Shown: in pieces, positions 1 through 64,000 of the stretch | Position numbering within the stretch: position 1 is the stretch's first letter | Layout: every line of letters starts with the position of its first letter | DNA from: an uncultured Draconibacterium sp. | Lineage (GTDB): Bacteria > Bacteroidota > Bacteroidia > Bacteroidales > Prolixibacteraceae | Direction of reading: 5' to 3' | Assembly: GCF_913060805.1 (NCBI RefSeq) | Contig: NZ_CAJXTC010000005.1 | Coordinates: 124,001-188,000, forward strand | DNA: 64,000 bases | Made by a program: the position numbers and the translations under genes | The notes under the pieces: model-generated | Database searches by the model: none | Told to the model about the DNA's origin: nothing | The model's input: only the letters and a program-made list of their open reading frames with translations

Positions 1-566
1 TTGGCGTTACTCCAAAGTCTTATTTCGACAAGTAACAACACCTTTTAATTTTAATTAACAGCGGAGCCGCTTTCAATGGTGCCCCGCTTGGGCAAGTTCA
101 TTCATTATTGCATATGTGTGTTTGGTGCACAAACAGGTTCAATCTTCCTCCTGCGGCCTTGTTTCAGGCCATTGTTTTCGTTTTCTTATGTGTGGTGTGT
201 GTTTTGTAAGTGGCAGTTCTACAGTGCGATAGAGTAAAGTTTTACATTTGTGCTAGTTTCCTGAACATCCGTTATCGTAGGAATTTGTGGTTTTCTCTTT
301 CTTGTGGGAACTAAATTAAACGAGAAGTGTACATGCATTCTTAAAATGATAACGAGTAAAAAATCAAACTTAAATTTCTATTCTATGAGAAAAACTTAAT
401 AACGAAAACCTGGCTAGTGCTGAAGATCATTCAACATAAAAAGATCGGCAGCAGGTACTGAACAAAAAACTCGAAATTGAAAAAACAACAAATGATAGGA
501 AGTTGTCGGTTCCTTTTCTGAACCTAGAGTCGGCAACAGTAATTACTAAATTAAAAACGATGTGAA
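1..566. other. Intergenic/leader region upstream of the first SusC gene
   Basis: No convincing gene is seen here. The stretch contains a small hairpin near 154-170 (ggcct/aggcc arms) followed by a T-rich run, which could be the terminator of a gene left of the window, and a possible -7 box at 243-250. The remaining 300 or so bases before the SusC start are A-rich and would form a long untranslated leader if that promoter is used. Confidence 0.5.
234..250 (+). promoter_or_regulatory. Possible promoter -7 box with overlapping small palindrome
   Basis: TAcaTTTG at 243-250 matches the Bacteroidota -7 consensus TAnnTTTG. A small inverted repeat (gtaaa-gt-tttac, 234-245) overlaps it. No TTG-type -33 element is seen at the expected 19-base distance, so the call is weak. 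It would give a leader of about 310 nt for the SusC gene. Confidence 0.28.
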
Positions 567-3500
567 ATGAAATCTATTCAATCAAGAAAAACACGAATGT
601 TCTGCTATGTCTTGTTTCTCCTGATCTTTCCATTCACAGTATTTGGTCAATCCAGCAGGATTTCCGGAACTGTTTATGATGCGGACGGAGTAACTTTACC
701 CGGTGTAACAGTAATGGTTGTAGGTACAACAAATGGTACCACTACCGACATTGATGGTAAATACACCATTAATGCAAATGCTGAAGACGTATTACAATTC
801 TCTTACATTGGATTTAAAACTCAAGAAGTCCAGTTAGAGGGAAAAACAACTATTGATGTAACAATGGCGGTTGAAACCATTGGTATTGATGAAGTTGTTG
901 CTATTGGTTACGGTACCCAACGTAAAGGTGAAGTAACCAGTGCTATTGCCAGTGTAAAATCGGAAGATTTTACGGTGGGTAAAATTGGCGATGCTGCCGA
1001 ACTGGTAAAAGGTAAAATTGCCGGTTTAAGTATTACCAATACTTCGGGCGACCCGAATGCCACTTCAAACATTATGCTGCGTGGTGTTACTACCATTATG
1101 GGTAATGTGTCGCCACTTGTACTTGTTGACGGAATTGAAGGTTCCCTAACAACCGTTGCTCCGGAAAACATTGAGTCGATCGACGTATTGAAAGATGCTT
1201 CGGCAGCTGCTATTTATGGTACAAGGGGTGCTAACGGTGTAATCCTTATTACTACCAAATCAGGTAAACGCGGTTCGTACTCAAATGCAACTTATTCAAG
1301 TTACGCATCTGTATCGGAGTGGTACAAAACCGCCGATTTTATGGATACGCACGATGTAATTTATGGTCGTACCAATTTCCCTTACGATGGTTACGATACT
1401 GATTGGTTAAAAGCCATTACACGTAAAGGTGGTTACACTCAAAACCACTCATTAAGTTTCGAAGGCGGATCTGACAAATCATCTTACTCGGCAAACGTTA
1501 CCTATTCGGATGAAGAAGGTATTATGCGTAAGAGTGATAGTGAAGACCTGAAAGCTCAATTGGATTTTAGCCAGTATGCGCTAAACGATATTGTGAAATT
1601 AAACCTGAATGTATTGTATTCAACACATAACAATACGAACAATAACAATGCTTACGCGTATCGTCAGGCATTAATTCACAACCCATCGTCTCCAGTTTAT
1701 CACGAAGATGGTGCTTACTACGAAGAGTTTAACCGTTTTCAGTACTACAACCCTGTAGGAATACAAAACGAGCGTATTGGTGATTACCGCAGCAAGTACG
1801 CGCGCGTGGTTGGAAACATTACTGTTGAGCCGATTAAAAACTGGCAAACTAACCTGATGTTATCACGTGGTGAAACATCTACAACAGGTCAGGACTACTA
1901 CACAAGTAAGTTTTATTCGCAAAGTACTGTTGATCCTGAAGATCAATACAGAACAATTCCTCGCGTTAGAGGTGGCGCCGGAAAATCATCGAGCAACTAC
2001 AAAAGTGAAAACGTAGAATTGACTTCGAAATATAATTTTGAAATTGAAAAGAGCCGTGTAACAGCTTTGGTTGGTTACAGCTACTTGTATAATGTGTCAG
2101 ATGGTTTCAGTGCAGGTAACTCTGAATTCCCATCAGAATCGTATTTATACAACAACCTCGGACAAGGTTTGTACTTAACCGATGAAGACCACACAGCAAG
2201 TATGGGATCGTCGAAGTCTGATAATAAACTAGTCGGTTTCTTTGGCCGTGCAAGTTACAGCTACGACAATCGTTTTAACCTGATTGCAGCTGTTCGTCGC
2301 GAAGGTTCTTCTAAATTCGGTGAAAACCACAAATGGGGTACTTTCCCATCAGCATCGGTTGGTTGGACAATCAGCAACGAATCGTTTATGCAGGCAGCAA
2401 CCTGGCTCGATAACTTAAAACTACGTGCCGGTTATGGTGTAACAGGTGTAATTCCTGGAAACAACTACATGTCGTTAACTACATACGACTACGATGCTTA
2501 CGGTAAGCACTTAAGTCAGGATGGTGTGTGGACTCCTTCGTTAAAGGTAGCACAAAACCCTAACCCTGATTTGAAATGGGAAACTACCCGCGAGGTAAAC
2601 ATTGGTGTTGACTGGACTATGTTTGATTCAAGATTAACTGGTTCGGTTGACGTGTACTCGAAAAAGACAGTAGACTTATTATACGACTATGCAGTACCTG
2701 TTCCACCAAACATGTACGGATGGACAACTGCTAACGTTGGTGAAATGCAAAACCGCGGTATTGAGTTTATGGTTTCAGGATCGCCGGTTAAAAAAGGTGA
2801 TTTCGAATGGAACTCAACTTTAACTCTGTCGCACAATGCCAACAAACTGTTGAGCTTGTCGAACGATTTATACGAAACTGATAACTTCATGGAAGTTGGT
2901 GGTGTTAGCGATCCTATTTCGGTAGCTACTCACGCCATGGAAGTTGGCCAACCTTTAGGTGATTTCTGGGGACTTCGTTCAGTAGGCGTTAGCAAAGATG
3001 GTTTTGTTTTGGTTGAAGTTTACGACGACGAAACTGATACATGGTCGGTTAAAGAATTTGATACAAGTTACAACCTGGAGTCAAATCGTCAGCGTTTAGG
3101 AAACGGTTTACCAAGTGTTTATGCCGGATGGAACAACACTTTCCGTTACAAAAACTTCGATTTGAGTGCAATGATCACCGGTCAGTTCGGTTACCAGATT
3201 TTGAATGTTCAACGTAGTTTCTACGAAAACAACTCAATCGCTTACAACCGCTTGAAAACTGCAGCCGACTTACATCCTGCAATTACTCCTGATGGAGCTC
3301 CTGTAATTGATGAAGCTACAGGCGAACAATTGATGGTTAAATTGTCAGGTTCAATGCCACAAGGTGTTTGGAGCGACCATATTGAAGATGGTGACTTTAT
3401 TAAACTGAGCAACGTTACTTTAGGTTACACGCTGCCAATCACAGGTAATTTTGAAAAATACATCAAAAACCTGCGTTTGTATGTTAGTGGTCAGAACCTT

Positions 3501-3629
3501 TTCTGTATTACCGGTTACTCAGGTTTAGATCCTGAAGTATCAACTTACTTCCTGGCACCTGGTATCGACGACCGTGATAAGTATCCAACTGTTCGTTCAT
3601 ACACTTTTGGACTTTCTGTTAACTTTTAA
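567..3629 (+). CDS. SusC-like TonB-dependent outer-membrane receptor
   Basis: This 1020-residue protein imports oligomers across the outer membrane by a TonB-driven pedal-bin mechanism with its SusD partner. After an N-terminal signal peptide ending near FGQ (residue 28), a carboxypeptidase-regulatory-like fold spans about 30-115 (GTVYDADG...LPGVTV, DIDGKY). A plug domain begins near IGYGTQ (about 115) and includes the family motif DVLKDASAAAIYGTRGANGV. The 22-strand barrel fills the rest and ends in an aromatic C-terminus (GLSVNF). The length is normal for SusC. The SusD gene follows only 12 bases after the stop, so the two are co-transcribed. The imported ligand cannot be read from the sequence; downstream peptidase and arabinose genes suggest glycopeptides or arabinosides. 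Confidence 0.95.
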   Translation: MKSIQSRKTRMFCYVLFLLIFPFTVFGQSSRISGTVYDADGVTLPGVTVMVVGTTNGTTTDIDGKYTINANAEDVLQFSYIGFKTQEVQLEGKTTIDVTMAVETIGIDEVVAIGYGTQRKGEVTSAIASVKSEDFTVGKIGDAAELVKGKIAGLSITNTSGDPNATSNIMLRGVTTIMGNVSPLVLVDGIEGSLTTVAPENIESIDVLKDASAAAIYGTRGANGVILITTKSGKRGSYSNATYSSYASVSEWYKTADFMDTHDVIYGRTNFPYDGYDTDWLKAITRKGGYTQNHSLSFEGGSDKSSYSANVTYSDEEGIMRKSDSEDLKAQLDFSQYALNDIVKLNLNVLYSTHNNTNNNNAYAYRQALIHNPSSPVYHEDGAYYEEFNRFQYYNPVGIQNERIGDYRSKYARVVGNITVEPIKNWQTNLMLSRGETSTTGQDYYTSKFYSQSTVDPEDQYRTIPRVRGGAGKSSSNYKSENVELTSKYNFEIEKSRVTALVGYSYLYNVSDGFSAGNSEFPSESYLYNNLGQGLYLTDEDHTASMGSSKSDNKLVGFFGRASYSYDNRFNLIAAVRREGSSKFGENHKWGTFPSASVGWTISNESFMQAATWLDNLKLRAGYGVTGVIPGNNYMSLTTYDYDAYGKHLSQDGVWTPSLKVAQNPNPDLKWETTREVNIGVDWTMFDSRLTGSVDVYSKKTVDLLYDYAVPVPPNMYGWTTANVGEMQNRGIEFMVSGSPVKKGDFEWNSTLTLSHNANKLLSLSNDLYETDNFMEVGGVSDPISVATHAMEVGQPLGDFWGLRSVGVSKDGFVLVEVYDDETDTWSVKEFDTSYNLESNRQRLGNGLPSVYAGWNNTFRYKNFDLSAMITGQFGYQILNVQRSFYENNSIAYNRLKTAADLHPAITPDGAPVIDEATGEQLMVKLSGSMPQGVWSDHIEDGDFIKLSNVTLGYTLPITGNFEKYIKNLRLYVSGQNLFCITGYSGLDPEVSTYFLAPGIDDRDKYPTVRSYTFGLSVNF

Positions 3630-3641
3630 AAATTGAGAATT

Positions 3642-5345
3642 ATGAAATTCATAAAAAACTCTATACTTAGTTTTTCCTTAGCAATTTTATTGTTAATGGG
3701 AGCTTGTACCGACCTGGACGAAACAGTGTATTCCGGGTTGACCGATGAAACCATCGATGTAAATGACCCGGAAGTAGTTGGGTACATGATGGGTGAAGCT
3801 TTAGCTCAGTTCCGCTTCCTTTACTGGGGATGGAACGGCTACTTCGATGTAATGGAAGAATGTAGCGATATTTACATGACTCCAAAACGTCTTGGTGTTG
3901 GTTGGGGTGACCTTTACATTCCAATGCACAAACACAGTTGGAACTCTACACAAGGCCACATTGATGCATTATGGAACTATGCCTATGTAGGAATTGGTTA
4001 TGCCAACAAAACGCTTGATGTATTACCTGAAACAGGTCCGGAACAAGCGCAAATGCGTTTTATCCGTGCATTAAACTACTACGTGTTGCTTGATGCATTC
4101 CGTAACGTGCCATTGGAAACAACTCAGGACACTGAACCTGGATACCTTCCGGAACAAGCAGATGCTCAAGAAATTTTTGATTTCTGTGTAAGCGAATTGA
4201 ATGCTATTAAAGATGATCTTGGAACTGAAAAAGTATTTGGTTATGCGAACCGCTTTGCTGCCGATATGGCGCTGGCAAAATTGTACCTTAACTACAATGC
4301 ATATTTCGGAACAAACGATAATTCATATTACACATTGGCTTTAGCCGAGGTTAATGATGTAATCGAGAACGGTGGTTATTCACTGGCTCCAAATTACCTT
4401 GATAACTTTAAAGTAGACATCGACGGATCGCCGGAAGTAATTTTCGCTATTCCGTTAGATCATACCAATGCATCGCACAACTATTTGGTAAATAAATGTT
4501 TGGTAGGTGCCGGTGCTGCTGCATACGGTTACAATGGTTCGCCATGGAACGGTAGCTGTGCTGTACCTCAGTTTATCGATACTTACGAAGAAGGTGACAT
4601 GCGTTTAGGTTATACCTGGGCAGGTGGTGTACAACATTTTGCAACTGAAGATGCTGATGGTAATACCATTCCTCAATCAGGCGATCCTATTCCTTTTGGA
4701 ACCGACGACTGGGCTGGCGAAGGTTACCTGAACTACTCAAGAAACGTTCACTCAATTGATAATCCTGGTGCCTACCAGCAAGAAGGTTACCGTTTTGTGA
4801 AAAGCGAAATTGAAGCTGGCGACTATGGTACTTACGGAAACGACGTAGCTTTCTTCCGTTTGGCTGATGCTATGTTTATTAAAGCTGAGTGTTTACTTCG
4901 TTTAGGACAGGATGAGCAAACTGCTGCCGACCTGATTACTGAAGTACGTAGCCGTTCTTTCGATTCTGCACAGGGTGCTGTTCGTACAGTTGCCGACCTG
5001 AAAGGTGGTAGTATTTACGATTACGGACACCGCGAATACACCAGCGAAGGATTTGCTAACTACGATCCTGCATCATACATCGTAACCATCGAAGGTGGTG
5101 ATGATATTGAATTAGGTGGTTTATTAGATGACCTGGCATGGGAATTTGCCGGCGAGCATCACCGTCGTCAAGACCTTGTTCGTTTTAAAATGAGCGATGG
5201 TAGAAATGTATTTAACGGAAAATCATGGTTCTGTAAAGATGCCACAACTGAAACACATTGGGACTATTTCCCAATTCCGAAAGCAGCTTTAGATGCTAAC
5301 ATTTCACTTGTTCAAAACGATGGTTATCAGGGTGCGACAAATTAA
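3642..5345 (+). CDS. SusD/RagB-like surface glycan-binding lipoprotein
   Basis: This 567-residue lipoprotein is the lid that binds ligand over the SusC pore at the cell surface. The signal peptide ends in a lipobox (LLLMGAC) with the acylated Cys at about residue 22. The middle has SusD-type TPR helices (AQMRFIRALNYYVLLDAF, ANRFAADMALAKLYLNY), and the C-terminal part keeps the RLADAMFIKAECLLRLG and EFAGEHHRRQDLVRF motifs typical of SusD. An upstream TTG at 3633 is in frame, but the ATG at 3642 gives a canonical lipoprotein signal and is preferred. It lies directly after SusC and before the DUF4859-like lipoprotein, the usual place of a PUL binding partner. Confidence 0.95.
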   Translation: MKFIKNSILSFSLAILLLMGACTDLDETVYSGLTDETIDVNDPEVVGYMMGEALAQFRFLYWGWNGYFDVMEECSDIYMTPKRLGVGWGDLYIPMHKHSWNSTQGHIDALWNYAYVGIGYANKTLDVLPETGPEQAQMRFIRALNYYVLLDAFRNVPLETTQDTEPGYLPEQADAQEIFDFCVSELNAIKDDLGTEKVFGYANRFAADMALAKLYLNYNAYFGTNDNSYYTLALAEVNDVIENGGYSLAPNYLDNFKVDIDGSPEVIFAIPLDHTNASHNYLVNKCLVGAGAAAYGYNGSPWNGSCAVPQFIDTYEEGDMRLGYTWAGGVQHFATEDADGNTIPQSGDPIPFGTDDWAGEGYLNYSRNVHSIDNPGAYQQEGYRFVKSEIEAGDYGTYGNDVAFFRLADAMFIKAECLLRLGQDEQTAADLITEVRSRSFDSAQGAVRTVADLKGGSIYDYGHREYTSEGFANYDPASYIVTIEGGDDIELGGLLDDLAWEFAGEHHRRQDLVRFKMSDGRNVFNGKSWFCKDATTETHWDYFPIPKAALDANISLVQNDGYQGATN

Positions 5346-5384
5346 TTGGAGTAATACACTACTGAAAATTAAAAATTTAAACAA

Positions 5385-7289
5385 ATGAAAAAGATACATA
5401 TATTATTAATTCTGGCGCTGGTTATCACGGCAGGATTATTTAGTTGCGGAGACAACGAAGACTTTAGCAGTATGCACGTCCTTACGGACGACGAGATTGC
5501 TGAAATAGCTCGCCAGGATTCGATTGCAGAGGCTCAGAAAAACATGATCAATGCAGATCTGATCCTTGAATATTCAATGGACATTACCATTAGTGCAAGC
5601 TTGTACGATGGTGGTAGTTTAGAAATTGAATTGGATAAAATTGCTGAAGCATTTGGTATTACTGAAGAAGAATTAATTGCAGGTATTGCTGGCGAAAGCG
5701 GAGCCCCTGAAATTAAAGGTTTTGCTATCGACGGATCTACTCACAATGATTTTGCGAGTGCAGCAAACACCAACGCTCCTTGGGGACACTGGTGGGATGC
5801 TGAAGGTGATGTAGTTGATTATGGCGATGATGCAATGGTTTTTGCTGAATTCTGGCCTGAAGATGCCTATTTTACAATTGGTCAATTTCCTGGTCATCTG
5901 GTAGAAGGACAACAGGTTGTATTCATTGAAGGATTGAAATACAACGAAGTTCGTGTTGCTGTTGTAGTTACTGTTAATGCTACTGTGCCGGGTGCTGTTG
6001 TGGCCGATGTGGTAAGCGAGCAGGATATTACAGTTGATGTAACTCCGAAAAGTGTTTACGATGCACAGCCGGTTGATTTCGACTTGGATGCAGTATTGAG
6101 CGATTTGGGTATTTCATCGATGGATGAAGTAACATTCTTAGGTGTTAACGCCGATGGTTCGTATGCTCAGGAAGCTGAAACCGGAAATGGTTTCTGGTAC
6201 AATGCCGATGGTTTTGTAACTACTTACTCAACCGGCGACCAGACCGTTTATACAAACTATGGCGACTTTGAAGCTAACCAGATCAGTCTTGGTCAAATGC
6301 CAGATGTTGTAACTGAAGGTATGAACTTTACGATCAAGTACGGTTTCATGGTAAATAGCAAAATCGTTATGCTGAATTTAACAGTAAACGCAATTGGTTA
6401 TATCGATCCTGAAACAGCACCTGAAGGCGATCCTGAAAGTGTAACAATCGATGTTACATTAAGCAAAGAATACACTGACGATTATGCAAGTGTAACCTAC
6501 GATATTCAGGAAACATTGCGTCAGGCATTTAAAATGACAACGTACCAGATTCACATGGCAATTAATTCAGGAGAGATCGTAGTGTACAACGGCGAGATCG
6601 CTGATTCAGTAACATACACTGCTGATGTACCTGGATATTGGTTAGCTGCTGATGGTTCTGATGTTCCTTACGCCGATGGTGTTGTTTGGACAAGTATCGG
6701 ACACAGCGAAACTGAGCTTTACCTGTTCGGTGGTAACCACCCTGCAAACGCAGTAGCCGGCGATGAAGTTACAACTACTTACATTGTTGAATACAATGGA
6801 ACTACTGTAACAATAAACTTAACATTCAGCATTTTAGCTGATAGCTATGTTGATCCGGAAACAGCTCCTGCAGGTGATCCTGAAGATTTAACAGCGACAA
6901 TTGCATTAAGCAAAGCATATAGCGACGATTATGTACCGGTAACTGAAGATGTAAAAGAAACATTACGTCAGGCATTTAAAATGACTACTTACCAGATCCA
7001 TAAAGCAATGCAGGACGGAACACTTAAACTTTATCAAGGTGAAGTTACTGAAGCAGATCCTGCTTACACCGCTACAGGTGTTGGCTACTGGCTGAATGCC
7101 GATGGCGCTGCTGTTGGTTACGCAGAGGGAGTTGTTTATTGTGCATTGGAACATAGTGAAACAGAGTTGTTCTTAAGCGCGGGTAACCACCCTGAAAATG
7201 CGGCTGCCGGTGATGTTGTTACAACAACCTACATTGCTACCTGCAACGGAGGTTCGGTAACTTTTGATATTACATATACTGTAGAATAG
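5385..7289 (+). CDS. Lipoprotein of four DUF4859-like repeats, probable surface glycan-binding protein
   Basis: A 634-residue lipoprotein with signal peptide and lipobox (LFSCG, Cys about 21). After a short linker the protein is built from four related domains of about 130-150 residues (roughly 55-195, 205-340, 345-490, 494-634). They share motifs such as GxWxxADG, an acidic-aromatic core and a closing TTTYI or VVTVNA beta strand. I recognise these as DUF4859-like; the fold and ligand are not known to me. Repeats 3 and 4 are nearly identical in places (both hold ETLRQAFKMTTYQIH). Position immediately after SusD is where SusE/F-type surface glycan-binding proteins sit, so a binding role is inferred. 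The next gene carries the same kind of domain at its C-terminus, implying both bind the same target. Confidence 0.75.
   Translation: MKKIHILLILALVITAGLFSCGDNEDFSSMHVLTDDEIAEIARQDSIAEAQKNMINADLILEYSMDITISASLYDGGSLEIELDKIAEAFGITEEELIAGIAGESGAPEIKGFAIDGSTHNDFASAANTNAPWGHWWDAEGDVVDYGDDAMVFAEFWPEDAYFTIGQFPGHLVEGQQVVFIEGLKYNEVRVAVVVTVNATVPGAVVADVVSEQDITVDVTPKSVYDAQPVDFDLDAVLSDLGISSMDEVTFLGVNADGSYAQEAETGNGFWYNADGFVTTYSTGDQTVYTNYGDFEANQISLGQMPDVVTEGMNFTIKYGFMVNSKIVMLNLTVNAIGYIDPETAPEGDPESVTIDVTLSKEYTDDYASVTYDIQETLRQAFKMTTYQIHMAINSGEIVVYNGEIADSVTYTADVPGYWLAADGSDVPYADGVVWTSIGHSETELYLFGGNHPANAVAGDEVTTTYIVEYNGTTVTINLTFSILADSYVDPETAPAGDPEDLTATIALSKAYSDDYVPVTEDVKETLRQAFKMTTYQIHKAMQDGTLKLYQGEVTEADPAYTATGVGYWLNADGAAVGYAEGVVYCALEHSETELFLSAGNHPENAAAGDVVTTTYIATCNGGSVTFDITYTVE
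6405..7286 (+). repeat. Intragenic tandem repeat, 447-bp period (repeats 3 and 4 of the DUF4859-like protein)
   Basis: The units begin at 6405 (gatcctgaaacagc) and 6852 (gatccggaaacagc), exactly 447 bp or 149 codons apart. The 15-residue peptide ETLRQAFKMTTYQIH starts at 6510 in one copy and 6957 in the other, with only synonymous base changes between them. This points to a fairly recent in-frame duplication followed by purifying selection. Confidence 0.8.
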
Positions 7290-7302
7290 ATTAATATTTA
7301 TA

Positions 7303-9354
7303 ATGATTTTTAAATCAATATTTAAAGCGCATAAGTCGGAGAAATCCGGCTTATGCTCCTTTACCTTCCTGTTTATTTTTTTATTCGTTTTTGCTGCCTG
7401 CGGAAACGATAGTGTAACTCCTGATCCCGATCCGGAGCCTGATCCGGTTGATACAACCACTACAACACCTCCGGTTGATACCGTTGTGGTGTTAAGCGAA
7501 TCAGACGTTACGGATTATGAAAAATTTTATAAGCCCGGCGAGTTTGTCAACATGGATTTTTTGCGCGGCGACAGCAAATGGTCGTTCGTACGCAGCAAAC
7601 AATCGGAGCACTTTATCGTGTTCTGGGAACCACAATTTGGTTTAGATCCGAATGCTGCCAGTGTACCTGAAGCACTGCGCGTAGATATTGACGATCTGTT
7701 GGAAAAGGCTGAATCATTCTTCGATGTGAACGTAAACACATTGGGTTTTGCCGAACTTGGAGCAGGTAAGTCAAACCTCGATAAGTATAAAATGGAAATC
7801 TACTTGTTGTACCAAACCGAGTGGTTGGCAACGGGTAGTGGATACGATGATATGATTGGTGCGCTTTGGGTAAATCCGAGTACCTGTAAGCCTGTAGGTT
7901 CTACAATTGCACACGAAATTGGACACAGTTTCCAGTACCAGGTGTATGCAGACTTACTGGCCTATGGCGGAATTCCAAACGAATTTAACCGTGGTTTCCG
8001 ATATGGTTTCGGTGGTAACGGCGGAAACGGCTTCTGGGAGCAATGTGCACAGTGGCAGTCGTTCCAATCGTACCCGGTTGAAGCTTTTCAATCGTATAAC
8101 TTTGGTGTTTATATGGCTAATTATCATCGTCACTTCGGTCACGAGTGGCAGCGGTACGCAAGTTACTGGTTGCAGTATTACTGGGCTGATAAACACGGCA
8201 TCGACTTTTTGGGCAAATTGTGGCGCGAATCAGTAGGACCGGAAGATCCGATTGAAGCCTACATGCGCATAAACGGTATGTCGGTAGCCGAAATGAATAA
8301 CGAACTTTACGATGCGGTATCGCATTTAGTAACCTGGGATATTGATGCCATCCGCGAAACCGGAAGCAACTATATCGGACAGTTTGAATATAAATTTTAC
8401 ACAGCTGCTGATGGAAGTTACCAGGTAGCATACAGCAAATGTCCCGGAACAACCGGATACAATGTAATCCCGTTAAATGTTCCGGAAGCCGGTACTGTGG
8501 TTACCACAAAATTTGCTCTTCTGCAGCCGGGATCAGCTCTTGCAGCCAACGACCCCGGAACTTACGACGAAAACGGTACGTCAATGACGACCTCGAACTA
8601 TAATCCGGGCACACTCACCAGAGCCGGGTTCCGATATGGTTATGTGGCATTGCTCGAATCGGGCGAACGCGTTTACGGCGAGATGAACCGTAAATTGTCT
8701 GCCGAAATCGAATTTACCGTACCCGAAGGTTGCGAACGTTTGTGGCTGGTAGTTTTAGGTGCTCCTTCATCATACGAATCGCATGGTTGGGACGAAAAGG
8801 AAAGCAACGACGACCAGTGGCCTTATTCAGTGAGTTTCACCAATACCGATTTATTAGGAAACGTAGTTATCGATCCGAATGCCGATCCGGAAGATCTGAC
8901 ATTGACTTACGACGTTTCGTTTCCGGCTGATGCGGAAAATTATACAGGTGACTACGTAAACTTGAATACCAATGGCGATATAAACAAAGTGGTTCAGGCT
9001 TTGGCACTGCAACCATCAGAAATTACAGGCGCGTTATTAGGTATCGGTGCAACACCACAAGAAGGTAAAATTGCCTTTGCAGCTGTTCAGTCGGATGGTT
9101 CGTTAAGTTACAATTTCACGGCAAACGACTACGGATTTTGGTTCGATAGCAATGGCGACGTAATTGGCTGGGGTAACGACAACGACAGTAAAGTATTTAG
9201 CGAATTTGCCGTTGGTACTTTCGAGTTCCATATTGGCCAGTTCCCCGGAAAATCAAGCGCCGGTGATACGTACACCATAAAAGAAGCTTTGGTTTACCAG
9301 AAAGATGGTACACAATACCAGGTAACATTTGTATTTAACGTTACAATAAATTAG
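7303..9354 (+). CDS. DUF6055-type secreted zinc-peptidase-like lipoprotein with C-terminal DUF4859-like domain
   Basis: A 683-residue lipoprotein: a lysine-rich n-region, a hydrophobic core and a lipobox (FAACG), then a proline/threonine-rich linker (residues about 38-65) that probably holds the enzyme off the membrane. The catalytic part (about 80-400) resembles DUF6055 and contains HEIGH at H204-E205-H208, with a likely third zinc ligand E246 in the FWEQCAQW motif, so a gluzincin-like peptidase is expected. The last 140 or so residues (from about 545) repeat the DUF4859-like domain seen in the previous gene (FWFDSNGDVIGWG, GQFPGKSSAGD). It follows that gene by 13 bases and precedes the CotH gene by 4. 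Peptidase activity is inferred from the motif; substrate is unknown. Confidence 0.72.
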   Translation: MIFKSIFKAHKSEKSGLCSFTFLFIFLFVFAACGNDSVTPDPDPEPDPVDTTTTTPPVDTVVVLSESDVTDYEKFYKPGEFVNMDFLRGDSKWSFVRSKQSEHFIVFWEPQFGLDPNAASVPEALRVDIDDLLEKAESFFDVNVNTLGFAELGAGKSNLDKYKMEIYLLYQTEWLATGSGYDDMIGALWVNPSTCKPVGSTIAHEIGHSFQYQVYADLLAYGGIPNEFNRGFRYGFGGNGGNGFWEQCAQWQSFQSYPVEAFQSYNFGVYMANYHRHFGHEWQRYASYWLQYYWADKHGIDFLGKLWRESVGPEDPIEAYMRINGMSVAEMNNELYDAVSHLVTWDIDAIRETGSNYIGQFEYKFYTAADGSYQVAYSKCPGTTGYNVIPLNVPEAGTVVTTKFALLQPGSALAANDPGTYDENGTSMTTSNYNPGTLTRAGFRYGYVALLESGERVYGEMNRKLSAEIEFTVPEGCERLWLVVLGAPSSYESHGWDEKESNDDQWPYSVSFTNTDLLGNVVIDPNADPEDLTLTYDVSFPADAENYTGDYVNLNTNGDINKVVQALALQPSEITGALLGIGATPQEGKIAFAAVQSDGSLSYNFTANDYGFWFDSNGDVIGWGNDNDSKVFSEFAVGTFEFHIGQFPGKSSAGDTYTIKEALVYQKDGTQYQVTFVFNVTIN

Positions 9355-9358
9355 CACA

Positions 9359-10669
9359 TTGTTGAGTAAACACCTACATATTAACCGGAATTTTAAATCG
9401 TTGTTTTCGATGGTGTTCATCGTCGTAATCGGCCTGACATTTACACGTTGTAATGAAGTCGATTTGAATGATGATCCTGTTGAAGAAACAGAAGTAGATA
9501 TATATAAGGTAGCAACGGTTAATATTGTAACTACCAACAATGCTGATATAGTATCAAAAGAAGATTATACCGGTTGTTCGGTAGAAATTAGATCAGAGAA
9601 TGAGAAATGGAATTTTTCGGGTACCGGAAGTGTCAGGGGGAGAGGTAACTCTACCTGGTTGTGGTACCCGAAAAAGCCCTACCGGATTAAGCTTGATGAG
9701 AAAGCTTCAATCCTGGGTTTAGGCGAAAACAAAGACTGGGTTTTGCTGGCCGATTATCGCGATCCAACTCATTTAATGAATGCTTTTGTATTCACCATTG
9801 GGCAGAAACTTGAAATGCCTTTCACCAACCATATTCGTTATGTAGAGGTAACTGTAAACGACGAATATGTTGGACTGTACTCGTTAACCGAACAGGTTGA
9901 AGAGGGAAAAAGCCGCGTGGCTATCGACGAAGACAATGGATATTTGTTGTCGCTTGATGCCGACGATGGCCCGGAACTGGCACCCGAAGAAAGCGACAAT
10001 TTTTGGTCGTCGGTTTACCACATGCCGGTTTGTGTAAAAAATCCTGATATTGATTCAAACGATCAGCTTGATCAGATAAAAGCAGAATTTGCTTCGTTGG
10101 AAACGGCCATAAAAAATGCCGATTACAGCGAAGTGGAACAACTGCTGGATATTCCTTCGTTTATCGACTTTATGTTGATTCAGGAGTTGGTTTACAATGT
10201 TGAGGTTGCTGCTCCACGAAGTATGTATCTTCATAAAGATGTAAACGGAAAATGGACAATGGGGCCACTGTGGGATTTTGATGCCGGCTACGATTTTGAT
10301 TGGGGAACCATGACCACCGGGCATAACTTTTTTATGGATCACCGCGAGTTGGTTTTGGGCACTTCGCCACTGAATCATACCGGAGGATATGTTGTTCCTG
10401 GATTTTTCACCGACCTTTTCAGGAGCCAACAATTTGTTAGCGAGTATAAAACACGATGGCTGGCCATCGAAGATCAGATAATGAGCGATTACTGGCCGGC
10501 AACTTATGCTTATGCCGAAGCATTTTCGGAAGCCATGGCACGCGATGCCGCGCGCTGGCCCATTAATAAGAATAACGAAACCGAGATTTTGCGCATGAAG
10601 CAATGGTTAGCTACACGGGTTAACTATCTAAGCTCGGTAATAAATAACTACCCTGCAGGCACTAATTAG
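9359..10669 (+). CDS. CotH-family secreted protein-kinase-like protein
   Basis: CotH proteins are atypical kinases; the spore-coat member phosphorylates serine on secreted proteins. This 436-residue protein has the family landmarks GSVRGRGNSTW and KKPYRIKLD (about 90-120), GENKDWVLLADYRD (about 122-140) and the C-terminal metal-binding-type block MGPLWDFDAGYDFDWG (about 300-316). The N-terminus has a signal segment ending TFTRC, a poor lipobox because of the Arg before Cys. The start is uncertain: TTG at 9359 (or TTG at 9362) retains a charged n-region, while the first ATG (about 9410) would begin inside the hydrophobic stretch. It is 4 bases from the preceding peptidase gene, so the two are coupled. 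Its target is unknown; a substrate or partner in this locus is inferred. Confidence 0.8.
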   Translation: MLSKHLHINRNFKSLFSMVFIVVIGLTFTRCNEVDLNDDPVEETEVDIYKVATVNIVTTNNADIVSKEDYTGCSVEIRSENEKWNFSGTGSVRGRGNSTWLWYPKKPYRIKLDEKASILGLGENKDWVLLADYRDPTHLMNAFVFTIGQKLEMPFTNHIRYVEVTVNDEYVGLYSLTEQVEEGKSRVAIDEDNGYLLSLDADDGPELAPEESDNFWSSVYHMPVCVKNPDIDSNDQLDQIKAEFASLETAIKNADYSEVEQLLDIPSFIDFMLIQELVYNVEVAAPRSMYLHKDVNGKWTMGPLWDFDAGYDFDWGTMTTGHNFFMDHRELVLGTSPLNHTGGYVVPGFFTDLFRSQQFVSEYKTRWLAIEDQIMSDYWPATYAYAEAFSEAMARDAARWPINKNNETEILRMKQWLATRVNYLSSVINNYPAGTN

Positions 10670-10705
10670 GCCATTTGGGCCGGAACAAACTGAATGTTGA
10701 AATCG

Positions 10706-10713
10706 TACGTTTG
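10706..10713 (+). promoter_or_regulatory. Possible internal promoter -7 box (TAcgTTTG)
   Basis: TAcgTTTG matches the Bacteroidota -7 consensus in the 126-bp gap before the DUF5695 gene, giving a leader of about 75 nt. No matching -33 box is visible, so this may only be chance in an AT-rich gap. Confidence 0.3.
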
Positions 10714-10795
10714 AAATATATAACAGAATTAATCAATCAATTATTAAAATACAACTTTAACGAGTTGAGTAACAAATCAATTAAATAGACATACA

Positions 10796-13498
10796 ATGAA
10801 ACCAAAGAATATTCTTTTCTTTCTGCTGTGTTGGAGCCTTACGATGAATGCGGGAGCATTTGCATCAACTGCTTCCTCTGATTCGATAGACGTTAAAAAA
10901 GGTTCGCTCGAATTTTCTACACCCGATTTCAATATCGAAATTTTAAAATCATCGCATACAGTTGCCGGATTACACCCGGTTTCGGAGCCTAAATTTGATT
11001 TTACCCCGGGCGAACTGTTGGCCAAAAGAAATAAAGCAGGTTTTTATCACCTTGGCGATATTAACTTCCGTGTAAAATCGGAAGGTGCTAGTGACTGGAC
11101 TTCGTTTTCATCAGCTGCATCGCGCAAAAGTGTTAAATCGGTAGATCCTAAAAACGATAACCAACTGGCCGTTTCCGATCTCAGCAGTGTTTTAAAAGAC
11201 AGCCCTGTACAAGTGTTGCGTTACTGGGAAAAGAAAGACGGACACCTTGCTTTGCGTTTCGAAATCAAAAACACTTCATCAGAAGCTGTTGAGATTGGTG
11301 CGCTGGGAATTCCGCTGATTTTCAACAATAACCACGACAGAAAAACATTGGACGAAGCTCATGCCGAGAACGTTTTCTATGATCCTTACATTGGTATGGA
11401 TGCCGGTTACCTGCAGGTAATTCGTTTAAAAGGTAGTGGCCCGGTTTTATTAGTATTACCTCTGGAAAATACACCTTTTGAAGCGTGGAACCCACTGCTC
11501 GACGATCCAACTCCACGCGGAATTACTTTCGAAGGTTTCCACGAATGGATGCCTTTAACAAAAGCTTACGCTGAAAACGAGTGGAAAGAAGCCACTCCAT
11601 GGAACACTCCATCATCAAAAATATTAAAACCGGGAAAATCGGTTAGCTACGGTGTACAGTTTGTACTTACTGATGCGATTAAAAACATCGAACCTGCATT
11701 GATCGAAAACGATCGTCCGGTTGCATTTGGTGTGCCGGGATACGTTGTGCCGCAAGATGTAAATGCCGATTTGTTTGTAAAGTACAGCCAAAAAGTAAAA
11801 AGCATGCAGGTTGAACCTGAAGGTGCGCTGGAACTGAAAAAACTGGAAACAACTGAAAATGGTTGGGTAAAATATGCTGTTGCCGCAAAACAGTGGGGGA
11901 GATCACGTTTAACAATCACTTATAAAGACGGTTTAACACAAACCATCAACTACAAAGTTATTAAACCGGAAGAGCAGGTTGTTGCCGACAACGGAAACTT
12001 CCTGATGACAAAACAGTGGTTTGATGACGAAAACGATCTTTTCGATCGCGGTCCGTCGGTAATCACTTACGATTACGAAGAGCAAAAACAAGTAACTGAA
12101 GATAGCCGTGCCTGGATTTGCGGATTGAGCGACGAAGGTGGTGCCGGTGCATGGTTAAATGCCGTAATGAAACAATTGGTTCAGCCTGACAAAAAAGAGA
12201 TTGCAATGTTGGAAGATTTCGTTCAGAAAACAATCTGGGGCGGAATTCAATACAACGAAGGTCACGAAAAATATGGTGTTCGCAAAAGTATGTTCTACTA
12301 CGAGCCGGATTCAGTGCCTGCAGGAACTTACAGCAAAGATGTAAATTACAATACCTGGGCTGCCTGGGATAAAAAACATGCCGAAACTGTTGAGCGCTCA
12401 TACAATTATCCGCACGTTGCAGCTGCATATTGGGTAATGTACCGTTTGGCCCGCAATTACGAAGGTTTGGTATCGCAACAAACCTGGGATTGGTACCTGA
12501 TGAGTGCCTACCAAACATCGATGGCAATGATGGAGTTGGCACCGTATTACGCACAGTTCGGCCAGATGGAAGGTAGTGTGTTTGTTCACATTTTAGATGA
12601 TTTGAAAGCTGAAGGAATGTGGGAATACGCCCGCAAACTGGAAGGTGTTATGAAAGGTCGTGCCGATCACTGGGCATCGTTAAACTACCCGTTCGGTAGC
12701 GAAATGCCTTGGGATTCTACAGGTCAGGAAGAAGTTTATATGTGGTCGCGCTACTTTGGTTACGGCGAAAAAGCTGAAACTACATTAAAAGCAATTTTGG
12801 CCTACATGCCAACGATCCCTCACTGGGCATACAACGGTAATGCACGTCGTTACTGGGATTTCCTATACGGAGGTAAACTTTCGCGTGTTGAGCGTCAGAT
12901 CCACCACTACGGTTCGGCACTGAACGCCATCCCAGTGTTATACGAATACAAAGAACATCCTGAAGATCTGTACCTGCTACGTGTTGGTTACGGTGGTTTA
13001 ATGGGATCGATCTCAAATATTACTGAAGATGGTTTTGCTCCTGCAGCATTCCACTCGTTCCCTTCTACATTGAAAAACGATCCAATTTCGGGTGACTACG
13101 GAAGTGGTTATTACGGTTATGCTGTAAACACATCAACTTATTTAATGCACAACGACGAGTTTGGCTGGTTGGCTTTTGGTGGTAATATCACCGAAAACGA
13201 CGATGTAGTAAGAGTTGATTTAACTACAGCAGCTAAATCGGGAGTGTATGTTGCCCCGCTAAAAATGTGGGTAACATTAGACGCCGGTAAATTCAAAGCT
13301 TTCACATACAACCCGTCAACCGGAAAAGTTGTGGTTGAATTGGAAGAAGCTAACGATTATACACCAAACGCTTATTTGCGCATTAAATCATTCGACGAGG
13401 AAACAGTGGCAAGCGCAGTTGCCGACCTTGAGAAAAATGAGCGCGGACAATATGTAATTCCACTTAAAAGCGAAGTGGTAGAAGTTGCGTTGAATTAA
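10796..13498 (+). CDS. DUF5695-family secreted protein, putative glycoside hydrolase
   Basis: A 900-residue exported protein with a signal peptide (cleavage near AFAS, residue 23). The first 400 residues are beta-rich (FRVKSEG, VQVLRYWEKKDG, LALRFEIKN). From about 430 on it is helical with many aromatic and acidic blocks (WGGIQYNEGHEKYG, SYNYPHVAAAYWVMYRLARNY, YMWSRYFGYGEKAE, HHYGSALNAIPVLYEY), the layout of an N-terminal beta-sandwich joined to an (alpha/alpha)6 toroid as in several glycoside hydrolase families. I recognise it as DUF5695; catalytic activity is inferred from fold pattern and context, not from a known active site. It sits among peptidase genes downstream of SusC/SusD and upstream of the arabinose genes, so a glycoprotein-associated glycan is the likely substrate. 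Confidence 0.65.
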   Translation: MKPKNILFFLLCWSLTMNAGAFASTASSDSIDVKKGSLEFSTPDFNIEILKSSHTVAGLHPVSEPKFDFTPGELLAKRNKAGFYHLGDINFRVKSEGASDWTSFSSAASRKSVKSVDPKNDNQLAVSDLSSVLKDSPVQVLRYWEKKDGHLALRFEIKNTSSEAVEIGALGIPLIFNNNHDRKTLDEAHAENVFYDPYIGMDAGYLQVIRLKGSGPVLLVLPLENTPFEAWNPLLDDPTPRGITFEGFHEWMPLTKAYAENEWKEATPWNTPSSKILKPGKSVSYGVQFVLTDAIKNIEPALIENDRPVAFGVPGYVVPQDVNADLFVKYSQKVKSMQVEPEGALELKKLETTENGWVKYAVAAKQWGRSRLTITYKDGLTQTINYKVIKPEEQVVADNGNFLMTKQWFDDENDLFDRGPSVITYDYEEQKQVTEDSRAWICGLSDEGGAGAWLNAVMKQLVQPDKKEIAMLEDFVQKTIWGGIQYNEGHEKYGVRKSMFYYEPDSVPAGTYSKDVNYNTWAAWDKKHAETVERSYNYPHVAAAYWVMYRLARNYEGLVSQQTWDWYLMSAYQTSMAMMELAPYYAQFGQMEGSVFVHILDDLKAEGMWEYARKLEGVMKGRADHWASLNYPFGSEMPWDSTGQEEVYMWSRYFGYGEKAETTLKAILAYMPTIPHWAYNGNARRYWDFLYGGKLSRVERQIHHYGSALNAIPVLYEYKEHPEDLYLLRVGYGGLMGSISNITEDGFAPAAFHSFPSTLKNDPISGDYGSGYYGYAVNTSTYLMHNDEFGWLAFGGNITENDDVVRVDLTTAAKSGVYVAPLKMWVTLDAGKFKAFTYNPSTGKVVVELEEANDYTPNAYLRIKSFDEETVASAVADLEKNERGQYVIPLKSEVVEVALN

Positions 13499-13511
13499 TC
13501 ATACAACAAAA

Positions 13512-13547
13512 TAAATTCCGCAGCGGCCCCGGTTGCTGCGGAATTTA
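13512..13547 (+). terminator. Strong hairpin after the DUF5695 gene, terminator-like
   Basis: A perfect 13-bp stem (taaattccgcagc at 13512-13524 with its complement at 13535-13547) and a 10-base loop lies 13 bases after the DUF5695 stop. The downstream U-run is poor, so it may only attenuate or protect the mRNA end rather than stop transcription fully. Confidence 0.55.
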
Positions 13548-13577
13548 CCTCATAGATTAAAAATCTTTGTAAAGCAA

Positions 13578-13636
13578 GATCCATTCTGTTTTCGCTACCG
13601 GCGGTAAGGTTTTCTATTGATATTCCGGAATGGATC
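13578..13636 (+). other. Possible structured leader of the T9SS peptidase-like gene
   Basis: A 9-bp inverted repeat (gatccattc 13578-13586, gaatggatc 13628-13636) encloses a small inner hairpin (tacc-ggc-ggta). It lies in the 192-bp gap before the next gene. It could be an RNA structure in the leader; I recognise no known riboswitch. Confidence 0.3.
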
Positions 13637-13690
13637 ACCTGTTCTAATCACAAATATTTACTCCTCTTTATAACTGAAAAATCAATCATT

Positions 13691-16330
13691 ATGAAAAGAA
13701 TTTACTTATTAAAAATTCCATTACTGTTATTTCTGACAGTCGTTTTTCAGCTCCCCGGTTTTGCAATGTCTGCAAATCAAGCTGAAAACGATAGTATCAA
13801 TATTGCTTTAATCGCAACTCCAAGCACTTCGTTTGTTTCGGGGTGGGAAAACCTGAATGCTGTGAACGATGGATTTACTCCATCAAACTCAAACGATAAA
13901 ACGAATACTGCCTACGGAAACTGGAGTAACCCGGATTCGTATCAGTGGGTGCAGTACGACTGGAATCCTGCATATCTTGCAACATCAGTTGAAATTTACT
14001 GGTTCGACGACAACGGCGGTGTTTTAACACCCGACGAAGCTTATATCGAAGTTTTCGACGAAGATGCTAACGACTGGGTAAAACTGGTTGATGTTCCTTG
14101 TGTAAAGGATCAATTCAACAGCGCTTCGTTTCCCGAAACTGCTGTTTCGAAACTTCGTGTAACCATGCGTAATTACACCGAGTCAACCGGAATTCTTGAG
14201 TTTAGAGTTTGGGGACGCAGCCTGTCGGGTAGTACCGATATTGAAGCGCCTTCTTCTCCGGGAACTCCTGAAATCGTAAATATTTCGCAGACAAGTATTG
14301 CCATTTCGTGGGATACTTCAACCGATGACGACGAAGTTACCGGTTACCAGGTGCTGTTGAATGACTCGGTATACAAAGAAGCTCCTTACCACATGGCAAC
14401 CATAAGCGGAATGCCACGTAACGAAATGTACATGATCGCTGTGCAGGCGGTTGATGCTGCAGGCAACGTGTCGCGACCAAGCGAAGGTGTTTGGGTATTT
14501 TTTGGTGATGAAGAGCAGGTGGCTGAACCATTTGCATGGCCTAATTTCTCTCCAACTTTAAATTATAACTTCAGAGATGAATATCCTACATTGGAAATGC
14601 CTACAAAAGACCTCGATGATTGTCCGAGTGTAGTTGGAACGCAGTCATCAGGATGGTGGACATTTAAATGGGGACCAAACAAACGTTCGGAAATTACCGA
14701 AGCCGCCATTACTCCAATGTTGGAGCGTTTAAATAAAGACTTTGCTTATTTCCGCGACACCATGGGATGGCCACCGGACAAACGTGCCAAAGAAGGTTAC
14801 AGAAGTGCTGTTTACCTTTATGGCTCAGGTTTATGTACCGATGATGCTGATACAACTGCACTTGGTGGATGGCAGGGCGCCATAACTTACCAGAATGAAA
14901 GCTGGCCGATGATTTTGGCTTCGTATTACCCGATTTACAGTTTCGATCCTGCTTGTCCTTACGGTGATCGTGAAGGACAAATGGGGGCCATGGTTCATGA
15001 AGGAATTCACGCTGTACTGGCCGATATGCCGGGCGCTAAACAAGCTGCATGGTTCCATGAAGGTGGAAATACCTGGTTACAACAGGAAATGGAAGCAACA
15101 AAAGCGCAGAGTTATGACGAGATGGGATTCCTGAACGCCGGTGCATATATTGCTCCGTTTATGCCTATTGAATGTTACACTGGTTGGTTGCAAGACGGAA
15201 GTTTTGGCGGACCAAGTGCCGAAGGTGTGAATATGTTCGAAGGAAGCCAGCAAATTTGTACTTGGAGAACCTTGCTTGGAGGTAACCAGTACGGAAATAC
15301 TTTCCCAACTTTCCTTGGTCAGGCTTTGGGCAAAGGAAGTATTCCATGGATTTGGCAAAACTGCCCTGAACGTGTATTGGAAGGTATGGCTGCCGGTATT
15401 GGCGACATGCAAATTCGCCGCCTGATTATGCAGTACCGTGCTAAACAAGCGCTAATTGATATGGGCGAATGGAGTGGAGCCATCAAAAAATTACTCGATG
15501 GCAACATGGGCGGAACCATTGGCGCTGAGTGGCAACCAAGCTGGATTCAATGTACACCGTGGAGAGCTACTCCGTATGCAAAAACATGGATGCGCGATAC
15601 CGAAAATAAAATACTTACTCCGGAACCAAGAACTACTCCGGGATGGTCGGGTGCTAACCAAATACCATTATTGGTTTCAGGCACACAGGTAGAAGTGAAC
15701 TTTATGCCGTTGGGTAAAAACATGACTTGTCAGTTGGTTTACCGTGCTACTGATGGAACGCCTGTTTACAGCAAGCCTGTATCAAGCGGATCGTGTAAAC
15801 TGAACTTGGACAAAGCGCCTGCAAATGGTGTTGTAATTGCTGTAATTTGTAACACCGACTATGTTTACGAAGGCGAAGAAACACGTAAAGCGCACTTCGA
15901 CTACCGTTTGCAATTGGTTGAAGGTGTTGACGGAACTGCCAGCGTAAATAAAAAATGGTACGATTACAACTCAACAATCATCAACGTTCCTGATCCGGTT
16001 GAGCCATTCCCAACAGAAGGTGCTCTTTACGATCCGAATCTAACTACCGGCGCCGAAAATATTTCTGTTGGCGACAAAAATCATTCGTCAGTGGTTTATC
16101 CAAACCCGATTGCCAGCAACGATGTGTTAAAAATCGACTTCAAAGATCAACTATCTGTTAAGAAGGAAGTTCGCATTATCGATGCAAGGGGAAATATTTT
16201 GTATGTTCAACAGGATATTCAGTCCGACCGATTTGAAATTCCGTTGGAGTCGCATTTAAAACAAGGAATTTACTTTGTTAACGTGCGCACAGATGAAATG
16301 AATGACACGCATAAATTTTTGGTTCGGTAA
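13691..16330 (+). CDS. T9SS-exported multidomain protein with zinc-peptidase motif
   Basis: An 879-residue secreted protein. Order: signal peptide (to about 25); a discoidin-like beta domain (about 35-180) with WVQYDW and LRVTMRNY strands; a fibronectin type III domain (about 190-275; SISWDTSTDDDEVTGYQV); a catalytic-looking domain (about 300-620) with HEGIH at H436-E437-H440 and a second acidic block FHEGGNTW, where E457 lies 20 residues on and fits the third zinc ligand of gluzincins; and a C-terminal type A sorting domain (YPNP... GIYFVNVR...KFLVR, about 800-879) that directs export by the type IX secretion system and surface attachment. This arrangement predicts a cell-surface or released peptidase. 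It resembles the DUF6055 group in motif layout; the substrate is unknown. Confidence 0.75.
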   Translation: MKRIYLLKIPLLLFLTVVFQLPGFAMSANQAENDSINIALIATPSTSFVSGWENLNAVNDGFTPSNSNDKTNTAYGNWSNPDSYQWVQYDWNPAYLATSVEIYWFDDNGGVLTPDEAYIEVFDEDANDWVKLVDVPCVKDQFNSASFPETAVSKLRVTMRNYTESTGILEFRVWGRSLSGSTDIEAPSSPGTPEIVNISQTSIAISWDTSTDDDEVTGYQVLLNDSVYKEAPYHMATISGMPRNEMYMIAVQAVDAAGNVSRPSEGVWVFFGDEEQVAEPFAWPNFSPTLNYNFRDEYPTLEMPTKDLDDCPSVVGTQSSGWWTFKWGPNKRSEITEAAITPMLERLNKDFAYFRDTMGWPPDKRAKEGYRSAVYLYGSGLCTDDADTTALGGWQGAITYQNESWPMILASYYPIYSFDPACPYGDREGQMGAMVHEGIHAVLADMPGAKQAAWFHEGGNTWLQQEMEATKAQSYDEMGFLNAGAYIAPFMPIECYTGWLQDGSFGGPSAEGVNMFEGSQQICTWRTLLGGNQYGNTFPTFLGQALGKGSIPWIWQNCPERVLEGMAAGIGDMQIRRLIMQYRAKQALIDMGEWSGAIKKLLDGNMGGTIGAEWQPSWIQCTPWRATPYAKTWMRDTENKILTPEPRTTPGWSGANQIPLLVSGTQVEVNFMPLGKNMTCQLVYRATDGTPVYSKPVSSGSCKLNLDKAPANGVVIAVICNTDYVYEGEETRKAHFDYRLQLVEGVDGTASVNKKWYDYNSTIINVPDPVEPFPTEGALYDPNLTTGAENISVGDKNHSSVVYPNPIASNDVLKIDFKDQLSVKKEVRIIDARGNILYVQQDIQSDRFEIPLESHLKQGIYFVNVRTDEMNDTHKFLVR

Positions 16331-16371
16331 CGTGACCGGAAATCAATTTCGTGTAAAAATATAAATTGAAA

Positions 16372-18621
16372 ATGAAGTTGTTTTTATCCGTAACCATAGT
16401 TTTACTGCTTGCTTTTGCAGGCAGTAAAACTTCTGATCAAATCACAAAAGAAGATTATGCAAATGCCGATTCAGTGATGAAACTCGAAGAGTTGGTTTAC
16501 GATCAGGTTGCTGATATTACCTGGATCGATTCATCACCTGAATTCTGGTATCGGATTAAAACACGCGATGGAATGGTGTATCAGTTGGTTGATGCACAAA
16601 AGGGCACAAAAAAACTTGCTTTTGATACCAATAAACTGGTTGACGCCCTGAACCAGCAATTGGATAAAAAAACTTCTGCAAAGGAGTTGATTTTAGAAGA
16701 CCTGAAATTCGATCAGGATAAAAAAACAATACAGTTTAATTTCCAATCCAAAAGTTGGAAATGTGAGCTGAAAAAGTACTCACTGGTAAAAGTTTCCGAT
16801 CAGAAGCCGGAAAGAACTCGCCCGTATTGGGGCAGCTTTTTCGATGAAAAAGGTGGCGACCCTGTGGTTTCTCCGGATAAATTGTGGACCGCGTTTATCC
16901 GAAGCGATAATGTTTACATCCGGAACAACGAGGATAACGAAGAATACCAGTTAAGTTACGATGGCGCGCCGGGCGATTTCTATTCGTCGTATATTTCGTG
17001 GTCGCCCGACTCGAAAAAGCTGGCTGTAAATCGCGTTCGCGACAATGAAAAACGCCAGATTTACTATGTGGAATCATCCCCCGATTCGCAACTACAACCG
17101 ATCTTAAGAAAAAGAGATTATCAAAAACCGGGCGACGATCTGGCCATCAGACGTCCTTGTTTATTTGATGTAGAAAGTAAAAAGCAGATTCCTGTTAACA
17201 CAACTGCTTTTGAATTTCAGTATAACCTTTCCCGATTAAAGTGGAGAAAAGACGCTTCAGCATTTACTTTCGAATTTAACCAGCGTGGTCATCAGGTTTA
17301 CCAGGTGGTGGAAGTAAATGGCGAAACAGGCGAAGTTCGTATACTCGCCGGCGAACACAGTAAAACATTTATCGACTACAGCGGAAAACGTTACCGTTAC
17401 GATTTGGAAGAAACCAACGAAATGCTTTGGGCATCGGAACGCGATGGCTGGAACCACCTTTATTTGATCGATACGAAAGACGGTTCGATAAAAAATCAGG
17501 TAACAAAAGGCGAGTGGGTAGTGCGTAATGTGTTGCATGTTGATGCTGAAAACCGTACCATTTACTTTTATGGTTCGGGTAAAAACAGCGACGAAGATCC
17601 ATACTACCTGCATTGCTACAAAGTAAATTTTGATGGTAGCGGATTAATCGATTTAACGCCCGAGAAAATGAATCACGAAGTTTCATTCTCTGGGGATTTT
17701 GATTATTTCACCGATACCTATTCAACAGTTCAAACACCTCCTGTAACAGTTGTTCGTTCTTCTCTTGACGGCAAAGTTCAGGTAGAACTGGAGCAAGCAG
17801 ATATGTCCGAATTATTAGCGGCAGGATGGATTGCTCCGGAACCGTTTGTGGCAAAAGCCCGCGATGGCAAAACCGATATTTGGGGAAATATTTATCGCCC
17901 TACTAATTTCGACGAGAATAAATCGTACCCAATTATTGAATACGTTTATGCAGGGCCACACAGTTCGTTTACGCAGAAAAGTTTTCAGGCAGTTCACAGT
18001 GCCTTTTCAGCATTTGCCGAACTTGGTTTTATCATCGTAAAAATGGATGGAATGGGCACCTCAAATCGTTCGAAAGCATTTCAGGATGTCTGTTATAAAA
18101 ACCTAAAAGATGCCGGTTTCCCCGATCGTATTTTGTGGATAAAAGCCGCAGCCGAAAACTACAGTTACATGGACACAACTCGTGTTGGATTGTTCGGAAG
18201 ATCGGCTGGTGGACAGAATACCTTATCGGGTCTTTTGTTTCATCCGGAATTTTACAAAGTGGGGGTTTCATCTTGTGGATGCCATGATAACCGTATGGAT
18301 AAAATATGGTGGAACGAACAGTGGATGGGATATCCGATAGGACCTCAATACGAAGAATGTTCGAATGTGGTAAATGCGCATAAACTGCAGGGAAAACTAA
18401 TGTTGATAGTTGGAGAGTTGGATGAAAATGTTGATCCGGCCTCGACAATGCAGGTGGCAGATGCACTTATAAAAGCAAATAAAGACTTTGAGTTGGTAAT
18501 AATTCCCGGGGCAAAACATGCCTTGAGCGGACGATACGATGAACGCAAAATGAGCGACTTTTTCGTTCGGCATTTTTTGAAGCAGGAAACACCGGATTGG
18601 AACGCGGTAACATCAAACTAG
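16372..18621 (+). CDS. S9 family dipeptidyl peptidase (DPP IV-like), copy 1
   Basis: A 749-residue exported serine peptidase of the prolyl oligopeptidase clan; such enzymes remove dipeptides, often after proline, from oligopeptides in the periplasm. A signal peptide (about 1-20) is followed by a beta-propeller (about 90-480; repeated WSPDSKKLAV, WASERDGWNHLYLID, YFYGSGKNSDEDPYYLH motifs). The alpha/beta hydrolase domain (about 500-749) holds the nucleophile S611 in GRSAGG, an acid in GELDENVDPAS and the histidine in GAKHALSG. An in-frame TTG six bases upstream exists, but the ATG at 16372 gives the same length as the paralogue next door. It begins 41 bases after the T9SS gene. Specificity for proline is inferred from the family. 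Confidence 0.9.
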   Translation: MKLFLSVTIVLLLAFAGSKTSDQITKEDYANADSVMKLEELVYDQVADITWIDSSPEFWYRIKTRDGMVYQLVDAQKGTKKLAFDTNKLVDALNQQLDKKTSAKELILEDLKFDQDKKTIQFNFQSKSWKCELKKYSLVKVSDQKPERTRPYWGSFFDEKGGDPVVSPDKLWTAFIRSDNVYIRNNEDNEEYQLSYDGAPGDFYSSYISWSPDSKKLAVNRVRDNEKRQIYYVESSPDSQLQPILRKRDYQKPGDDLAIRRPCLFDVESKKQIPVNTTAFEFQYNLSRLKWRKDASAFTFEFNQRGHQVYQVVEVNGETGEVRILAGEHSKTFIDYSGKRYRYDLEETNEMLWASERDGWNHLYLIDTKDGSIKNQVTKGEWVVRNVLHVDAENRTIYFYGSGKNSDEDPYYLHCYKVNFDGSGLIDLTPEKMNHEVSFSGDFDYFTDTYSTVQTPPVTVVRSSLDGKVQVELEQADMSELLAAGWIAPEPFVAKARDGKTDIWGNIYRPTNFDENKSYPIIEYVYAGPHSSFTQKSFQAVHSAFSAFAELGFIIVKMDGMGTSNRSKAFQDVCYKNLKDAGFPDRILWIKAAAENYSYMDTTRVGLFGRSAGGQNTLSGLLFHPEFYKVGVSSCGCHDNRMDKIWWNEQWMGYPIGPQYEECSNVVNAHKLQGKLMLIVGELDENVDPASTMQVADALIKANKDFELVIIPGAKHALSGRYDERKMSDFFVRHFLKQETPDWNAVTSN

Positions 18622-18660
18622 AAAAGTACAGATCACAGAAATGTGAAAATATAAAGTCAA

Positions 18661-20910
18661 ATGAAACAAATTTTATTCATCTCATTAATTCTTCTGTCTG
18701 CTTTTGCAGGCAATACAGTTTCTGCGCAACTCACAAAAGAAGACTACGCACAAGCTGATTCTGTAATGAAACTCAGGGACTTGGTTTACGATCAGGTGGC
18801 CCAAATTACCTGGATCGATTCAACGGATGTATTCTGGTACCGTATAAAAACGCGCGAGGGTATAAAGTACCAACTGGTTGATGCGCAAAAAGGATCGAAA
18901 AAAACTGCTTTTGATACCGATAAACTGGTTGAAGCGCTTAATAAGCAACTCGATAAAAAAACTTCTGCCAAAGAATTGTATTTGAGGGATCTGAAATTCG
19001 ACGAGGATAAAAATACGATTCATTTTAATTTTCAATCAACAGACTGGATCTGCGATTTGAAAAAATATGATCTGAAAAAAGATACAGCCGAAAAAGAAGA
19101 GCGATCGAATGATTACTGGGGAGGATTTTTTGATGAGAAGGGAAATGACCCGGTTCCATCGCCTGACAGTGTTTGGACAGCTTTTATACGAGAAAACAAC
19201 GTTTACGTAAAGGATAACAAAACAAACGAGGAGTTTCAACTGAGTTACGATGGAGCACCCGGCGATTTTTATTCGTCGTATTTTTCATGGTCTCCTGATT
19301 CAAAAAAACTGGCGGTAAACAAAGTGCGCGATGCTGAAGAGCGCGAGATCTTCTTTGTTGAATCGTCGCCAAAAGACCAGTTACAGCCTATTTTGCGCAA
19401 ACGCGATTACCGCAAGCCGGGCGATGCCATGCCGATAAAACATCCGGCATTGTTTGATGTGGAAAGCAAAAAACAAATTCCGGTAAATACCGATGCTTTT
19501 GAACACCAGTTTAGTCTCACCAACCCGCGATGGAAAGATGATGCTTCGTCATTTACTTTCGAGTTTAACCAGCGCGGGCATCAGGCCTACAAAGTTGTAG
19601 AAGTGAATGGCGAAAGCGGCGATGTTAAAGTATTGATCGACGAGCAAAGCAAAACATTTATCGATTACAGTGGAAAACGTTACCGCTATGATCTGGAGGA
19701 AAGCAACGAAATACTTTGGGCATCGGAACGCGACGGATGGAATCATCTTTACCTGATCGATTCGAAAACCGGGGAGGTGAAAAATCAGATCACAAAAGGA
19801 GAGTGGGTGGTTCGTCGTGTAATAAAAGTTGATGACGAAAACCGTACGATATTCTTTTACGGATCGGGTAAAAACAGTGACGAAGATCCTTACTATTTGC
19901 ATTGTTACAAGGTGAATTTTGATGGTAGCGGTTTAACCGATCTTACACCGGAGAAAATGAATCACGATGTGTCGTTTTCAAAAGATCTGAATTATTTTAC
20001 CGATACGTACTCAACGGTTGAAACGCCACCATTTACAGTAGTTCGCAGTTCTGTTGATGGAAAAGTTTTGGTGGAGCTGGAGAAAACAGATATTTCAGAT
20101 TTGCAGGAAAAAGGATGGATCGCTCCTGAGCCGTTTGTGGCAAAAGGCCGCGATGGAAAAACCGATATTTGGGGAAATATCTACCGCCCAACCAATTTCG
20201 ATGAAAATAAGAATTACCCGATTATCGAATACATTTATGCCGGCCCGCACGATTCGTTTGTTCAAAAAAGTTTTAGCCCGGTTAGTTATGCTTTCTCAAG
20301 CCTTGCCGAGTTAGGTTTTATCATTGTTCAGATGGATGGAATGGGAACATCGAACCGTTCGAAAGCTTTCCAGGATGTATGTTGGAAAAACCTGAAAGAT
20401 GCCGGTTTTCCCGATCGTATTTTGTGGATAAAAGCCGCTGCTGAAAAGTACAGCTTCATGGATACAAGCAGAGTTGGTTTGTTTGGTGCGTCGGCCGGCG
20501 GGCAAAGTACTTTGGGAGGTTTGTTATTTCATCCTGAGTTTTATAAAGCCGGAGTTTCGGCCTGTGGATGTCACGATAACCGCATGGATAAAATCTGGTG
20601 GAACGAACAATGGATGGGATACCCTGTAGGACCTGAATACGCAGAATGTTCGAATGTTGAGAACGCCTACAGACTGCAAGGTAAATTAATGCTGATTGTT
20701 GGAGAAGTAGACGATAATGTTGATCCGGCATCAACCATGCAGGTTGCCGATGCATTGATAAAAGCTAACAAAGACTTTGAACTGGTGGTGCTGCCTGGCG
20801 TAAACCACACACTTGGAGGAACGTATGGCGAGCAAAAGCGCCGCGATTTCTTCATTCGTAATTTTCTAAAAGAAGAAACACCTGATTGGAATGCTGTAAA
20901 ATCAAATTAG
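18661..20910 (+). CDS. S9 family dipeptidyl peptidase (DPP IV-like), copy 2
   Basis: A 749-residue tandem paralogue of the preceding gene, alignable end to end without visible gaps. It has a signal peptide (FAGNTVSAQ), a propeller with the same WSPDSKKLAV and WASERDGWNHLYLID blocks, and a complete catalytic triad: S611 in GASAGG, Asp in GEVDDNVDPAS, His in GVNHTLGG. Differences cluster in the first 150 residues and next to the active site (GRSAGG versus GASAGG; ALSGRYDE versus TLGGTYGE), which could shift substrate preference. The copies are separated by 39 bases and likely form one transcript with the peptidase genes around them. Confidence 0.9.
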   Translation: MKQILFISLILLSAFAGNTVSAQLTKEDYAQADSVMKLRDLVYDQVAQITWIDSTDVFWYRIKTREGIKYQLVDAQKGSKKTAFDTDKLVEALNKQLDKKTSAKELYLRDLKFDEDKNTIHFNFQSTDWICDLKKYDLKKDTAEKEERSNDYWGGFFDEKGNDPVPSPDSVWTAFIRENNVYVKDNKTNEEFQLSYDGAPGDFYSSYFSWSPDSKKLAVNKVRDAEEREIFFVESSPKDQLQPILRKRDYRKPGDAMPIKHPALFDVESKKQIPVNTDAFEHQFSLTNPRWKDDASSFTFEFNQRGHQAYKVVEVNGESGDVKVLIDEQSKTFIDYSGKRYRYDLEESNEILWASERDGWNHLYLIDSKTGEVKNQITKGEWVVRRVIKVDDENRTIFFYGSGKNSDEDPYYLHCYKVNFDGSGLTDLTPEKMNHDVSFSKDLNYFTDTYSTVETPPFTVVRSSVDGKVLVELEKTDISDLQEKGWIAPEPFVAKGRDGKTDIWGNIYRPTNFDENKNYPIIEYIYAGPHDSFVQKSFSPVSYAFSSLAELGFIIVQMDGMGTSNRSKAFQDVCWKNLKDAGFPDRILWIKAAAEKYSFMDTSRVGLFGASAGGQSTLGGLLFHPEFYKAGVSACGCHDNRMDKIWWNEQWMGYPVGPEYAECSNVENAYRLQGKLMLIVGEVDDNVDPASTMQVADALIKANKDFELVVLPGVNHTLGGTYGEQKRRDFFIRNFLKEETPDWNAVKSN

Positions 20911-20930
20911 CAAATTATAAAAACTCTGTA

Positions 20931-21764
20931 ATGACTAACTTTTTCGCTCATAAAAATTCAAAGATTCTGGTGCTACTGCTTACCGGAATCTTGTCGTTCT
21001 CTTGTCTGACGGCCAAGGTGCCGGCAAAGGAGTACGAAATTGTAAAACCGCCCAAAGAACTGAAACTCGATCCGTTTTATAAAAAGTATGTCAATGTAAA
21101 TGGCATTCATATTATGAGTTCGCACCGGGTGCCCGATTCTGCTTTTGTTAAGGCCTGCGAGATCATTGATTTTATGACCGGCGGCCTGCCGGAAGAAGTG
21201 CTTAATCAGATGGTAAAACTGAATACCCGTGTTGGAATTATGGCGCGTTACGAAGGAACAACTGATATTCCTGAGCACGCGTATTTAGCCAACGACACAA
21301 CACTGAACTGGGACGTTCGTGCACGCGGACTGGGGGGAACTATGGAAGATCCGCTGACAACCTGTGCCGAAGAAAACCTGCTGTGTTACCAGATTGACAA
21401 GTACCATGCAGAAGACATTCTGATTCACGAATTTGCACACACCATTCACGGTGTTGGAATTATGCCGCTTGACGATAAATTTAACGATTTACTTCAGGAG
21501 AAGCTCGATGCCGCAATGGCAGCCGGAAAATACGAAAACACCTACGCTGCCACCAATATCTGGGAATATTGGGCCGAAGGTGTACAAAACTGGTTTAACG
21601 TAAATGCCGAAGTTGAAACAACCGACGGCAAACACAATTGGGTAAATACCCGCTCGGACATGAAAAAGTACGATCCTGATTTGTATGAAATCGTAGGTCG
21701 CTATTTTCCCGAGTTCGAGGTTAGCCCATCGTGCCATGCCGCTGTTAATTTATATGTGCAGTAA
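20931..21764 (+). CDS. Small exported HExxH metallopeptidase-like protein
   Basis: A 277-residue protein with an N-terminal signal (LLLTGILSFSC, a likely lipobox at Cys 24 or so). The motif HEFAH (H166-E167-H170), continued as TIH, and a downstream WEYWAEGVQNWFN block (E212 and E216 candidates for the third ligand) indicate a zinc peptidase of gluzincin type. I do not recognise a named family with certainty. A longer reading starting at 20886 overlaps the end of the S9 gene, but the ATG at 20931 gives the clean signal peptide. The gene is 20 bases downstream of the second S9 peptidase and 18 upstream of the Crp-type regulator, so it belongs to the peptidase operon. Confidence 0.72.
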   Translation: MTNFFAHKNSKILVLLLTGILSFSCLTAKVPAKEYEIVKPPKELKLDPFYKKYVNVNGIHIMSSHRVPDSAFVKACEIIDFMTGGLPEEVLNQMVKLNTRVGIMARYEGTTDIPEHAYLANDTTLNWDVRARGLGGTMEDPLTTCAEENLLCYQIDKYHAEDILIHEFAHTIHGVGIMPLDDKFNDLLQEKLDAAMAAGKYENTYAATNIWEYWAEGVQNWFNVNAEVETTDGKHNWVNTRSDMKKYDPDLYEIVGRYFPEFEVSPSCHAAVNLYVQ

Positions 21765-21782
21765 CCCGTTAACTAAAATAAT

Positions 21783-22502
21783 ATGGAAACAATCGTTCAA
21801 CCCAGAAGAAGGGTAGCATCAGTAATCAAAGATGATTCGCGCTTGCGCGATATTCACATGTTCCGAAAATTGTCAGAAGCCGAATTGCTCGACCTCGAGA
21901 TCAATTCAGTGTATAAAACATTTAAAAAGCGTTCGGTAATCTACCGCGAAGGTTGCAGACACGCAGGTTTGTACATCGTGCTGAAGGGCATTGTAAAAAT
22001 CTATAAGATCGGTGGAAACGGAAAGCAGCAGATTCTGAAATTTGCACAACAAGGCGATCTTATTGGTTACCGCTCGTTGCTTACCCACGAGTTGGCCTGT
22101 ACCTCGGCAAAAGCCTACGACGACACCTTGGTGTGTCATGTGCCGTACAATACCATGTTACATTTATTTCAGCAGAACTGGGATTTCACCCACGGAATGA
22201 TGAAATTTATGTGTAAAGAACTGGGCGAATCAAACACCTTTATTACCGATATTGCTCAGAAAACGGTTCGCGAACGTACGGCCGAAATGTTGCTGATTTT
22301 AAAAGACGAATTTGGGCTCGATAATTACAACGCGCTTCAAATTGCCGTAACACGCGAAGATCTGGCAAATATGGTTGGTACCGTTACTGAATCGCTCATC
22401 CGCGTAATGTCCGAATTCAGAAATGAAAATCTGTTGGATCTTACCGGACGAAAAATAATATTTCTCGATACAAAGAGATTGCAGGCAATTGCAAATATCT
22501 GA
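21783..22502 (+). CDS. Crp/Fnr-family transcriptional regulator
   Basis: A 239-residue regulator. The N-terminal half is a cyclic-nucleotide-binding-type beta roll (IYREGCRHAGLYIVLKGIVKIYK, QQGDLIGYRSLL). After a dimer helix (about 150-175) comes a winged helix (about 175-235) with the recognition segment VTREDLANMVGTVTESLIRVMSEF. No Cys cluster for an iron-sulfur centre is present, so it is not an oxygen-sensing Fnr. The effector is unknown. Its place inside the peptidase operon, 18 bases after the HEFAH gene, suggests it tunes this locus or responds to its products. A target site was not identified. Confidence 0.9.
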   Translation: METIVQPRRRVASVIKDDSRLRDIHMFRKLSEAELLDLEINSVYKTFKKRSVIYREGCRHAGLYIVLKGIVKIYKIGGNGKQQILKFAQQGDLIGYRSLLTHELACTSAKAYDDTLVCHVPYNTMLHLFQQNWDFTHGMMKFMCKELGESNTFITDIAQKTVRERTAEMLLILKDEFGLDNYNALQIAVTREDLANMVGTVTESLIRVMSEFRNENLLDLTGRKIIFLDTKRLQAIANI

Positions 22503-22658
22503 TTTTATATAGATGTAGATAAAGTTAGTTCCTGTTTTTCATAGAACAAAGTTTAGGTGGGATAGTCAGTGCCTGTGGTTGCCATTGTGTAATCCGGGGC
22601 TGGCTTTTTCTTAATTTTAAAACCTGTCAAAATTAACTTGCTTATGAATGATCTTAAA

Positions 22659-24449
22659 ATGAATTTCCGGAAAATAATATTGACAACAGTGTTTTTAGTT
22701 GCAGCCGCGGTTGCAATGTGCCAAAACACAGCCGACACTGTTTTTGCTACCGTTTCGATGGATGCGCCGCACACGCACTATTACCAGGTAGAAATGGATT
22801 TTAACAGTAATGGTGTGCAAAATTTCGAGGTAAAAATGCCCGTTTGGACACCCGGTTATTACTGGATGTTGAACTTTGCCAAAAACGTTACCAGTTTTTC
22901 GGCCAGCAATGAAAACGGTACCCCGCTAAAGTTTTCAAAAACAGATTTAAATACCTGGCAGATAAAAAGCGGTGATGCAAAACGCGTAAAAATATCGTAC
23001 GATGTTTATGCTTACGAACGTTCGGTTGCCGATCCGTGGCTGGATGACGGACGTGCTTTTATTCAGCCAACAGGTGTTTTTATGTTTTCACAAGAATTGA
23101 TTCAAACGCCGGTAGTGTTAACAGTAAATCCGTACAAAGAATGGACGACCGTAACAACCGGTTTAGATTGTGTAAATGAAAAGGAATACATTTACCGGGC
23201 TGCAGATTTCGATGTGCTTTATGACAGCCCGATTCTTGCCGGAAATATGGAAATCCTGTCGTTTGAAGTTGATGGAATTCCATATACCATATCAATGGAA
23301 AATCCGGCAGAGTTTGATCGCGAGACATACATTGGCGACTTCAAAAAGATTGTAAAAAGTGCCACAGATTTAATGGGTGATATTCCGTATTCGCACTATT
23401 CATTTCTGATCATGGATCAGGGATTTGGCGGTTTGGAGCACCGAAATTCAATGGCAGTTTTCTCGAACTCGAACTACGACGTTACCAATAGCCGCGGATA
23501 CCAATCGTGGCTGGCGTTTATTGCGCACGAATTTTTTCATTTGTACAACGTAAAACGTATTCGCCCGATTGAATTGGGGCCGTTCGATTATTGCAACGAA
23601 AACCTCACCAACATGCTTTGGGTAGCCGAAGGATTAACGGTTTATTACGAATACATGGTGTTGAATCGTGCCGGATTAATGTCGCAGCAGGAAGTGCTCG
23701 ACGCCTATAGCAAAACCATTGCCAACTTCGAAAATGCCAACGGACGTAAACATTTAACGGCCCGCCAGGCGAGTTACGATACCTGGCTCAATTTCTTCAA
23801 CTGGAACAACCACACTGACAATACTGTCATTTCGTACTACGATATTGGTAATGCATTGGGCATGCTGCTCGATTTAAAGATCAGGTACGAAACCGACGGC
23901 GAAAAGTCGCTGGAAGATGTAATGCGTACCATTTATAACGATTTCCATAAAAAGCAAAACCGGGGTTACACCGATGAAGAATTCCGCGAAGTATGTGAAA
24001 CGATTGCCGGATGTTCGCTGGAAGAAATTTTTCATTACGCTGAAATAACCGGGCCGATGGATTACCAGAAATACCTGGATTATGTGGGTGTTAAAATGAA
24101 CCTTACGCCAACAAAAACTGTGTCATACGGACTGACTTTGCGAAAAGCTGGCGAGGGCTGGCAAATCACCGACATCGACCGAAATTCTCCGGCATGGCAA
24201 ATTGGCCTGAGCATTAATGACCAAATTCTTACCGTTAACGGTGTCGAAGTAAATGAGACGTTGATCGGTTCGTTAACGCATCCTGAAAAACAAGGTGAAA
24301 TTACGCTGAAAGTAAAACGCAGAAGTGGAGAGAAAGAATTTACCATTCCGACTTTTGACCAGGAATGGTGCGATTATAAAATGCAGGTGAAAACCGATAT
24401 TAACGATAAACAAAAACAATTACTGGAGAGCTGGATTCTCGAAAAATAG
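22659..24449 (+). CDS. M61 family peptidase with PDZ domain
   Basis: A 596-residue exported peptidase of the glycyl aminopeptidase (M61) family, which removes N-terminal small residues. The ATG at 22659 gives a clean signal peptide (MNFRKIILTTV...AMCQ); an ATG at 22644 is also possible. A beta-rich N-domain (about 25-180) precedes the thermolysin-like domain with HEFFH at H290-E291-H294 and the family's following LYNVKRIRP, and a third-ligand motif in WVAEGLTVYYEY. A PDZ domain (about 490-570; GWQITDIDRNSPAWQIGL) follows. Its stop is 8 bases before the GH43 gene, tying the peptidase block to arabinose release. Confidence 0.92.
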   Translation: MNFRKIILTTVFLVAAAVAMCQNTADTVFATVSMDAPHTHYYQVEMDFNSNGVQNFEVKMPVWTPGYYWMLNFAKNVTSFSASNENGTPLKFSKTDLNTWQIKSGDAKRVKISYDVYAYERSVADPWLDDGRAFIQPTGVFMFSQELIQTPVVLTVNPYKEWTTVTTGLDCVNEKEYIYRAADFDVLYDSPILAGNMEILSFEVDGIPYTISMENPAEFDRETYIGDFKKIVKSATDLMGDIPYSHYSFLIMDQGFGGLEHRNSMAVFSNSNYDVTNSRGYQSWLAFIAHEFFHLYNVKRIRPIELGPFDYCNENLTNMLWVAEGLTVYYEYMVLNRAGLMSQQEVLDAYSKTIANFENANGRKHLTARQASYDTWLNFFNWNNHTDNTVISYYDIGNALGMLLDLKIRYETDGEKSLEDVMRTIYNDFHKKQNRGYTDEEFREVCETIAGCSLEEIFHYAEITGPMDYQKYLDYVGVKMNLTPTKTVSYGLTLRKAGEGWQITDIDRNSPAWQIGLSINDQILTVNGVEVNETLIGSLTHPEKQGEITLKVKRRSGEKEFTIPTFDQEWCDYKMQVKTDINDKQKQLLESWILEK

Positions 24450-24457
24450 ACAAGAAA

Positions 24458-26596
24458 ATGAGGAAATTTCTACTGAGCATGATTGCGGGAATTTTTATCC
24501 TGTCGTCGTGCGGAAATAAAACAACAGAACAAAAAACAACACACATTTCTAACCCTGTTTTGCCCGGCTGGTTTGCCGATCCTACAATTAAAAAGTTTGG
24601 CGATATTTATTACATCTACGCCACTACCGACAATGAAATGCTGGCATCGGGCGCGCCAACCGTTTGGTACAGTCGAGACCTGCAAAACTGGTACAACTAT
24701 ATAATGGAGGTGCCTACATTGAATTCGGTGGCGCTGCGCAACTTTTGGGCACCCGATATTATGCAAGGCGAAGATGGCCGTTATTACCTGTATTTTGGAA
24801 ATTGTCAGGCAGGATGTAACATTTACGGCTATGTTTCGGATACGCCGGTTGGCCCGTGGGAAAAATTACACGACGATGATACCCCGGTAATTGCACAAAA
24901 CTATCCTATCGATGGATTCCCATCGTTAGATGCTCAGTTTTTTCAGGACGATGATGGCCGCATTTATGGCTACTGGGGAACCTGGGTACACTACAACAGC
25001 GGTTATGCCGTTGGCGAGTTAAACGCCGAAACAATGGATGTAATGTCGAACTCAACCAATATTCCGCTGGCACAAACGCCAAATCCTTTTGAGGCCGCTT
25101 ACATGATGAAAAAGGGCGATAAATACATTCTGATGTATTCAGCCGAATCGTGCCACAACGAAACTTACAAAGTATTGTATTCATACGCTAACGATCCATA
25201 CGGGCCGTTTACACCGGGAGAAAATAACCCGACTTTGCAGACCAATGAGGACGGAACGACTCACGGACCGGGACACCACTCGGTGCTGGAAAATGGCGAC
25301 GATTATTACATCGTTTACCACAAACACGATGTTCCGTTTACTGCAGGTGGAATGGCGCGCCAGGTGTGTATCGACAGCATGATCTTTGAAAACGATTCAA
25401 CAATTAAAGCGGTAGTTCCAACGCAAAAAGGGATTAAAGCTTTTATTCCGTCGGAAGTTCCTGAAGATATTGCGTTCAAAGCGACAGCGTCGGCTTCTTC
25501 GTTTTATCATTTGCAGTCGCCTGCTTACGACTATGAATATAAGCCGGCTTACGCTTTTGATAACGACAACGCCACCATGTGGAAAGCTGCAGACAATACG
25601 TTCCCACAAAGCCTGTCGGTTGATTTGGGCGAAGAAAAAGACATTAAACGAATTGCCACACAGTTCGAATTCTCTCCATACTATTATCAGTACAAAATTG
25701 AGTATTCTACCGATAATACAAATTGGGAAGTTTATGCTGATCGCTCGGAAAACCGCATACCGGGAAGTCCGATGATCGACGATAATGACGTGAGCGCGCG
25801 TTACCTCAAACTTACTATTTTGGGAACAGAGCAAACCGGAACTTTCGCCGCTGTTTGGAACATGAAAGTCTATGAAGAAACATTCGATATTCCTTTGAAC
25901 CTGGTAAATAAACCATCGGAGAATGAGCCGGGAGCAGCAAGCTCGCAGAGTATGATTGTTGGTTTTGATGCCAATTCACTTTCAGGCAAATCATTCGATA
26001 AACTGGCAAACACTGGTTCGTTGGGTGGTGATTTGGTGCGAAAAGGAGATGTAAAGATCGTTACCGACAAAGAAAGCGGAACAAAAGCCATTGAATTCTC
26101 AAAAGGAGCTTTGGAATTGGACGGAATTGCTGTACCAAGAAGTCTGGAGTGGAACGGTGCATTTACAATCTCAACATGGGTGAAAAATCCTGAAGTAAGC
26201 GACAGAGACGAATGTCTGGCATCGTGGTGCGACAGAAGCGCGCATTACCTGGCCAATTCGTACAACGCAGTTCACTACAATAAAAGTAACTACGGTGCGG
26301 TGGCTCACCTCGACGGCCATTTTGATTTGCCTTACAACAAAGTACCCGAAGCCAATAAATGGCACCACATTGTAGTAACATTCGATGGGGTTGTGGAAAA
26401 AGTTTATGTTGACGGCCAGTTGGATACTGCACAAAATATGTTGCTGTCGTCGGCAGTTGATAATGCAAAGATCAGAATTGGCGCTTCAGATGCCGGTGAG
26501 TACTACACCGGTTTAATGGCTGCCTTTGAAATGTATGATTATGCTTTGCCACAATCGGCGATTGAGAAGGCATACAGCGAATCAAATTTGAAATAG
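24458..26596 (+). CDS. GH43 lipoprotein with F5/8-type and LamG-like domains, probable arabinofuranosidase
   Basis: A 712-residue surface or periplasmic lipoprotein (lipobox LSSCG). The five-bladed GH43 domain (about 30-330) has the expected acidic residues: catalytic base in WFADPT, pKa-modulating Asp in FWAPDIM and general acid Glu in FEAAYMM, with PGHHSVL in the metal-site loop. A discoidin-like carbohydrate-binding domain follows (about 345-475; SVDLGEEKDIKRIATQFEF), then a concanavalin/LamG-type domain (about 500-712; FTISTWVKNPE, WHHIVVTFDG, YVDGQLD). GH43 enzymes act on alpha-L-arabinofuranosides or beta-xylosides; the araBAD genes downstream favour arabinose. It lies 8 bases after the M61 gene and is followed by a strong terminator. 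Confidence 0.88.
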   Translation: MRKFLLSMIAGIFILSSCGNKTTEQKTTHISNPVLPGWFADPTIKKFGDIYYIYATTDNEMLASGAPTVWYSRDLQNWYNYIMEVPTLNSVALRNFWAPDIMQGEDGRYYLYFGNCQAGCNIYGYVSDTPVGPWEKLHDDDTPVIAQNYPIDGFPSLDAQFFQDDDGRIYGYWGTWVHYNSGYAVGELNAETMDVMSNSTNIPLAQTPNPFEAAYMMKKGDKYILMYSAESCHNETYKVLYSYANDPYGPFTPGENNPTLQTNEDGTTHGPGHHSVLENGDDYYIVYHKHDVPFTAGGMARQVCIDSMIFENDSTIKAVVPTQKGIKAFIPSEVPEDIAFKATASASSFYHLQSPAYDYEYKPAYAFDNDNATMWKAADNTFPQSLSVDLGEEKDIKRIATQFEFSPYYYQYKIEYSTDNTNWEVYADRSENRIPGSPMIDDNDVSARYLKLTILGTEQTGTFAAVWNMKVYEETFDIPLNLVNKPSENEPGAASSQSMIVGFDANSLSGKSFDKLANTGSLGGDLVRKGDVKIVTDKESGTKAIEFSKGALELDGIAVPRSLEWNGAFTISTWVKNPEVSDRDECLASWCDRSAHYLANSYNAVHYNKSNYGAVAHLDGHFDLPYNKVPEANKWHHIVVTFDGVVEKVYVDGQLDTAQNMLLSSAVDNAKIRIGASDAGEYYTGLMAAFEMYDYALPQSAIEKAYSESNLK

Positions 26597-26659
26597 AATA
26601 TTATTAATTGACAAGGGACTCAATTAACAAATTAAAGAATAACAGTACATCGTACTCGT

Positions 26660-26687
26660 AAAAAAGGAGCTGCTCAGCTCCTTTTTT
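26660..26687 (+). terminator. Rho-independent terminator after the GH43 gene
   Basis: A perfect 12-bp stem (aaaaaaggagct / agctcctttttt) with a 4-base loop, ending in a run of seven Ts, lies 64 bases after the GH43 stop. It closes the SusC-to-GH43 transcription unit and separates it from the arabinose operon; the A-run on its left lets it act in both directions. Confidence 0.88.
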
Positions 26688-26878
26688 TATTAGAATGAAT
26701 ATAAATACAGGGATCTTTAAAAAACGGCTTTTCGCGGTATTTCATTAAGGAAGTATATTCGTGTGTTAATCATAAGTAGCAGAAAATAAACTTGTTGAGT
26801 ATAAAATGTTCTTATGTGTAATAGCGGAATTAATATATGTTCTTCAGCATAATTATTCATTTTGCAGGATGGTAAATA

Positions 26879-26901
26879 ATAAAAGTTAAAAATACTTTTA
26901 T
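26879..26901. promoter_or_regulatory. Palindrome at the araR promoter, candidate AraR operator
   Basis: Inverted repeat ataaaagt - 7 bases - acttttat (8-bp arms, no mismatch) whose last base touches the -7 box TAgaTTTG. A dimeric Nudix-type AraR bound here would block the promoter, so negative autoregulation relieved by arabinose is likely. This is inference from position and symmetry; no second clear copy was found before araA. Confidence 0.45.
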
Positions 26902-26908
26902 AGATTTG
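26901..26908 (+). promoter_or_regulatory. araR operon promoter -7 box (TAgaTTTG)
   Basis: TAgaTTTG fits the Bacteroidota -7 consensus and would start transcription a few bases before the araR ATG at 26925. No good -33 box is visible. As no other promoter is seen in the 45-base gap before araA, it may drive the whole araR-araA-araD-araB operon. Confidence 0.45.
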
Positions 26909-26924
26909 TTCCATCAATATTACT

Positions 26925-27605
26925 ATGAAACACTATACTAGACATCCGAAGCATTTTGTATCAGTTGACTGCGTGATACTGGGGTACGACGAAGGGGAAC
27001 TTTGTCTGTTGCTTTATCCGCGGGGTTTTGAGCCCTCAAAAGGAGCGTGGTCGCTAATGGGAGGATTTGTGCAGGATGGAGAATCGTCGGATGATGCCGC
27101 CAAACGCGTATTAAAACAAACCATAGGTCTTGAAGATATTTTTATGCAGCAGGTGGCTGCATTTTCCAATCCCGACCGTGATCCGGAAGCAAGAGTAATC
27201 AGTCTTGCTTATTATGCTTTGGTGCGTATGGACGAGCACGATAAAGCCTGTGTTAGAGAGAATGGTGCACATTGGTGGCCCATTTCAGAATTGCCGGAAA
27301 TGATCTTCGATCATGGGCAAATGGTAGAGCAGGCATTGGTAAAATTGCAACAGGAAGCCGGCTACCGATTAATCGGGAAAGAACTGCTGGCCGATAAATT
27401 TACCTTACTTCAATTACGCAAATTATACGAAGCTATATTTCAGCGTGAATTCGATCCCGGAAACTTCAGAAAAAAAATATTATCGCTTAATGTGTTGGAG
27501 CGCCTGAATGAAAAAGATTTATCAGAATCGAAAAAAGGAGCGTTTTATTATACATGCAAAAGCGAAGTTACCGAGCGCGGTCTCGACCGTATTGTAAAAG
27601 TTTAA
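26925..27605 (+). CDS. araR: Nudix-type transcriptional regulator of arabinose use (AraR/NrtR family)
   Basis: A 226-residue repressor. The N-terminal Nudix-fold domain (about 8-140) senses the ligand (YPRGFEPSKGAWSLMGGFVQDGESSDDAAKRVL), but the Nudix box is degenerate: the canonical REXXEE catalytic part reads KRVLKQT, so hydrolase activity is probably lost. A winged helix-turn-helix (about 150-226; FTLLQLRKLYEAIF, NFRKKILSLNVLERL) binds DNA. This architecture matches the Bacteroides regulator that controls arabinose genes. It sits just upstream of araA in the same direction, with a palindrome at its own promoter. Confidence 0.88.
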   Translation: MKHYTRHPKHFVSVDCVILGYDEGELCLLLYPRGFEPSKGAWSLMGGFVQDGESSDDAAKRVLKQTIGLEDIFMQQVAAFSNPDRDPEARVISLAYYALVRMDEHDKACVRENGAHWWPISELPEMIFDHGQMVEQALVKLQQEAGYRLIGKELLADKFTLLQLRKLYEAIFQREFDPGNFRKKILSLNVLERLNEKDLSESKKGAFYYTCKSEVTERGLDRIVKV

Positions 27606-27650
27606 AAGCATATAAGAGTAATATATACATTTAAAATAAAATCAAAGAAT

Positions 27651-29162
27651 ATGAGCAGTACATTAAAAGAAATGGAAGTATGGTTTGTAACAGGTAGCCA
27701 ACACCTTTACGGACCTAAAACACTAGAGCAAGTTGCAGAGCATTCAACAGAAATTGCTGCTGCTTTCGACGCATCAACAGAAATTCCTGTAAAAGTAGTA
27801 GTTAAACCTACCGGAACAGGATCGAAAGAAATTCACCGTATTTGTAAAGACGCAAACAGCGATGATAACTGTATCGGTATCATTACCTGGATGCACACTT
27901 TCTCTCCTGCAAAAATGTGGATTCACGGATTGAAAGAATTGAACAAACCATTGTTGCACCTGCATACACAGTACAACAAAGAAATTCCATGGAACGAAAT
28001 CGATATGGATTTCATGAACCTGAACCAGAGTGCACACGGCGACCGGGAATTCGGTCACATTACAGCACGCATGCGTTACAACCTGAAAATGGTTGTAGGT
28101 CACTGGCAGGATCCAAAAACCGTTTCACAGGTTTCTTCATGGGCGCGTGTAGCTGCTGCATGGGCTGATTCGCAAGATATGTTAATTGTTCGTTTTGGCG
28201 ACCAAATGAACAACGTTGCTGTAACCGATGGTGATAAAGTTGATGCTGAAAGAGTTTTCGGATATCACGTAGATTACTGTCCGATTGCAGAATTGGTTGC
28301 CGTACAAAACGAAGTTACAGACGAAGAAGTTGCTGAATTGGTAAAAGTTTACGAAGCAGACTACAACTTTGTTGACAGCTGTAAAGAAGGTGGAAAAGAC
28401 CGCGAGCAAGTTGCTCACGCTGCTAAAATTGAAATCGCATTGCGTCGTCTTTTAGAAGCAAAAGGTGCAAAAGCTTTCACTACCAACTTCGACGACCTGG
28501 AAGGAATCGATCAGTTGCCAGGTTTGGCTTCGCAGCGTTTGATGGCTGACGGTTATGGATTTGGTGCAGAAGGTGACTGGAAAACAGCTGCTTTATACCG
28601 CACAATGTGGTTCATGAGCCAGGAAATGAAAGACTACAAAGGATGTTCTTTCCTTGAAGATTATACCTTGAACTTCGATGGCGAAAACAGTGCAATTCTT
28701 CAGGCGCACATGTTGGAAGTTTGTCCGTTAATTGCTGATGGCAAACCAACACTTGATGTACTTCCTTTGGGAATTGGTGGTAAAAACGATCCTGCACGTG
28801 TTATTTTCAAAAGTAAAACCGGACCTGGTGTTGCCGCTACAGTAGTAGATATGGGAAGCCGTTTCCGTATGATTATTAACGCTGTTGATTGTATCGAATC
28901 AAAAGATCTTCCAAAACTTCCTGTTGCAAGTGCACTTTGGATTCCACAACCTAATTTCGAAGTAGGTGCTGCTGCATGGATTTTGGCAGGTGGTACACAC
29001 CACACCAGCTTCTCTTACGACCTTTCAGTTGAGGACTTGTTAGACTTTGCTGAAATTGCAGGAATCGAAGCTGTAGTAATCGACAAAGACACTACTATTC
29101 CTACGTTCAAAAAAGAACTGCGCTGGAATGATCTTTACTATCATTTGGCCAAAGGATTATAA
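27651..29162 (+). CDS. araA: L-arabinose isomerase
   Basis: Converts L-arabinose to L-ribulose in the cytoplasm, the first step of the pathway. The 503-residue length matches the family. The metal ligands are all present: E307 (GAEGDWK), E336 (FLEDYT), H353 (QAHMLE) and H450 (GGTHHTS). The start MSSTLKEMEVWFVTGSQHLYG has the family's GSQHLYG at the proper place. It follows araR by 45 bases and precedes the symporter by 33 bases, so it is the first catabolic gene of the operon. Confidence 0.98.
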   Translation: MSSTLKEMEVWFVTGSQHLYGPKTLEQVAEHSTEIAAAFDASTEIPVKVVVKPTGTGSKEIHRICKDANSDDNCIGIITWMHTFSPAKMWIHGLKELNKPLLHLHTQYNKEIPWNEIDMDFMNLNQSAHGDREFGHITARMRYNLKMVVGHWQDPKTVSQVSSWARVAAAWADSQDMLIVRFGDQMNNVAVTDGDKVDAERVFGYHVDYCPIAELVAVQNEVTDEEVAELVKVYEADYNFVDSCKEGGKDREQVAHAAKIEIALRRLLEAKGAKAFTTNFDDLEGIDQLPGLASQRLMADGYGFGAEGDWKTAALYRTMWFMSQEMKDYKGCSFLEDYTLNFDGENSAILQAHMLEVCPLIADGKPTLDVLPLGIGGKNDPARVIFKSKTGPGVAATVVDMGSRFRMIINAVDCIESKDLPKLPVASALWIPQPNFEVGAAAWILAGGTHHTSFSYDLSVEDLLDFAEIAGIEAVVIDKDTTIPTFKKELRWNDLYYHLAKGL

Positions 29163-29195
29163 TAGAAACTAAATCAAAAAAATAAATCAACTTTT

Positions 29196-30875
29196 ATGGA
29201 ATTACTAGATTGGATTGTAATTGGCCTTTTTGGTGTTGCTCTTATCGGAGTAATCGTTTGGGTTTTAAGTCAGAAAGAAGAAACTTCAGGCGACTATTTC
29301 CTGGCAGGACGTGATGCTTCATGGATTGCAATTGGAGCTTCGATTTTTGCTTCGAATATTGGATCAGAACACCTTATTGGATTAGCCGGTGCCGGTGCCT
29401 CAAGTGGTATGGCAATGGCACACTGGGAAATTCAGGGATGGATGATCCTGATTCTTGGTTGGGTGTTTGTACCGTTCTATTCACGAAGTATGGTACTTAC
29501 CATGCCCGAGTTTTTGGAACGCCGCTATAACCCTGAATCCAGAACAGTACTATCACTTATTTCTTTAGTAAGTTATGTATTAACTAAGGTTGCGGTAACC
29601 GTTTATGCCGGTGGTTTGGTTTTCCAACAGGTTTTCGGTATCGAAACCATGTGGGGAATCGATTTCTTCTGGATCTCGGCCATTGGCCTGGTGCTGTTAA
29701 CGGCTGTTTATACCATTTTCGGAGGAATGAAATCGGTGTTATACACTTCGGTACTTCAAACGCCGATTCTGCTTGGTGGATCGCTGGTAATTGTGGTGCT
29801 TGGTTTAAAAGCCGTTGGTGGCTGGGATCAGGTATTGGAAATTGCAGGTGCTACCCAGGTTAACGAATATGGCGACAGTATGATCAACCTGATCAGGGAC
29901 AACCGCGATGCCGACTTCCCATGGCTGGGTGCTTTAATCGGCTCCAGTATCATTGGTTTCTGGTATTGGTGTACCGACCAGTTTATTGTACAAAGGGTGC
30001 TGTCGGGTAAAAACGAAACACATGCCCGTAGAGGTACAATTTTTGGCGCTTACCTGAAATTGTTACCGGTATTCCTTTTTCTTATTCCTGGTATGATTGC
30101 TTATGCGATGAGTGCCAAAGGAGGAGTTATGCTGAACGGACAAGAGTATGTATTGCCAAGTGCCGATGCTGCTTTCCCATCGTTGGTAGCCCAGTTGCTT
30201 CCTGCCGGTATTAAAGGTCTGGTGGTTTGTGGTATTTTGGCTGCTTTAATGAGTTCGCTGGCTTCGTTGTTCAACTCTTCGGCAATGTTATTTACCATCG
30301 ACTTCTACAAACGATTTAAACCGGAAACTCCGGAGAAAAAACTCGTGAAAATAGGTCAGGTTGCAACAGTTGTAATCGTGATTTTGGGTATTCTTTGGAT
30401 TCCGATTATGAGAAGTATTGGCGACGTGCTTTACGAATATTTACAAGACGTACAATCCGTTCTGGCTCCTGGTATCGCCGCAGCATTCTTGCTGGGTATT
30501 ACATGGAAACGTGCTTCTGCCAAAGGTGGATTCTGGGGACTGATGTCAGGATTTATAATTGGTATTACCCGTTTGGGTGCGAAAGTATATTACGAGAACG
30601 TTCAGGGTGCAGGCGACAGCTTGTTCAAAAGTGTATTCTTCGATATGAACTGGTTGTTCTTCTGCGGATGGATGTTGCTTGTATGTTTGGTAGTTGTTAT
30701 TGTGGTGAGTTTACTTACCGAAGCTCCTGACGAGAAAAAGATTCAGGGCTTGGTATTCGGAACTTCATCGCCAGAACAAAAAGCTGCAACACGTGCCAGC
30801 TGGAATGGTTGGGATGTGTTCCATACTGCTGTAATCCTCGGATTAACAGTAGCATTTTACATCTACTTCTGGTAG
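29196..30875 (+). CDS. SSS-family sodium/sugar symporter, probable L-arabinose transporter
   Basis: A 559-residue inner-membrane protein of the solute:sodium symporter (SGLT) family with about 14 membrane segments. Family landmarks are GDYFLAGRDASW near the start, SNIGSEHLIGLAGAGA in TM2, the R-rich RRYNPESRT loop and the LLPAGIKGLVVCGILAALMSSLAS block. Placement between araA and araD with gaps of 33 and 19 bases makes L-arabinose the expected substrate (inference from operon context). Confidence 0.93.
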   Translation: MELLDWIVIGLFGVALIGVIVWVLSQKEETSGDYFLAGRDASWIAIGASIFASNIGSEHLIGLAGAGASSGMAMAHWEIQGWMILILGWVFVPFYSRSMVLTMPEFLERRYNPESRTVLSLISLVSYVLTKVAVTVYAGGLVFQQVFGIETMWGIDFFWISAIGLVLLTAVYTIFGGMKSVLYTSVLQTPILLGGSLVIVVLGLKAVGGWDQVLEIAGATQVNEYGDSMINLIRDNRDADFPWLGALIGSSIIGFWYWCTDQFIVQRVLSGKNETHARRGTIFGAYLKLLPVFLFLIPGMIAYAMSAKGGVMLNGQEYVLPSADAAFPSLVAQLLPAGIKGLVVCGILAALMSSLASLFNSSAMLFTIDFYKRFKPETPEKKLVKIGQVATVVIVILGILWIPIMRSIGDVLYEYLQDVQSVLAPGIAAAFLLGITWKRASAKGGFWGLMSGFIIGITRLGAKVYYENVQGAGDSLFKSVFFDMNWLFFCGWMLLVCLVVVIVVSLLTEAPDEKKIQGLVFGTSSPEQKAATRASWNGWDVFHTAVILGLTVAFYIYFW

Positions 30876-30894
30876 AATAAAAACAGAATAAATT

Positions 30895-31578
30895 ATGCTT
30901 GAACAATTAAAAGAAGAAGTTTTTAAAGCGAACCTGGAACTGGTTGATCTCGACCTGGTAATTTTTACCTGGGGAAATGTGAGTGCTATCGATCGCGAAA
31001 AAGGTTTGGTGGTAATTAAGCCAAGCGGAGTTTCGTACGACGATATGAAAGCCAGCGACATGGTGGTGGTTGATATGGAAGGCAATGTGGTTGAAGGAAA
31101 CCTGAAACCATCGAGCGACACCGCAACTCACCTGGTGCTTTACAAAGCTTTTGAAGGAATATCGGGAGTTGTGCACACGCACTCATCTTGGGCAACCAGC
31201 TGGGCGCAGGCCGGACGTAGCATTCCTGCTTTGGGAACAACACACGCCGATTATTTTTACGGTGCAATTCCTTGTACACGTAAATTGACAGAGGAGGAGG
31301 TAACCACTGCATACGAAGTGGAAACCGGAAACGTAATTGTGGAAACTTTCGAGGGGCTTGATCCGGTTGCAATTCCGGGAGTTCTGGTAAACAACCACGG
31401 TCCGTTTTCGTGGGGAACAAGTGCTCACAATGCCGTTCATAACGCAAAAGTTATGGAAGAAGTGGCAAAAATGGCACACACTGCTTTGCAGCTGACTCCG
31501 GGAGCTGAGATCGATCAATTCTTATTAGATAAGCATTACCTGCGCAAGCATGGTAAAAATGCATACTACGGACAATAA
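30895..31578 (+). CDS. araD: L-ribulose-5-phosphate 4-epimerase
   Basis: Produces D-xylulose 5-phosphate, feeding the pentose phosphate pathway. The 227-residue class II aldolase-fold protein keeps the zinc ligands H94 and H96 (VHTHSSWAT) and H168 (NNHGPFSWG), together with [10 protein letters not shown] and the [11 protein letters not shown] motif. It starts 19 bases after the symporter and precedes araB by 91 bases in the same direction. Confidence 0.97.
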
Positions 31579-31669
31579 TTGTCCATCAGTTACAAAAAAA
31601 ATCAAGGACGAAAAGTTGGTGGAGAAGTAATTTCTCTGCCGGCTTTCGCTCCTCATTAAATCAAAGAAA

Positions 31670-33340
31670 ATGGCAAAATATACTATTGGACTGGATTATG
31701 GTTCTGATTCGGTTCGTTCATTAATCGTAGACGTAGAGACCGGCGAGGAGATTGCAAGCGTTGTGTTTGAATACCCGCGTTGGAAAAAAGGAGAATATTG
31801 CGATGCGCCAAACAACCAGTTTCGTCAGCATCCGAAAGATTATTTAGAAGGTTTGGAATACACCATTGTTGAGGCGCTGAAACAAGCTCCTGCAGGTGTA
31901 GCCGAAAATGTTGTGGGTATTTCTGTTGATACAACCGGATCGACTCCGGTAGCAGTTGACGAAAAAGGTACACCACTGGCATTAACTCCGGGTTTTGAAG
32001 AAAATCCAAATGCGATGTTCGTACTTTGGAAAGACCATACTGCAGTAAAAGAGGCTGCAGAAATCAACGAATTGGCTAAAAAATCGGACATCGATTTCAC
32101 GAAATACGAAGGTGGAATTTATTCATCAGAGTGGTTTTGGGCCAAGTTATTGCATGTAACTCGCGAAGATGCAGGTGTTTACCGCGCAGCTTATTCGTGG
32201 GTAGAGCATTGCGACTGGATTCCGGCAGTTCTTACCGGAAATACAAATCCAAAAACATTAAAAAGAAGCCGTTGTGCAGCAGGTCACAAAGCAATGTGGC
32301 ACGAAGCTTTTGGTGGTCTTCCATCAGAAGAATTCCTGACACAGCTTGACCCAATGTTGAGCGGTTTAAAAGATCGTTTATTCAAAGAAACATTTACCTG
32401 CGATGTATCGGCAGGAACTTTGAGTGAAGAGTGGGCGAAGAAATTAGGACTTTCTACCAAAGTGGTAATTGGGGTAGGAGCTTTTGATGCTCACCTTGGT
32501 GCTGTTGGTGCTCAAATCGAGCCTTATCACTTGTCGAAAGTTATGGGTACATCAACTTGCGATATGTTGATTGCTCCACTTGAAGAAGTAGGTGATAAAC
32601 TGGTAAGCGGTATTTGTGGTCAGGTTGACGGATCGATCGTTCCCGGAATGTTAGGTTTGGAAGCTGGTCAGTCGGCATTTGGTGATATCTACGCCTGGTT
32701 CCGTCGTTTGATTGAGTGGCCAATGCAGAATATTTTGGCCGAATCTGATTTGATCGACGAGGAAACCAAGAAAAAGCTTATCGATGAAACTTCAGGTAAG
32801 GTTATCGCTAAACTGAGCCAGGAAGCTGAAAAAATTCCTATCGCCGAGAGCGGAATCGTTGCATTAGACTGGATGAACGGTCGTCGTACTCCGGATGCTA
32901 ACCAGGCATTAAAAGGAGCGATTATCGGTTTGAATTTAGGATCGGATGCACCACGTATTTTCCGTGCATTGGTTGAAGCAACTGCTTTTGGTTCAAAAGC
33001 CATTAACGATCGTTTTATTTCTGAAGGAATCCGTATCGACGGTGTTATTGCACTGGGTGGTGTGGCTAAAAAATCGCGTCTGGTAATGCAAATCGTTGCC
33101 GACGTACTGGATATGCCAATTAAAGTGGCTCGCTCTGAGCAGGCTTGTGCATTGGGTACAGCAATGGCAGCAGCAGTTGCAGCCGGTGTTTACGAAAACC
33201 TTGGCGAAGCGCAGGCAAAAATGGGTGGCGGTTTCGAAATGGAATATCATCCAATTCCTGAAAACGTAGAGAAATACAAAGACCTGTACGAGAAATACAA
33301 TAGACTGGGTAAGTTTATTGAGTTCGATTTGAACAAGTAA
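31670..33340 (+). CDS. araB: Ribulokinase
   Basis: Phosphorylates L-ribulose. A 556-residue FGGY kinase: N-terminal ATPase fold GLDYGSDSVRSLIVD, substrate region around EHCDWIPAVLTG, the phosphate-binding VMGTSTCDML and C-terminal GGVAKKSRLVMQIVADV. The length equals bacterial AraB. It follows araD and precedes the epimerase by 17 bases. The gene order araA-transporter-araD-araB is seen in other Bacteroidota arabinose loci. Confidence 0.97.
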   Translation: MAKYTIGLDYGSDSVRSLIVDVETGEEIASVVFEYPRWKKGEYCDAPNNQFRQHPKDYLEGLEYTIVEALKQAPAGVAENVVGISVDTTGSTPVAVDEKGTPLALTPGFEENPNAMFVLWKDHTAVKEAAEINELAKKSDIDFTKYEGGIYSSEWFWAKLLHVTREDAGVYRAAYSWVEHCDWIPAVLTGNTNPKTLKRSRCAAGHKAMWHEAFGGLPSEEFLTQLDPMLSGLKDRLFKETFTCDVSAGTLSEEWAKKLGLSTKVVIGVGAFDAHLGAVGAQIEPYHLSKVMGTSTCDMLIAPLEEVGDKLVSGICGQVDGSIVPGMLGLEAGQSAFGDIYAWFRRLIEWPMQNILAESDLIDEETKKKLIDETSGKVIAKLSQEAEKIPIAESGIVALDWMNGRRTPDANQALKGAIIGLNLGSDAPRIFRALVEATAFGSKAINDRFISEGIRIDGVIALGGVAKKSRLVMQIVADVLDMPIKVARSEQACALGTAMAAAVAAGVYENLGEAQAKMGGGFEMEYHPIPENVEKYKDLYEKYNRLGKFIEFDLNK

Positions 33341-33357
33341 CCTAAAAAAATAAACCA

Positions 33358-34479
33358 ATGAAGTACTTAGGATTAATAGCTTTAATATTTATGGTATTTA
33401 GTTGTACACAAGAAGAAGCTCCTGTTGGAATTTCAAGCGAAGATTTTGCGTTTGATTACCAGGGAAAAACTATTGAACTGTATACTTTGAAAAACGATAA
33501 CGGCGTTGTTTGCCAGTTAACCAATTTTGGCGCGAGAGTAGTGAGTTTGTATGCTCCCGACAAAAATGGCGAGTTGGCAGATGTAATTGTTGGTTATGGT
33601 TCGGGTACAGACTATGTTGAAAAGAAAGAGAATTTTTATGGCGCAGTGATCGGTCGTTACGGCAACCGCATTGGCGATGCTAAATTCTCGATCGACGGTG
33701 TTGAATATCCGCTGGAGAAAAACGACGGCGAGAATCATCTGCATGGTGGAACCAATGGTTTTCACCGCCAGGTTTGGAATGCAGAACAGATCAGTGATAC
33801 AGAAGTTGATTTTAGCTTAGTTTCTCCTGATATGGAAACCGGTTACCCGGGAACTGTAACAGTTAAAGTGAAATACCAGTTAACAGCTGCAAACGAGCTG
33901 AAAATTGAATATTTCGCCACTACTGATAAGAAAACGGTATTGAATCTTACCAACCACTCTTATTTCAATTTGAAAGATGGTGGAAGAACTACGATCAACG
34001 ATCATTTGATGTACCTGAATGCTGATTATTATACACCTGTTGACGGGGGTTTGATCCCAACAGGAGAGTTGGCAGCAGTTGCCGGAACACCATTCGATTT
34101 TACAACTCCAACAGCAATTGGCGCCCGCGTTGAAGCTGATGATGAGCAGTTAAAACTTGGAGGTGGATACGACCATAACTGGGTTTTGAATACCGAGAAT
34201 AACGTAGCTGCTTTGGCTGCAAAAGTTGTTGAGCCGGAGACAGGAAGAGTATTGGAAGTATACACCAACGAACCGGGTATTCAGTTTTACGGCGGTAACT
34301 TTATCGACGGACAAGTTGCCGGTAAAAACGACATTAAATACGGTTTCAGAAGTGCATTCTGTTTAGAAACTCAGCACTTCCCTGATAGTCCTAACAAACC
34401 TGAATTTCCAAGTGTAATTGTAAATCCGGGCGATGAGTACTATTCAGTTTGTATCTACAAATTTGATGTTGAAAAATAA
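33358..34479 (+). CDS. galM: Aldose 1-epimerase lipoprotein
   Basis: Interconverts alpha and beta forms of free aldoses. A 373-residue GalM-fold protein with the conserved RYGNRI, HLHGG, the catalytic His in LTNHSYFNL and the catalytic Glu in FCLETQHFPDSPN. It carries a lipobox (MVFSC, Cys 16), so it works in the periplasm or at the outer membrane, where sugar released by GH43 can be mutarotated before uptake. It starts 17 bases after araB and ends the operon at the 34.57-kb terminator. Confidence 0.93.
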   Translation: MKYLGLIALIFMVFSCTQEEAPVGISSEDFAFDYQGKTIELYTLKNDNGVVCQLTNFGARVVSLYAPDKNGELADVIVGYGSGTDYVEKKENFYGAVIGRYGNRIGDAKFSIDGVEYPLEKNDGENHLHGGTNGFHRQVWNAEQISDTEVDFSLVSPDMETGYPGTVTVKVKYQLTAANELKIEYFATTDKKTVLNLTNHSYFNLKDGGRTTINDHLMYLNADYYTPVDGGLIPTGELAAVAGTPFDFTTPTAIGARVEADDEQLKLGGGYDHNWVLNTENNVAALAAKVVEPETGRVLEVYTNEPGIQFYGGNFIDGQVAGKNDIKYGFRSAFCLETQHFPDSPNKPEFPSVIVNPGDEYYSVCIYKFDVEK

Positions 34480-34563
34480 GATCTAAAGGATTTTTAGTTT
34501 TAAGTTAATTGATAGTTAGTTAGTAAAGGTTCTGATTTGTTTTAGCAGGCAGGAAGAACCTAA

Positions 34564-34593
34564 AAAAAGGAGGTTGATTTCAACCTCCTTTTT
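34564..34593. terminator. Bidirectional rho-independent terminator between galM and the PfkB kinase
   Basis: A perfect 13-bp stem (aaaaaggaggttg / caacctccttttt) with a 4-base loop. The A-run on one side and T-run on the other let it serve the arabinose operon (ending at 34479) and the convergent minus-strand kinase (ending at 34628). Confidence 0.92.
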
Positions 34594-34627
34594 GCTTTTA
34601 TAAATATTGGGTAATTCAATTCTATTT

Positions 34628-35521
34628 TCACTGGTTCATAATTGCCTGAATTTCATTCATGTCGTATTCCGGTGTAGCACCTGCTTTCGATGCCACAAAA
34701 GCACCCGTTGCACAGGCAAAAGTAATCGCTTCTTTGGGTGATTTCTTTTGCAGAAATGCCGCTACCAAACCGGCCAGAAAAGCATCGCCGGCACCAACCG
34801 TGTCAACAGCGTTTACTTTAAATCCGGGATGCTCGTAAAACTTGTTTTTATGAAACATGGCCGCTCCTTTGTCGCCACGGGTAACACAAAGCATTTCAAC
34901 TTTATAATGTTGCACAAACCATTTTATCAGTTCTTCCTCGGTTTTACCTTCAATTCCATTCCAGCCGGCAAAAACACGTAGTTCGTCATCGTTTAGTTTT
35001 ACAATGTCTGATTTAGCCAGCAGAAGTTCCAGCACATCCTGTTTGTCGTAAGGTTGGCGCAGGTTTACATCGATTAATTTTACCGCATCGTTGTCGATTA
35101 ATTTCAAAAGTGTTTCGCGCGTTGTTTGGTTTCGCGATGCCAGCGAACCATAAATGATCAGTCCCGAGTTTTGTGCCTTTTTAGCCAGTTCGTCGGTAAG
35201 CTGAATATTGTCCCAGGCCACCGGTTCGCAAATTTCGTACGAGGCGTTATTATTCTCGTCGAGGTGCACCAAAACTTCGCTGGTAGGTAATTTTTCATCC
35301 GTTTGAATTAACGAAGTATCTACCCCTGAATTTTTTAAAAAATCAATGAGTTGTTTGCCTGCATCGTCGTTGCCAACCGAGCTGGCAATTGCCGCATCAA
35401 GCCCGATGGCGTTGAGGTGCAAAGCCACATTCATGGGGGCACCGCCCGGTTTAGCTCCCGATGGAAGTCGGTCCCACAGCACCTCTCCAATACAAAGTAT
35501 TTCTTTATTTGTAATATTCAT
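34628..35521 (-). CDS. PfkB-family carbohydrate kinase, probable fructokinase
   Basis: A 297-residue ribokinase-fold sugar kinase. It shows the substrate-side GGAPMNVALHLNAIG motif (residues about 24-38), the internal LIDVNLRQPYD block and the C-terminal ATP/anion-hole signature DTVGAGDAFLAGLVAAF with catalytic Asp in GAGD. The sequence is closest in style to bacterial fructokinases. It is 11 bases downstream of the MFS sugar porter in the same operon, so the kinase probably traps the sugar that the porter imports. Fructose is inferred, not proved. Confidence 0.88.
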   Translation of the reverse strand: MNITNKEILCIGEVLWDRLPSGAKPGGAPMNVALHLNAIGLDAAIASSVGNDDAGKQLIDFLKNSGVDTSLIQTDEKLPTSEVLVHLDENNNASYEICEPVAWDNIQLTDELAKKAQNSGLIIYGSLASRNQTTRETLLKLIDNDAVKLIDVNLRQPYDKQDVLELLLAKSDIVKLNDDELRVFAGWNGIEGKTEEELIKWFVQHYKVEMLCVTRGDKGAAMFHKNKFYEHPGFKVNAVDTVGAGDAFLAGLVAAFLQKKSPKEAITFACATGAFVASKAGATPEYDMNEIQAIMNQ

Positions 35522-35532
35522 TTTTGTGCGTA

Positions 35533-36885
35533 TTATTTTGTACTTCTTTTTTTAATTTCAGCCTGAATTTCTTCCAGCGATTTTCCTTTTGTTTCGGGAA
35601 CCAGTTTCCACGCAAAGAAAAAGTGGATCACCATCATTGCCGCGAAAAAGGCAAAAGATATACCTCCTCCAATTCCGGGCATATTGGCAACTACCGGAAA
35701 TCCCCAAATTAAAGCCGCCGCCAAAATCCAGTGCGTAAAGCTTCCCAGTGCCTGACCTTTCGAGCGTACTTTGTTGGGAAAGATCTCGGAAATTACTACC
35801 CATAAAACGGCTCCCTGCGAAAAGGCAAAGAAGGCAATAAATCCCATCAGGTAGATCATTACGCCGTAACCGCCAAGGTCGCTATAATTTTCAGTAAAAA
35901 ACGATTTGGAGAGCATGCCCAGAAAGAATACCATTCCGACAGAACCGGCCATTAAAAGAGACCGCCTTCCGTAACGGTCGATAAGGGTTAAAGCGACTAT
36001 CGTGAATACTAAATTCGTGGCACCAACCGAAATGGATTGCAGCAGCGAAACGTTGCTTTCAAATCCTGCCATTTCGAAAACACGGGGCGCATAAATCATT
36101 ATCGCATTAATTCCGGCCAGTTGGTTAAAAGCGGCCATTAAAATGGCAATGGTAATCGGGAACCGGTTTTCCTTTACAAATAGTTTTCCGTGTTCCAGCT
36201 TTTCTTCCTGTTCTACGGCTTGCTGAACAATACGAACTTCTTCTTCAGGATTATTGGCTTTTATACGGGTAAATACCGTTAATGCTTCATCGCTGCGATT
36301 TTGGTTAACCAACCAGCGCGGACTTTCCGGAACCAGGTTCAACAACAGGAAAAACGATGCGGCGGGAATGGCTTCCACGCCGATCATCCAGCGCCATGAA
36401 CCGTTTCCGATAGATTTCGCCAACAAGTAATTCACTACAAAAGCAAGAAACAGCGAGATAACAACAAACAACTGATTTAACAGCACCAGCCGACCGCGTT
36501 TTTTAGCCGGCGAAATTTCGGCAATAAACATTGGCGTTACCACCGAAATGCATCCCAGCAATATTCCGGTTAAAAAGCGGAACAAAAGCAACATGGCCCA
36601 GTTAATGGCAAATGCAGCGCCCAAAGTGGTAAGTGCAAATAAGCCCGACAAAAGGAGTAACGATTTTTTACGACCGTATTTTTCGGCAGGTTTGCCAATA
36701 ATCAGGGTGCCGATTATGGTTCCGATTATGGCAACTGCAACTGTGAATCCCAGCCAAAAACTGTTGAGATGGAATAACTCTTCCAGTTGCGATGTTGTTC
36801 CCGACATCATGGCAATGTCGTAACCAAACAAAAAACCGCCTAAAGCAATAATTAGGGCGACTGTTGTAACATTTTGTTGTTTCAT
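35533..36885 (-). CDS. MFS sugar porter
   Basis: A 450-residue, 12-segment transporter of the sugar porter (SP) family: GGFLFGYDIAMMSG in TM1, GRKKSLL in the loop 2-3, the RFLTGILLGC block, PESPRWLVNQNR at the end of the first half, QLAGINAIMIYAPRVFEMAG in TM7 and VPETKGKSLEEI at the C-terminus. These features match xylose/glucose/fructose proton symporters. It is the first gene of the two-gene operon with the fructokinase-like kinase. Confidence 0.92.
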   Translation of the reverse strand: MKQQNVTTVALIIALGGFLFGYDIAMMSGTTSQLEELFHLNSFWLGFTVAVAIIGTIIGTLIIGKPAEKYGRKKSLLLLSGLFALTTLGAAFAINWAMLLLFRFLTGILLGCISVVTPMFIAEISPAKKRGRLVLLNQLFVVISLFLAFVVNYLLAKSIGNGSWRWMIGVEAIPAASFFLLLNLVPESPRWLVNQNRSDEALTVFTRIKANNPEEEVRIVQQAVEQEEKLEHGKLFVKENRFPITIAILMAAFNQLAGINAIMIYAPRVFEMAGFESNVSLLQSISVGATNLVFTIVALTLIDRYGRRSLLMAGSVGMVFFLGMLSKSFFTENYSDLGGYGVMIYLMGFIAFFAFSQGAVLWVVISEIFPNKVRSKGQALGSFTHWILAAALIWGFPVVANMPGIGGGISFAFFAAMMVIHFFFAWKLVPETKGKSLEEIQAEIKKRSTK

Positions 36886-36939
36886 TAAAACGGTATTTAG
36901 ATTTGAAAATTGGGTAACAGAAAAGGCAAAATGCGACGG

Positions 36940-37812
36940 TTATTCCTGTTTCATAAATTCCTGAATGCTTTCGTCTAATAAGCGCTGGAATTCGTCAGGT
37001 TTTTCCCAAAAAACGAGATGCCCAACACCGGTAATGATTTTAGCTTTAAACCCGGGTACATACTTTTTGAAAATCTCAACTTCAGTTGGTTCCATATCCG
37101 AATTAATTGCGTGAAGCGGAACCTGCAATTGCTGAAGCGATTTTATACAATCTTCATTCATCCATTTCATGTTTCCGAGAAGTGCTTCCTGCCATCCAAT
37201 TTGAGAAACGTCTTCCGGGTAAAGACGAAGTACCCGTTCGTAATTGGCTTCCTGATTTGTTTTGTAGAATCCCATGGCAACCAGCTTTTCGTTACTCATG
37301 TTGTTCAAAAGATCCATCATCATGCTATCGACAACCGGAATCATTTGCGGAGGTAGTTTGCCTTCAGGATTCTGCATATTATCGACAATTACAACTCCTT
37401 TTACTTTTTCGGGAATTTGGTTTGCTGTTTCAACAACAACCGCAGCTCCCATCGAAAAACCAACCAGTACCACTTCATCCAGTTTTAGTTTATCGATTAC
37501 GGCAATTACGTCGTTCGAAAATGCATTCATGGTCCATTCCGAGCGGTTATTGCCCGATTCGCCTGAGCCTGCGAGATCAAGTGCTACAGCCTGGTATTTT
37601 GCCGAAAACTGTTTCATTTGGTCGTCCCAAATCGTTCGGGGATTTGTCCATCCGTGAACAAAAATAATGGCGGGTTTTCCTTTTCCCTGACTGTCGAAAG
37701 CTATTGTAACTCCATCGCTTGATGTAGCTGTGCCGGGTGTTTCATCCCCGCAACTTATGATTACAAAAAGTGCAGGAAGGAGAATGGTGAAAATGAATAA
37801 TCTGTTTTTCAT
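36940..37812 (-). CDS. Alpha/beta hydrolase lipoprotein
   Basis: A 290-residue alpha/beta-hydrolase-fold protein with a lipobox (FVIISCG, Cys 21). The oxyanion-side motif is FVHGWTN, the nucleophile elbow GFSMG contains the catalytic Ser, and the late GVGHLVFWEKPDEF gives the catalytic His. The sequence resembles small esterases or haloperoxidase-like hydrolases; no substrate can be assigned. It is separated by 54 bases from the MFS gene in the same direction and may be co-transcribed with it. Confidence 0.82.
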   Translation of the reverse strand: MKNRLFIFTILLPALFVIISCGDETPGTATSSDGVTIAFDSQGKGKPAIIFVHGWTNPRTIWDDQMKQFSAKYQAVALDLAGSGESGNNRSEWTMNAFSNDVIAVIDKLKLDEVVLVGFSMGAAVVVETANQIPEKVKGVVIVDNMQNPEGKLPPQMIPVVDSMMMDLLNNMSNEKLVAMGFYKTNQEANYERVLRLYPEDVSQIGWQEALLGNMKWMNEDCIKSLQQLQVPLHAINSDMEPTEVEIFKKYVPGFKAKIITGVGHLVFWEKPDEFQRLLDESIQEFMKQE

Positions 37813-37947
37813 CTTGTAAAGTTTAGTTATAAGTTAGTGTAGTATAGTTTCTTATCCGTTAGGTTTCGATTGTAACAAGATAATAATTTCAATTCAAATG
37901 ATGGTCTTTTCGGAATAATTCAAATTCATGATTTGGTGTAGAAACAA

Positions 37948-37975
37948 AAAAAGAGGACCGTGAAATCCTCTTTTT
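37948..37975 (-). terminator. Rho-independent terminator downstream of the two-domain secreted protein
   Basis: A 10-bp stem (aaaaagagga / tcctcttttt) with an 8-base loop lies 22 bases past the stop of the minus-strand gene, and on that strand it is followed by a T-run. It separates this gene from the alpha/beta hydrolase gene. Confidence 0.82.
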
Positions 37976-37996
37976 ATTATTCGGAATATTATTGCG

Positions 37997-38824
37997 TTAT
38001 TCTGCAATTGCGGCATCCAGTAATTTCCATAATTCGGTACGAATCATATCTCTTGAGTTACTGAATCCCTGCATCGTTTCTGCCCATTCTTTATCCGGAT
38101 GTGCTTTTTGAAAGGCTTCCATGTAATTGAAAGATCCGACTTTCGTAAAGTCAGAATAGTAATCAACGGTAACATAATCTGCTGCCATATTGGTTCCCGA
38201 TGGGTAAACATTCGACCAGAAGGTCCATCCCGACCAGGCGCCACTTTTTACTAATTCGGCCGCAGTAGGTTGTCCTATTTGATTTTCTAATTGCACGTAA
38301 TTTCCTCCGGGTTTGGTTTTCATATAATTTACAACGATGTATTTATGCGGACCAAGATTTTCGCCACCTTCGGGGTAAGCAAAGTTCACCCTTCTCATCA
38401 ATTGTTCCTGCACTATTGTTCGTGCTTTTACCGTTTCTTCCATTATCAGGTTTAAATCCTTTCCGGGAAGTATTTTGTTGAAATCAATTCCGGCGTACGG
38501 AGTTTCAAGTTTGGTCGGATCGGCATAAACATTTACGGTTACATAATTGTAAGGATCGTTGTCGCCAACATATACTACCTGGTACAAAAACCAAGCAACA
38601 ATAATTCCCTGGTTTATCCGCTCCTGATGAATGGGTTTGAATACATTCTGCTCAAGTTCAAGATACTTAACATCATTGCCGGGTTTAACTTTCATGAGGT
38701 CAACAACGATAAAAAGGTTCGAATTTTGCTGTGCTACAGCAGGTTTTGGCAGAAAACATACAACCATGCATACAACGAACAGATACGACATGGATTTCCG
38801 GAAAAGTAAACATAACTTCTTCAT
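37997..38824 (-). CDS. Secreted protein of two repeated domains, possible dimeric alpha/beta-barrel fold
   Basis: A 275-residue protein with a signal peptide (cleavage near AVAQQ, residue 32). The mature part is two copies of one domain: copy 1 (about 38-135) VDLMKVKPGND...YLELEQN...ITVAWFLY-like segment ...YVTVNVYAD, and copy 2 (about 165-270) VNYMKTKPGG..YVQLENQ...WSGWTFWSNV...YVTVDYYSD. The pattern strand - LE-rich helix - W/F strand - YVTV strand resembles ferredoxin-like dimeric barrels of the ABM/EthD type, here covalently paired. No enzyme function can be assigned. Confidence 0.6.
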   Translation of the reverse strand: MKKLCLLFRKSMSYLFVVCMVVCFLPKPAVAQQNSNLFIVVDLMKVKPGNDVKYLELEQNVFKPIHQERINQGIIVAWFLYQVVYVGDNDPYNYVTVNVYADPTKLETPYAGIDFNKILPGKDLNLIMEETVKARTIVQEQLMRRVNFAYPEGGENLGPHKYIVVNYMKTKPGGNYVQLENQIGQPTAAELVKSGAWSGWTFWSNVYPSGTNMAADYVTVDYYSDFTKVGSFNYMEAFQKAHPDKEWAETMQGFSNSRDMIRTELWKLLDAAIAE

Positions 38825-38900
38825 GATAGTAAATTTTGGTTAATAAATAACTGGCTATCACAAAGAAACCGGATTACGAAAAGACTATAGAAGTTACGAA

Positions 38901-38961
38901 ATAATCGCCTGAATTACAAGATGTCGTTCTTTTGACGGAGTCCAGATATCCAGGCGATTAT
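38901..38961. repeat. 11-bp inverted repeat downstream of the aldo/keto reductase
   Basis: ataatcgcctg (38901-38911) and its exact complement (38951-38961) flank 39 bases. It lies after the 3' end of the minus-strand reductase and before the secreted-protein gene. Without a U-run it is a weak terminator; it might be an mRNA-end structure or a binding site. Confidence 0.4.
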
Positions 38962-38991
38962 ATTGTTTGGTTGTGGCTTATTTGAAAAAGT

Positions 38992-40002
38992 TTATCTGCC
39001 GCTGCCCTGGCGTTCGATCATCCAGCCCGGATATTCCGGAGGCAGTTTACTTACTTCGTCCAGTTGTGCGAGTTCTTCAGCTTCCAGTTTTACATCTACC
39101 GAGCTTAAGTTATCGGCAAGCTGCGCGGGTTTGTTGGCGCCAATAATTACCGACGAAACAGCCGGTTGATGCAGCAACCACGACAATGCGATCTGTGCCA
39201 CAGTAACGCCTTTGTTATCGGCAATTTTTCGCATAACATCCACAATGTCGAAAGCTTTTTCTTTGTTCACAGGTGGAAAGTCGAAATTCACTCTTCGGCC
39301 TTCTTTGGTTTCGGCATCGCGACTGTATTTGCCACTTAACAATCCGCCGGCTAGCGGACTCCAAACCATTAGCCCCACTTTTTGGTCGAGAAGCAGCGGA
39401 ACCAGTTCGCGTTCCAAATCGCGCCCGGCGATGGTGTAATAAGCTTGCAACGATACAAATTTGCTCAGGTGTTGCTGTGCCGAAATGCCCAACGCTTTCA
39501 TCAGTTGCCAGGCAGCCAGGTTGCTACAGCCGATGTACCTTACTTTTCCGCTTTTAACCAGCGAATCGAGTGCTTCAAGCGTTTCTTCCAAAGGTGTAAG
39601 TCTGTCAAATCCATGAATCTGGTACAAATCGATATAATCCATTTTCAAACGTTCCAGACTTTCATCGGCCTGCTGCAGAATGTGCTTTTTACTCAGCCCA
39701 ACCTCATTTGGTCCTTCACCCATTTGTCCGCGCACTTTTGTGGCAATCACCAGGTTGTCGCGTTTTAATCCAAGGTCGCGGATAGCCTGCCCGGTCATTT
39801 GTTCGCTCAATCCTTCGCTATAGATATTGGCCGTGTCGATAAAGTTTATTCCGCCGTCAACCGATTGTTTTACAAGGCTGTTCACCTGGTCCTGCGGCAG
39901 CGTTCCAATGGCAGTCCACATGCCGCGGCCGCCAAATGTCATGGTGCCCAAACAAAGTTCTGATACGTATAATCCTGTGTTTCCTAATAAATTGTACTTC
40001 AT
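38992..40002 (-). CDS. Aldo/keto reductase
   Basis: A 336-residue NADPH-dependent (alpha/beta)8 oxidoreductase. The catalytic tetrad is visible: Asp in FIDTANIY, Tyr in the same block (ANIYSEG), Lys in VIATKVRG and His in YQIHGFD. The C-terminal cofactor loop is SVIIGANKPAQLADN. The early CLGTMTFGGRG motif is typical of the YdjG/YghZ type of general reductase. Substrate is unknown. It is transcribed away from the GH105 operon across a 349-bp control region. Confidence 0.9.
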   Translation of the reverse strand: MKYNLLGNTGLYVSELCLGTMTFGGRGMWTAIGTLPQDQVNSLVKQSVDGGINFIDTANIYSEGLSEQMTGQAIRDLGLKRDNLVIATKVRGQMGEGPNEVGLSKKHILQQADESLERLKMDYIDLYQIHGFDRLTPLEETLEALDSLVKSGKVRYIGCSNLAAWQLMKALGISAQQHLSKFVSLQAYYTIAGRDLERELVPLLLDQKVGLMVWSPLAGGLLSGKYSRDAETKEGRRVNFDFPPVNKEKAFDIVDVMRKIADNKGVTVAQIALSWLLHQPAVSSVIIGANKPAQLADNLSSVDVKLEAEELAQLDEVSKLPPEYPGWMIERQGSGR

Positions 40003-40351
40003 GATAATTGTATTTTTACGTTAGTTGATGTTGATGGCACTGTCGTACCATTCTTTCAATTAAAATTTCGGAAGAAAAGATTTGCATGGATAAAGTATTT
40101 GCAGTAATTAACTCTATATGTGTAATTTAATACTTTATCGTCTTTTTTGCAAGGAATAGGTCGGATTCCTTTGGAATTGACTTTTCAGCGTGGCGATATC
40201 GAATAAAATTATCCTTGCGATTAATGCTATAGAACTATTTTATTGGGCAATTAGAAGGATTTGCTTTAAAATAATAGGTACCCGAAGGCATTAGTAGGTC
40301 TATACTAATAGTAAACTAGGTTCATTTTTTACTTGACATTTAAAACCAGTT
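40003..40351. other. Divergent control region between the reductase and the GH105 operon
   Basis: No gene is seen. The stretch contains an 11-bp inverted repeat, gataaagtatt (40089-40099) and aatactttatc (40129-40139), spaced by 29 bases, which could be an operator shared by both genes. The remainder is AT-rich; no clear -7 box was found. Confidence 0.45.
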
Positions 40352-42952
40352 ATGATTCGTAAATTCATTATTGCCATTCTTTTATTTAGCGTTGCATTTG
40401 CCGGAACAGCGCAAGTTAACGATGTTACAACGCCGCTTCACCTGATGCAACCCGATTATCCTCATGCTTACGGAGCCCCTGAAATTCAGGACGTAGAACA
40501 GGTATTAACACGGATTTACGATTATCTCGATCGGGTCACTCCGGCCGAAATGGTTGATAAAGTTTCCGGAGCAACGATCAACGATTTGTCGAAAGTTGAT
40601 GAAAACAGCATAATGAAACCGGGTGATTTCCGCTTGAACAGTTACGAGTGGGGAGTTACTTATGCCGGGATGTTACTGGCAACAAAGAATACCGGTGATG
40701 ATAAATATGCAGCGTATACTACTGAAAGGTTGCAATTCCTGGCAAAAGCACTGGAAGCTTTTTCTGGTTTTGAGAAGAAAAATCCCGATGTGGAAATTCA
40801 GTTGATCCGCTCGTTACATCCGCATGCTTTGGATGATTGTGGCGCGATTTGCGCTGCCATGATAAAAGCTTCAAAAACTGATAATGTGGAAAATCTGGAC
40901 TGGATCATTAATATTTATACCGATTACATCAGCAATAAACAATTTCGTTTAAAAGATAAAACCCTGGCGCGTAACCGGCCACAAGCCAATTCTGTTTGGC
41001 TCGACGATCTGTTTATGAGTGTTCCGGCACTGGCTCAAATGGGAAGTTACAGCGGCGATCCGAAATATTTCGACGATGCTATCGACCAGGTGCTGTTGTT
41101 TTCGAAACGCATGTTCAATTACGAAAAAGGCCTTTTTATGCATGGCTGGATTCAGGAAATGGAAGAGCATCCGCAGTTTCATTGGGCGCGTGCCAACGGC
41201 TGGGCGGTAATGGCAATGGTGGAACTGCTTGAGGTATTGCCGGCTGATTATCCGCGACGCGATCAGGTGCTGGATGTGCTGCAACGTCACATTCGTGGTT
41301 TGGCCAACTATCAGCATGGAACCGGTTCTTGGCACCAGCTGATCGACCGGAACGATACGTATCTGGAGACTTCGGCTACTGCCATTTACACGTATTCAAT
41401 TGCCCGCGCGATCAACCGCGAATATGTAGATGCCAAAGTTTACGGACCAATGGTTTGTTTGGCGTGGAATGCGGTTGCCAGCAAGGTAAATGAGCTCGGA
41501 CAGGTTGAAGGAACCTGCGTAGGAACGGGAATGGGGTTCGATCCGGCATTTTATTATTACCGGCCGGTGAATGTATTTGCTGCGCACGGTTATGGCCCGG
41601 TTCTGTTGGCCGGAGCGGAAATGATCGAGTTGTTGAAATCGCATGACATCCGCATTAACGACAGTGCAACAATGTTGTATAAAGAAAGTAAAGCTCAGGT
41701 ATGGAAATTTGATTTTGGCAGCGGAAAAGTAAAAGAGGGATTCCAACAAATTACAGACGAGACGCTCTATACCGAAGAATCAACTTGTGGAATTATTCCT
41801 TCAGGAGTGGTTAAATCATTTTATGAAAAAGGTGGTGACGAAGCCACAAATGATGGAGTACAATCGGAAGCACCGTTCTTTTTTCAGCTGGATTTATCTG
41901 AAGGCCGCTACAAAGTTACTGCGGTATTGGGCAGTTCAGTTAAAAAATCGGCGGTTACCGTAAAAGCCGAATCGCGCCGTTTGATGCTGGAAAATATTCA
42001 AGTTGAAAAAGGCGAGATGGTTACCAAAACTTTCCTTGTTGATGTGCGTTCTCCGCGAATTAATGCCACCGAAAGTATCCGGCTAAAATCTCGGGAGTTG
42101 CCCTACAAAAACTGGGACAAAAGTTTGAGTCTTGAGTTTAACGGCGAAAACTCATCGCTACGTTCCATTGAAATTGAACGAGCGAATGAATATCCGGTAA
42201 TTTTTCTAGCCGGGAATTCTACCGTTACCGATCAGGAGTACGAGCCCTGGGCATCGTGGGGGCAAATGTTTCCGAGGTTTCTGAAACCGGAGATCGTTGT
42301 GGCCAACTTTGCCGAATCGGGGGAGACCTTGAAAGCTTTCAGAGCCGAAAACCGCTTAAAAAAAATCCTGAGTGTAATGAAGCCTGGCGACTACTTGTTT
42401 ATGGAGTTTGCACACAACGATCAAAAGCCGGGGAGCAGCCACGTTGAACCGTATACGACGTATCAGGATGAATTACAGTATTTTATCAATGAATCGAAAA
42501 AGCGCGGCGGAAAACCGGTGCTGGTAACCTCAACAAACCGCCGGAAGTTTAATGATGAAGGGCAAATCGAAAATACTCTGGAAGAATATCCGAATGCCAT
42601 GCGACAACTGACAAAAGAACAGAATATTCCGCTAATTGATTTGAATGCAATGAGCAAAGTGTTTTACGAAGCGCTGGGTGTGGAAAATTCCAAAAAGGCC
42701 TTTGTGCATTACCCGGTCAACACCTTTCCGAACCAGGATAAACCGCTTGCCGACAATACGCATTTTAATCCTTATGGCGCTTACGAACTCGCAAAATGTG
42801 TAGTTCAGGGAATTTTGGATCAGGATATGGATTTGGCAAAGTACATTGTTGATGATTTCGGGAATTTTGATCCGTCGAAACCGGATTCTTTCAATGATTT
42901 CTTTTGGCCGGATAGTCCGGCTATGGAGCTGGCTAAACCTGATGGTAATTAA
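40352..42952 (+). CDS. Fusion of GH105 unsaturated rhamnogalacturonyl hydrolase and SGNH acetylesterase
   Basis: An 866-residue exported protein (signal peptide to about 20). The first half (about 30-430) is a GH105-type (alpha/alpha)6 domain: the DDLFMSVPALAQMG block carries the catalytic Asp, and WARANGWAVMAM matches the family's WxRxNGW. GH105 enzymes remove the unsaturated uronate left by rhamnogalacturonan lyases. A beta-rich linker (about 450-600) leads to an SGNH esterase (about 610-845): nucleophile S623, Gly/Asn blocks, FAHNDQKPG and DNTHFNPYG with the Asp-His pair. The usual GDS reads GNS (N622). The enzyme would remove both the uronate and acetyl groups of one substrate. The next gene, two bases on, adds two more esterase domains. 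Confidence 0.87.
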   Translation: MIRKFIIAILLFSVAFAGTAQVNDVTTPLHLMQPDYPHAYGAPEIQDVEQVLTRIYDYLDRVTPAEMVDKVSGATINDLSKVDENSIMKPGDFRLNSYEWGVTYAGMLLATKNTGDDKYAAYTTERLQFLAKALEAFSGFEKKNPDVEIQLIRSLHPHALDDCGAICAAMIKASKTDNVENLDWIINIYTDYISNKQFRLKDKTLARNRPQANSVWLDDLFMSVPALAQMGSYSGDPKYFDDAIDQVLLFSKRMFNYEKGLFMHGWIQEMEEHPQFHWARANGWAVMAMVELLEVLPADYPRRDQVLDVLQRHIRGLANYQHGTGSWHQLIDRNDTYLETSATAIYTYSIARAINREYVDAKVYGPMVCLAWNAVASKVNELGQVEGTCVGTGMGFDPAFYYYRPVNVFAAHGYGPVLLAGAEMIELLKSHDIRINDSATMLYKESKAQVWKFDFGSGKVKEGFQQITDETLYTEESTCGIIPSGVVKSFYEKGGDEATNDGVQSEAPFFFQLDLSEGRYKVTAVLGSSVKKSAVTVKAESRRLMLENIQVEKGEMVTKTFLVDVRSPRINATESIRLKSRELPYKNWDKSLSLEFNGENSSLRSIEIERANEYPVIFLAGNSTVTDQEYEPWASWGQMFPRFLKPEIVVANFAESGETLKAFRAENRLKKILSVMKPGDYLFMEFAHNDQKPGSSHVEPYTTYQDELQYFINESKKRGGKPVLVTSTNRRKFNDEGQIENTLEEYPNAMRQLTKEQNIPLIDLNAMSKVFYEALGVENSKKAFVHYPVNTFPNQDKPLADNTHFNPYGAYELAKCVVQGILDQDMDLAKYIVDDFGNFDPSKPDSFNDFFWPDSPAMELAKPDGN

Positions 42953-42966
42953 AAATGACGCGAGAA

Positions 42967-44469
42967 ATGAAAAAATTAGCGACAATACTATTGGTAATAA
43001 GTTTCGCTTTTGCATGCGGAAACTTAAACGACAAAGCACGTAAACCAGTGATCTACACCATTGGAGATTCAACCGTTAAAAACGGACAGGGAGATGGTGC
43101 AAACGGTCTTTGGGGCTGGGGCGATCCGCTGGTTCAGTATTTCGATACGAGCCGGGTGAGTGTTGAAAATCATGCACTTGGCGGAACCAGCAGCCGCACT
43201 TATCGCGACAAAGGATTGTGGCAGCCTGTTCTGGATAAGTTAAAACCGGGCGATTTTGTGCTCATGCAATTTGGGCACAACGATGCCGGGCCTGTTAACG
43301 ACACCATTCGTGCTCGCGGAACGATTAAAGGCGTGGGCGACGAAACCGAAGAGATCGATAATCTGCTTACCGGAAAACACGAAATTGTGCATTCGTACGG
43401 TTGGTACCTGCGGCAATACATTCGTGAGGCGAAGGAAAAGGGAGCCATTCCGGTGGTGATGTCACCCATTCCGCGAAACGATTGGGAGAATGGTCAGGTA
43501 CCGCGAAACAAAAATTCGTATGGAGGCTGGGCAAAAACTGTGGCTGAGGAAGAAGGCGCTTTTTTTATTGATTTAAATGAAAAAATGGCTTCGGAGATGG
43601 AAAAACGTGGAGAGGAGAATGTGACCGACAAATTGTTTTTTAGCCGCGATCATACACATACTTCGGCAAAAGGGGCTGTGTTGGCGTCCTCATTAATTGT
43701 GGAAGGACTGGAAGAACTCGAAAAATGTCCGCTAAAGAATTATCTGCTGACAGATCCTAAAATCAATTTTCCGGTTAAAAAGAAAGTATTTATTATCGGC
43801 GATTCAACGGTGGCTAACGGCAACGACAGCATTGTGGGGTGGGGGCGCGAATTGTGGGCTTTTATGGATACCAGCCGGATTGAAGTGATAAATAAAGCAC
43901 GCGGTGGCAGAAGTTCCCGCACCTTTATTTACGAAGGACTTTGGGATGAAGTGCTCGGGCAACTCAGTGCCGGCGATTTCTTGCTGATTCAATTCGGACA
44001 TAACGACGGAGGGCATATCGATCAACCGAAATACAGGGGATCGCTGCAAGGAATGGGAGAGGAGACCCGCGACATTCTTCGCAACGATTCCATCCCGGAA
44101 ACGGTACATACTTATGGCTGGTACATGAAAAAATACATCACCGAAGCAAAGGAGAAGGACGTTTCGGTAATTGTGCTTTCAATGATTCCGCGCAACATTT
44201 GGAATGACGGTAAAGTAGAGCGTGTAAACGATAGTTACGGTCTGTGGGCCAGGGAGTCAGCCGAACAAAACGATGCCTTTTTTATCGATCTGAATAATCG
44301 TATTGCTGAAAAATACGAAAAAATGGGGCCGGCAATGGTGAGTGATTTCTTTTCCGGAGATCATACGCATACCAATGCTGCCGGAGCGAAATTCAATGCA
44401 AACACACTGGCTGAGGAAATCGGTAAACTTCGCTCCTGTTCGCTGAGAAGATATTTAAACTGGAATTAA
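42967..44469 (+). CDS. Lipoprotein with two tandem SGNH (rhamnogalacturonan acetylesterase-like) domains
   Basis: A 500-residue lipoprotein (lipobox FAFACG). Two complete SGNH domains lie in tandem, about 25-255 and 270-500. Each keeps the four blocks: GDSTV (S35 and S280), GG..SRT, FGHND and DHTH near the end. These are signatures of rhamnogalacturonan acetylesterase-type enzymes, which deacetylate pectin. The ATG at 42955 is in frame, but the one at 42967 gives the clean signal peptide. The gene is 2 to 14 bases after the GH105 fusion and 11 before rhaM, in one operon. Two active sites in one protein suggest processive or position-specific deacetylation (inference). Confidence 0.87.
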   Translation: MKKLATILLVISFAFACGNLNDKARKPVIYTIGDSTVKNGQGDGANGLWGWGDPLVQYFDTSRVSVENHALGGTSSRTYRDKGLWQPVLDKLKPGDFVLMQFGHNDAGPVNDTIRARGTIKGVGDETEEIDNLLTGKHEIVHSYGWYLRQYIREAKEKGAIPVVMSPIPRNDWENGQVPRNKNSYGGWAKTVAEEEGAFFIDLNEKMASEMEKRGEENVTDKLFFSRDHTHTSAKGAVLASSLIVEGLEELEKCPLKNYLLTDPKINFPVKKKVFIIGDSTVANGNDSIVGWGRELWAFMDTSRIEVINKARGGRSSRTFIYEGLWDEVLGQLSAGDFLLIQFGHNDGGHIDQPKYRGSLQGMGEETRDILRNDSIPETVHTYGWYMKKYITEAKEKDVSVIVLSMIPRNIWNDGKVERVNDSYGLWARESAEQNDAFFIDLNNRIAEKYEKMGPAMVSDFFSGDHTHTNAAGAKFNANTLAEEIGKLRSCSLRRYLNWN

Positions 44470-44480
44470 AAGATATTAGA

Positions 44481-44807
44481 ATGAAACGTTTAGCATTCAA
44501 AATGTATCTTAACGAGGGCCGGAAAGCTGAATACAAAAAACGCCACGATGAAATTTGGCCCGAGCTTAAACAGCTGCTAAAAAACGCAGGAATAAGTGAG
44601 TATTCCATTTTTCTGGATGAAGAGACCAATACACTGTTTGCCTTTCAGAAAACTGGAGGTAAATGCTGTTCTCAGGATTTGGGGCAAACGGAAATTGTGA
44701 AAAAGTGGTGGGCGTATATGCAGGATATCATGAAAACGAACGCCGACAATTCTCCTGTTTCAATTCCATTGGAGGAAGTTTTTTATTTAGGTTTTGATAA
44801 TGAGTGA
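44481..44807 (+). CDS. rhaM: L-rhamnose mutarotase
   Basis: A 108-residue dimeric ferredoxin-like protein that interconverts alpha- and beta-L-rhamnose. The family blocks are present: MYLNEGRKAEYKKRHDEIWPEL, the YSIFLDE strand and KWWAYMQDIM. Length matches RhaM. It follows the pectin esterases by 11 bases, so the operon works from acetylated rhamnogalacturonan to free rhamnose. The rest of the rhamnose pathway (rhaA, rhaB, rhaD) is not in the window. Confidence 0.94.
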   Translation: MKRLAFKMYLNEGRKAEYKKRHDEIWPELKQLLKNAGISEYSIFLDEETNTLFAFQKTGGKCCSQDLGQTEIVKKWWAYMQDIMKTNADNSPVSIPLEEVFYLGFDNE

Positions 44808-44894
44808 ATTCTTTCGTTCAGAATTATTAGATTAAGTTTTTTCAACGACTCCTTTCATACAATGTCATATTTTACTAATAGGGAAGAATTGTCG

Positions 44895-44902
44895 TAAATT
44901 TG
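44895..44902 (+). promoter_or_regulatory. Promoter -7 box (TAaaTTTG) for the FUSC gene
   Basis: TAaaTTTG matches the Bacteroidota -7 consensus, 61 bases before the FUSC start. The -33 element is not clear. It suggests a separate transcript from rhaM. Confidence 0.42.
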
Positions 44903-44963
44903 TGGGCTGCTGCGTGCTTTCATACATTTTTTCGATGTAATTGGCACCAACAAAAGACGAAGT

Positions 44964-46055
44964 ATGAGTTGGAAGAATAATATTCAGGCCGAATTAAAAC
45001 AGCTAGTGACGCTAAAGGATACGAACCGAAAATGGCAATTCGCCCTATTGACTGCAATATGTGTAGGTGCGCCATTGGTAATTGGGCTGTATTTCGATAA
45101 TATTGGTGCGGGGCTGATTGCCAGTTTAAGCGGTATGGTAATACTTTATCTGCCCGACACCGGTAGTTTAACCAATAAAATATCGACACTTTTAATCAGT
45201 TCTTTTGGTTTTATGGTGTCGTTTGCTGTGGGGCAGTTTTTCAGTTTTAATCATATTGTTTCGGTTATTGCATTCGGTATTTACGCCATGACGATCCACT
45301 GGGTTATTCTGTATTACAAAACAGCACCTCCCCGAAGTTTCTTTTTCATTTTTATTGCAGCTATTTCCATTTGTCAGCCGTTTAACCTTGCCGCAATACC
45401 AACAAAAATAGGTTTGATAAGCCTTGGGCTGATGTTCTCGAGTTTTTTAGCTTTAGGCCATTTGGTTTACTTATCAACCAAGGTAAATTGGGAGGTCTAT
45501 CCCAAACCTCAATCAATATTTACAAAGAATACGTACGCCGACTTCTGGGAAGCCATTATAATGGGTGTTTTTATGGCTGTGTCCTTAGCTTGTGGTTACT
45601 TATTTGAAATGGACAATCCGTACTGGATTCCTGTGTCGTGCGCAGCTGTAATGCAAGGGGCATCACGTTATCATATCTGGCAAAGAACATTTCATAGAAT
45701 CCTGGGAACGTTTTTAGGGTTGGGGCTTTGTTGGGCATTGCTGAGTGTTACCCACTCGATTATTGTACTTTGTATTTTTATCATTCTTCTGCAATTAATC
45801 GTAGAATTACTGGTGGTCAGAAACTATGCCATTGCAGTAATATTTATCACTCCCTTGGCCATATTTTTATCGGAAGCTGCCAGCCCAATTATCGACACGC
45901 CCAATGTGCTAATAGTATTACGTTTTCAGGAAATTGTTATCGGTAGTGCCATCGGTGCTGTTGGCGGTTGGGTTCTTCATAAAGAAAAGATACGCTATGC
46001 TACCATAAGCGGTTTGAAGAAGATTAGTGGCGGTTTGGAGAATAAAGACAATTAG
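44964..46055 (+). CDS. FUSC-family inner-membrane protein
   Basis: A 363-residue membrane protein with two halves of several transmembrane segments (for example VGAPLVIGLYF, GMVILYLP, VSVIAFGIYAMTIHWVILYY; second half VFMAVSLACGYLF, IIVLCIFIILLQLIVELLVV), the pattern of the fusaric-acid-resistance-like (FUSC) family of small-molecule exporters. The second half contains the family-like HIWQRTFHRILGTFLG motif. It lacks the large cytoplasmic domain of full-length relatives. The exported compound is unknown; no link to the neighbouring pectin genes can be shown. Confidence 0.8.
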   Translation: MSWKNNIQAELKQLVTLKDTNRKWQFALLTAICVGAPLVIGLYFDNIGAGLIASLSGMVILYLPDTGSLTNKISTLLISSFGFMVSFAVGQFFSFNHIVSVIAFGIYAMTIHWVILYYKTAPPRSFFFIFIAAISICQPFNLAAIPTKIGLISLGLMFSSFLALGHLVYLSTKVNWEVYPKPQSIFTKNTYADFWEAIIMGVFMAVSLACGYLFEMDNPYWIPVSCAAVMQGASRYHIWQRTFHRILGTFLGLGLCWALLSVTHSIIVLCIFIILLQLIVELLVVRNYAIAVIFITPLAIFLSEAASPIIDTPNVLIVLRFQEIVIGSAIGAVGGWVLHKEKIRYATISGLKKISGGLENKDN

Positions 46056-46156
46056 AATTTTCTATACCCCAAGCTTGCCTTCAAGAACTTTGTGATTTTC
46101 TCATATATGAAGCGATGGGAGAATTGTTGTACATATTTTATACCCATAAAATAAAA

Positions 46157-46184
46157 AAGGAGCTAAACTTTCGTTTAACTCCTT
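46157..46184 (-). terminator. Terminator hairpin belonging to the tRNA remnant
   Basis: A 12-bp stem (aaggagctaaac / gtttaactcctt) with a single C-A mismatch and a 4-base loop. Read on the minus strand it is followed by ccttttttatttt, so its direction matches the adjacent tRNA fragment, which reads the same way and whose terminator it probably was. On the plus strand the following T-run is weak. Confidence 0.65.
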
Positions 46185-46193
46185 GATTTTAAG

Positions 46194-46221
46194 TGGTCGG
46201 GATACCAGGATTCGAACCTAG
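46194..46221 (-). other. tRNA 3'-end fragment (tRNA-Pro-like), probable att core
   Basis: Read on the minus strand this is a T-arm (CTAGG-TTCGAAT-CCTGG, all five pairs possible), an acceptor-stem 3' half TATCCCG, discriminator A and encoded CCA. The matching 5' half (CGGGATA), D arm and anticodon arm are absent to the right. A tRNA whose acceptor starts with C and ends G-A-CCA is typical of tRNA-Pro. Such 3'-end remnants are left when an integrative element recombines into a tRNA gene. The isotype and the att interpretation are inference. Confidence 0.7.
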
Positions 46222-46648
46222 TCCCATTAATGCCTTTATATCAGTGATTTACTTTAATCGTTTTTTTACGGGTCACCGTTTAGTTCACATTTAAAGAACT
46301 TCTCTTTACTGACATAAAAATAGATAAAATTGGTAGTAAAAGCAAAGTGTTCTCTATATAGTCCCTTAAAATTTTAGCATCAATGTTTTGAATTGTTATA
46401 TACTTTTCGGATACGCAATTGATCCTGATTAAGAGGGTTGTGAATAGATTTGATTTGACTGACTTGGTATGCCAGTGAAGGTCTAACGTTTATTTTGTAA
46501 TGCGCTAATTATCAGTGACTATATTCGTCTTCTTTTTCTAATGGTCCCTGTTGAGTAACTCTATAATTATTTGTGTTTAATAATTCAAATATCGATTAAT
46601 ATACCAAATTTCATGGAAATAAATATGTTTAATTGAATTGCTCTCAGA

Positions 46649-47671
46649 TTATAATACTTTTTCCCTCGAAGATTCTCGCTCAATTAGTTCAATAGGGAGT
46701 ATTATCTTTTCGCTTGTATTTAGCTCCTGCTTTATTGATTTGAAAAACAACGTTGCAGCTTCTTCTCCCATTTGGACTGTTGGATGGCTTACGGAAGTTA
46801 AGGGCGGATCAACAACGATAGAGTGAAATTCATCAGTAAAGCCTGCTAATGATATGTCTTCAGGTATCCGTAATCCTTGCCTTTTAATCTCAATCATCGC
46901 AGATAAGGCAACAATATCATTGATGCCAAAAATAGCATCAGGTTTATGCTCTAGCTGTAACAGTTTTTGGGTAGCCGATTTGGCTGCCTCTATGCTCATG
47001 TTGCACTGAACTACGAGTTCCGAATCAACTGGTAATCCACACTTTTTAAGCCCATTAAAATACCCCTGTTTTCTATTTTTGGAAATGTTAAGATGATCTG
47101 GTCCAGAAATATAAGCGATCCGGCGACAGCCGTTGGCATAAAAGTGTTTTGTAATTTTTTCTGCAGCAACTTTTCCGTCGGCAATTACTGCCGGAGCATC
47201 AATCGAATCGCAAATACGATCGAAGAATACAAGGGGGATTTCGTTTTTAACTAGTTTTTCAAAATGGGAGAATTCATTGGTTTCCTGGCTCAAACAAACA
47301 ATCAGGCCTTCAACACGGGATTTTAGAAAGTTTTCCACAGCTTCTTTTTCCTTCTGCATAGATTCATTGGATGAAGCAATAAGAATAAAATAGCCGTTTT
47401 CATTTACTATCCTTTCAATTCCGGATATAATGGATGAATAGAAGTGAGTATTAATATCGGGAACAATCACTCCAATCATTTTGGTTTGCTGGCGCAGTAG
47501 ACCCATTGCAAGCGGGTTGGGACTATAATTTCGTTCCTCAGCCAACTGTTTTACTTTCATCCTTACTTCCAAGCTGATATCAGGATGGTCCTTTAAGGCT
47601 CGCGAAACCGTAGAAATAGAAATATTCAATTCCTGAGCCAAATCTTTAAGTGAAACGCGTCGAGTTGCCAT
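46649..47671 (-). CDS. LacI-family transcriptional regulator
   Basis: A 340-residue repressor. The N-terminal helix-turn-helix (about 5-50; SLKDLAQELNISISTVSRALKDHPDIS) is followed by a hinge helix (PLAMGLL) and a periplasmic-binding-protein-like effector domain (about 60-335; IGVIVPDINTHFYSSIISGIE, GLIVCLSQETN, DAIFGINDIVALSAM). The target is expected to be the palindromes in the divergent gap (47762-47786), controlling itself and the reductase-lactonase-dehydrogenase operon. The effector is probably the sugar or an intermediate of that operon. Confidence 0.94.
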   Translation of the reverse strand: MATRRVSLKDLAQELNISISTVSRALKDHPDISLEVRMKVKQLAEERNYSPNPLAMGLLRQQTKMIGVIVPDINTHFYSSIISGIERIVNENGYFILIASSNESMQKEKEAVENFLKSRVEGLIVCLSQETNEFSHFEKLVKNEIPLVFFDRICDSIDAPAVIADGKVAAEKITKHFYANGCRRIAYISGPDHLNISKNRKQGYFNGLKKCGLPVDSELVVQCNMSIEAAKSATQKLLQLEHKPDAIFGINDIVALSAMIEIKRQGLRIPEDISLAGFTDEFHSIVVDPPLTSVSHPTVQMGEEAATLFFKSIKQELNTSEKIILPIELIERESSREKVL

Positions 47672-47686
47672 AACTTAATAAAATAC

Positions 47687-47694
47687 AAAATTAG
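47687..47694 (-). promoter_or_regulatory. Promoter -7 box for the LacI-family gene (minus strand TAatTTTG)
   Basis: The plus strand reads caaaatta, which is TAatTTTG on the minus strand, 16 bases ahead of the LacI-type start codon. No -33 box is clear, but the position suits a short-leader transcript. Confidence 0.42.
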
Positions 47695-47761
47695 GTTTTT
47701 CAGTGAATTCTTGGAAAACTGATTGAAAGTAGAATCTGTTATACAACATTTTATTTTTCAT

Positions 47762-47786
47762 GCAAAGCTTTGCGCAAAGGTTTGCG
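47762..47786. promoter_or_regulatory. Cluster of three overlapping palindromes, LacI-type operator
   Basis: Three perfect inverted repeats overlap: gcaaagctttgc (47762-47773), tttgcgcaaa (47769-47778) and cgcaaa-gg-tttgcg (47773-47786). The CG- or GC-centred CAAA/TTTG half-sites are what LacI-family regulators bind. The cluster sits between the divergent LacI gene and the aldo/keto reductase operon, so it can repress both. Confidence 0.65.
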
Positions 47787-47960
47787 TTAATATATTGGAT
47801 TCTAACCACTTGTTTTACTGCAATGTTTAATTAAAATTTGCGAAAGAATGGATCGTAAGATATTGAATAATAAAAGAGTAAACGACCGCATTCAATATCT
47901 AATTATTTAAGAAGACCTTCGGTTTATTTTAATTGTAAGCATATATAAAACATAGAAAAT

Positions 47961-48986
47961 TTGGGAAATAGTAGTCTGAAATATCCGCCATTAATATATG
48001 GAACAAGTTTTCTGGGAAATTTGTATCGTGAATTAACCTGGGACGAAAAACTTTCATTGATAAAGGAGTGGTTCAAGGTGACTGATGGGAAGGTGATGAT
48101 TGACAGTGCCGGGAAATATGGTGCTGGTTTGGCATTGGAAGTAATTGGCAAAGGCCTCTGTCAACTAGGTATTCCTCCTGAACAGATTACTATTAGTAAT
48201 AAGCTGGGCTGGTACAGGGTGCCGTTAAAAACGAAAGAACCTACTTTTGAACCAGGAGTATGGGCTAATCTTGAATATGATGCTGTTCAAAAAATAAGTT
48301 ACAAGGGTATAATTGAATGCTGGCAACAAGGTTGCGAGTTGTTGGGGGGCAGATACAAGCCTGAATTAGTTTCGGTTCATGATCCGGATGAATATCTCGA
48401 AGCTGCCGCAGATGCTACTGATAGCCAAAAACGAATGGAAGATATTCTTGGTGCATACCAAGCCTTGTTCGAATTAAAGAACAAAGGTGAAGTAAAAGCT
48501 GTTGGTATAGGATCGAAAGACTGGTTGGTGATAAAGGAATTGTACGAGAAAGTAAAATTCGATTGGGTGATGTTTGCCAATAAATTCACTCTTTACCATC
48601 ATCCGAAGGCGATTATTGATTTCGTAAAACAACTGGCAGAGGATGGAGTTGTAATTATCAATTCAGCAGTTTTTAATGCCGGATTTTTAACGGGAGGCGA
48701 TTATTTCGATTACCGCATAATGAGTCGTGAAAATCCTGAAGACCAGCCGCTGTTCAAATGGAGGGAAAAGTTTTTTGCTGTTTGCGACAAATACAATGTT
48801 ACGCCCGGTGATGCTTGCCTGAAGTTTGCTTTATCTGCACCTCAAATTAAAGCCTTGGCTCTTAATCCAAGCAAACCCAAACGAATGGCTAATAATAAAG
48901 CCCTGCTCGAAAAAGAGTTTCCTGCAGAATTTTGGGCCGAGTTAAAGGCCGAAGGCCTTATTGAACAACACTATTCATATTTGTAA
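47961..48986 (+). CDS. Aldo/keto reductase family sugar dehydrogenase (L-fucose/D-arabinose dehydrogenase-like)
   Basis: A 341-residue (alpha/beta)8 oxidoreductase. The catalytic residues are in order: Asp of MIDSAGKYG, Tyr of the same block, Lys of TISNKLGW and His of VSVHDPD. The GTSFLGN start and NKFTLYHH core match NAD-dependent aldose 1-dehydrogenases that oxidise L-fucose or D-arabinose to the lactone. The only in-frame start before the upstream stop (47946) is TTG at 47961. The downstream lactonase starts 10 bases after the stop and agrees with this assignment; a broader reductase role cannot be excluded. Confidence 0.78.
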
Positions 48987-48996
48987 ATGTCTGATT

Positions 48997-49824
48997 ATGA
49001 TTATTGATACACATCACCATTATTGGAGTTATGACCCGGTTGAATTTGACTGGATTGATGATGAAATGGCAAAGATTCGTCAGAGTTATTTTCCGGAAAA
49101 CCTCAAAGAAACTTTGGGAATCACTGAAGTTGAAGCGGTGGTAACTGTACAGGCACGTCAAAGTTTGGAGGAGACCGACTGGTTGCTTCAGTTAGCCGCT
49201 GAAAATGATTTTATGCGTGGCATTGTTGGCTGGCTTCCATTAGTAGCTGAGAATATAAATGAGCTTCTTGAAAAATACAATAAGAATGACAAGTTGAAAG
49301 CCGTTCGACACGTAGTTCAGGGCGAATCTGATCCTGAATTTATTATTGGAAAAGATTTTAACCGGGGAATCTCGCAGCTTAAAAACTATGGTTTGGTTTA
49401 CGATATTCTTATTCTCGAACATCAGCTGCCGAATACAATCCGTTTTGTCGATCAGCATCCTAATCAGCAGTTTGTACTCGACCATATTGCAAAACCACGA
49501 ATTAAAGCAAATGAGCTGGAACCATGGGCCAAAAATATCAGGGAATTGGCAAAACGGGAAAATGTGAGCTGTAAAATCAGTGGAATGGTAACTGAAGCCG
49601 ATTTTAATAATTGGACTGAAGAGCAGTTAAAACCTTATTTCGAAGTTGTATTTGAAGCTTTTGGCCCTAATCGCCTAATGTATGGTTCAGATTGGCCTGT
49701 ATGCCTGGTTGCAACAGAATATGCTAATTGGCTAAGTCTGGTTAAGAGGCAGCTTGTGCAATTCACAGAAAACGAACAAAAAATGATTTTCTATAAAAAT
49801 GCCGTGGAAGTGTATCAACTCTAG
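48997..49824 (+). CDS. Amidohydrolase-fold sugar lactonase (L-fuconolactonase/rhamnonolactonase-like)
   Basis: A 275-residue metal-dependent hydrolase of the COG3618 type. The first motif [17 protein letters not shown] is the classic start of L-fuconolactone and L-rhamnonolactone hydrolases (HxH). Later ligands are in LDHIAKP and the metal Asp in YGSDWP. A longer frame from TTG 48961 exists, but the ATG at 48997 places the metal motif at residue 5 as in relatives. It opens the lactone made by the preceding dehydrogenase and is followed 10 bases later by the zinc dehydrogenase. Confidence 0.85.
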
Positions 49825-49834
49825 TGTATAAAAG

Positions 49835-50851
49835 ATGAAAGCAATAGAAATAACAAAAGCAGGGGAGATGCAGGTTGTTGAGCGCGAAATGCCTCAGCTT
49901 GCAAACGGTGAAATATTGTTACGATTAAAATATGTGGGCTTTTGCGGCTCCGATCTAAGTACATATCTGGGAAAAAATCCTTTGGTGCAATACCCTCGGA
50001 TACCGGGACATGAGATTTCTGCAGTTGTAGAACATATTGGAGCACAAGTACCGGATAATTTTAAGATTGGTCAAGCAGTAACAGTTGTGCCTTACACAAA
50101 TTGCGGACAGTGTACATCCTGTAAAAAGAAACGTTTTAATGCCTGCAAGTACAACCAAACATTGGGAGTGCAACGTGATGGAGCGATGGCTGAATATATT
50201 GTTGTTCCATGGCAAAAGGTTTTAACCGACAAGGCTTTGTCGGATATTCAACTGGTCTTGGTTGAACCTATGACTGTTGGCTTTCATGCAGTAGATAATG
50301 GGAAGGTTACTGATATTGATACCGTTATGGTTTTGGGATGTGGAATGATTGGTAGTGGTGCTATTATTCGAGCCAAATTGCGCGGAGCAACGGTAATTGC
50401 AGTTGACATTGATGATTCGAAACTGGAGATCGCCAAAAAATTGGGCGCAACTTATACAATCAACTCAAAGGATCAGGATCTTCACGCTGAACTGGACACA
50501 ATCACAATGGGCAACGGACCAACGGTAGTTATAGAAGCAGCCGGTAATCCGATTACTTATAGAGCGGCAATAGAAGAAGTGTCTTTTGCCGGTCGGGTGG
50601 TTTGTATTGGTTACGCCGGAAGTGATATTGATTTTACGACAAAACTTTGGGTACAAAAGGAATTGGAAATCATGGGCTCGCGTAATGCCAATCCAAGTGA
50701 TTTTGAGTCAGTGATGAAGTTTTTGCGAGAAAGTGATCTGAACGAGAAACTACTTATTACAAGGATAGTAGAGCTTGAGGATGCTCCTGAGGTCATGAAA
50801 GAATGGTCGGTGAATCCTGGCAAGATCCTCAAAATATTGGTTAAACTCTGA
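49835..50851 (+). CDS. Zinc-dependent alcohol/sugar-acid dehydrogenase
   Basis: A 338-residue medium-chain dehydrogenase. The catalytic zinc site is C-G-S-D (Cys 38 or so) plus GHE, the structural zinc lobe has Cys spaced as CGQCTSCKKKRFNAC, and the Rossmann motif VLGCGMIGSGAIIRA (about 165-185) binds NAD. It resembles the dehydrogenases of sorbitol and galactonate types. In the non-phosphorylating fucose route a keto-deoxy acid is oxidised by a dehydrogenase, which fits its position after the lactonase; the exact step is uncertain. Confidence 0.85.
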   Translation: MKAIEITKAGEMQVVEREMPQLANGEILLRLKYVGFCGSDLSTYLGKNPLVQYPRIPGHEISAVVEHIGAQVPDNFKIGQAVTVVPYTNCGQCTSCKKKRFNACKYNQTLGVQRDGAMAEYIVVPWQKVLTDKALSDIQLVLVEPMTVGFHAVDNGKVTDIDTVMVLGCGMIGSGAIIRAKLRGATVIAVDIDDSKLEIAKKLGATYTINSKDQDLHAELDTITMGNGPTVVIEAAGNPITYRAAIEEVSFAGRVVCIGYAGSDIDFTTKLWVQKELEIMGSRNANPSDFESVMKFLRESDLNEKLLITRIVELEDAPEVMKEWSVNPGKILKILVKL

Positions 50852-50892
50852 TATCTTTTCATCCTTCGATCGAATTTTTCCCAAGAACTACT

Positions 50893-52773
50893 TTAATCCT
50901 TCTTGAAAACCCGGTACGAATGCGGCATTAAAGTAATCCTGAATTTACTGGTCATTTCAGACCCTCTCATCCGGCGGCTAAAGAAGCTTGGTGTTTCTTC
51001 GGGCAGTTTCTCAATCGTAAATCCTTCGGAAATATCGGAGATGGCGGAAATATCTTCCGTGCTAACCAGTTGAATGGTTACAGGTTCATCCAAAAACGAC
51101 TCAATTATAAATGTATTATTGTCGTATACAAACAAGCTTACTTTGGCCGGTCCCTCGATGTACATTCCCAAATCTTTGCTCAATACCTGGCGAAATACAT
51201 TCAAAACTCCGTCGGGCAAATCGTAAAGGTTACCAAAATCGTTGGGGATTGTTATAACATACAGGTTCCCCTTTGAATACTGGCCCCTAAGCAGCATTGG
51301 ATAACCGCTAACGCCATTTGTCAGCGGACGTCCGGCGCTAACAATCTCCCAGGCATCGTTAGTTTGATACTGCACCTGTGTAATCAGAATGTCTTTTTCG
51401 GCTTTTCCGAAGAAGCCAAAATCGTTAACCAGTGCGTCCTTGTCTCCTGCTCGTAATTCAACAATGTCGGCTATATCGTTTTGTATGGCTTGTAGCAAGC
51501 CGCTGGTAATTACTATATCGCCGCCTTTCTGTAACTGCTTTTTCATTTTGTTTACAATATCTCTATCGTACTTGGCTTGCTCGGTTAGCAGTATTACTTT
51601 CTGGTCTTCAGGAAATTCGGAATACATGTCCATGGGCAGACCAATCATTCCGAGGTAGTTCTGCAGAAAATCGTCGCCCAGCGAATGATAAGGTTTGTAT
51701 GATTTAATTCCGATTGGTTTGCCCAGTTGGACAACAACTTCATCTGCTTGTTCTAAAGCTACACCGGCCACACGTGCTAAGGTGGATGGTGTAATAGTTG
51801 TCCCATCGGGCAGTTGAACGGGTTTCATCATCTCATCGTAGTCAAAACTGGTGCCCATACCTTGCCATTGTTTCCGGTGGATTTCGGGGCGCAGTTGCAC
51901 GCCGGTTAGCTGGTTATAGGCAAATAGCATAATTTCGGGCGCTTTGGCAAATAGGGTTAACCAAAGTTGTTCAGCGTAACGGTCCATTCCCATGTTCGAT
52001 CCACCGGCATCAACCCATCCACCAAAGTTGTAGCCCGGACGTAAGTTGTCGAAATAGCGAATAATATTATAACTCAGGTAGTTTTGCAGATGCTGAGCAG
52101 ATGAAGGGTCGCGCGTTTCGGTACCTGTCCACACTCCATCAAACAGGTGTGGCCCGTTTTGCAGATCGAATCCCAATCCCTGAAAATGATCGTACCAGTT
52201 GGGGTATTTAATGATCACTTTTACATTGGGATTAACTTTTTTGGCCGGATCCAGAACCAGTTCTTTTCCGGCTTTGGTCATTAGCTTTGTTCGGTACTCC
52301 GTCCAGCTCATGTCGCCTTTGGCTTCAATTTCGATATCGGATTTACAGCTGGTGAAAAAGAAATCGTCGAGAATAAAATCATCAAAATGACGGGCGGTGT
52401 GTTCGGCAATCTGCTGTACAATTTCCCGGTGTTCCGGATTGGAATAGCAAAAGGTTTCAAAATTGTTCGATTCATCAATGGTGTAGGTGATTCCTCCTCC
52501 AACTTCCAGACCCTTGTCCAAAAAATATTGTTTTGCCTGCTCCAGTGTCTCATCCGGAACAATCAGCAAATCGCGATGGGTTTCCAGATAAATTTTGTCG
52601 ATTTTTATCTGGTTCGAAATTATGGTCCAGGTAGAGTCGAGCCAATTCAGGTCTTTCATCTTTTCCACTTCGTAAGCCCGAACATACACAGATACTTTAT
52701 AGTTTTTGTAATTTCCAGCCTGCGAAAGTTGAGTAATACAGGCCAGTACAAGTAAAATAATAATTCGTTTCAT
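50893..52773 (-). CDS. Uncharacterised exported TIM-barrel protein, candidate glycoside hydrolase
   Basis: A 626-residue protein with a signal peptide (to about residue 20) that I do not recognise as a named family. The first 290 residues read as an eight-strand beta/alpha barrel: YVRAYEV, DKIYLETHRD, VGGGITYTI, FILDDFFFTSC, VKVIIKYPNW, DGVWTGTETRD, GGWVDAGGSN, IMLFAYNQL. Acidic residues sit at the strand ends, D136/D137 (strand 4) and E219 (strand 6), with D255 on strand 7, as in retaining hydrolases but not in the usual clan A positions. From about 360 on there is a Rossmann-like domain (MDMYSEFPEDQKVILLT, GGDIVITSGLLQAI) like the one following the barrel in GH42-type enzymes, then a beta C-terminal domain. 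It is downstream of the AGE epimerase and GH9 genes in one operon. Confidence 0.6.
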   Translation of the reverse strand: MKRIIILLVLACITQLSQAGNYKNYKVSVYVRAYEVEKMKDLNWLDSTWTIISNQIKIDKIYLETHRDLLIVPDETLEQAKQYFLDKGLEVGGGITYTIDESNNFETFCYSNPEHREIVQQIAEHTARHFDDFILDDFFFTSCKSDIEIEAKGDMSWTEYRTKLMTKAGKELVLDPAKKVNPNVKVIIKYPNWYDHFQGLGFDLQNGPHLFDGVWTGTETRDPSSAQHLQNYLSYNIIRYFDNLRPGYNFGGWVDAGGSNMGMDRYAEQLWLTLFAKAPEIMLFAYNQLTGVQLRPEIHRKQWQGMGTSFDYDEMMKPVQLPDGTTITPSTLARVAGVALEQADEVVVQLGKPIGIKSYKPYHSLGDDFLQNYLGMIGLPMDMYSEFPEDQKVILLTEQAKYDRDIVNKMKKQLQKGGDIVITSGLLQAIQNDIADIVELRAGDKDALVNDFGFFGKAEKDILITQVQYQTNDAWEIVSAGRPLTNGVSGYPMLLRGQYSKGNLYVITIPNDFGNLYDLPDGVLNVFRQVLSKDLGMYIEGPAKVSLFVYDNNTFIIESFLDEPVTIQLVSTEDISAISDISEGFTIEKLPEETPSFFSRRMRGSEMTSKFRITLMPHSYRVFKKD

Positions 52774-52801
52774 TGTAGGTTTTTATTGGTTGAACAAGTT
52801 T

Positions 52802-54151
52802 TTAATTTGGTTTTTGGGTTCTAACAAGCAGTTCAAATGCCATTCGGCTGTTGTGGTAAGGACATTTCCATAAACTTACTTTTGGTTGTCCTATAATTGG
52901 CTGCTCATCGGATTCAAGCCCACCGTACCAGCCTCCGTATTCGGTGTCAACCAGGTTGTTTTTAATCCATTCCCACGTTGTTATCGCGGCATCCAGGTAT
53001 TTTTCATCCCCGCTGATTTGCCAGGCATTAAAAAAGGCGATCACCGATTCGGCCTGCGGCCACCAACTCAGGTTACCTTCAATTTCGCCATTTCGGCGTT
53101 CGTAAAGCAAGGAGCCATCGGGATTTCTGCCTTCCTGCATCTGGGTATCCACGAGTTTTAACGCAATATCCTTTGTTTGTTTTATCAATGTTTCCTCTTG
53201 AATCAGTTCCGTAGCCTCAGTTAGCAACCACGACAATTCCACATCATGCCCGTAAGAATCGATCTGCTCCAGGTTTTCCCATTCCCTTGTTAGAAACAGA
53301 TTTTGATGCCATCTCTTTTGGTCGATAATTTTCTCCAGAAATACATCGACAAGGCCTCTGAGCTGACTTTTCAAACCGGAATCGGGCCAGACTTTGTACA
53401 ATTGCGAATAAGCTTCAAGCAGATGCAAGTGTGTGTTCATGGTTTTGGCAGCCACGCCTGTACCATCATAACCGTAACGCTTCGGGGTTTTCCAGTCGCG
53501 CGTAAATGATTCGATGTAGCCGCCGTTAAGCGGATCAAAGGCCTTCTCTTCCAGCGTGTGGTATAAGCTAATGGCTTGCTGCAGGCTTTCGTGGTTACCC
53601 GTGGCCTGATAATGTGCTCCCAGCCCATAAATGGCAAAAGCTATTCCGTAGCACTGTTTTTGGTCGTCGAGCGGAGTGCCATCAGCCTGAACTACCCAAT
53701 AGGTGCCGCCAAATTCTTCGTCGATAAAATGGGCAAGGAAATATTCCTGCGCACGGTTGGCCAACTCCAGATACGCTTCATTTTCAAAGTGCATATATGC
53801 ATTGGAGAAAGTCCATAATATTCGCGCATTCAATACACAACCTTTTGGAGCCTCCGGAATGGGAGTCCCATCGTTAAGCACGGTTCCGTAAAAGCCTCCG
53901 TTAGGGTCAGGGGTGTAGTTTTCCCAGAACGGTAGAATATTTTCAGTCAGATTATTGGTGGTTTCCGAAACCAAACTGGTTGTTTTTATTTCAGAAGAAG
54001 GTGTTGAGCACCCGATAGCAATAAACTGCAGGTATAAAATACCAGTAAGATAGGTGAGGAATTTAATCACCGCTGCCTGAATACGAATGACTGATTTTGT
54101 TGTCATTCGTATTACTGGCTTTTCTGGTAGAGGTATATATCTAATGTTCAT
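52802..54151 (-). CDS. AGE-family epimerase, probable mannobiose/cellobiose 2-epimerase lipoprotein
   Basis: An (alpha/alpha)6-barrel isomerase of the N-acylglucosamine 2-epimerase family, up to 449 residues. Motifs include GGFYGTVLNDG, KGCVLNARILWTFSNAY, EFGGTYWVV, MNTHLHLLEAY, DSYGHDVELSWLLTEA and WWPQAESVIAFFNAW, with the His residues that do the proton transfer; this pattern is closest to cellobiose and mannobiose 2-epimerases. It has an unusual export signal for this family: IAIGCS is a lipobox preceded by a hydrophobic run. The ATG at 54151 overlaps the GH9 stop (TAATG), which suggests coupling, while ATG 54106 gives a shorter n-region. A surface or periplasmic epimerase acting on disaccharides released by GH9 is inferred. 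Confidence 0.83.
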   Translation of the reverse strand: MNIRYIPLPEKPVIRMTTKSVIRIQAAVIKFLTYLTGILYLQFIAIGCSTPSSEIKTTSLVSETTNNLTENILPFWENYTPDPNGGFYGTVLNDGTPIPEAPKGCVLNARILWTFSNAYMHFENEAYLELANRAQEYFLAHFIDEEFGGTYWVVQADGTPLDDQKQCYGIAFAIYGLGAHYQATGNHESLQQAISLYHTLEEKAFDPLNGGYIESFTRDWKTPKRYGYDGTGVAAKTMNTHLHLLEAYSQLYKVWPDSGLKSQLRGLVDVFLEKIIDQKRWHQNLFLTREWENLEQIDSYGHDVELSWLLTEATELIQEETLIKQTKDIALKLVDTQMQEGRNPDGSLLYERRNGEIEGNLSWWPQAESVIAFFNAWQISGDEKYLDAAITTWEWIKNNLVDTEYGGWYGGLESDEQPIIGQPKVSLWKCPYHNSRMAFELLVRTQKPN

Positions 54152-56667
54152 TATTGTTCTTTCAGTAGCTGTTGAGCAGCCAATGCCAAAAACATATAAT
54201 GCGACGAACCACCGCCAAGCACGTATTCAACCTGTTGCCACAGGTAGGGAAATTCAAGCAGTTCAGGAAAATCGGGGCGAATAAGTGCCGTTCCCGACAC
54301 AACGCCACCCGGAATGTACGACCAGTCGGCGCGATTTAAACCATAACCAACAGTTGCCGAACGCGCACCAATTCCCGAGGCAAACGAAGAAGTATTAGAG
54401 CCCGGATGACAACCCAAAATAAAATTCAAGGCATTGTAAATATACTCTGAGCTAAAAATATCGGGGTAGGCGGTATGCAAAAAGTATTGTCTGAAACCAA
54501 ATGACTGGATATCCCAACCGGCACCCCAGATACGCGGACGATAAGGAATTCCGTAAGGAGTTTCGGCACCTTGTTGTTTTATTTGATCGTTTAGCCCGCT
54601 CATGGCTTCCCTGATCGCTTGGGTAAAAGCCGGATCGTTGATCTTTTTCTCGGCACGGCCGATGTACCAGCCAACAAAACCAATAGCTTGTGTAATAAAT
54701 TCGGTTTCGGAAAGCAGATAATCTTTGTAAACGTCATCGCCTGTAGTAATGAATAGTTCGGTTGCCGCGTGTATTTTTGCCGATTTCGAACGTCCGCTTA
54801 CATCCGTAATCTCAAATAGGGTTTTGGCACAATCAAGTGCCTGCGAGCTGAGCGTATCGTTAAAGCCTTTAAGCACCCTTGCTGTGGCTGCCATCTGTGC
54901 AGCAGTGGTTAATTCGCGGTATGGATTGTCTTCGGTAAATACCCAGCGGTCGTCGTCGTTGCCCGCTTCGTTGTCGGTCATTGCCGCTGCGTCGCCCAGC
55001 ATTACATATTGCCTTAGGTTATTACAAATTATCCCGCGGTAAAGACGGCCAAGGGCGCGGTATCCGCCAATAACAGTAAGAGCACCGTTTTCAATTTGTT
55101 GCAGGATGTCGGCTTTCCCATCGGGCTGGTGAATTTCTGTAATTCGCTTTTGTTGATCGATGGAAGTGACATCATAGTCCACTCCAAATGCTTCGTAGGC
55201 CAGTGCCAGAATGTACGTTTCGCCAGCCTGTGATTCAACCCGCAGGTCGAAGTCGCCGGCATCGTGCCAGCCTCCAATATTTAATCCGGGAACAATGTCG
55301 CCTGGCGAATAATCAGTTAAAGTGGATGCTCCTTGCACATAACCGTCAATATGGTTAAAATTAACCGGAGCCATTTGCGCATCATCCATATGGCAGTCGT
55401 CGTGCCAAACACGGTATTTCTCATTTACCCGCATGTGGCACATCTGAACCGGGAGAAAATATTCCAATACCGGTTGCCAGACTCCGCGATCGTAAATTGC
55501 ATTATCAATCCGAAAAACCGGAGAAGCAGAATTGCCGTAACGCACCTGGTAAAGTCCTGGATCATTTATTTCGGTAAAATCGAATTTCAGGTAGTTGTAG
55601 CGCAAAAAACGGCCCCATTCTTCGCCCGATTTACTAAGTACTTCTTCTTCCCCCGAAGCCGTAATTTTGAACAGCGTCGGAGTCTCTGTTTTTTCGGTGC
55701 GTTTATCGAGTTCAATAATGGCTGTTTTTTGTTGATTGCTGTGATAGCCAATTTGTGAAGTTTGAACAACCGGCGTATATCGCCAGTCTTCTAAAACATT
55801 TGGTGTGATGATCCATTTTATGGCCTCTTTTGTTTTTCCTGCGGGAATTTCGCTTCGTACAGCAAACCAGCCATTGTTGTGATTCATTCGGCCATCGTAT
55901 AACTTTAAGGCAGCTCCCTGGCTTTCAATGCTGAATTTCCCGTAAGGATCGTCGGGGCGTACCACAAAGCGGTGCCCCTGGGCATACGGCTCGGCAACAA
56001 TATCGTCGGCAATTATCGGACTATATCCCTCGCCGGCAAGATGTTTGGCAGAGGCTTTTCCATCAGGATTAAAATTGCCCGGATCGTTGTAATGCGAAGG
56101 TTCGTAACGGGTTGGCCCATTGGGTTGTTGCGGAAAAATTCCCGTTTCATCGTCCATAATCCAGGGTTTACCGAATAATGCTCCCGGGAAAAGTTCCATA
56201 TTAAAACCCACTTTCCCCAGGTAATTTTGCGGAACGGGTTGCTCCAGATCAACGGTAACGATAACCGAGCTGCCTTTGCCTTCAACATTTACGGTGTAGT
56301 TTATTTGCAAATCGGGGTAAACCATAGGGTTGAAGCCGGTAATGTGGCGCGATGAGTCGGGAAAACTCAAATATGCAGTAATCGTATTTTTCTCCTGGTT
56401 GGTAACGCGGTCGTGTTGTTTCGGCACCGGCTGCCATTGTCCGGGAGTGGGTTCCAGCCTGATATCGCCGTTGGTGGCAATGCGGTTTCCATGCATAATC
56501 AGCGATACGCCTCCCTGGTGTCCCTCAGGATAAATATCATCGAAAGCCATGACATCAACTCCATGATTTTGAAAATATCCGGATGAGTTAAGTTTGAATT
56601 CCTGGGCTTTGAGGTCATTGGTAAATAGTACTACCAAAAAATAGAAAAGGAATGAAAATTTTTTCAT
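54151..56667 (-). CDS. GH9-family glycoside hydrolase (endoglucanase-like)
   Basis: An 838-residue exported beta-glucanase candidate (signal peptide to about residue 22, KAQEF). A beta-rich N-terminal part (about 25-300) includes an immunoglobulin-like domain (PTLFKITASGEE...LYQVRYG, about 310-400) as in GH9 enzymes. The (alpha/alpha)6 catalytic domain starts near 410; GGWHDAGDFDLRV (about 465-475) contains the family's paired Asp residues, followed by FILGCHPGSNTSSFASG and the C-terminal WQQVEYVLGGGSS block where E814 fits the general acid. Family members cut beta-1,4-glucans such as cellulose, xyloglucan or mixed-linkage glucan; the precise substrate is open. It is the first gene of a three-gene operon. 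Confidence 0.9.
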   Translation of the reverse strand: MKKFSFLFYFLVVLFTNDLKAQEFKLNSSGYFQNHGVDVMAFDDIYPEGHQGGVSLIMHGNRIATNGDIRLEPTPGQWQPVPKQHDRVTNQEKNTITAYLSFPDSSRHITGFNPMVYPDLQINYTVNVEGKGSSVIVTVDLEQPVPQNYLGKVGFNMELFPGALFGKPWIMDDETGIFPQQPNGPTRYEPSHYNDPGNFNPDGKASAKHLAGEGYSPIIADDIVAEPYAQGHRFVVRPDDPYGKFSIESQGAALKLYDGRMNHNNGWFAVRSEIPAGKTKEAIKWIITPNVLEDWRYTPVVQTSQIGYHSNQQKTAIIELDKRTEKTETPTLFKITASGEEEVLSKSGEEWGRFLRYNYLKFDFTEINDPGLYQVRYGNSASPVFRIDNAIYDRGVWQPVLEYFLPVQMCHMRVNEKYRVWHDDCHMDDAQMAPVNFNHIDGYVQGASTLTDYSPGDIVPGLNIGGWHDAGDFDLRVESQAGETYILALAYEAFGVDYDVTSIDQQKRITEIHQPDGKADILQQIENGALTVIGGYRALGRLYRGIICNNLRQYVMLGDAAAMTDNEAGNDDDRWVFTEDNPYRELTTAAQMAATARVLKGFNDTLSSQALDCAKTLFEITDVSGRSKSAKIHAATELFITTGDDVYKDYLLSETEFITQAIGFVGWYIGRAEKKINDPAFTQAIREAMSGLNDQIKQQGAETPYGIPYRPRIWGAGWDIQSFGFRQYFLHTAYPDIFSSEYIYNALNFILGCHPGSNTSSFASGIGARSATVGYGLNRADWSYIPGGVVSGTALIRPDFPELLEFPYLWQQVEYVLGGGSSHYMFLALAAQQLLKEQ

Positions 56668-56729
56668 AATGCAGCTTTTAGGTCATTGGTTTAATAAAAT
56701 GTACAAGAATTTGTGATTCTTCTGAAAAT

Positions 56730-56759
56730 CAAAATTATAAAAAATTGTAATTATTACAA
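56730..56759 (-). promoter_or_regulatory. Complete GH9-operon promoter (minus strand)
   Basis: On the minus strand, TTG at 56757-56759 is followed after exactly 19 bases by TAatTTTG (plus-strand caaaatta, 56730-56737). Both elements and their spacing match the Bacteroidota promoter consensus, and the leader to the GH9 ATG (56667) is about 57 nt. Confidence 0.62.
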
Positions 56760-56760
56760 T
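56744..56760. promoter_or_regulatory. 17-bp perfect palindrome over the -33 element, candidate operator
   Basis: attgtaat-t-attacaat is a perfect palindrome centred on 56752 and covers the -33 TTG of the GH9 promoter. A dimeric regulator bound here would block the promoter. The regulator is not known; none of the AraR, LacI or Crp-type proteins in the window can be assigned to it from sequence. Confidence 0.5.
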
Positions 56761-56919
56761 AAGTGCTTTGAAAGTTAAAATTGGAAGTAGGGATGAAATT
56801 TTTGGCTAAGAGCCAAAATGGTTTATTGTTGTTTGGATGAAAAGAAATGTTGATTGCGCTAAATAAAGTTTCTTTTTAATAAAAAAAAATATGGAATAAG
56901 TATCATTGTACCAGGCTGA

Positions 56920-56957
56920 TATCTTAAAACTAAAGTTTATTATCTTAAAACTAAAGT
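56920..56957. repeat. Two 17-bp direct repeats, 21 bp apart, candidate activator sites
   Basis: tatcttaaaactaaagt occurs at 56920-56936 and again, without mismatch, at 56941-56957. The start-to-start distance of 21 bp is two turns of the helix, so two subunits would bind the same face. The repeats end about 20 bases before the plus-strand -7 box at 56977, the place an activator such as a hybrid two-component regulator would occupy to switch on the SusC/SusD genes. Confidence 0.6.
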
Positions 56958-56976
56958 CAATTTTTTCAACAGACTG

Positions 56977-56984
56977 TATTTTTG
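56977..56984 (+). promoter_or_regulatory. Promoter -7 box (TAttTTTG) toward the second SusC gene
   Basis: TAttTTTG matches the -7 consensus. No -33 element is present at the right distance; that position is filled by the end of the second direct repeat, as expected for an activator-dependent promoter. The resulting leader before SusC would be about 500 nt. Confidence 0.42.
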
Positions 56985-57487
56985 ACAATTACTATCAAAC
57001 TATATTCAAACTTGAAAAAAATGAACTTTAAGAAACTATTTTCCTTAGCTGTATTTTCTCAGAATACAAATTACACTTGCGTTTCCCTCTTGTTGCGCAT
57101 TTATGTACATAGGTTTAATTCGTTAATATTATCGTGCACCTGATTTGCTCAGTCTGGGGGATAATGTGAAGACTATATTGTCATTGTGCAAACTGTGTGT
57201 GTTTAATGAAGTATAATGAAAGCTGCGATTTCAACTTTTCGCATTAATCGATTAGTACTATTTTCTGAAAATTTCATTACACGCCAAAGTTTAAAATATT
57301 ATTAGAAAAGATTTAGTTGAACGCACGGTGAAATATTAGTGTATAACATTCGATCCTTAGATAAAGCTCAGAATGAACGAAAATATAACTAGGAGGTTGG
57401 TGGCGCAATTTATGGATATTTGTCCGGTATAAATAACCACCTTCATCTTAGACTTAATTCCAATTTATTAATCAAAACTATTTATTT

Positions 57488-60400
57488 ATGAAAAAAGGCA
57501 AATTATTTCAGGTTGCACTTATGATGCTACCGATGATGCTCTTGACACTTTGGGGTTTTGGACAAAACGTCAATCTACAGGGTACTGTAGTTGATGACAC
57601 AGGAAGTCCTATTCCGGGAGTTTCAGTTACTGTACAAGAAACTACTATTGGTACGGTAACAGATTTTGACGGTAAATTTGATCTAGAGGTTCCTCTTGGA
57701 TCAAAAGTGCTTGTGTTTAGCTTTGTAGGAATGCAAACACAGGAAGTTGAAATTGGTACGAAAACCTCTTTTAACATTGAAATGGAGGCTGATGTGGTTG
57801 GGCTCGATGAAGTTGTTGTTGTTGGTTACGGTACAATTAAAAAGAGCGACATTTCAGGTTCGGTTGCTTCAGTAAGCACTGAAGAAATGATGAAAAAAGC
57901 ACCAACAAACATTGCACAAGGTTTGAAGGGAGCTGCTGCAGGGGTAATGGTTACCTCGCAAGATGGTGCCCCTGATGCAAATGCTGCAGTTCGTATTCGT
58001 GGTGTTGCTACCATTAACGGTTCGGCTTCTCCTTTGTATGTGGTTGACGGAGTGCAGGTGGGGACTAATGCAAATTTCCTTAATCCCGCCGATATTGAAA
58101 GTATTGAAGTATTAAAAGATGCTTCCGCAACGGCTATTTATGGTGCACGTGGCGCGAATGGTGTAATTATGATTACCACAAAACATGGAACGAAAGGTGC
58201 TGCACGAATAGAGTTTTCAGCAGATTTTGGTGCTCAAACCTTGCCATACACACTTGATGTGCAAGATGCTGATAGCTATGCAGAATCAATTCGTACTGCC
58301 CGTGCTTCTGATGGAGGAGTACCGGTATTATCGATTTGGGATACACAGTACGATGGAAAAAGAAAAACCATTGATTGGCAAAAAGAGATGACACAGATGG
58401 CTCTTAGGCAGCAATACAATCTTTCTGCATCAGGTGGTACGGACAAGATTCAGGCCAACTTGTCTCTTGGGTATCTGGATAATGAAGGTCTTGTTGTAAA
58501 TAGCTATTACGAACGTATAACTTCGCGTGCCAATGTTAAAGTTAACGTTGCTGATTTTATTGAAGTGGGGGGGGACGTAAATTTTGTTCACACTGAATCA
58601 ATGGGTAGTAATTCGGCTCTTGGAAACAACACCAACCTTTCAAGTTTGCGCGATATGGCATTTATCACGCCAACAATGGACTATATTGCTGATGGTGAGA
58701 ATAATATTCCTGAAGGAACCTATGTTAGCCCTAACGTGGTTAACCCCGATGGAACCTATGGCGTTTTTTATCAAACATCTGTTGCCAACGAAATTGGTAA
58801 AGGTTATGATAACCCGTATGCCCGCCAAATGGAATTGGACAATCCTTCAAAATCAAACCGTGTATTTGCAAGTGCTTATATTAATCTTGATCTCTATAAA
58901 GGTTTGTCATTTAGATCGATTGCTTCATATAACTTCACTTCTAACGATGGCTACAGCTGGACTCCATTGAGGTATCGTTACAACAATGGAGAATCAATTC
59001 CTCTTTATGGTGTGGATATGACTGAACAGTTTTCAATGAATGCTTCTCAAGGCAATGATTTGGCTCTTGAAAGTTACTTTACGTACAATTATAAAACCGA
59101 TATTCATAACCTTACATTGATGGCTGGTAATTCAGTAAGTAAGAGCTATGGCCAATGGCTAAATGTTTCTGCAAGGGATTTCCCTGCATCTAATATTCGC
59201 GATATTGGGTTAACCAATGACCTTGATTCAAAAACTGCAGGTGGTGCTTTCAACTTGCAAACCCGTTACATATCGTACTATGGAAGGGCAATGTACAGTC
59301 TAAAGGATCGTTATATCTTAACGGCAACTATGCGTCACGACGGTTCTTCAAACTTCGGTGCAGGTAATCGCTGGGGATCTTTCCCATCAGCAGCATTGGC
59401 ATGGCGTATTTCAGAAGAAAGCTTTATGGATGGCGCGCCGGTAGTTAGCAACCTTAAATTGCGTTTAGGATGGGGACGTACAGGTAATGCCGGTGGTGCA
59501 ACCGATTTGTCAGTAGATCAATTAAGTTCTGCAAATAACCTGTATCACTTTTACGGCATTTCTTCGAGCAGTCAGGGTAGCTCTGCGGCAAATGGTTTTG
59601 CTCAGCAAAATGTAATCGATACCAACCTGAAGTGGGAAACCAACGAACAGGTAAACGTTGGTCTTGATTTAGGTTTATATGATAACAAGTTGAATATTAC
59701 AGCCGACTATTTCGAACGTACCGCAAAAGATCTGTTGATTTACCAAACTATGCGTCCTTCTACAGGTTTTACAACTGTGTACACAAACTTTGGTGAAATT
59801 CAGAATAAAGGTTTCGAATTCAGTGTTAATTATAATACAACAATTGGAAGAGACTGGCAGGTTGGAGCTACTTTAACAGGTTCTTCGTTGAAAAACGAAG
59901 TTATTGAATCTGGTTCAGATATTTTCAATACCAATGATGGTACAACCAACGATGGCAGTAATGTAGGTGCTGTTGGTGGCGGTCTTAGCTGGGATAACCA
60001 CTCGATTTGCCGTGAAGGTTATGCTGTTGGTTCTTTCTACGGATACAAAGTTGCCGGTATTTTCTCTGATCAATCAGAAATTGACCAGCTAAATGCAGCT
60101 GCAGTTGCTGCTGGCTACGATTACTACCAAGAAGCTCAAACTCAGCCTGGCGATTTTAAATATGTAGATATTAACAATGATGGCCAGATCAGTGAAGAGG
60201 ATATGGACGTTTTGGGTAACGGTTTCCCAAAACTGAACTACGGTTTAATGCTTGACGCTTCTTATAAAAACTGGGACTTCTCGGTTTATATGTATGGCGT
60301 ATTAGGTCAGGACATTCTTTCATACTCGGCAATGAAACTGACCACCATGACACCATCTGATGACTGTGTATCTAACATTTTAACCGATGTTATAGCTGAT

Positions 60401-60739
60401 GCATGGTCGCCAAGCAATACCGACGGAACATATCCGCGTTTATCGATTACCGACCTTAATGCCAACACCCGTACTTCTGACGCCTGGATTAAGAAAGGTG
60501 ACTTCCTGAAGATTAATAATATCCAGATTGGCTATACTCTACCAAACAATATTGCCAAATCGCTAAAAATGTCTGGTGCCCGCGTTTACGCTTCTGTTCA
60601 AAACCTGGCTACTTTTTCGTCATACAACAAATATGGTGATCCAGAAGTGGGACAAGGAAGTGTGCTCTATACAGGTCTTGATACCGGCCGATATCCAACA
60701 CCACGTACCTATACATTTGGTGTGAACATTAAATTTTAA
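57488..60739 (+). CDS. SusC-like TonB-dependent outer-membrane receptor (second pair)
   Basis: A 1083-residue outer-membrane importer. Order: signal peptide (to about residue 27, GFGQNV), a carboxypeptidase-regulatory-like domain (about 30-115; GTVVDDTGSPIPGVSVTVQ), plug domain with VVGYGTIKKSDISGSVASV (about 118-140) and ASATAIYGARGANGVIMI, then the barrel with a C-terminal aromatic end (GVNIKF). It is longer than the first SusC in loop regions and not closely similar, so it serves a different ligand. It is followed by a SusD gene (30 bases) and faces the GH9 operon, suggesting a beta-1,4-linked glucan or mannan oligomer. Confidence 0.95.
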   Translation: MKKGKLFQVALMMLPMMLLTLWGFGQNVNLQGTVVDDTGSPIPGVSVTVQETTIGTVTDFDGKFDLEVPLGSKVLVFSFVGMQTQEVEIGTKTSFNIEMEADVVGLDEVVVVGYGTIKKSDISGSVASVSTEEMMKKAPTNIAQGLKGAAAGVMVTSQDGAPDANAAVRIRGVATINGSASPLYVVDGVQVGTNANFLNPADIESIEVLKDASATAIYGARGANGVIMITTKHGTKGAARIEFSADFGAQTLPYTLDVQDADSYAESIRTARASDGGVPVLSIWDTQYDGKRKTIDWQKEMTQMALRQQYNLSASGGTDKIQANLSLGYLDNEGLVVNSYYERITSRANVKVNVADFIEVGGDVNFVHTESMGSNSALGNNTNLSSLRDMAFITPTMDYIADGENNIPEGTYVSPNVVNPDGTYGVFYQTSVANEIGKGYDNPYARQMELDNPSKSNRVFASAYINLDLYKGLSFRSIASYNFTSNDGYSWTPLRYRYNNGESIPLYGVDMTEQFSMNASQGNDLALESYFTYNYKTDIHNLTLMAGNSVSKSYGQWLNVSARDFPASNIRDIGLTNDLDSKTAGGAFNLQTRYISYYGRAMYSLKDRYILTATMRHDGSSNFGAGNRWGSFPSAALAWRISEESFMDGAPVVSNLKLRLGWGRTGNAGGATDLSVDQLSSANNLYHFYGISSSSQGSSAANGFAQQNVIDTNLKWETNEQVNVGLDLGLYDNKLNITADYFERTAKDLLIYQTMRPSTGFTTVYTNFGEIQNKGFEFSVNYNTTIGRDWQVGATLTGSSLKNEVIESGSDIFNTNDGTTNDGSNVGAVGGGLSWDNHSICREGYAVGSFYGYKVAGIFSDQSEIDQLNAAAVAAGYDYYQEAQTQPGDFKYVDINNDGQISEEDMDVLGNGFPKLNYGLMLDASYKNWDFSVYMYGVLGQDILSYSAMKLTTMTPSDDCVSNILTDVIADAWSPSNTDGTYPRLSITDLNANTRTSDAWIKKGDFLKINNIQIGYTLPNNIAKSLKMSGARVYASVQNLATFSSYNKYGDPEVGQGSVLYTGLDTGRYPTPRTYTFGVNIKF

Positions 60740-60769
60740 TTGTTCCATAATAAACAAAAGATTAACATT

Positions 60770-62629
60770 ATGAAAAACATATTAAGAATATTATTTATAG
60801 CCGCTTTTGTTGGGACTGTTTTATTAGGAACGACTTCTTGCGACAATGAAGAGTTTTTGACAGTTGACCACTATACGATTCTTGCGTCTGACCAGATGTT
60901 TAAGAGCGAAGAAGACGCAGCAAAAGGTTTGGTGGGATGTTACGACATGTTCTTCCCAGGCGATAATGCAGACGACTGGAATTACAAACCTCAGTTATTT
61001 GTAGGATGTCACCCTACACTGGAAACACAAGCTACCGGATGGGATAAACAATATGGTAACCAACAGTGGACCGCTGATGATCCAAGTTTGAATGCAGGTT
61101 GGATGTATGCCTACCGTGCTATTGGCCGTTGTAACGTATTTCTAGCAGGTTTGGAAGCTTCAGAAGAGGCAGCAAACTGGTCAACAACCGAATCAATGGC
61201 TGGCCAGGCTAAGGCAATTCGTGCCTATTTTTACATGTGGCTGGCCCAAACCTGGGGAAGAGTGCCAATGTTGGCGGCTGGTGAAACTTTTTCGAATACG
61301 CCAGACAAAGCTGCTGCCGAAACTGATGACGAAATGTGGGATTTTATTATCCAGGACTTAAAAGATGCTTCTTTAGCTCTTGAGTGGGCTCCGCAAGATA
61401 ACGAGTACGGTCGTTGCACAAAAGGTATGGCACTTTCATACTTAGGCGAAGCGTATTTGTGGAAAGCTTATAAAGCACGCATTAATGGTGATGGTGATGC
61501 CAAGAGTAATGAAAATATCCAACTGGCTGCGGCTGCTTTAAAAGAAGTTATCGATAACGGACCTTACGAATTAGCACCATCCTATTCAACTTTATGGGAC
61601 GTAGGTCTTGCATGGCCGAAAGAAGCAGTTTTTCAGGTTGTTATGGATATGGGTGCAGGAAATTATTCGAATTGGGATTCTAACGCGCACAACTTTGTGA
61701 ACTTTTTTGCCGGTTCTACCAATGGTGGTGGTGGCTGGGGATCGCAGTATCTTTCGTGGGAGTTGTATTTCTCTTTTGAAAAAGGTGACAAACGTCGCGA
61801 TGCATCAATGGCTACTAATCCTGTTCCGGAACTTCCTGAAGATCAACGATCGGAATATTGTTATGGTTACAATCCGTTTTTACAGCAAACAATTGGAAGT
61901 ACAGCTGATAAAAACAGTTTTAAAATGAATAACGGTGGCGACTATGCACCAGGTATCTGGACAATTAAACTTTGGAGAAACCAACGTTGCCAGTGGGCAT
62001 CACCACACTCACCGGTTCACTTCTATTACAAACGTTATTCAGGCGTATTGCTCGACTACGCAGAATGTCTGTTCCGCCTAAATGGTGGAGATGATGCAAC
62101 TGCTTGGGATCTTGTTAATCAAGTTCGCGATCGTGCGTTTGGAAACCTGGAAGTTGGTAAAGCTGATGCGTTAACCAGCACATTCTTGCCTTACTTCCAA
62201 CAATTGGAGAATATCAATGGAGAATATTCAGACTTTGTCGCTCCAACAGAATACCCGATTCCATTTAGTACTGAACTTGTTGAAGTGCCTGATGCCAAAA
62301 CTTATTACACTGCAGATGCCGCCGGTAACGAATACCACGAGGCCTTTTCTGGTTTAGAAGTTTGGGAAGTTGCCCTTGGACAGGAACGCCGTAAAGAGTT
62401 TAACTCAGAATGGAATTTAAAGTACGACCTGCAACGGTCTGAATTCCTGATTCCTCATATTAATGCCAATTATCCAAAAGGTGTAGGTGTACCTAATACG
62501 GACGTAAATGCGTTGACTAACTGGCATACTTATCGCGAATGGGATTTCAACGAACAGAAGCTCGTGATGCCTATTCCAACAAATGAGCTGCTTAGAAACA
62601 AACTGATAACTCAAAATGAAGGTTACTAG
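60770..62629 (+). CDS. SusD-like surface glycan-binding lipoprotein (second pair)
   Basis: A 619-residue lipoprotein (lipobox LGTTSCD, Cys about 25). It shows SusD-type TPR helices (AGQAKAIRAYFYMWLAQTWGRVPML, GMALSYLGEAYLWKAYKA) and the C-terminal HEAFSGLEVWEVALGQERRKEF and YDLQRSEF blocks. A TTG at 60740 is in frame, but the ATG at 60770 gives the clean lipoprotein signal. It is the partner of the preceding SusC and the last gene before the 62.67-kb terminator. Confidence 0.95.
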   Translation: MKNILRILFIAAFVGTVLLGTTSCDNEEFLTVDHYTILASDQMFKSEEDAAKGLVGCYDMFFPGDNADDWNYKPQLFVGCHPTLETQATGWDKQYGNQQWTADDPSLNAGWMYAYRAIGRCNVFLAGLEASEEAANWSTTESMAGQAKAIRAYFYMWLAQTWGRVPMLAAGETFSNTPDKAAAETDDEMWDFIIQDLKDASLALEWAPQDNEYGRCTKGMALSYLGEAYLWKAYKARINGDGDAKSNENIQLAAAALKEVIDNGPYELAPSYSTLWDVGLAWPKEAVFQVVMDMGAGNYSNWDSNAHNFVNFFAGSTNGGGGWGSQYLSWELYFSFEKGDKRRDASMATNPVPELPEDQRSEYCYGYNPFLQQTIGSTADKNSFKMNNGGDYAPGIWTIKLWRNQRCQWASPHSPVHFYYKRYSGVLLDYAECLFRLNGGDDATAWDLVNQVRDRAFGNLEVGKADALTSTFLPYFQQLENINGEYSDFVAPTEYPIPFSTELVEVPDAKTYYTADAAGNEYHEAFSGLEVWEVALGQERRKEFNSEWNLKYDLQRSEFLIPHINANYPKGVGVPNTDVNALTNWHTYREWDFNEQKLVMPIPTNELLRNKLITQNEGY

Positions 62630-63025
62630 AGGGTCTAGTTCATAGATTATTATTATTGATTATTTAAAGGGATTTATCGAAAGGTAAATCCCTTTTTTTA
62701 AGCTATTACGCCTTTAAAATAGTCATATTTTTTGCCTCCAATACCATTTCTATGCCCAAAACAATACAGTTGTTTGCACTGTGTTTATAAGCCCAATCAG
62801 TTTGTTTGTCATGGCCTGAGGGAATTAAAAATGTACTGAATTGTTCGCAAAAACTTATACTATCGTAGTTGAAAGCGGGCATTTGGGCAAAAATGCCACC
62901 TATTGTATGCAACAACTAGTATTATAGCCAAAAAGTGATACCTATTGAATACGAAAAGACAATGTTTTTCAGGGAAAATGGTACAACTGCGACATGTTAA
63001 CAGATGAAAGCCTGGAAAGTACTGG
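62630..63025. other. Intergenic region after the second SusD gene
   Basis: Holds the SusD terminator (62666-62699) and about 320 AT-rich bases before the stop of the minus-strand PD40 gene. A 69-codon reverse ORF is present but shows no recognisable similarity and no operon support. Confidence 0.5.
62666..62699 (+). terminator. Rho-independent terminator after the second SusC/SusD pair
   Basis: A perfect 11-bp stem (aaagggattta / taaatcccttt) with an 8-base loop and a run of seven Ts, 36 bases past the SusD stop. It ends the SusC/SusD transcript, so no further enzyme gene belongs to that unit. Confidence 0.9.
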
Positions 63026-64000
63026 TTAGTTTTTAAACTGAACATCAATACCTTTTTCATTTCGGGCAGTGTTTGACACCTGGTAAGGAGTAACGTTTAC
63101 CTTTCCTTTTACAAACTCCGGAATATTATACGATTTTAGGAGTTGCGTATAATAATCCACATCGTTTTGTGGTAATACAAAAGGTTTCGAAGGCACACCA
63201 TTTTTATCGATGTGAGCGATAAACGGTCGGGTGTAAAGCCCGTCCAAACGACGACTGCTAAACACTACCCAGCGGCTGTTACTGCTCCACGAATGGTAGC
63301 TTTCGGTTTCGGTGCTGTTTAAAATGTCCAGGGCAGTTACCTTTTTATCAGCCAAACTCAGCAGGTACAAATCAGCTTCGCGGTGCCAGATGGAGAAATT
63401 ACCATAATTAAACAATGTAAACATCAGGAAATTACCATCGGGAGAAACGCGGGGAAAGGAAATACTTTTACCCATTATACTGGCGTTAACGAGTGTATCC
63501 ACTTCTTCGCCAAACTGGCGGGAAGCAGGATCAAATGTTATGCTGCAAAGGTTGTATCGTACTTTTTCATAATCATCGGGAATTGTTACGCTATCGGCCG
63601 AACAAAAATACAGCGTTTTTCCATCCGGTGAGAAAGTGGGGAAGGTTTCAAATGCCGATTTGGAAAACAATTCAGGAGTACTAAAGATCTCGTGTTTTTC
63701 TACGTCGTAAATCACCACATCCGATTTGTAATCGAATACTTCAATACGGTTACGGTCGGAGGTATGAAACATCTGTTTGGTACTGTTTACCGAAAAAGCT
63801 ACAAAGTTGCCCGAAGGATGCCACGAAGGATAAACAAGCGGAGACATGGTTTCGGGGGTTTTGGTATTTAGTTTTTCAATTTTGTTGCCGCGCATAACTA
63901 AAGTTCCGCCAAAATCCTTTCGTATGTGAAATAACATGGTGTCGGGCGATTGCATACAAAATGAGTGGCAGTTTACACAATTATAATCCATGGTTTTATT
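63026..64000 (-). CDS. PD40 (TolB-like beta-propeller) protein with CxxCH motif, partial
   Basis: The C-terminal part (at least 324 codons) of a larger protein whose N-terminus lies beyond the right edge; the frame stays open to the last base. It contains several PD40-type propeller blades (YPSWHPSGNFVAFSVN, FPTFSPDGKTLYFCS, FPRVSPDGNFLMFTLF, HSWSSNSRWVVFSSRR). At the visible N-terminal end is CVNCH, a c-type haem-binding motif (CxxCH) followed by SF. Whether it holds haem, a metal or merely a disulfide is not known. The ATG at 63991 is inside the frame and is unlikely to be the true start. The gene converges on the second SusC/SusD unit. Confidence 0.75.
   Translation of the reverse strand, partial: NKTMDYNCVNCHSFCMQSPDTMLFHIRKDFGGTLVMRGNKIEKLNTKTPETMSPLVYPSWHPSGNFVAFSVNSTKQMFHTSDRNRIEVFDYKSDVVIYDVEKHEIFSTPELFSKSAFETFPTFSPDGKTLYFCSADSVTIPDDYEKVRYNLCSITFDPASRQFGEEVDTLVNASIMGKSISFPRVSPDGNFLMFTLFNYGNFSIWHREADLYLLSLADKKVTALDILNSTETESYHSWSSNSRWVVFSSRRLDGLYTRPFIAHIDKNGVPSKPFVLPQNDVDYYTQLLKSYNIPEFVKGKVNVTPYQVSNTARNEKGIDVQFKN

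Follow-up and report, generated by a model that had tools for sequence, protein, structure and literature searches.

The window analyzed here, a 64,000-nucleotide stretch of DNA from an uncultured Draconibacterium sp., carries 13 genes at 567-26596, all on the + strand, followed by an ara block spanning 26925-34479 (Table 1). Every gene that an earlier note on this DNA had named is present, though its list left out the Crp-type regulator, and its coordinates are right but missed an upstream half, which precedes the window on its contig. Its count of six peptidase-like genes is fair: the two S9 proteins and M61 qualify by family, the DUF6055 protein by family and motif, and the remaining two by an HExxH motif alone.

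Table 1. Features of the block and of the adjoining ara genes, with positions in the window
Feature	Position	Strand	Basis
SusC/RagA TonB-dependent transporter	567..3629	+	TIGR04056 728 bits, cut-off 368; Pfam plug and barrel
SusD surface lipoprotein	3633..5345	+	PF07980 78.8 bits, cut-off 23.1; lipobox
Lipoprotein with four DUF4859 domains	5385..7289	+	PF16151, four stretches; lipobox
DUF6055 metallopeptidase with C-terminal DUF4859	7303..9354	+	PF19527 537 bits, cut-off 27; HEIGH motif
CotH-family protein	9359..10669	+	PF08757 162.8 bits
DUF5695 protein	10796..13498	+	DUF5695 1326 bits
T9SS-secreted protein, F5/8 and fn3, HEGIH...WFHEG motif	13691..16330	+	Pfam; motif
S9 DPP-IV-type peptidase A	16366..18621	+	PF00930, PF00326; GRSAGG motif
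S9 DPP-IV-type peptidase B	18661..20910	+	PF00930, PF00326; GASAGG motif
HEFAH lipoprotein, predicted Pro-Pro endopeptidase-like	20886..21764	+	the ATG at 20931 is the more probable start
Crp-type transcription regulator	21783..22502	+	PF00027, PF13545
M61 aminopeptidase with PDZ	22638..24449	+	PF17899, PF05299
GH43 with F5/8 and LamG, lipoprotein	24458..26596	+	PF04616 146.5 bits; lipobox
Terminator-like hairpin and T tail, separating GH43 from the ara operon	26660..26688 (about)	+	by eye
AraR-like NUDIX/winged-helix regulator	26925..27605	+	PF21906, PF00293
araA, L-arabinose isomerase	27651..29162	+	PF02610, PF24856, PF11762
SSF symporter	29196..30875	+	PF00474
araD-like class II aldolase	30895..31578	+	PF00596
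araB-like FGGY kinase	31670..33340	+	PF02782, PF00370
Aldose 1-epimerase (galM)	33358..34479	+	PF01263

SusC and SusD are adjacent, and carbohydrate-active enzymes and a hybrid two-component regulator are linked to them, as in a PUL. The lipoprotein with four DUF4859 domains holds the place of a surface glycan-binding protein and may have such a binding role. The hairpin suggests a separate ara transcript, whose AraR-like regulator scores 23.4 bits for AraR_C (PF19368), slightly below the cut-off of 23.8, and whose symporter, judged by its gene position, probably takes up arabinose. Directly upstream of the window, at 4505-18035 of locus L001, lies an arabinan-type PUL with GH51, tandem GH43, SusC/SusD, and the hybrid regulator (L001 13998-18035), the last two named from their sequences. 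Downstream, at 40352-44469, are GH88 and GDSL esterases, which are typical of pectin.

Extensins are sugar-coated, hydroxyproline (Hyp)-rich wall proteins of plants and green algae, rigid and cross-linked, with alpha-Gal-Ser, beta-Araf-Hyp, and Hyp-Hyp bonds. Which gene products might act on such a substrate? The DUF6055 protein is a candidate extensin peptidase, judging from its sequence. It combines a PF19527 match above cut-off with an HExxH motif (HEIGH), and a lipoprotein signal is visible by eye only. DUF6055 is tied to MEROPS M106 in an excerpt of PMC11241649. Svx of Pectobacterium atrosepticum cleaves an extensin-enriched fraction and requires its C-terminal domain, which docking ties to arabinan (excerpt of PMC13164431). 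Both proteins are secreted HExxH metallopeptidases with a weak profile kinship; the window protein scores 68.3 bits against the Svx/AvrXca profile NF040510 (cut-off 625) and was rejected as an equivalog, which counts against the extensin reading. Unlike the window gene, Svx is described in that excerpt as a single virulence gene, and Pfam matches the C terminus of the window protein to DUF4859 (residues 546-668); the C-terminal domain that marks Svx/AvrXca is acyltransferase-like. The T9SS-secreted protein is a second candidate metallopeptidase: no Pfam peptidase family matched it, and its HEGIH...WFHEG motif is invariant in all eight aligned rows, the window's included.

The HEFAH lipoprotein has no match in Pfam at 0.001, the ATLF family included, or in NCBIfam at 0.01. 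Its structure model has the fold of the Pro-Pro endopeptidases (PPEPs), and it is a predicted Pro-Pro endopeptidase-like protein. Residues H166, E167, H170, Y205, and E212 are invariant in 12 of 12 rows and give the same HExxH-Tyr-x6-Glu pattern as His153, Glu154, His157, Tyr190, and Glu197 of PPEP-3. Counting against this kinship, the best Z of 13.8 is within the range that mostly helical models can reach without it, and a sequence profile search of the PDB gave no significant match (best, 0.18; lethal factor, 0.58). Identity to PPEP-1/2/3, a family that we take to be MEROPS M34, is 13 to 19%, and unlike them the HEFAH protein is a lipoprotein in a Bacteroidota glycan locus. The word hydroxyproline is absent from the main text of the PPEP literature examined. 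Strong homologues number four in 395 genomes, and two of the four have no neighbor from the named clusters, a point against the extensin reading. In one genome (G238), HEFAH is fused to GH97 in a single protein, in the order GH127-SusC-SusD-DUF6055-[GH97+HEFAH]-GH43-GH127-S9, with no DUF5695 match. This GH97 belongs with the alpha-galactosidases (672.8 bits; best alpha-glucosidase, 227), and the fusion protein scores 21.0 bits for ATLF, below the cut-off of 27.4.

The DUF5695 protein is a candidate carbohydrate-active enzyme with a PL27 fold, PL27 being nearest to it in both fold and sequence. PL27 is a rhamnose-glucuronate lyase acting on gum arabic, an arabinogalactan protein (AGP), and this fold counts against the extensin reading. 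Identity to the PL27 lyase BACCELL_00875 is 16%; the kinship is one of fold and sequence, and lyase activity is putative. Unlike BACCELL_00875, DUF5695 has arabinose and Hyp genes as neighbors.

What else lies beside DUF5695? Its neighborhoods in 80 loci were compared with 40 arbitrary 20-kb stretches from eight DUF5695-bearing genomes (G000 included), a comparison in which the loci are related to one another and the clusters were defined on the positive loci. Enriched were GH127-type beta-L-arabinofuranosidases (61/80 versus 0/40), S9 peptidases (46/80 versus 1/40), DUF885 (33/80 versus 0/40), GH43 (32/80 versus 1/40), alpha-galactosidase families (23/80 versus 0/40), DUF6055 (22/80 versus 0/40), M24 X-Pro peptidases (21/80 versus 0/40), ara catabolism (18/80 versus 0/40), and HEFAH (11/80 versus 0/40). 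Any Hyp-type gene occurred in 34/80 versus 0/40, and 31 of the 80 loci held peptidase, arabinose, and Hyp genes together. SusC/SusD clusters were labelled in 13 of the 80, which counts against the extensin reading. Of 395 genomes, 14 carry DUF5695 and 12 carry DUF6055 (>200 bits); six have both (Fisher, 4.9e-7), five of these with the pair within 10 kb; Pro_racemase is present in 10 of the 14 DUF5695 genomes (4.6e-4) and within 20 kb in 7 of the 10. Gene distances are far below chance, and DUF6055, DUF5695, peptidases, and arabinose genes are found together more often than by chance.

The Hyp genes deserve a closer description. An epimerase or glycyl-radical dehydratase supports 21 of the 34 linked loci; 8 are supported by a D-amino-acid oxidase cluster alone and 4 by an OCD cluster alone, and none of the oxidase, aldehyde dehydrogenase, or DHDPS neighbors exceeds a Hyp-specific cut-off, both points against the extensin reading. 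The Pro_racemase neighbor scores 594.8 bits, against a cut-off of 376, as an equivalog of 4-hydroxyproline epimerase. A glycyl-radical enzyme replaces the epimerase in three loci, and the one scored (L063) is a trans-4-hydroxy-L-proline dehydratase (1181 bits, cut-off 1100; PDB 6vxc, 2.3e-282). The known Hyp pathways, by epimerase or by the glycyl-radical dehydratase HypD, have equivalog-level matches near the relatives' loci; unlike those pathways as compared, the genes in these loci are linked to arabinosidases and peptidases. Flavobacteriaceae contribute 25 of the 34 loci. The window locus has no GH127, alpha-galactosidase, or Hyp gene, which counts against the extensin reading, and GH127 models match none of its 13 genes. 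The rest of the genome holds a GH127-type enzyme 71% identical to a linked one and a whole Hyp operon (L100 5160-9831), in which a 4-hydroxyproline epimerase (558 bits by NF010578, cut-off 376) is accompanied by genes for an oxidase, a DHDPS-like protein, and an aldehyde dehydrogenase. Both the operon and the nearest GH127-type gene are on different contigs from the window, a further point against.

The window locus is read here, on sequence evidence, as probably a glycoprotein utilization locus for extensin-type Hyp-rich glycoproteins. The earlier note had proposed that the locus degrades both components, protein and glycan, of glycoproteins that are arabinosylated and rich in (hydroxy)proline, and comparative evidence supports this: DUF5695 loci are enriched in beta-L-arabinofuranosidases, alpha-galactosidases, X-Pro peptidases, and Hyp catabolism; Svx, weakly akin to the DUF6055 protein, cleaves extensin (excerpt of PMC13164431); and HEFAH models as a Pro-Pro endopeptidase. 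What is observed is which genes are present, how they are arranged, and that they occur together across the phylum; from this we infer a substrate, cell locations, and an order of steps. (i) On or outside the cell surface, the T9SS metallopeptidase and the DUF6055 protein would cut the glycosylated rod, held by DUF4859 domains, and the HEFAH lipoprotein would cut between neighboring prolines or hydroxyprolines. (ii) Glycopeptides would be imported via SusC/SusD. (iii) GH43, the upstream GH51 and tandem GH43, the unlinked GH127-type enzyme, and DUF5695 would strip arabinose, while S9 and M61 peptidases would trim the peptides. (iv) Arabinose would pass to araA-araB-araD, and Hyp would enter the epimerase pathway, whose genes are on another contig. 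No clear role falls to M61 or CotH in this scheme, which counts against it.

Could the target instead be AGPs of the gum-arabic type? AGPs are Hyp-rich and arabinosylated, their large galactan chains end in rhamnose-glucuronate caps, and their Hyp is mostly non-contiguous. The nearness of DUF5695 to PL27 favors them, Hyp catabolism and peptidases would suit them too, and GH42 occurs in 13 of the 80 loci alongside the 32 with GH43. Yet the recurrent matches listed (25 of 95 matched families) include neither a galactanase nor a glucuronidase family. Unlabelled ORF clusters of at least 380 aa number 101, with 61 on the DUF5695 strand; 46 were scanned together, with one PL11-type and one GH78-type protein among the matches listed. 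Alpha-galactosidases and a Pro-Pro endopeptidase fold suit the Ser-alpha-Gal and contiguous Hyp of extensin, and an AGP target is unlikely. The earlier note had lumped the two substrates; the enzyme set fits extensin better.

Quite unlikely is an arabinan/rhamnogalacturonan side-chain PUL by its ara operon, in which the peptidases would serve peptide scavenging or wall-protein co-removal. The upstream GH51 and tandem GH43 with SusC/SusD and hybrid regulator fit it, as do the downstream GH88 and GDSL esterases; D. orientale shows the arrangement GH51-DUF5695-ara, and its 22.7 kb contain no cluster labelled as peptidase; and none of the 11 loci from Prolixibacteraceae, the window's own family, has a linked Hyp gene, which also counts against the extensin reading. 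It leaves unexplained the Hyp genes of the 34 loci, with their two alternative enzymes, the alpha-galactosidases, and the GH97-HEFAH fusion. A chance merger of a broad protein-feeding cluster with an independent arabinose operon, to which the hairpin between both parts (by eye) and M61 and Crp, without a known tie to glycoproteins, would lend themselves, is very improbable, since peptidase and arabinose genes co-occur beside DUF5695 in five named families at gene distances far below chance.

Those families are Flavobacteriaceae (41/44 loci), Prolixibacteraceae (7/11), Cytophagaceae (3/3), Sphingobacteriaceae (2/8), and Marinilabiliaceae (2/2); the combination is absent from the three Hymenobacteraceae loci and the one of Chitinophagaceae. 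The earlier note had named a break of synteny in related genomes as telling against its proposal, and this is partly what is seen, the block being kept whole in few loci. Among those examined, it recurs only in Maribellus sediminis (L020) and, changed, in Thermophagus (L027). The closest relative, D. mangrovi, keeps DUF5695 to GH43, with SusC to CotH replaced by other genes; its sole DUF6055 match is elsewhere, away from DUF5695. D. orientale and D. sediminis are without DUF6055, Hyp epimerase, and HEFAH, and of these three Maribellus sp. YY47 has HEFAH only.

Related systems share single parts. HypAA-HypBA1-HypBA2 of Bifidobacterium longum degrades Hyp-linked arabino-oligosaccharides of Hyp-rich glycoproteins, the same kind of target; unlike the window, it relies on an ABC importer for arabinobiose, and the excerpt describes no peptidases or Hyp catabolism (PMC7263609). 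GH127, which that cluster contains, is lacking at 567-26596. The Bacteroides arabinose regulon likewise has a NUDIX-type AraR regulator before its ara genes, with no Hyp or Pro-peptidase genes described in the excerpt (PMC4666351). In 2015, little was known of the genes and microbes that degrade extensins (excerpt of PMC4454575).

It is possible, and we hold it only tentatively, that Bacteroidota have a system dedicated to feeding on extensin, in which the glycoprotein is handled as one nutrient: glycan-sensing metallopeptidases would open the rod, HEFAH, in one genome fused to alpha-galactosidase, would cut contiguous Hyp runs, DUF5695 and GH127-type enzymes would remove Hyp-arabinosides, and many species would catabolize sugar and Hyp from one locus, some by the glycyl-radical Hyp dehydratase. 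If true, Bacteroidota would have a route to extensin carbon and nitrogen, and PULs would cover a single glycoprotein from its sugars down to its amino acid. Functions would be proposed for DUF5695, DUF6055, and the unnamed Pro-Pro endopeptidase-like family, and enzymes for cleaving Hyp-rich proteins would be at hand. DUF5695 would be a new enzyme family acting on Hyp-arabinosides, and HEFAH, to our knowledge, the first Hyp-Hyp endopeptidase.

The earlier note described a peptidase-rich SusC/SusD cluster linked to arabinose use, and this observation is confirmed: all the genes it named were found, all on the same strand. The cluster lies in a draft genome of 5.48 Mb in 79 contigs (the window is G000:C5:124001-188000) and begins 531 bases downstream of a regulator gene, ending at window position 35, whose sequence suggests a hybrid two-component regulator. 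Before this regulator come a GH51 gene, a tandem GH43 (both by Pfam), and a first SusC/SusD pair, called from sequence, whose SusC matches the window SusC at the DNA level. The extent from GH51 to galM is about 48 kb, of which the earlier note covered the second part. A sigma-70 promoter scan of window positions 1-20000 gave fewer sites than shuffled sequences. A Crp-type regulator gene sits between M61 and HEFAH (a lipoprotein gene modelled as Pro-Pro endopeptidase-like), and Draconibacterium mangrovi (L017) has a 91% identical gene in the same place. The host is probably itself a Draconibacterium (Prolixibacteraceae), given that its DUF5695 protein shares 93% identity with the D. mangrovi one. 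Downstream of the ara region are pectin-type enzymes, followed by another SusC/SusD pair with two genes ahead of it on the opposite strand.

Coordinates of features in the window, elsewhere in the same genome (G000) and in compared genomes (L, locus stretch)
Feature	Sequence	Position	Strand
SusC-to-GH43 cluster	window	567-26596	+
HEFAH lipoprotein	window	20886-21764	+
Crp-type regulator	window	21783-22502	+
ara operon	window	26925-34479	+
GH88-GDSL esterase fusion, second GDSL-esterase gene	window	40352-44469	
GH9-like and GlcNAc 2-epimerase-like genes	window	52802-56667	opposite
SusC/SusD pair	window	57488-62629	
Hydroxyproline operon	L100 (G000)	3939-9831	
Second DUF6055 gene	L101 (G000:C2)	7970-9394	
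DUF5695 paralogue	L102 (G000:C20)	8063-10900	
GH127-type enzyme	L143 (G000)	4562-7609	
DUF885 gene	L080	6583-8292	
GH97-HEFAH fusion	L144 (G238)	9673-12390	
DUF6055 remnant	G343:C1	799502-799708	

What keeps company with DUF5695 elsewhere? The genome collection holds 154 relatives, and the best 80 were analysed as loci. The 928 ORFs were clustered, and clusters were named mostly from one representative each (Pfam/NCBIfam), the remainder by likeness to window proteins. Controls were 40 stretches of 20 kb at grid or arbitrary places in eight DUF5695-bearing genomes, including G000; positions were chosen before annotation, and one grid position in G343 was omitted as it holds the DUF5695 gene.

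Gene families near DUF5695 (best 80 of 154 loci) and in control stretches
Family	Loci	Controls
GH127-type	61/80	0/40
S9	46/80	1/40
Any hydroxyproline (Hyp)-type gene	34/80	0/40
DUF885	33/80	0/40
GH43	32/80	1/40
GH36/97/27	23/80	0/40
DUF6055	22/80	0/40
M24	21/80	0/40
Hyp epimerase	18/80	0/40
AraR/A/B/D	18/80	0/40
GH51	17/80	0/40
Amino acid/peptide transporters	17/80	0/40
GH42	13/80	0/40
SusC/SusD	13/80	0/40
HEFAH	11/80	0/40
T9SS metallopeptidase	8/80	0/40
Glycyl-radical enzyme (HypD cluster)	3/80	0/40

Peptidase, arabinose, and Hyp genes occur jointly in 31 of these best 80 of 154 loci, and only two (L023 and L060) have none of the three. In the sole control with an S9 match (L126, genome G261), the genome's DUF5695 gene is about 50 kb away. 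Neighbourhood p-values are too small, because cluster definitions came from the positive loci, which are themselves related. In two loci of the Muricauda group (L059 and L064), genes for a DHDPS-like protein, aldehyde dehydrogenase, Hyp epimerase, oxidase, S9, GH127-type enzyme, DUF5695, and GH43 are followed by araR on the opposite strand, GH51, GH127, GH51, and araB. DUF885 proteins adjoin DUF5695 in the loci counted for them in the table; in L048, DUF885 precedes it.

The strongest pointer to the substrate is that, by model score, two unrelated enzymes acting on a single amino acid occur near the same glycosidases. The scored representative of the racemase-family neighbours is a 4-hydroxyproline epimerase (594.8 bits, cut-off 376), and that of the OCD neighbours is a pyrroline-2-carboxylate reductase (375 bits, cut-off 322). 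In L027 (Thermophagus), L063 (Marinilabilia), and L092 (a Bacteroidales MAG), the epimerase's place is taken by a glycyl-radical enzyme together with a radical-SAM protein. The L063 enzyme scores as trans-4-hydroxy-L-proline dehydratase (1181 bits, cut-off 1100; best PDB chain 6vxc), while the best model for the L027 radical-SAM protein is that dehydratase's activase, below its cut-off (272 vs 425). One or other enzyme, never both, occurs in 21 of the 34 Hyp-linked loci among the best 80 of 154; the label comes from the oxidase cluster alone in 8 of the 34 and from OCD alone in 4.

These associations were also seen across 395 Bacteroidota genomes. DUF5695 occurs in 14 and Pro_racemase, above its cut-off, in 105. 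DUF6055 matches 86 (E <= 0.001), 47 over the family cut-off, and was counted in the 12 exceeding 200 bits, one of which (G351) has a match split across two frames; the 74 weaker genomes were dropped. DUF5695 and DUF6055 occur together in 6 genomes (Fisher 4.9e-7, kinship ignored), within 10 kb in 5 of the 6, against an expectation of about 1%. DUF5695 and Pro_racemase are both present in 10 genomes (Fisher 4.6e-4, kinship ignored), within 20 kb in 7 of the 10, again with about 1% expected. In a quick tree comprising the window and 79 of these loci (from the best 80 of 154), explaining the Hyp-linked label, judged on up to 10 kb per side, takes 10 changes, of which well-supported branches force 9 or more; Hyp linkage has thus been gained or lost repeatedly.

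The earlier note's interpretation, joint breakdown of the glycan and protein parts of glycoproteins, is supported by this comparison, and judging from gene content the best substrate is probably of the extensin type. An arabinan-only PUL was considered and set aside. A gum-arabic locus was also set aside, as no galactan enzymes are among the recurrent families listed (25 of 95; the scan covered 46 of the 101 unlabelled clusters, 61 of the 101 being on the DUF5695 strand). General proteolysis was likewise set aside since it leaves the Hyp genes unexplained. In kind the locus is a PUL, already known; searches of one open-access library found no description of one that unites functions of the Pro-Pro endopeptidase-like, arabinoside, alpha-galactoside, and hydroxyproline kinds.

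How might the protein part of an extensin-type substrate be attacked? The clear peptidase families in the cluster are two S9 and one M61. DUF6055 is linked to MEROPS family M106 in an excerpt of PMC11241649, and the window protein matches the Svx/AvrXca model weakly; at 68 bits against a cut-off of 625, it is a relative rather than a member of that equivalog. A 2026 report on Pectobacterium Svx (PMC13164431) showed degradation of an extensin-enriched carrot fraction, though not of mucin or concanavalin A. Without its C-terminal domain, which docking ties to arabinan chains, Svx loses extensin cleavage and keeps azocasein cleavage. In the window protein, unlike Svx, DUF4859 occupies the C-terminal place. 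DUF4859 is predicted to bind glycan, because it holds this place and also forms the adjoining four-domain lipoprotein. A PDB sequence search with DUF6055 gave no match. In the T9SS protein an HEGIH...WFHEG motif is invariant (8/8 aligned rows), but no known peptidase family matched; its PDB sequence matches are to sorting and fn3-/Ig-like domains only. Fold matches come from VIA-align 2 alone, confined to chains ranked by Foldseek. Literature searches turned up a single passing mention each of DUF5695 and DUF6055. Besides the copy in the cluster, the genome carries a shorter DUF6055 gene with 62% identity to the L054 one, and G343 has a short broken remnant close to its intact copy. A distant DUF5695 paralogue (168.9 bits by Pfam, sharing about 22% identity with the window protein) has its nearest match among the loci, at 48%, adjoining the T9SS metallopeptidase in L071.

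Several results stand against the extensin reading. No Hyp gene is linked to DUF5695 in the 11 Prolixibacteraceae loci among the best 80 of 154, families being assigned by record title and by the tree. This genome's own Hyp operon (AraC, DHDPS-like, aldehyde dehydrogenase, epimerase, oxidase) and the GH127-type enzyme closest to the linked ones are on contigs other than the window's. D. mangrovi, whose DUF5695 protein is 93% identical, keeps the DUF5695-to-GH43 stretch; SusC-to-CotH is replaced upstream by SusD, SusC, a second SusD-like gene, and a BT_3987-like gene, and its single DUF6055 match and HEFAH gene are on separate contigs. Among ten named genomes picked from the 80, DUF6055, Hyp epimerase, and HEFAH each occur in 6. 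D. orientale and D. sediminis have none of these, and GH51-DUF5695 still adjoins the ara operon; Maribellus sp. YY47 has HEFAH alone, Allomuricauda taeanensis the epimerase alone, Thermophagus lacks the epimerase, and F. pectinovorum lacks HEFAH. Given this unevenness and the other results against, the system is modular, with DUF5695 tied more tightly to arabinose than to protein.

An independent second design is found in G238, which has no DUF5695 match. Its gene order is GH127, SusC, SusD, DUF6055, GH97-HEFAH fusion, GH43, GH127, and S9. In extensin, serine bears alpha-galactose and hydroxyproline bears beta-arabinofuranose, according to excerpts of PMC13164431 and PMC7263609. The fusion, of 906 residues (GH97, 33-663; HEFAH-type domain, 673-902, 44% identity), is predicted to combine alpha-galactosidase and Pro-Pro endopeptidase-like domains within a single chain. 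Its GH97 scores 672.8 bits to alpha-galactosidase vs 227.3 to alpha-glucosidase structures, and the GH97 of L056 likewise 547.1 vs 227.1 bits.
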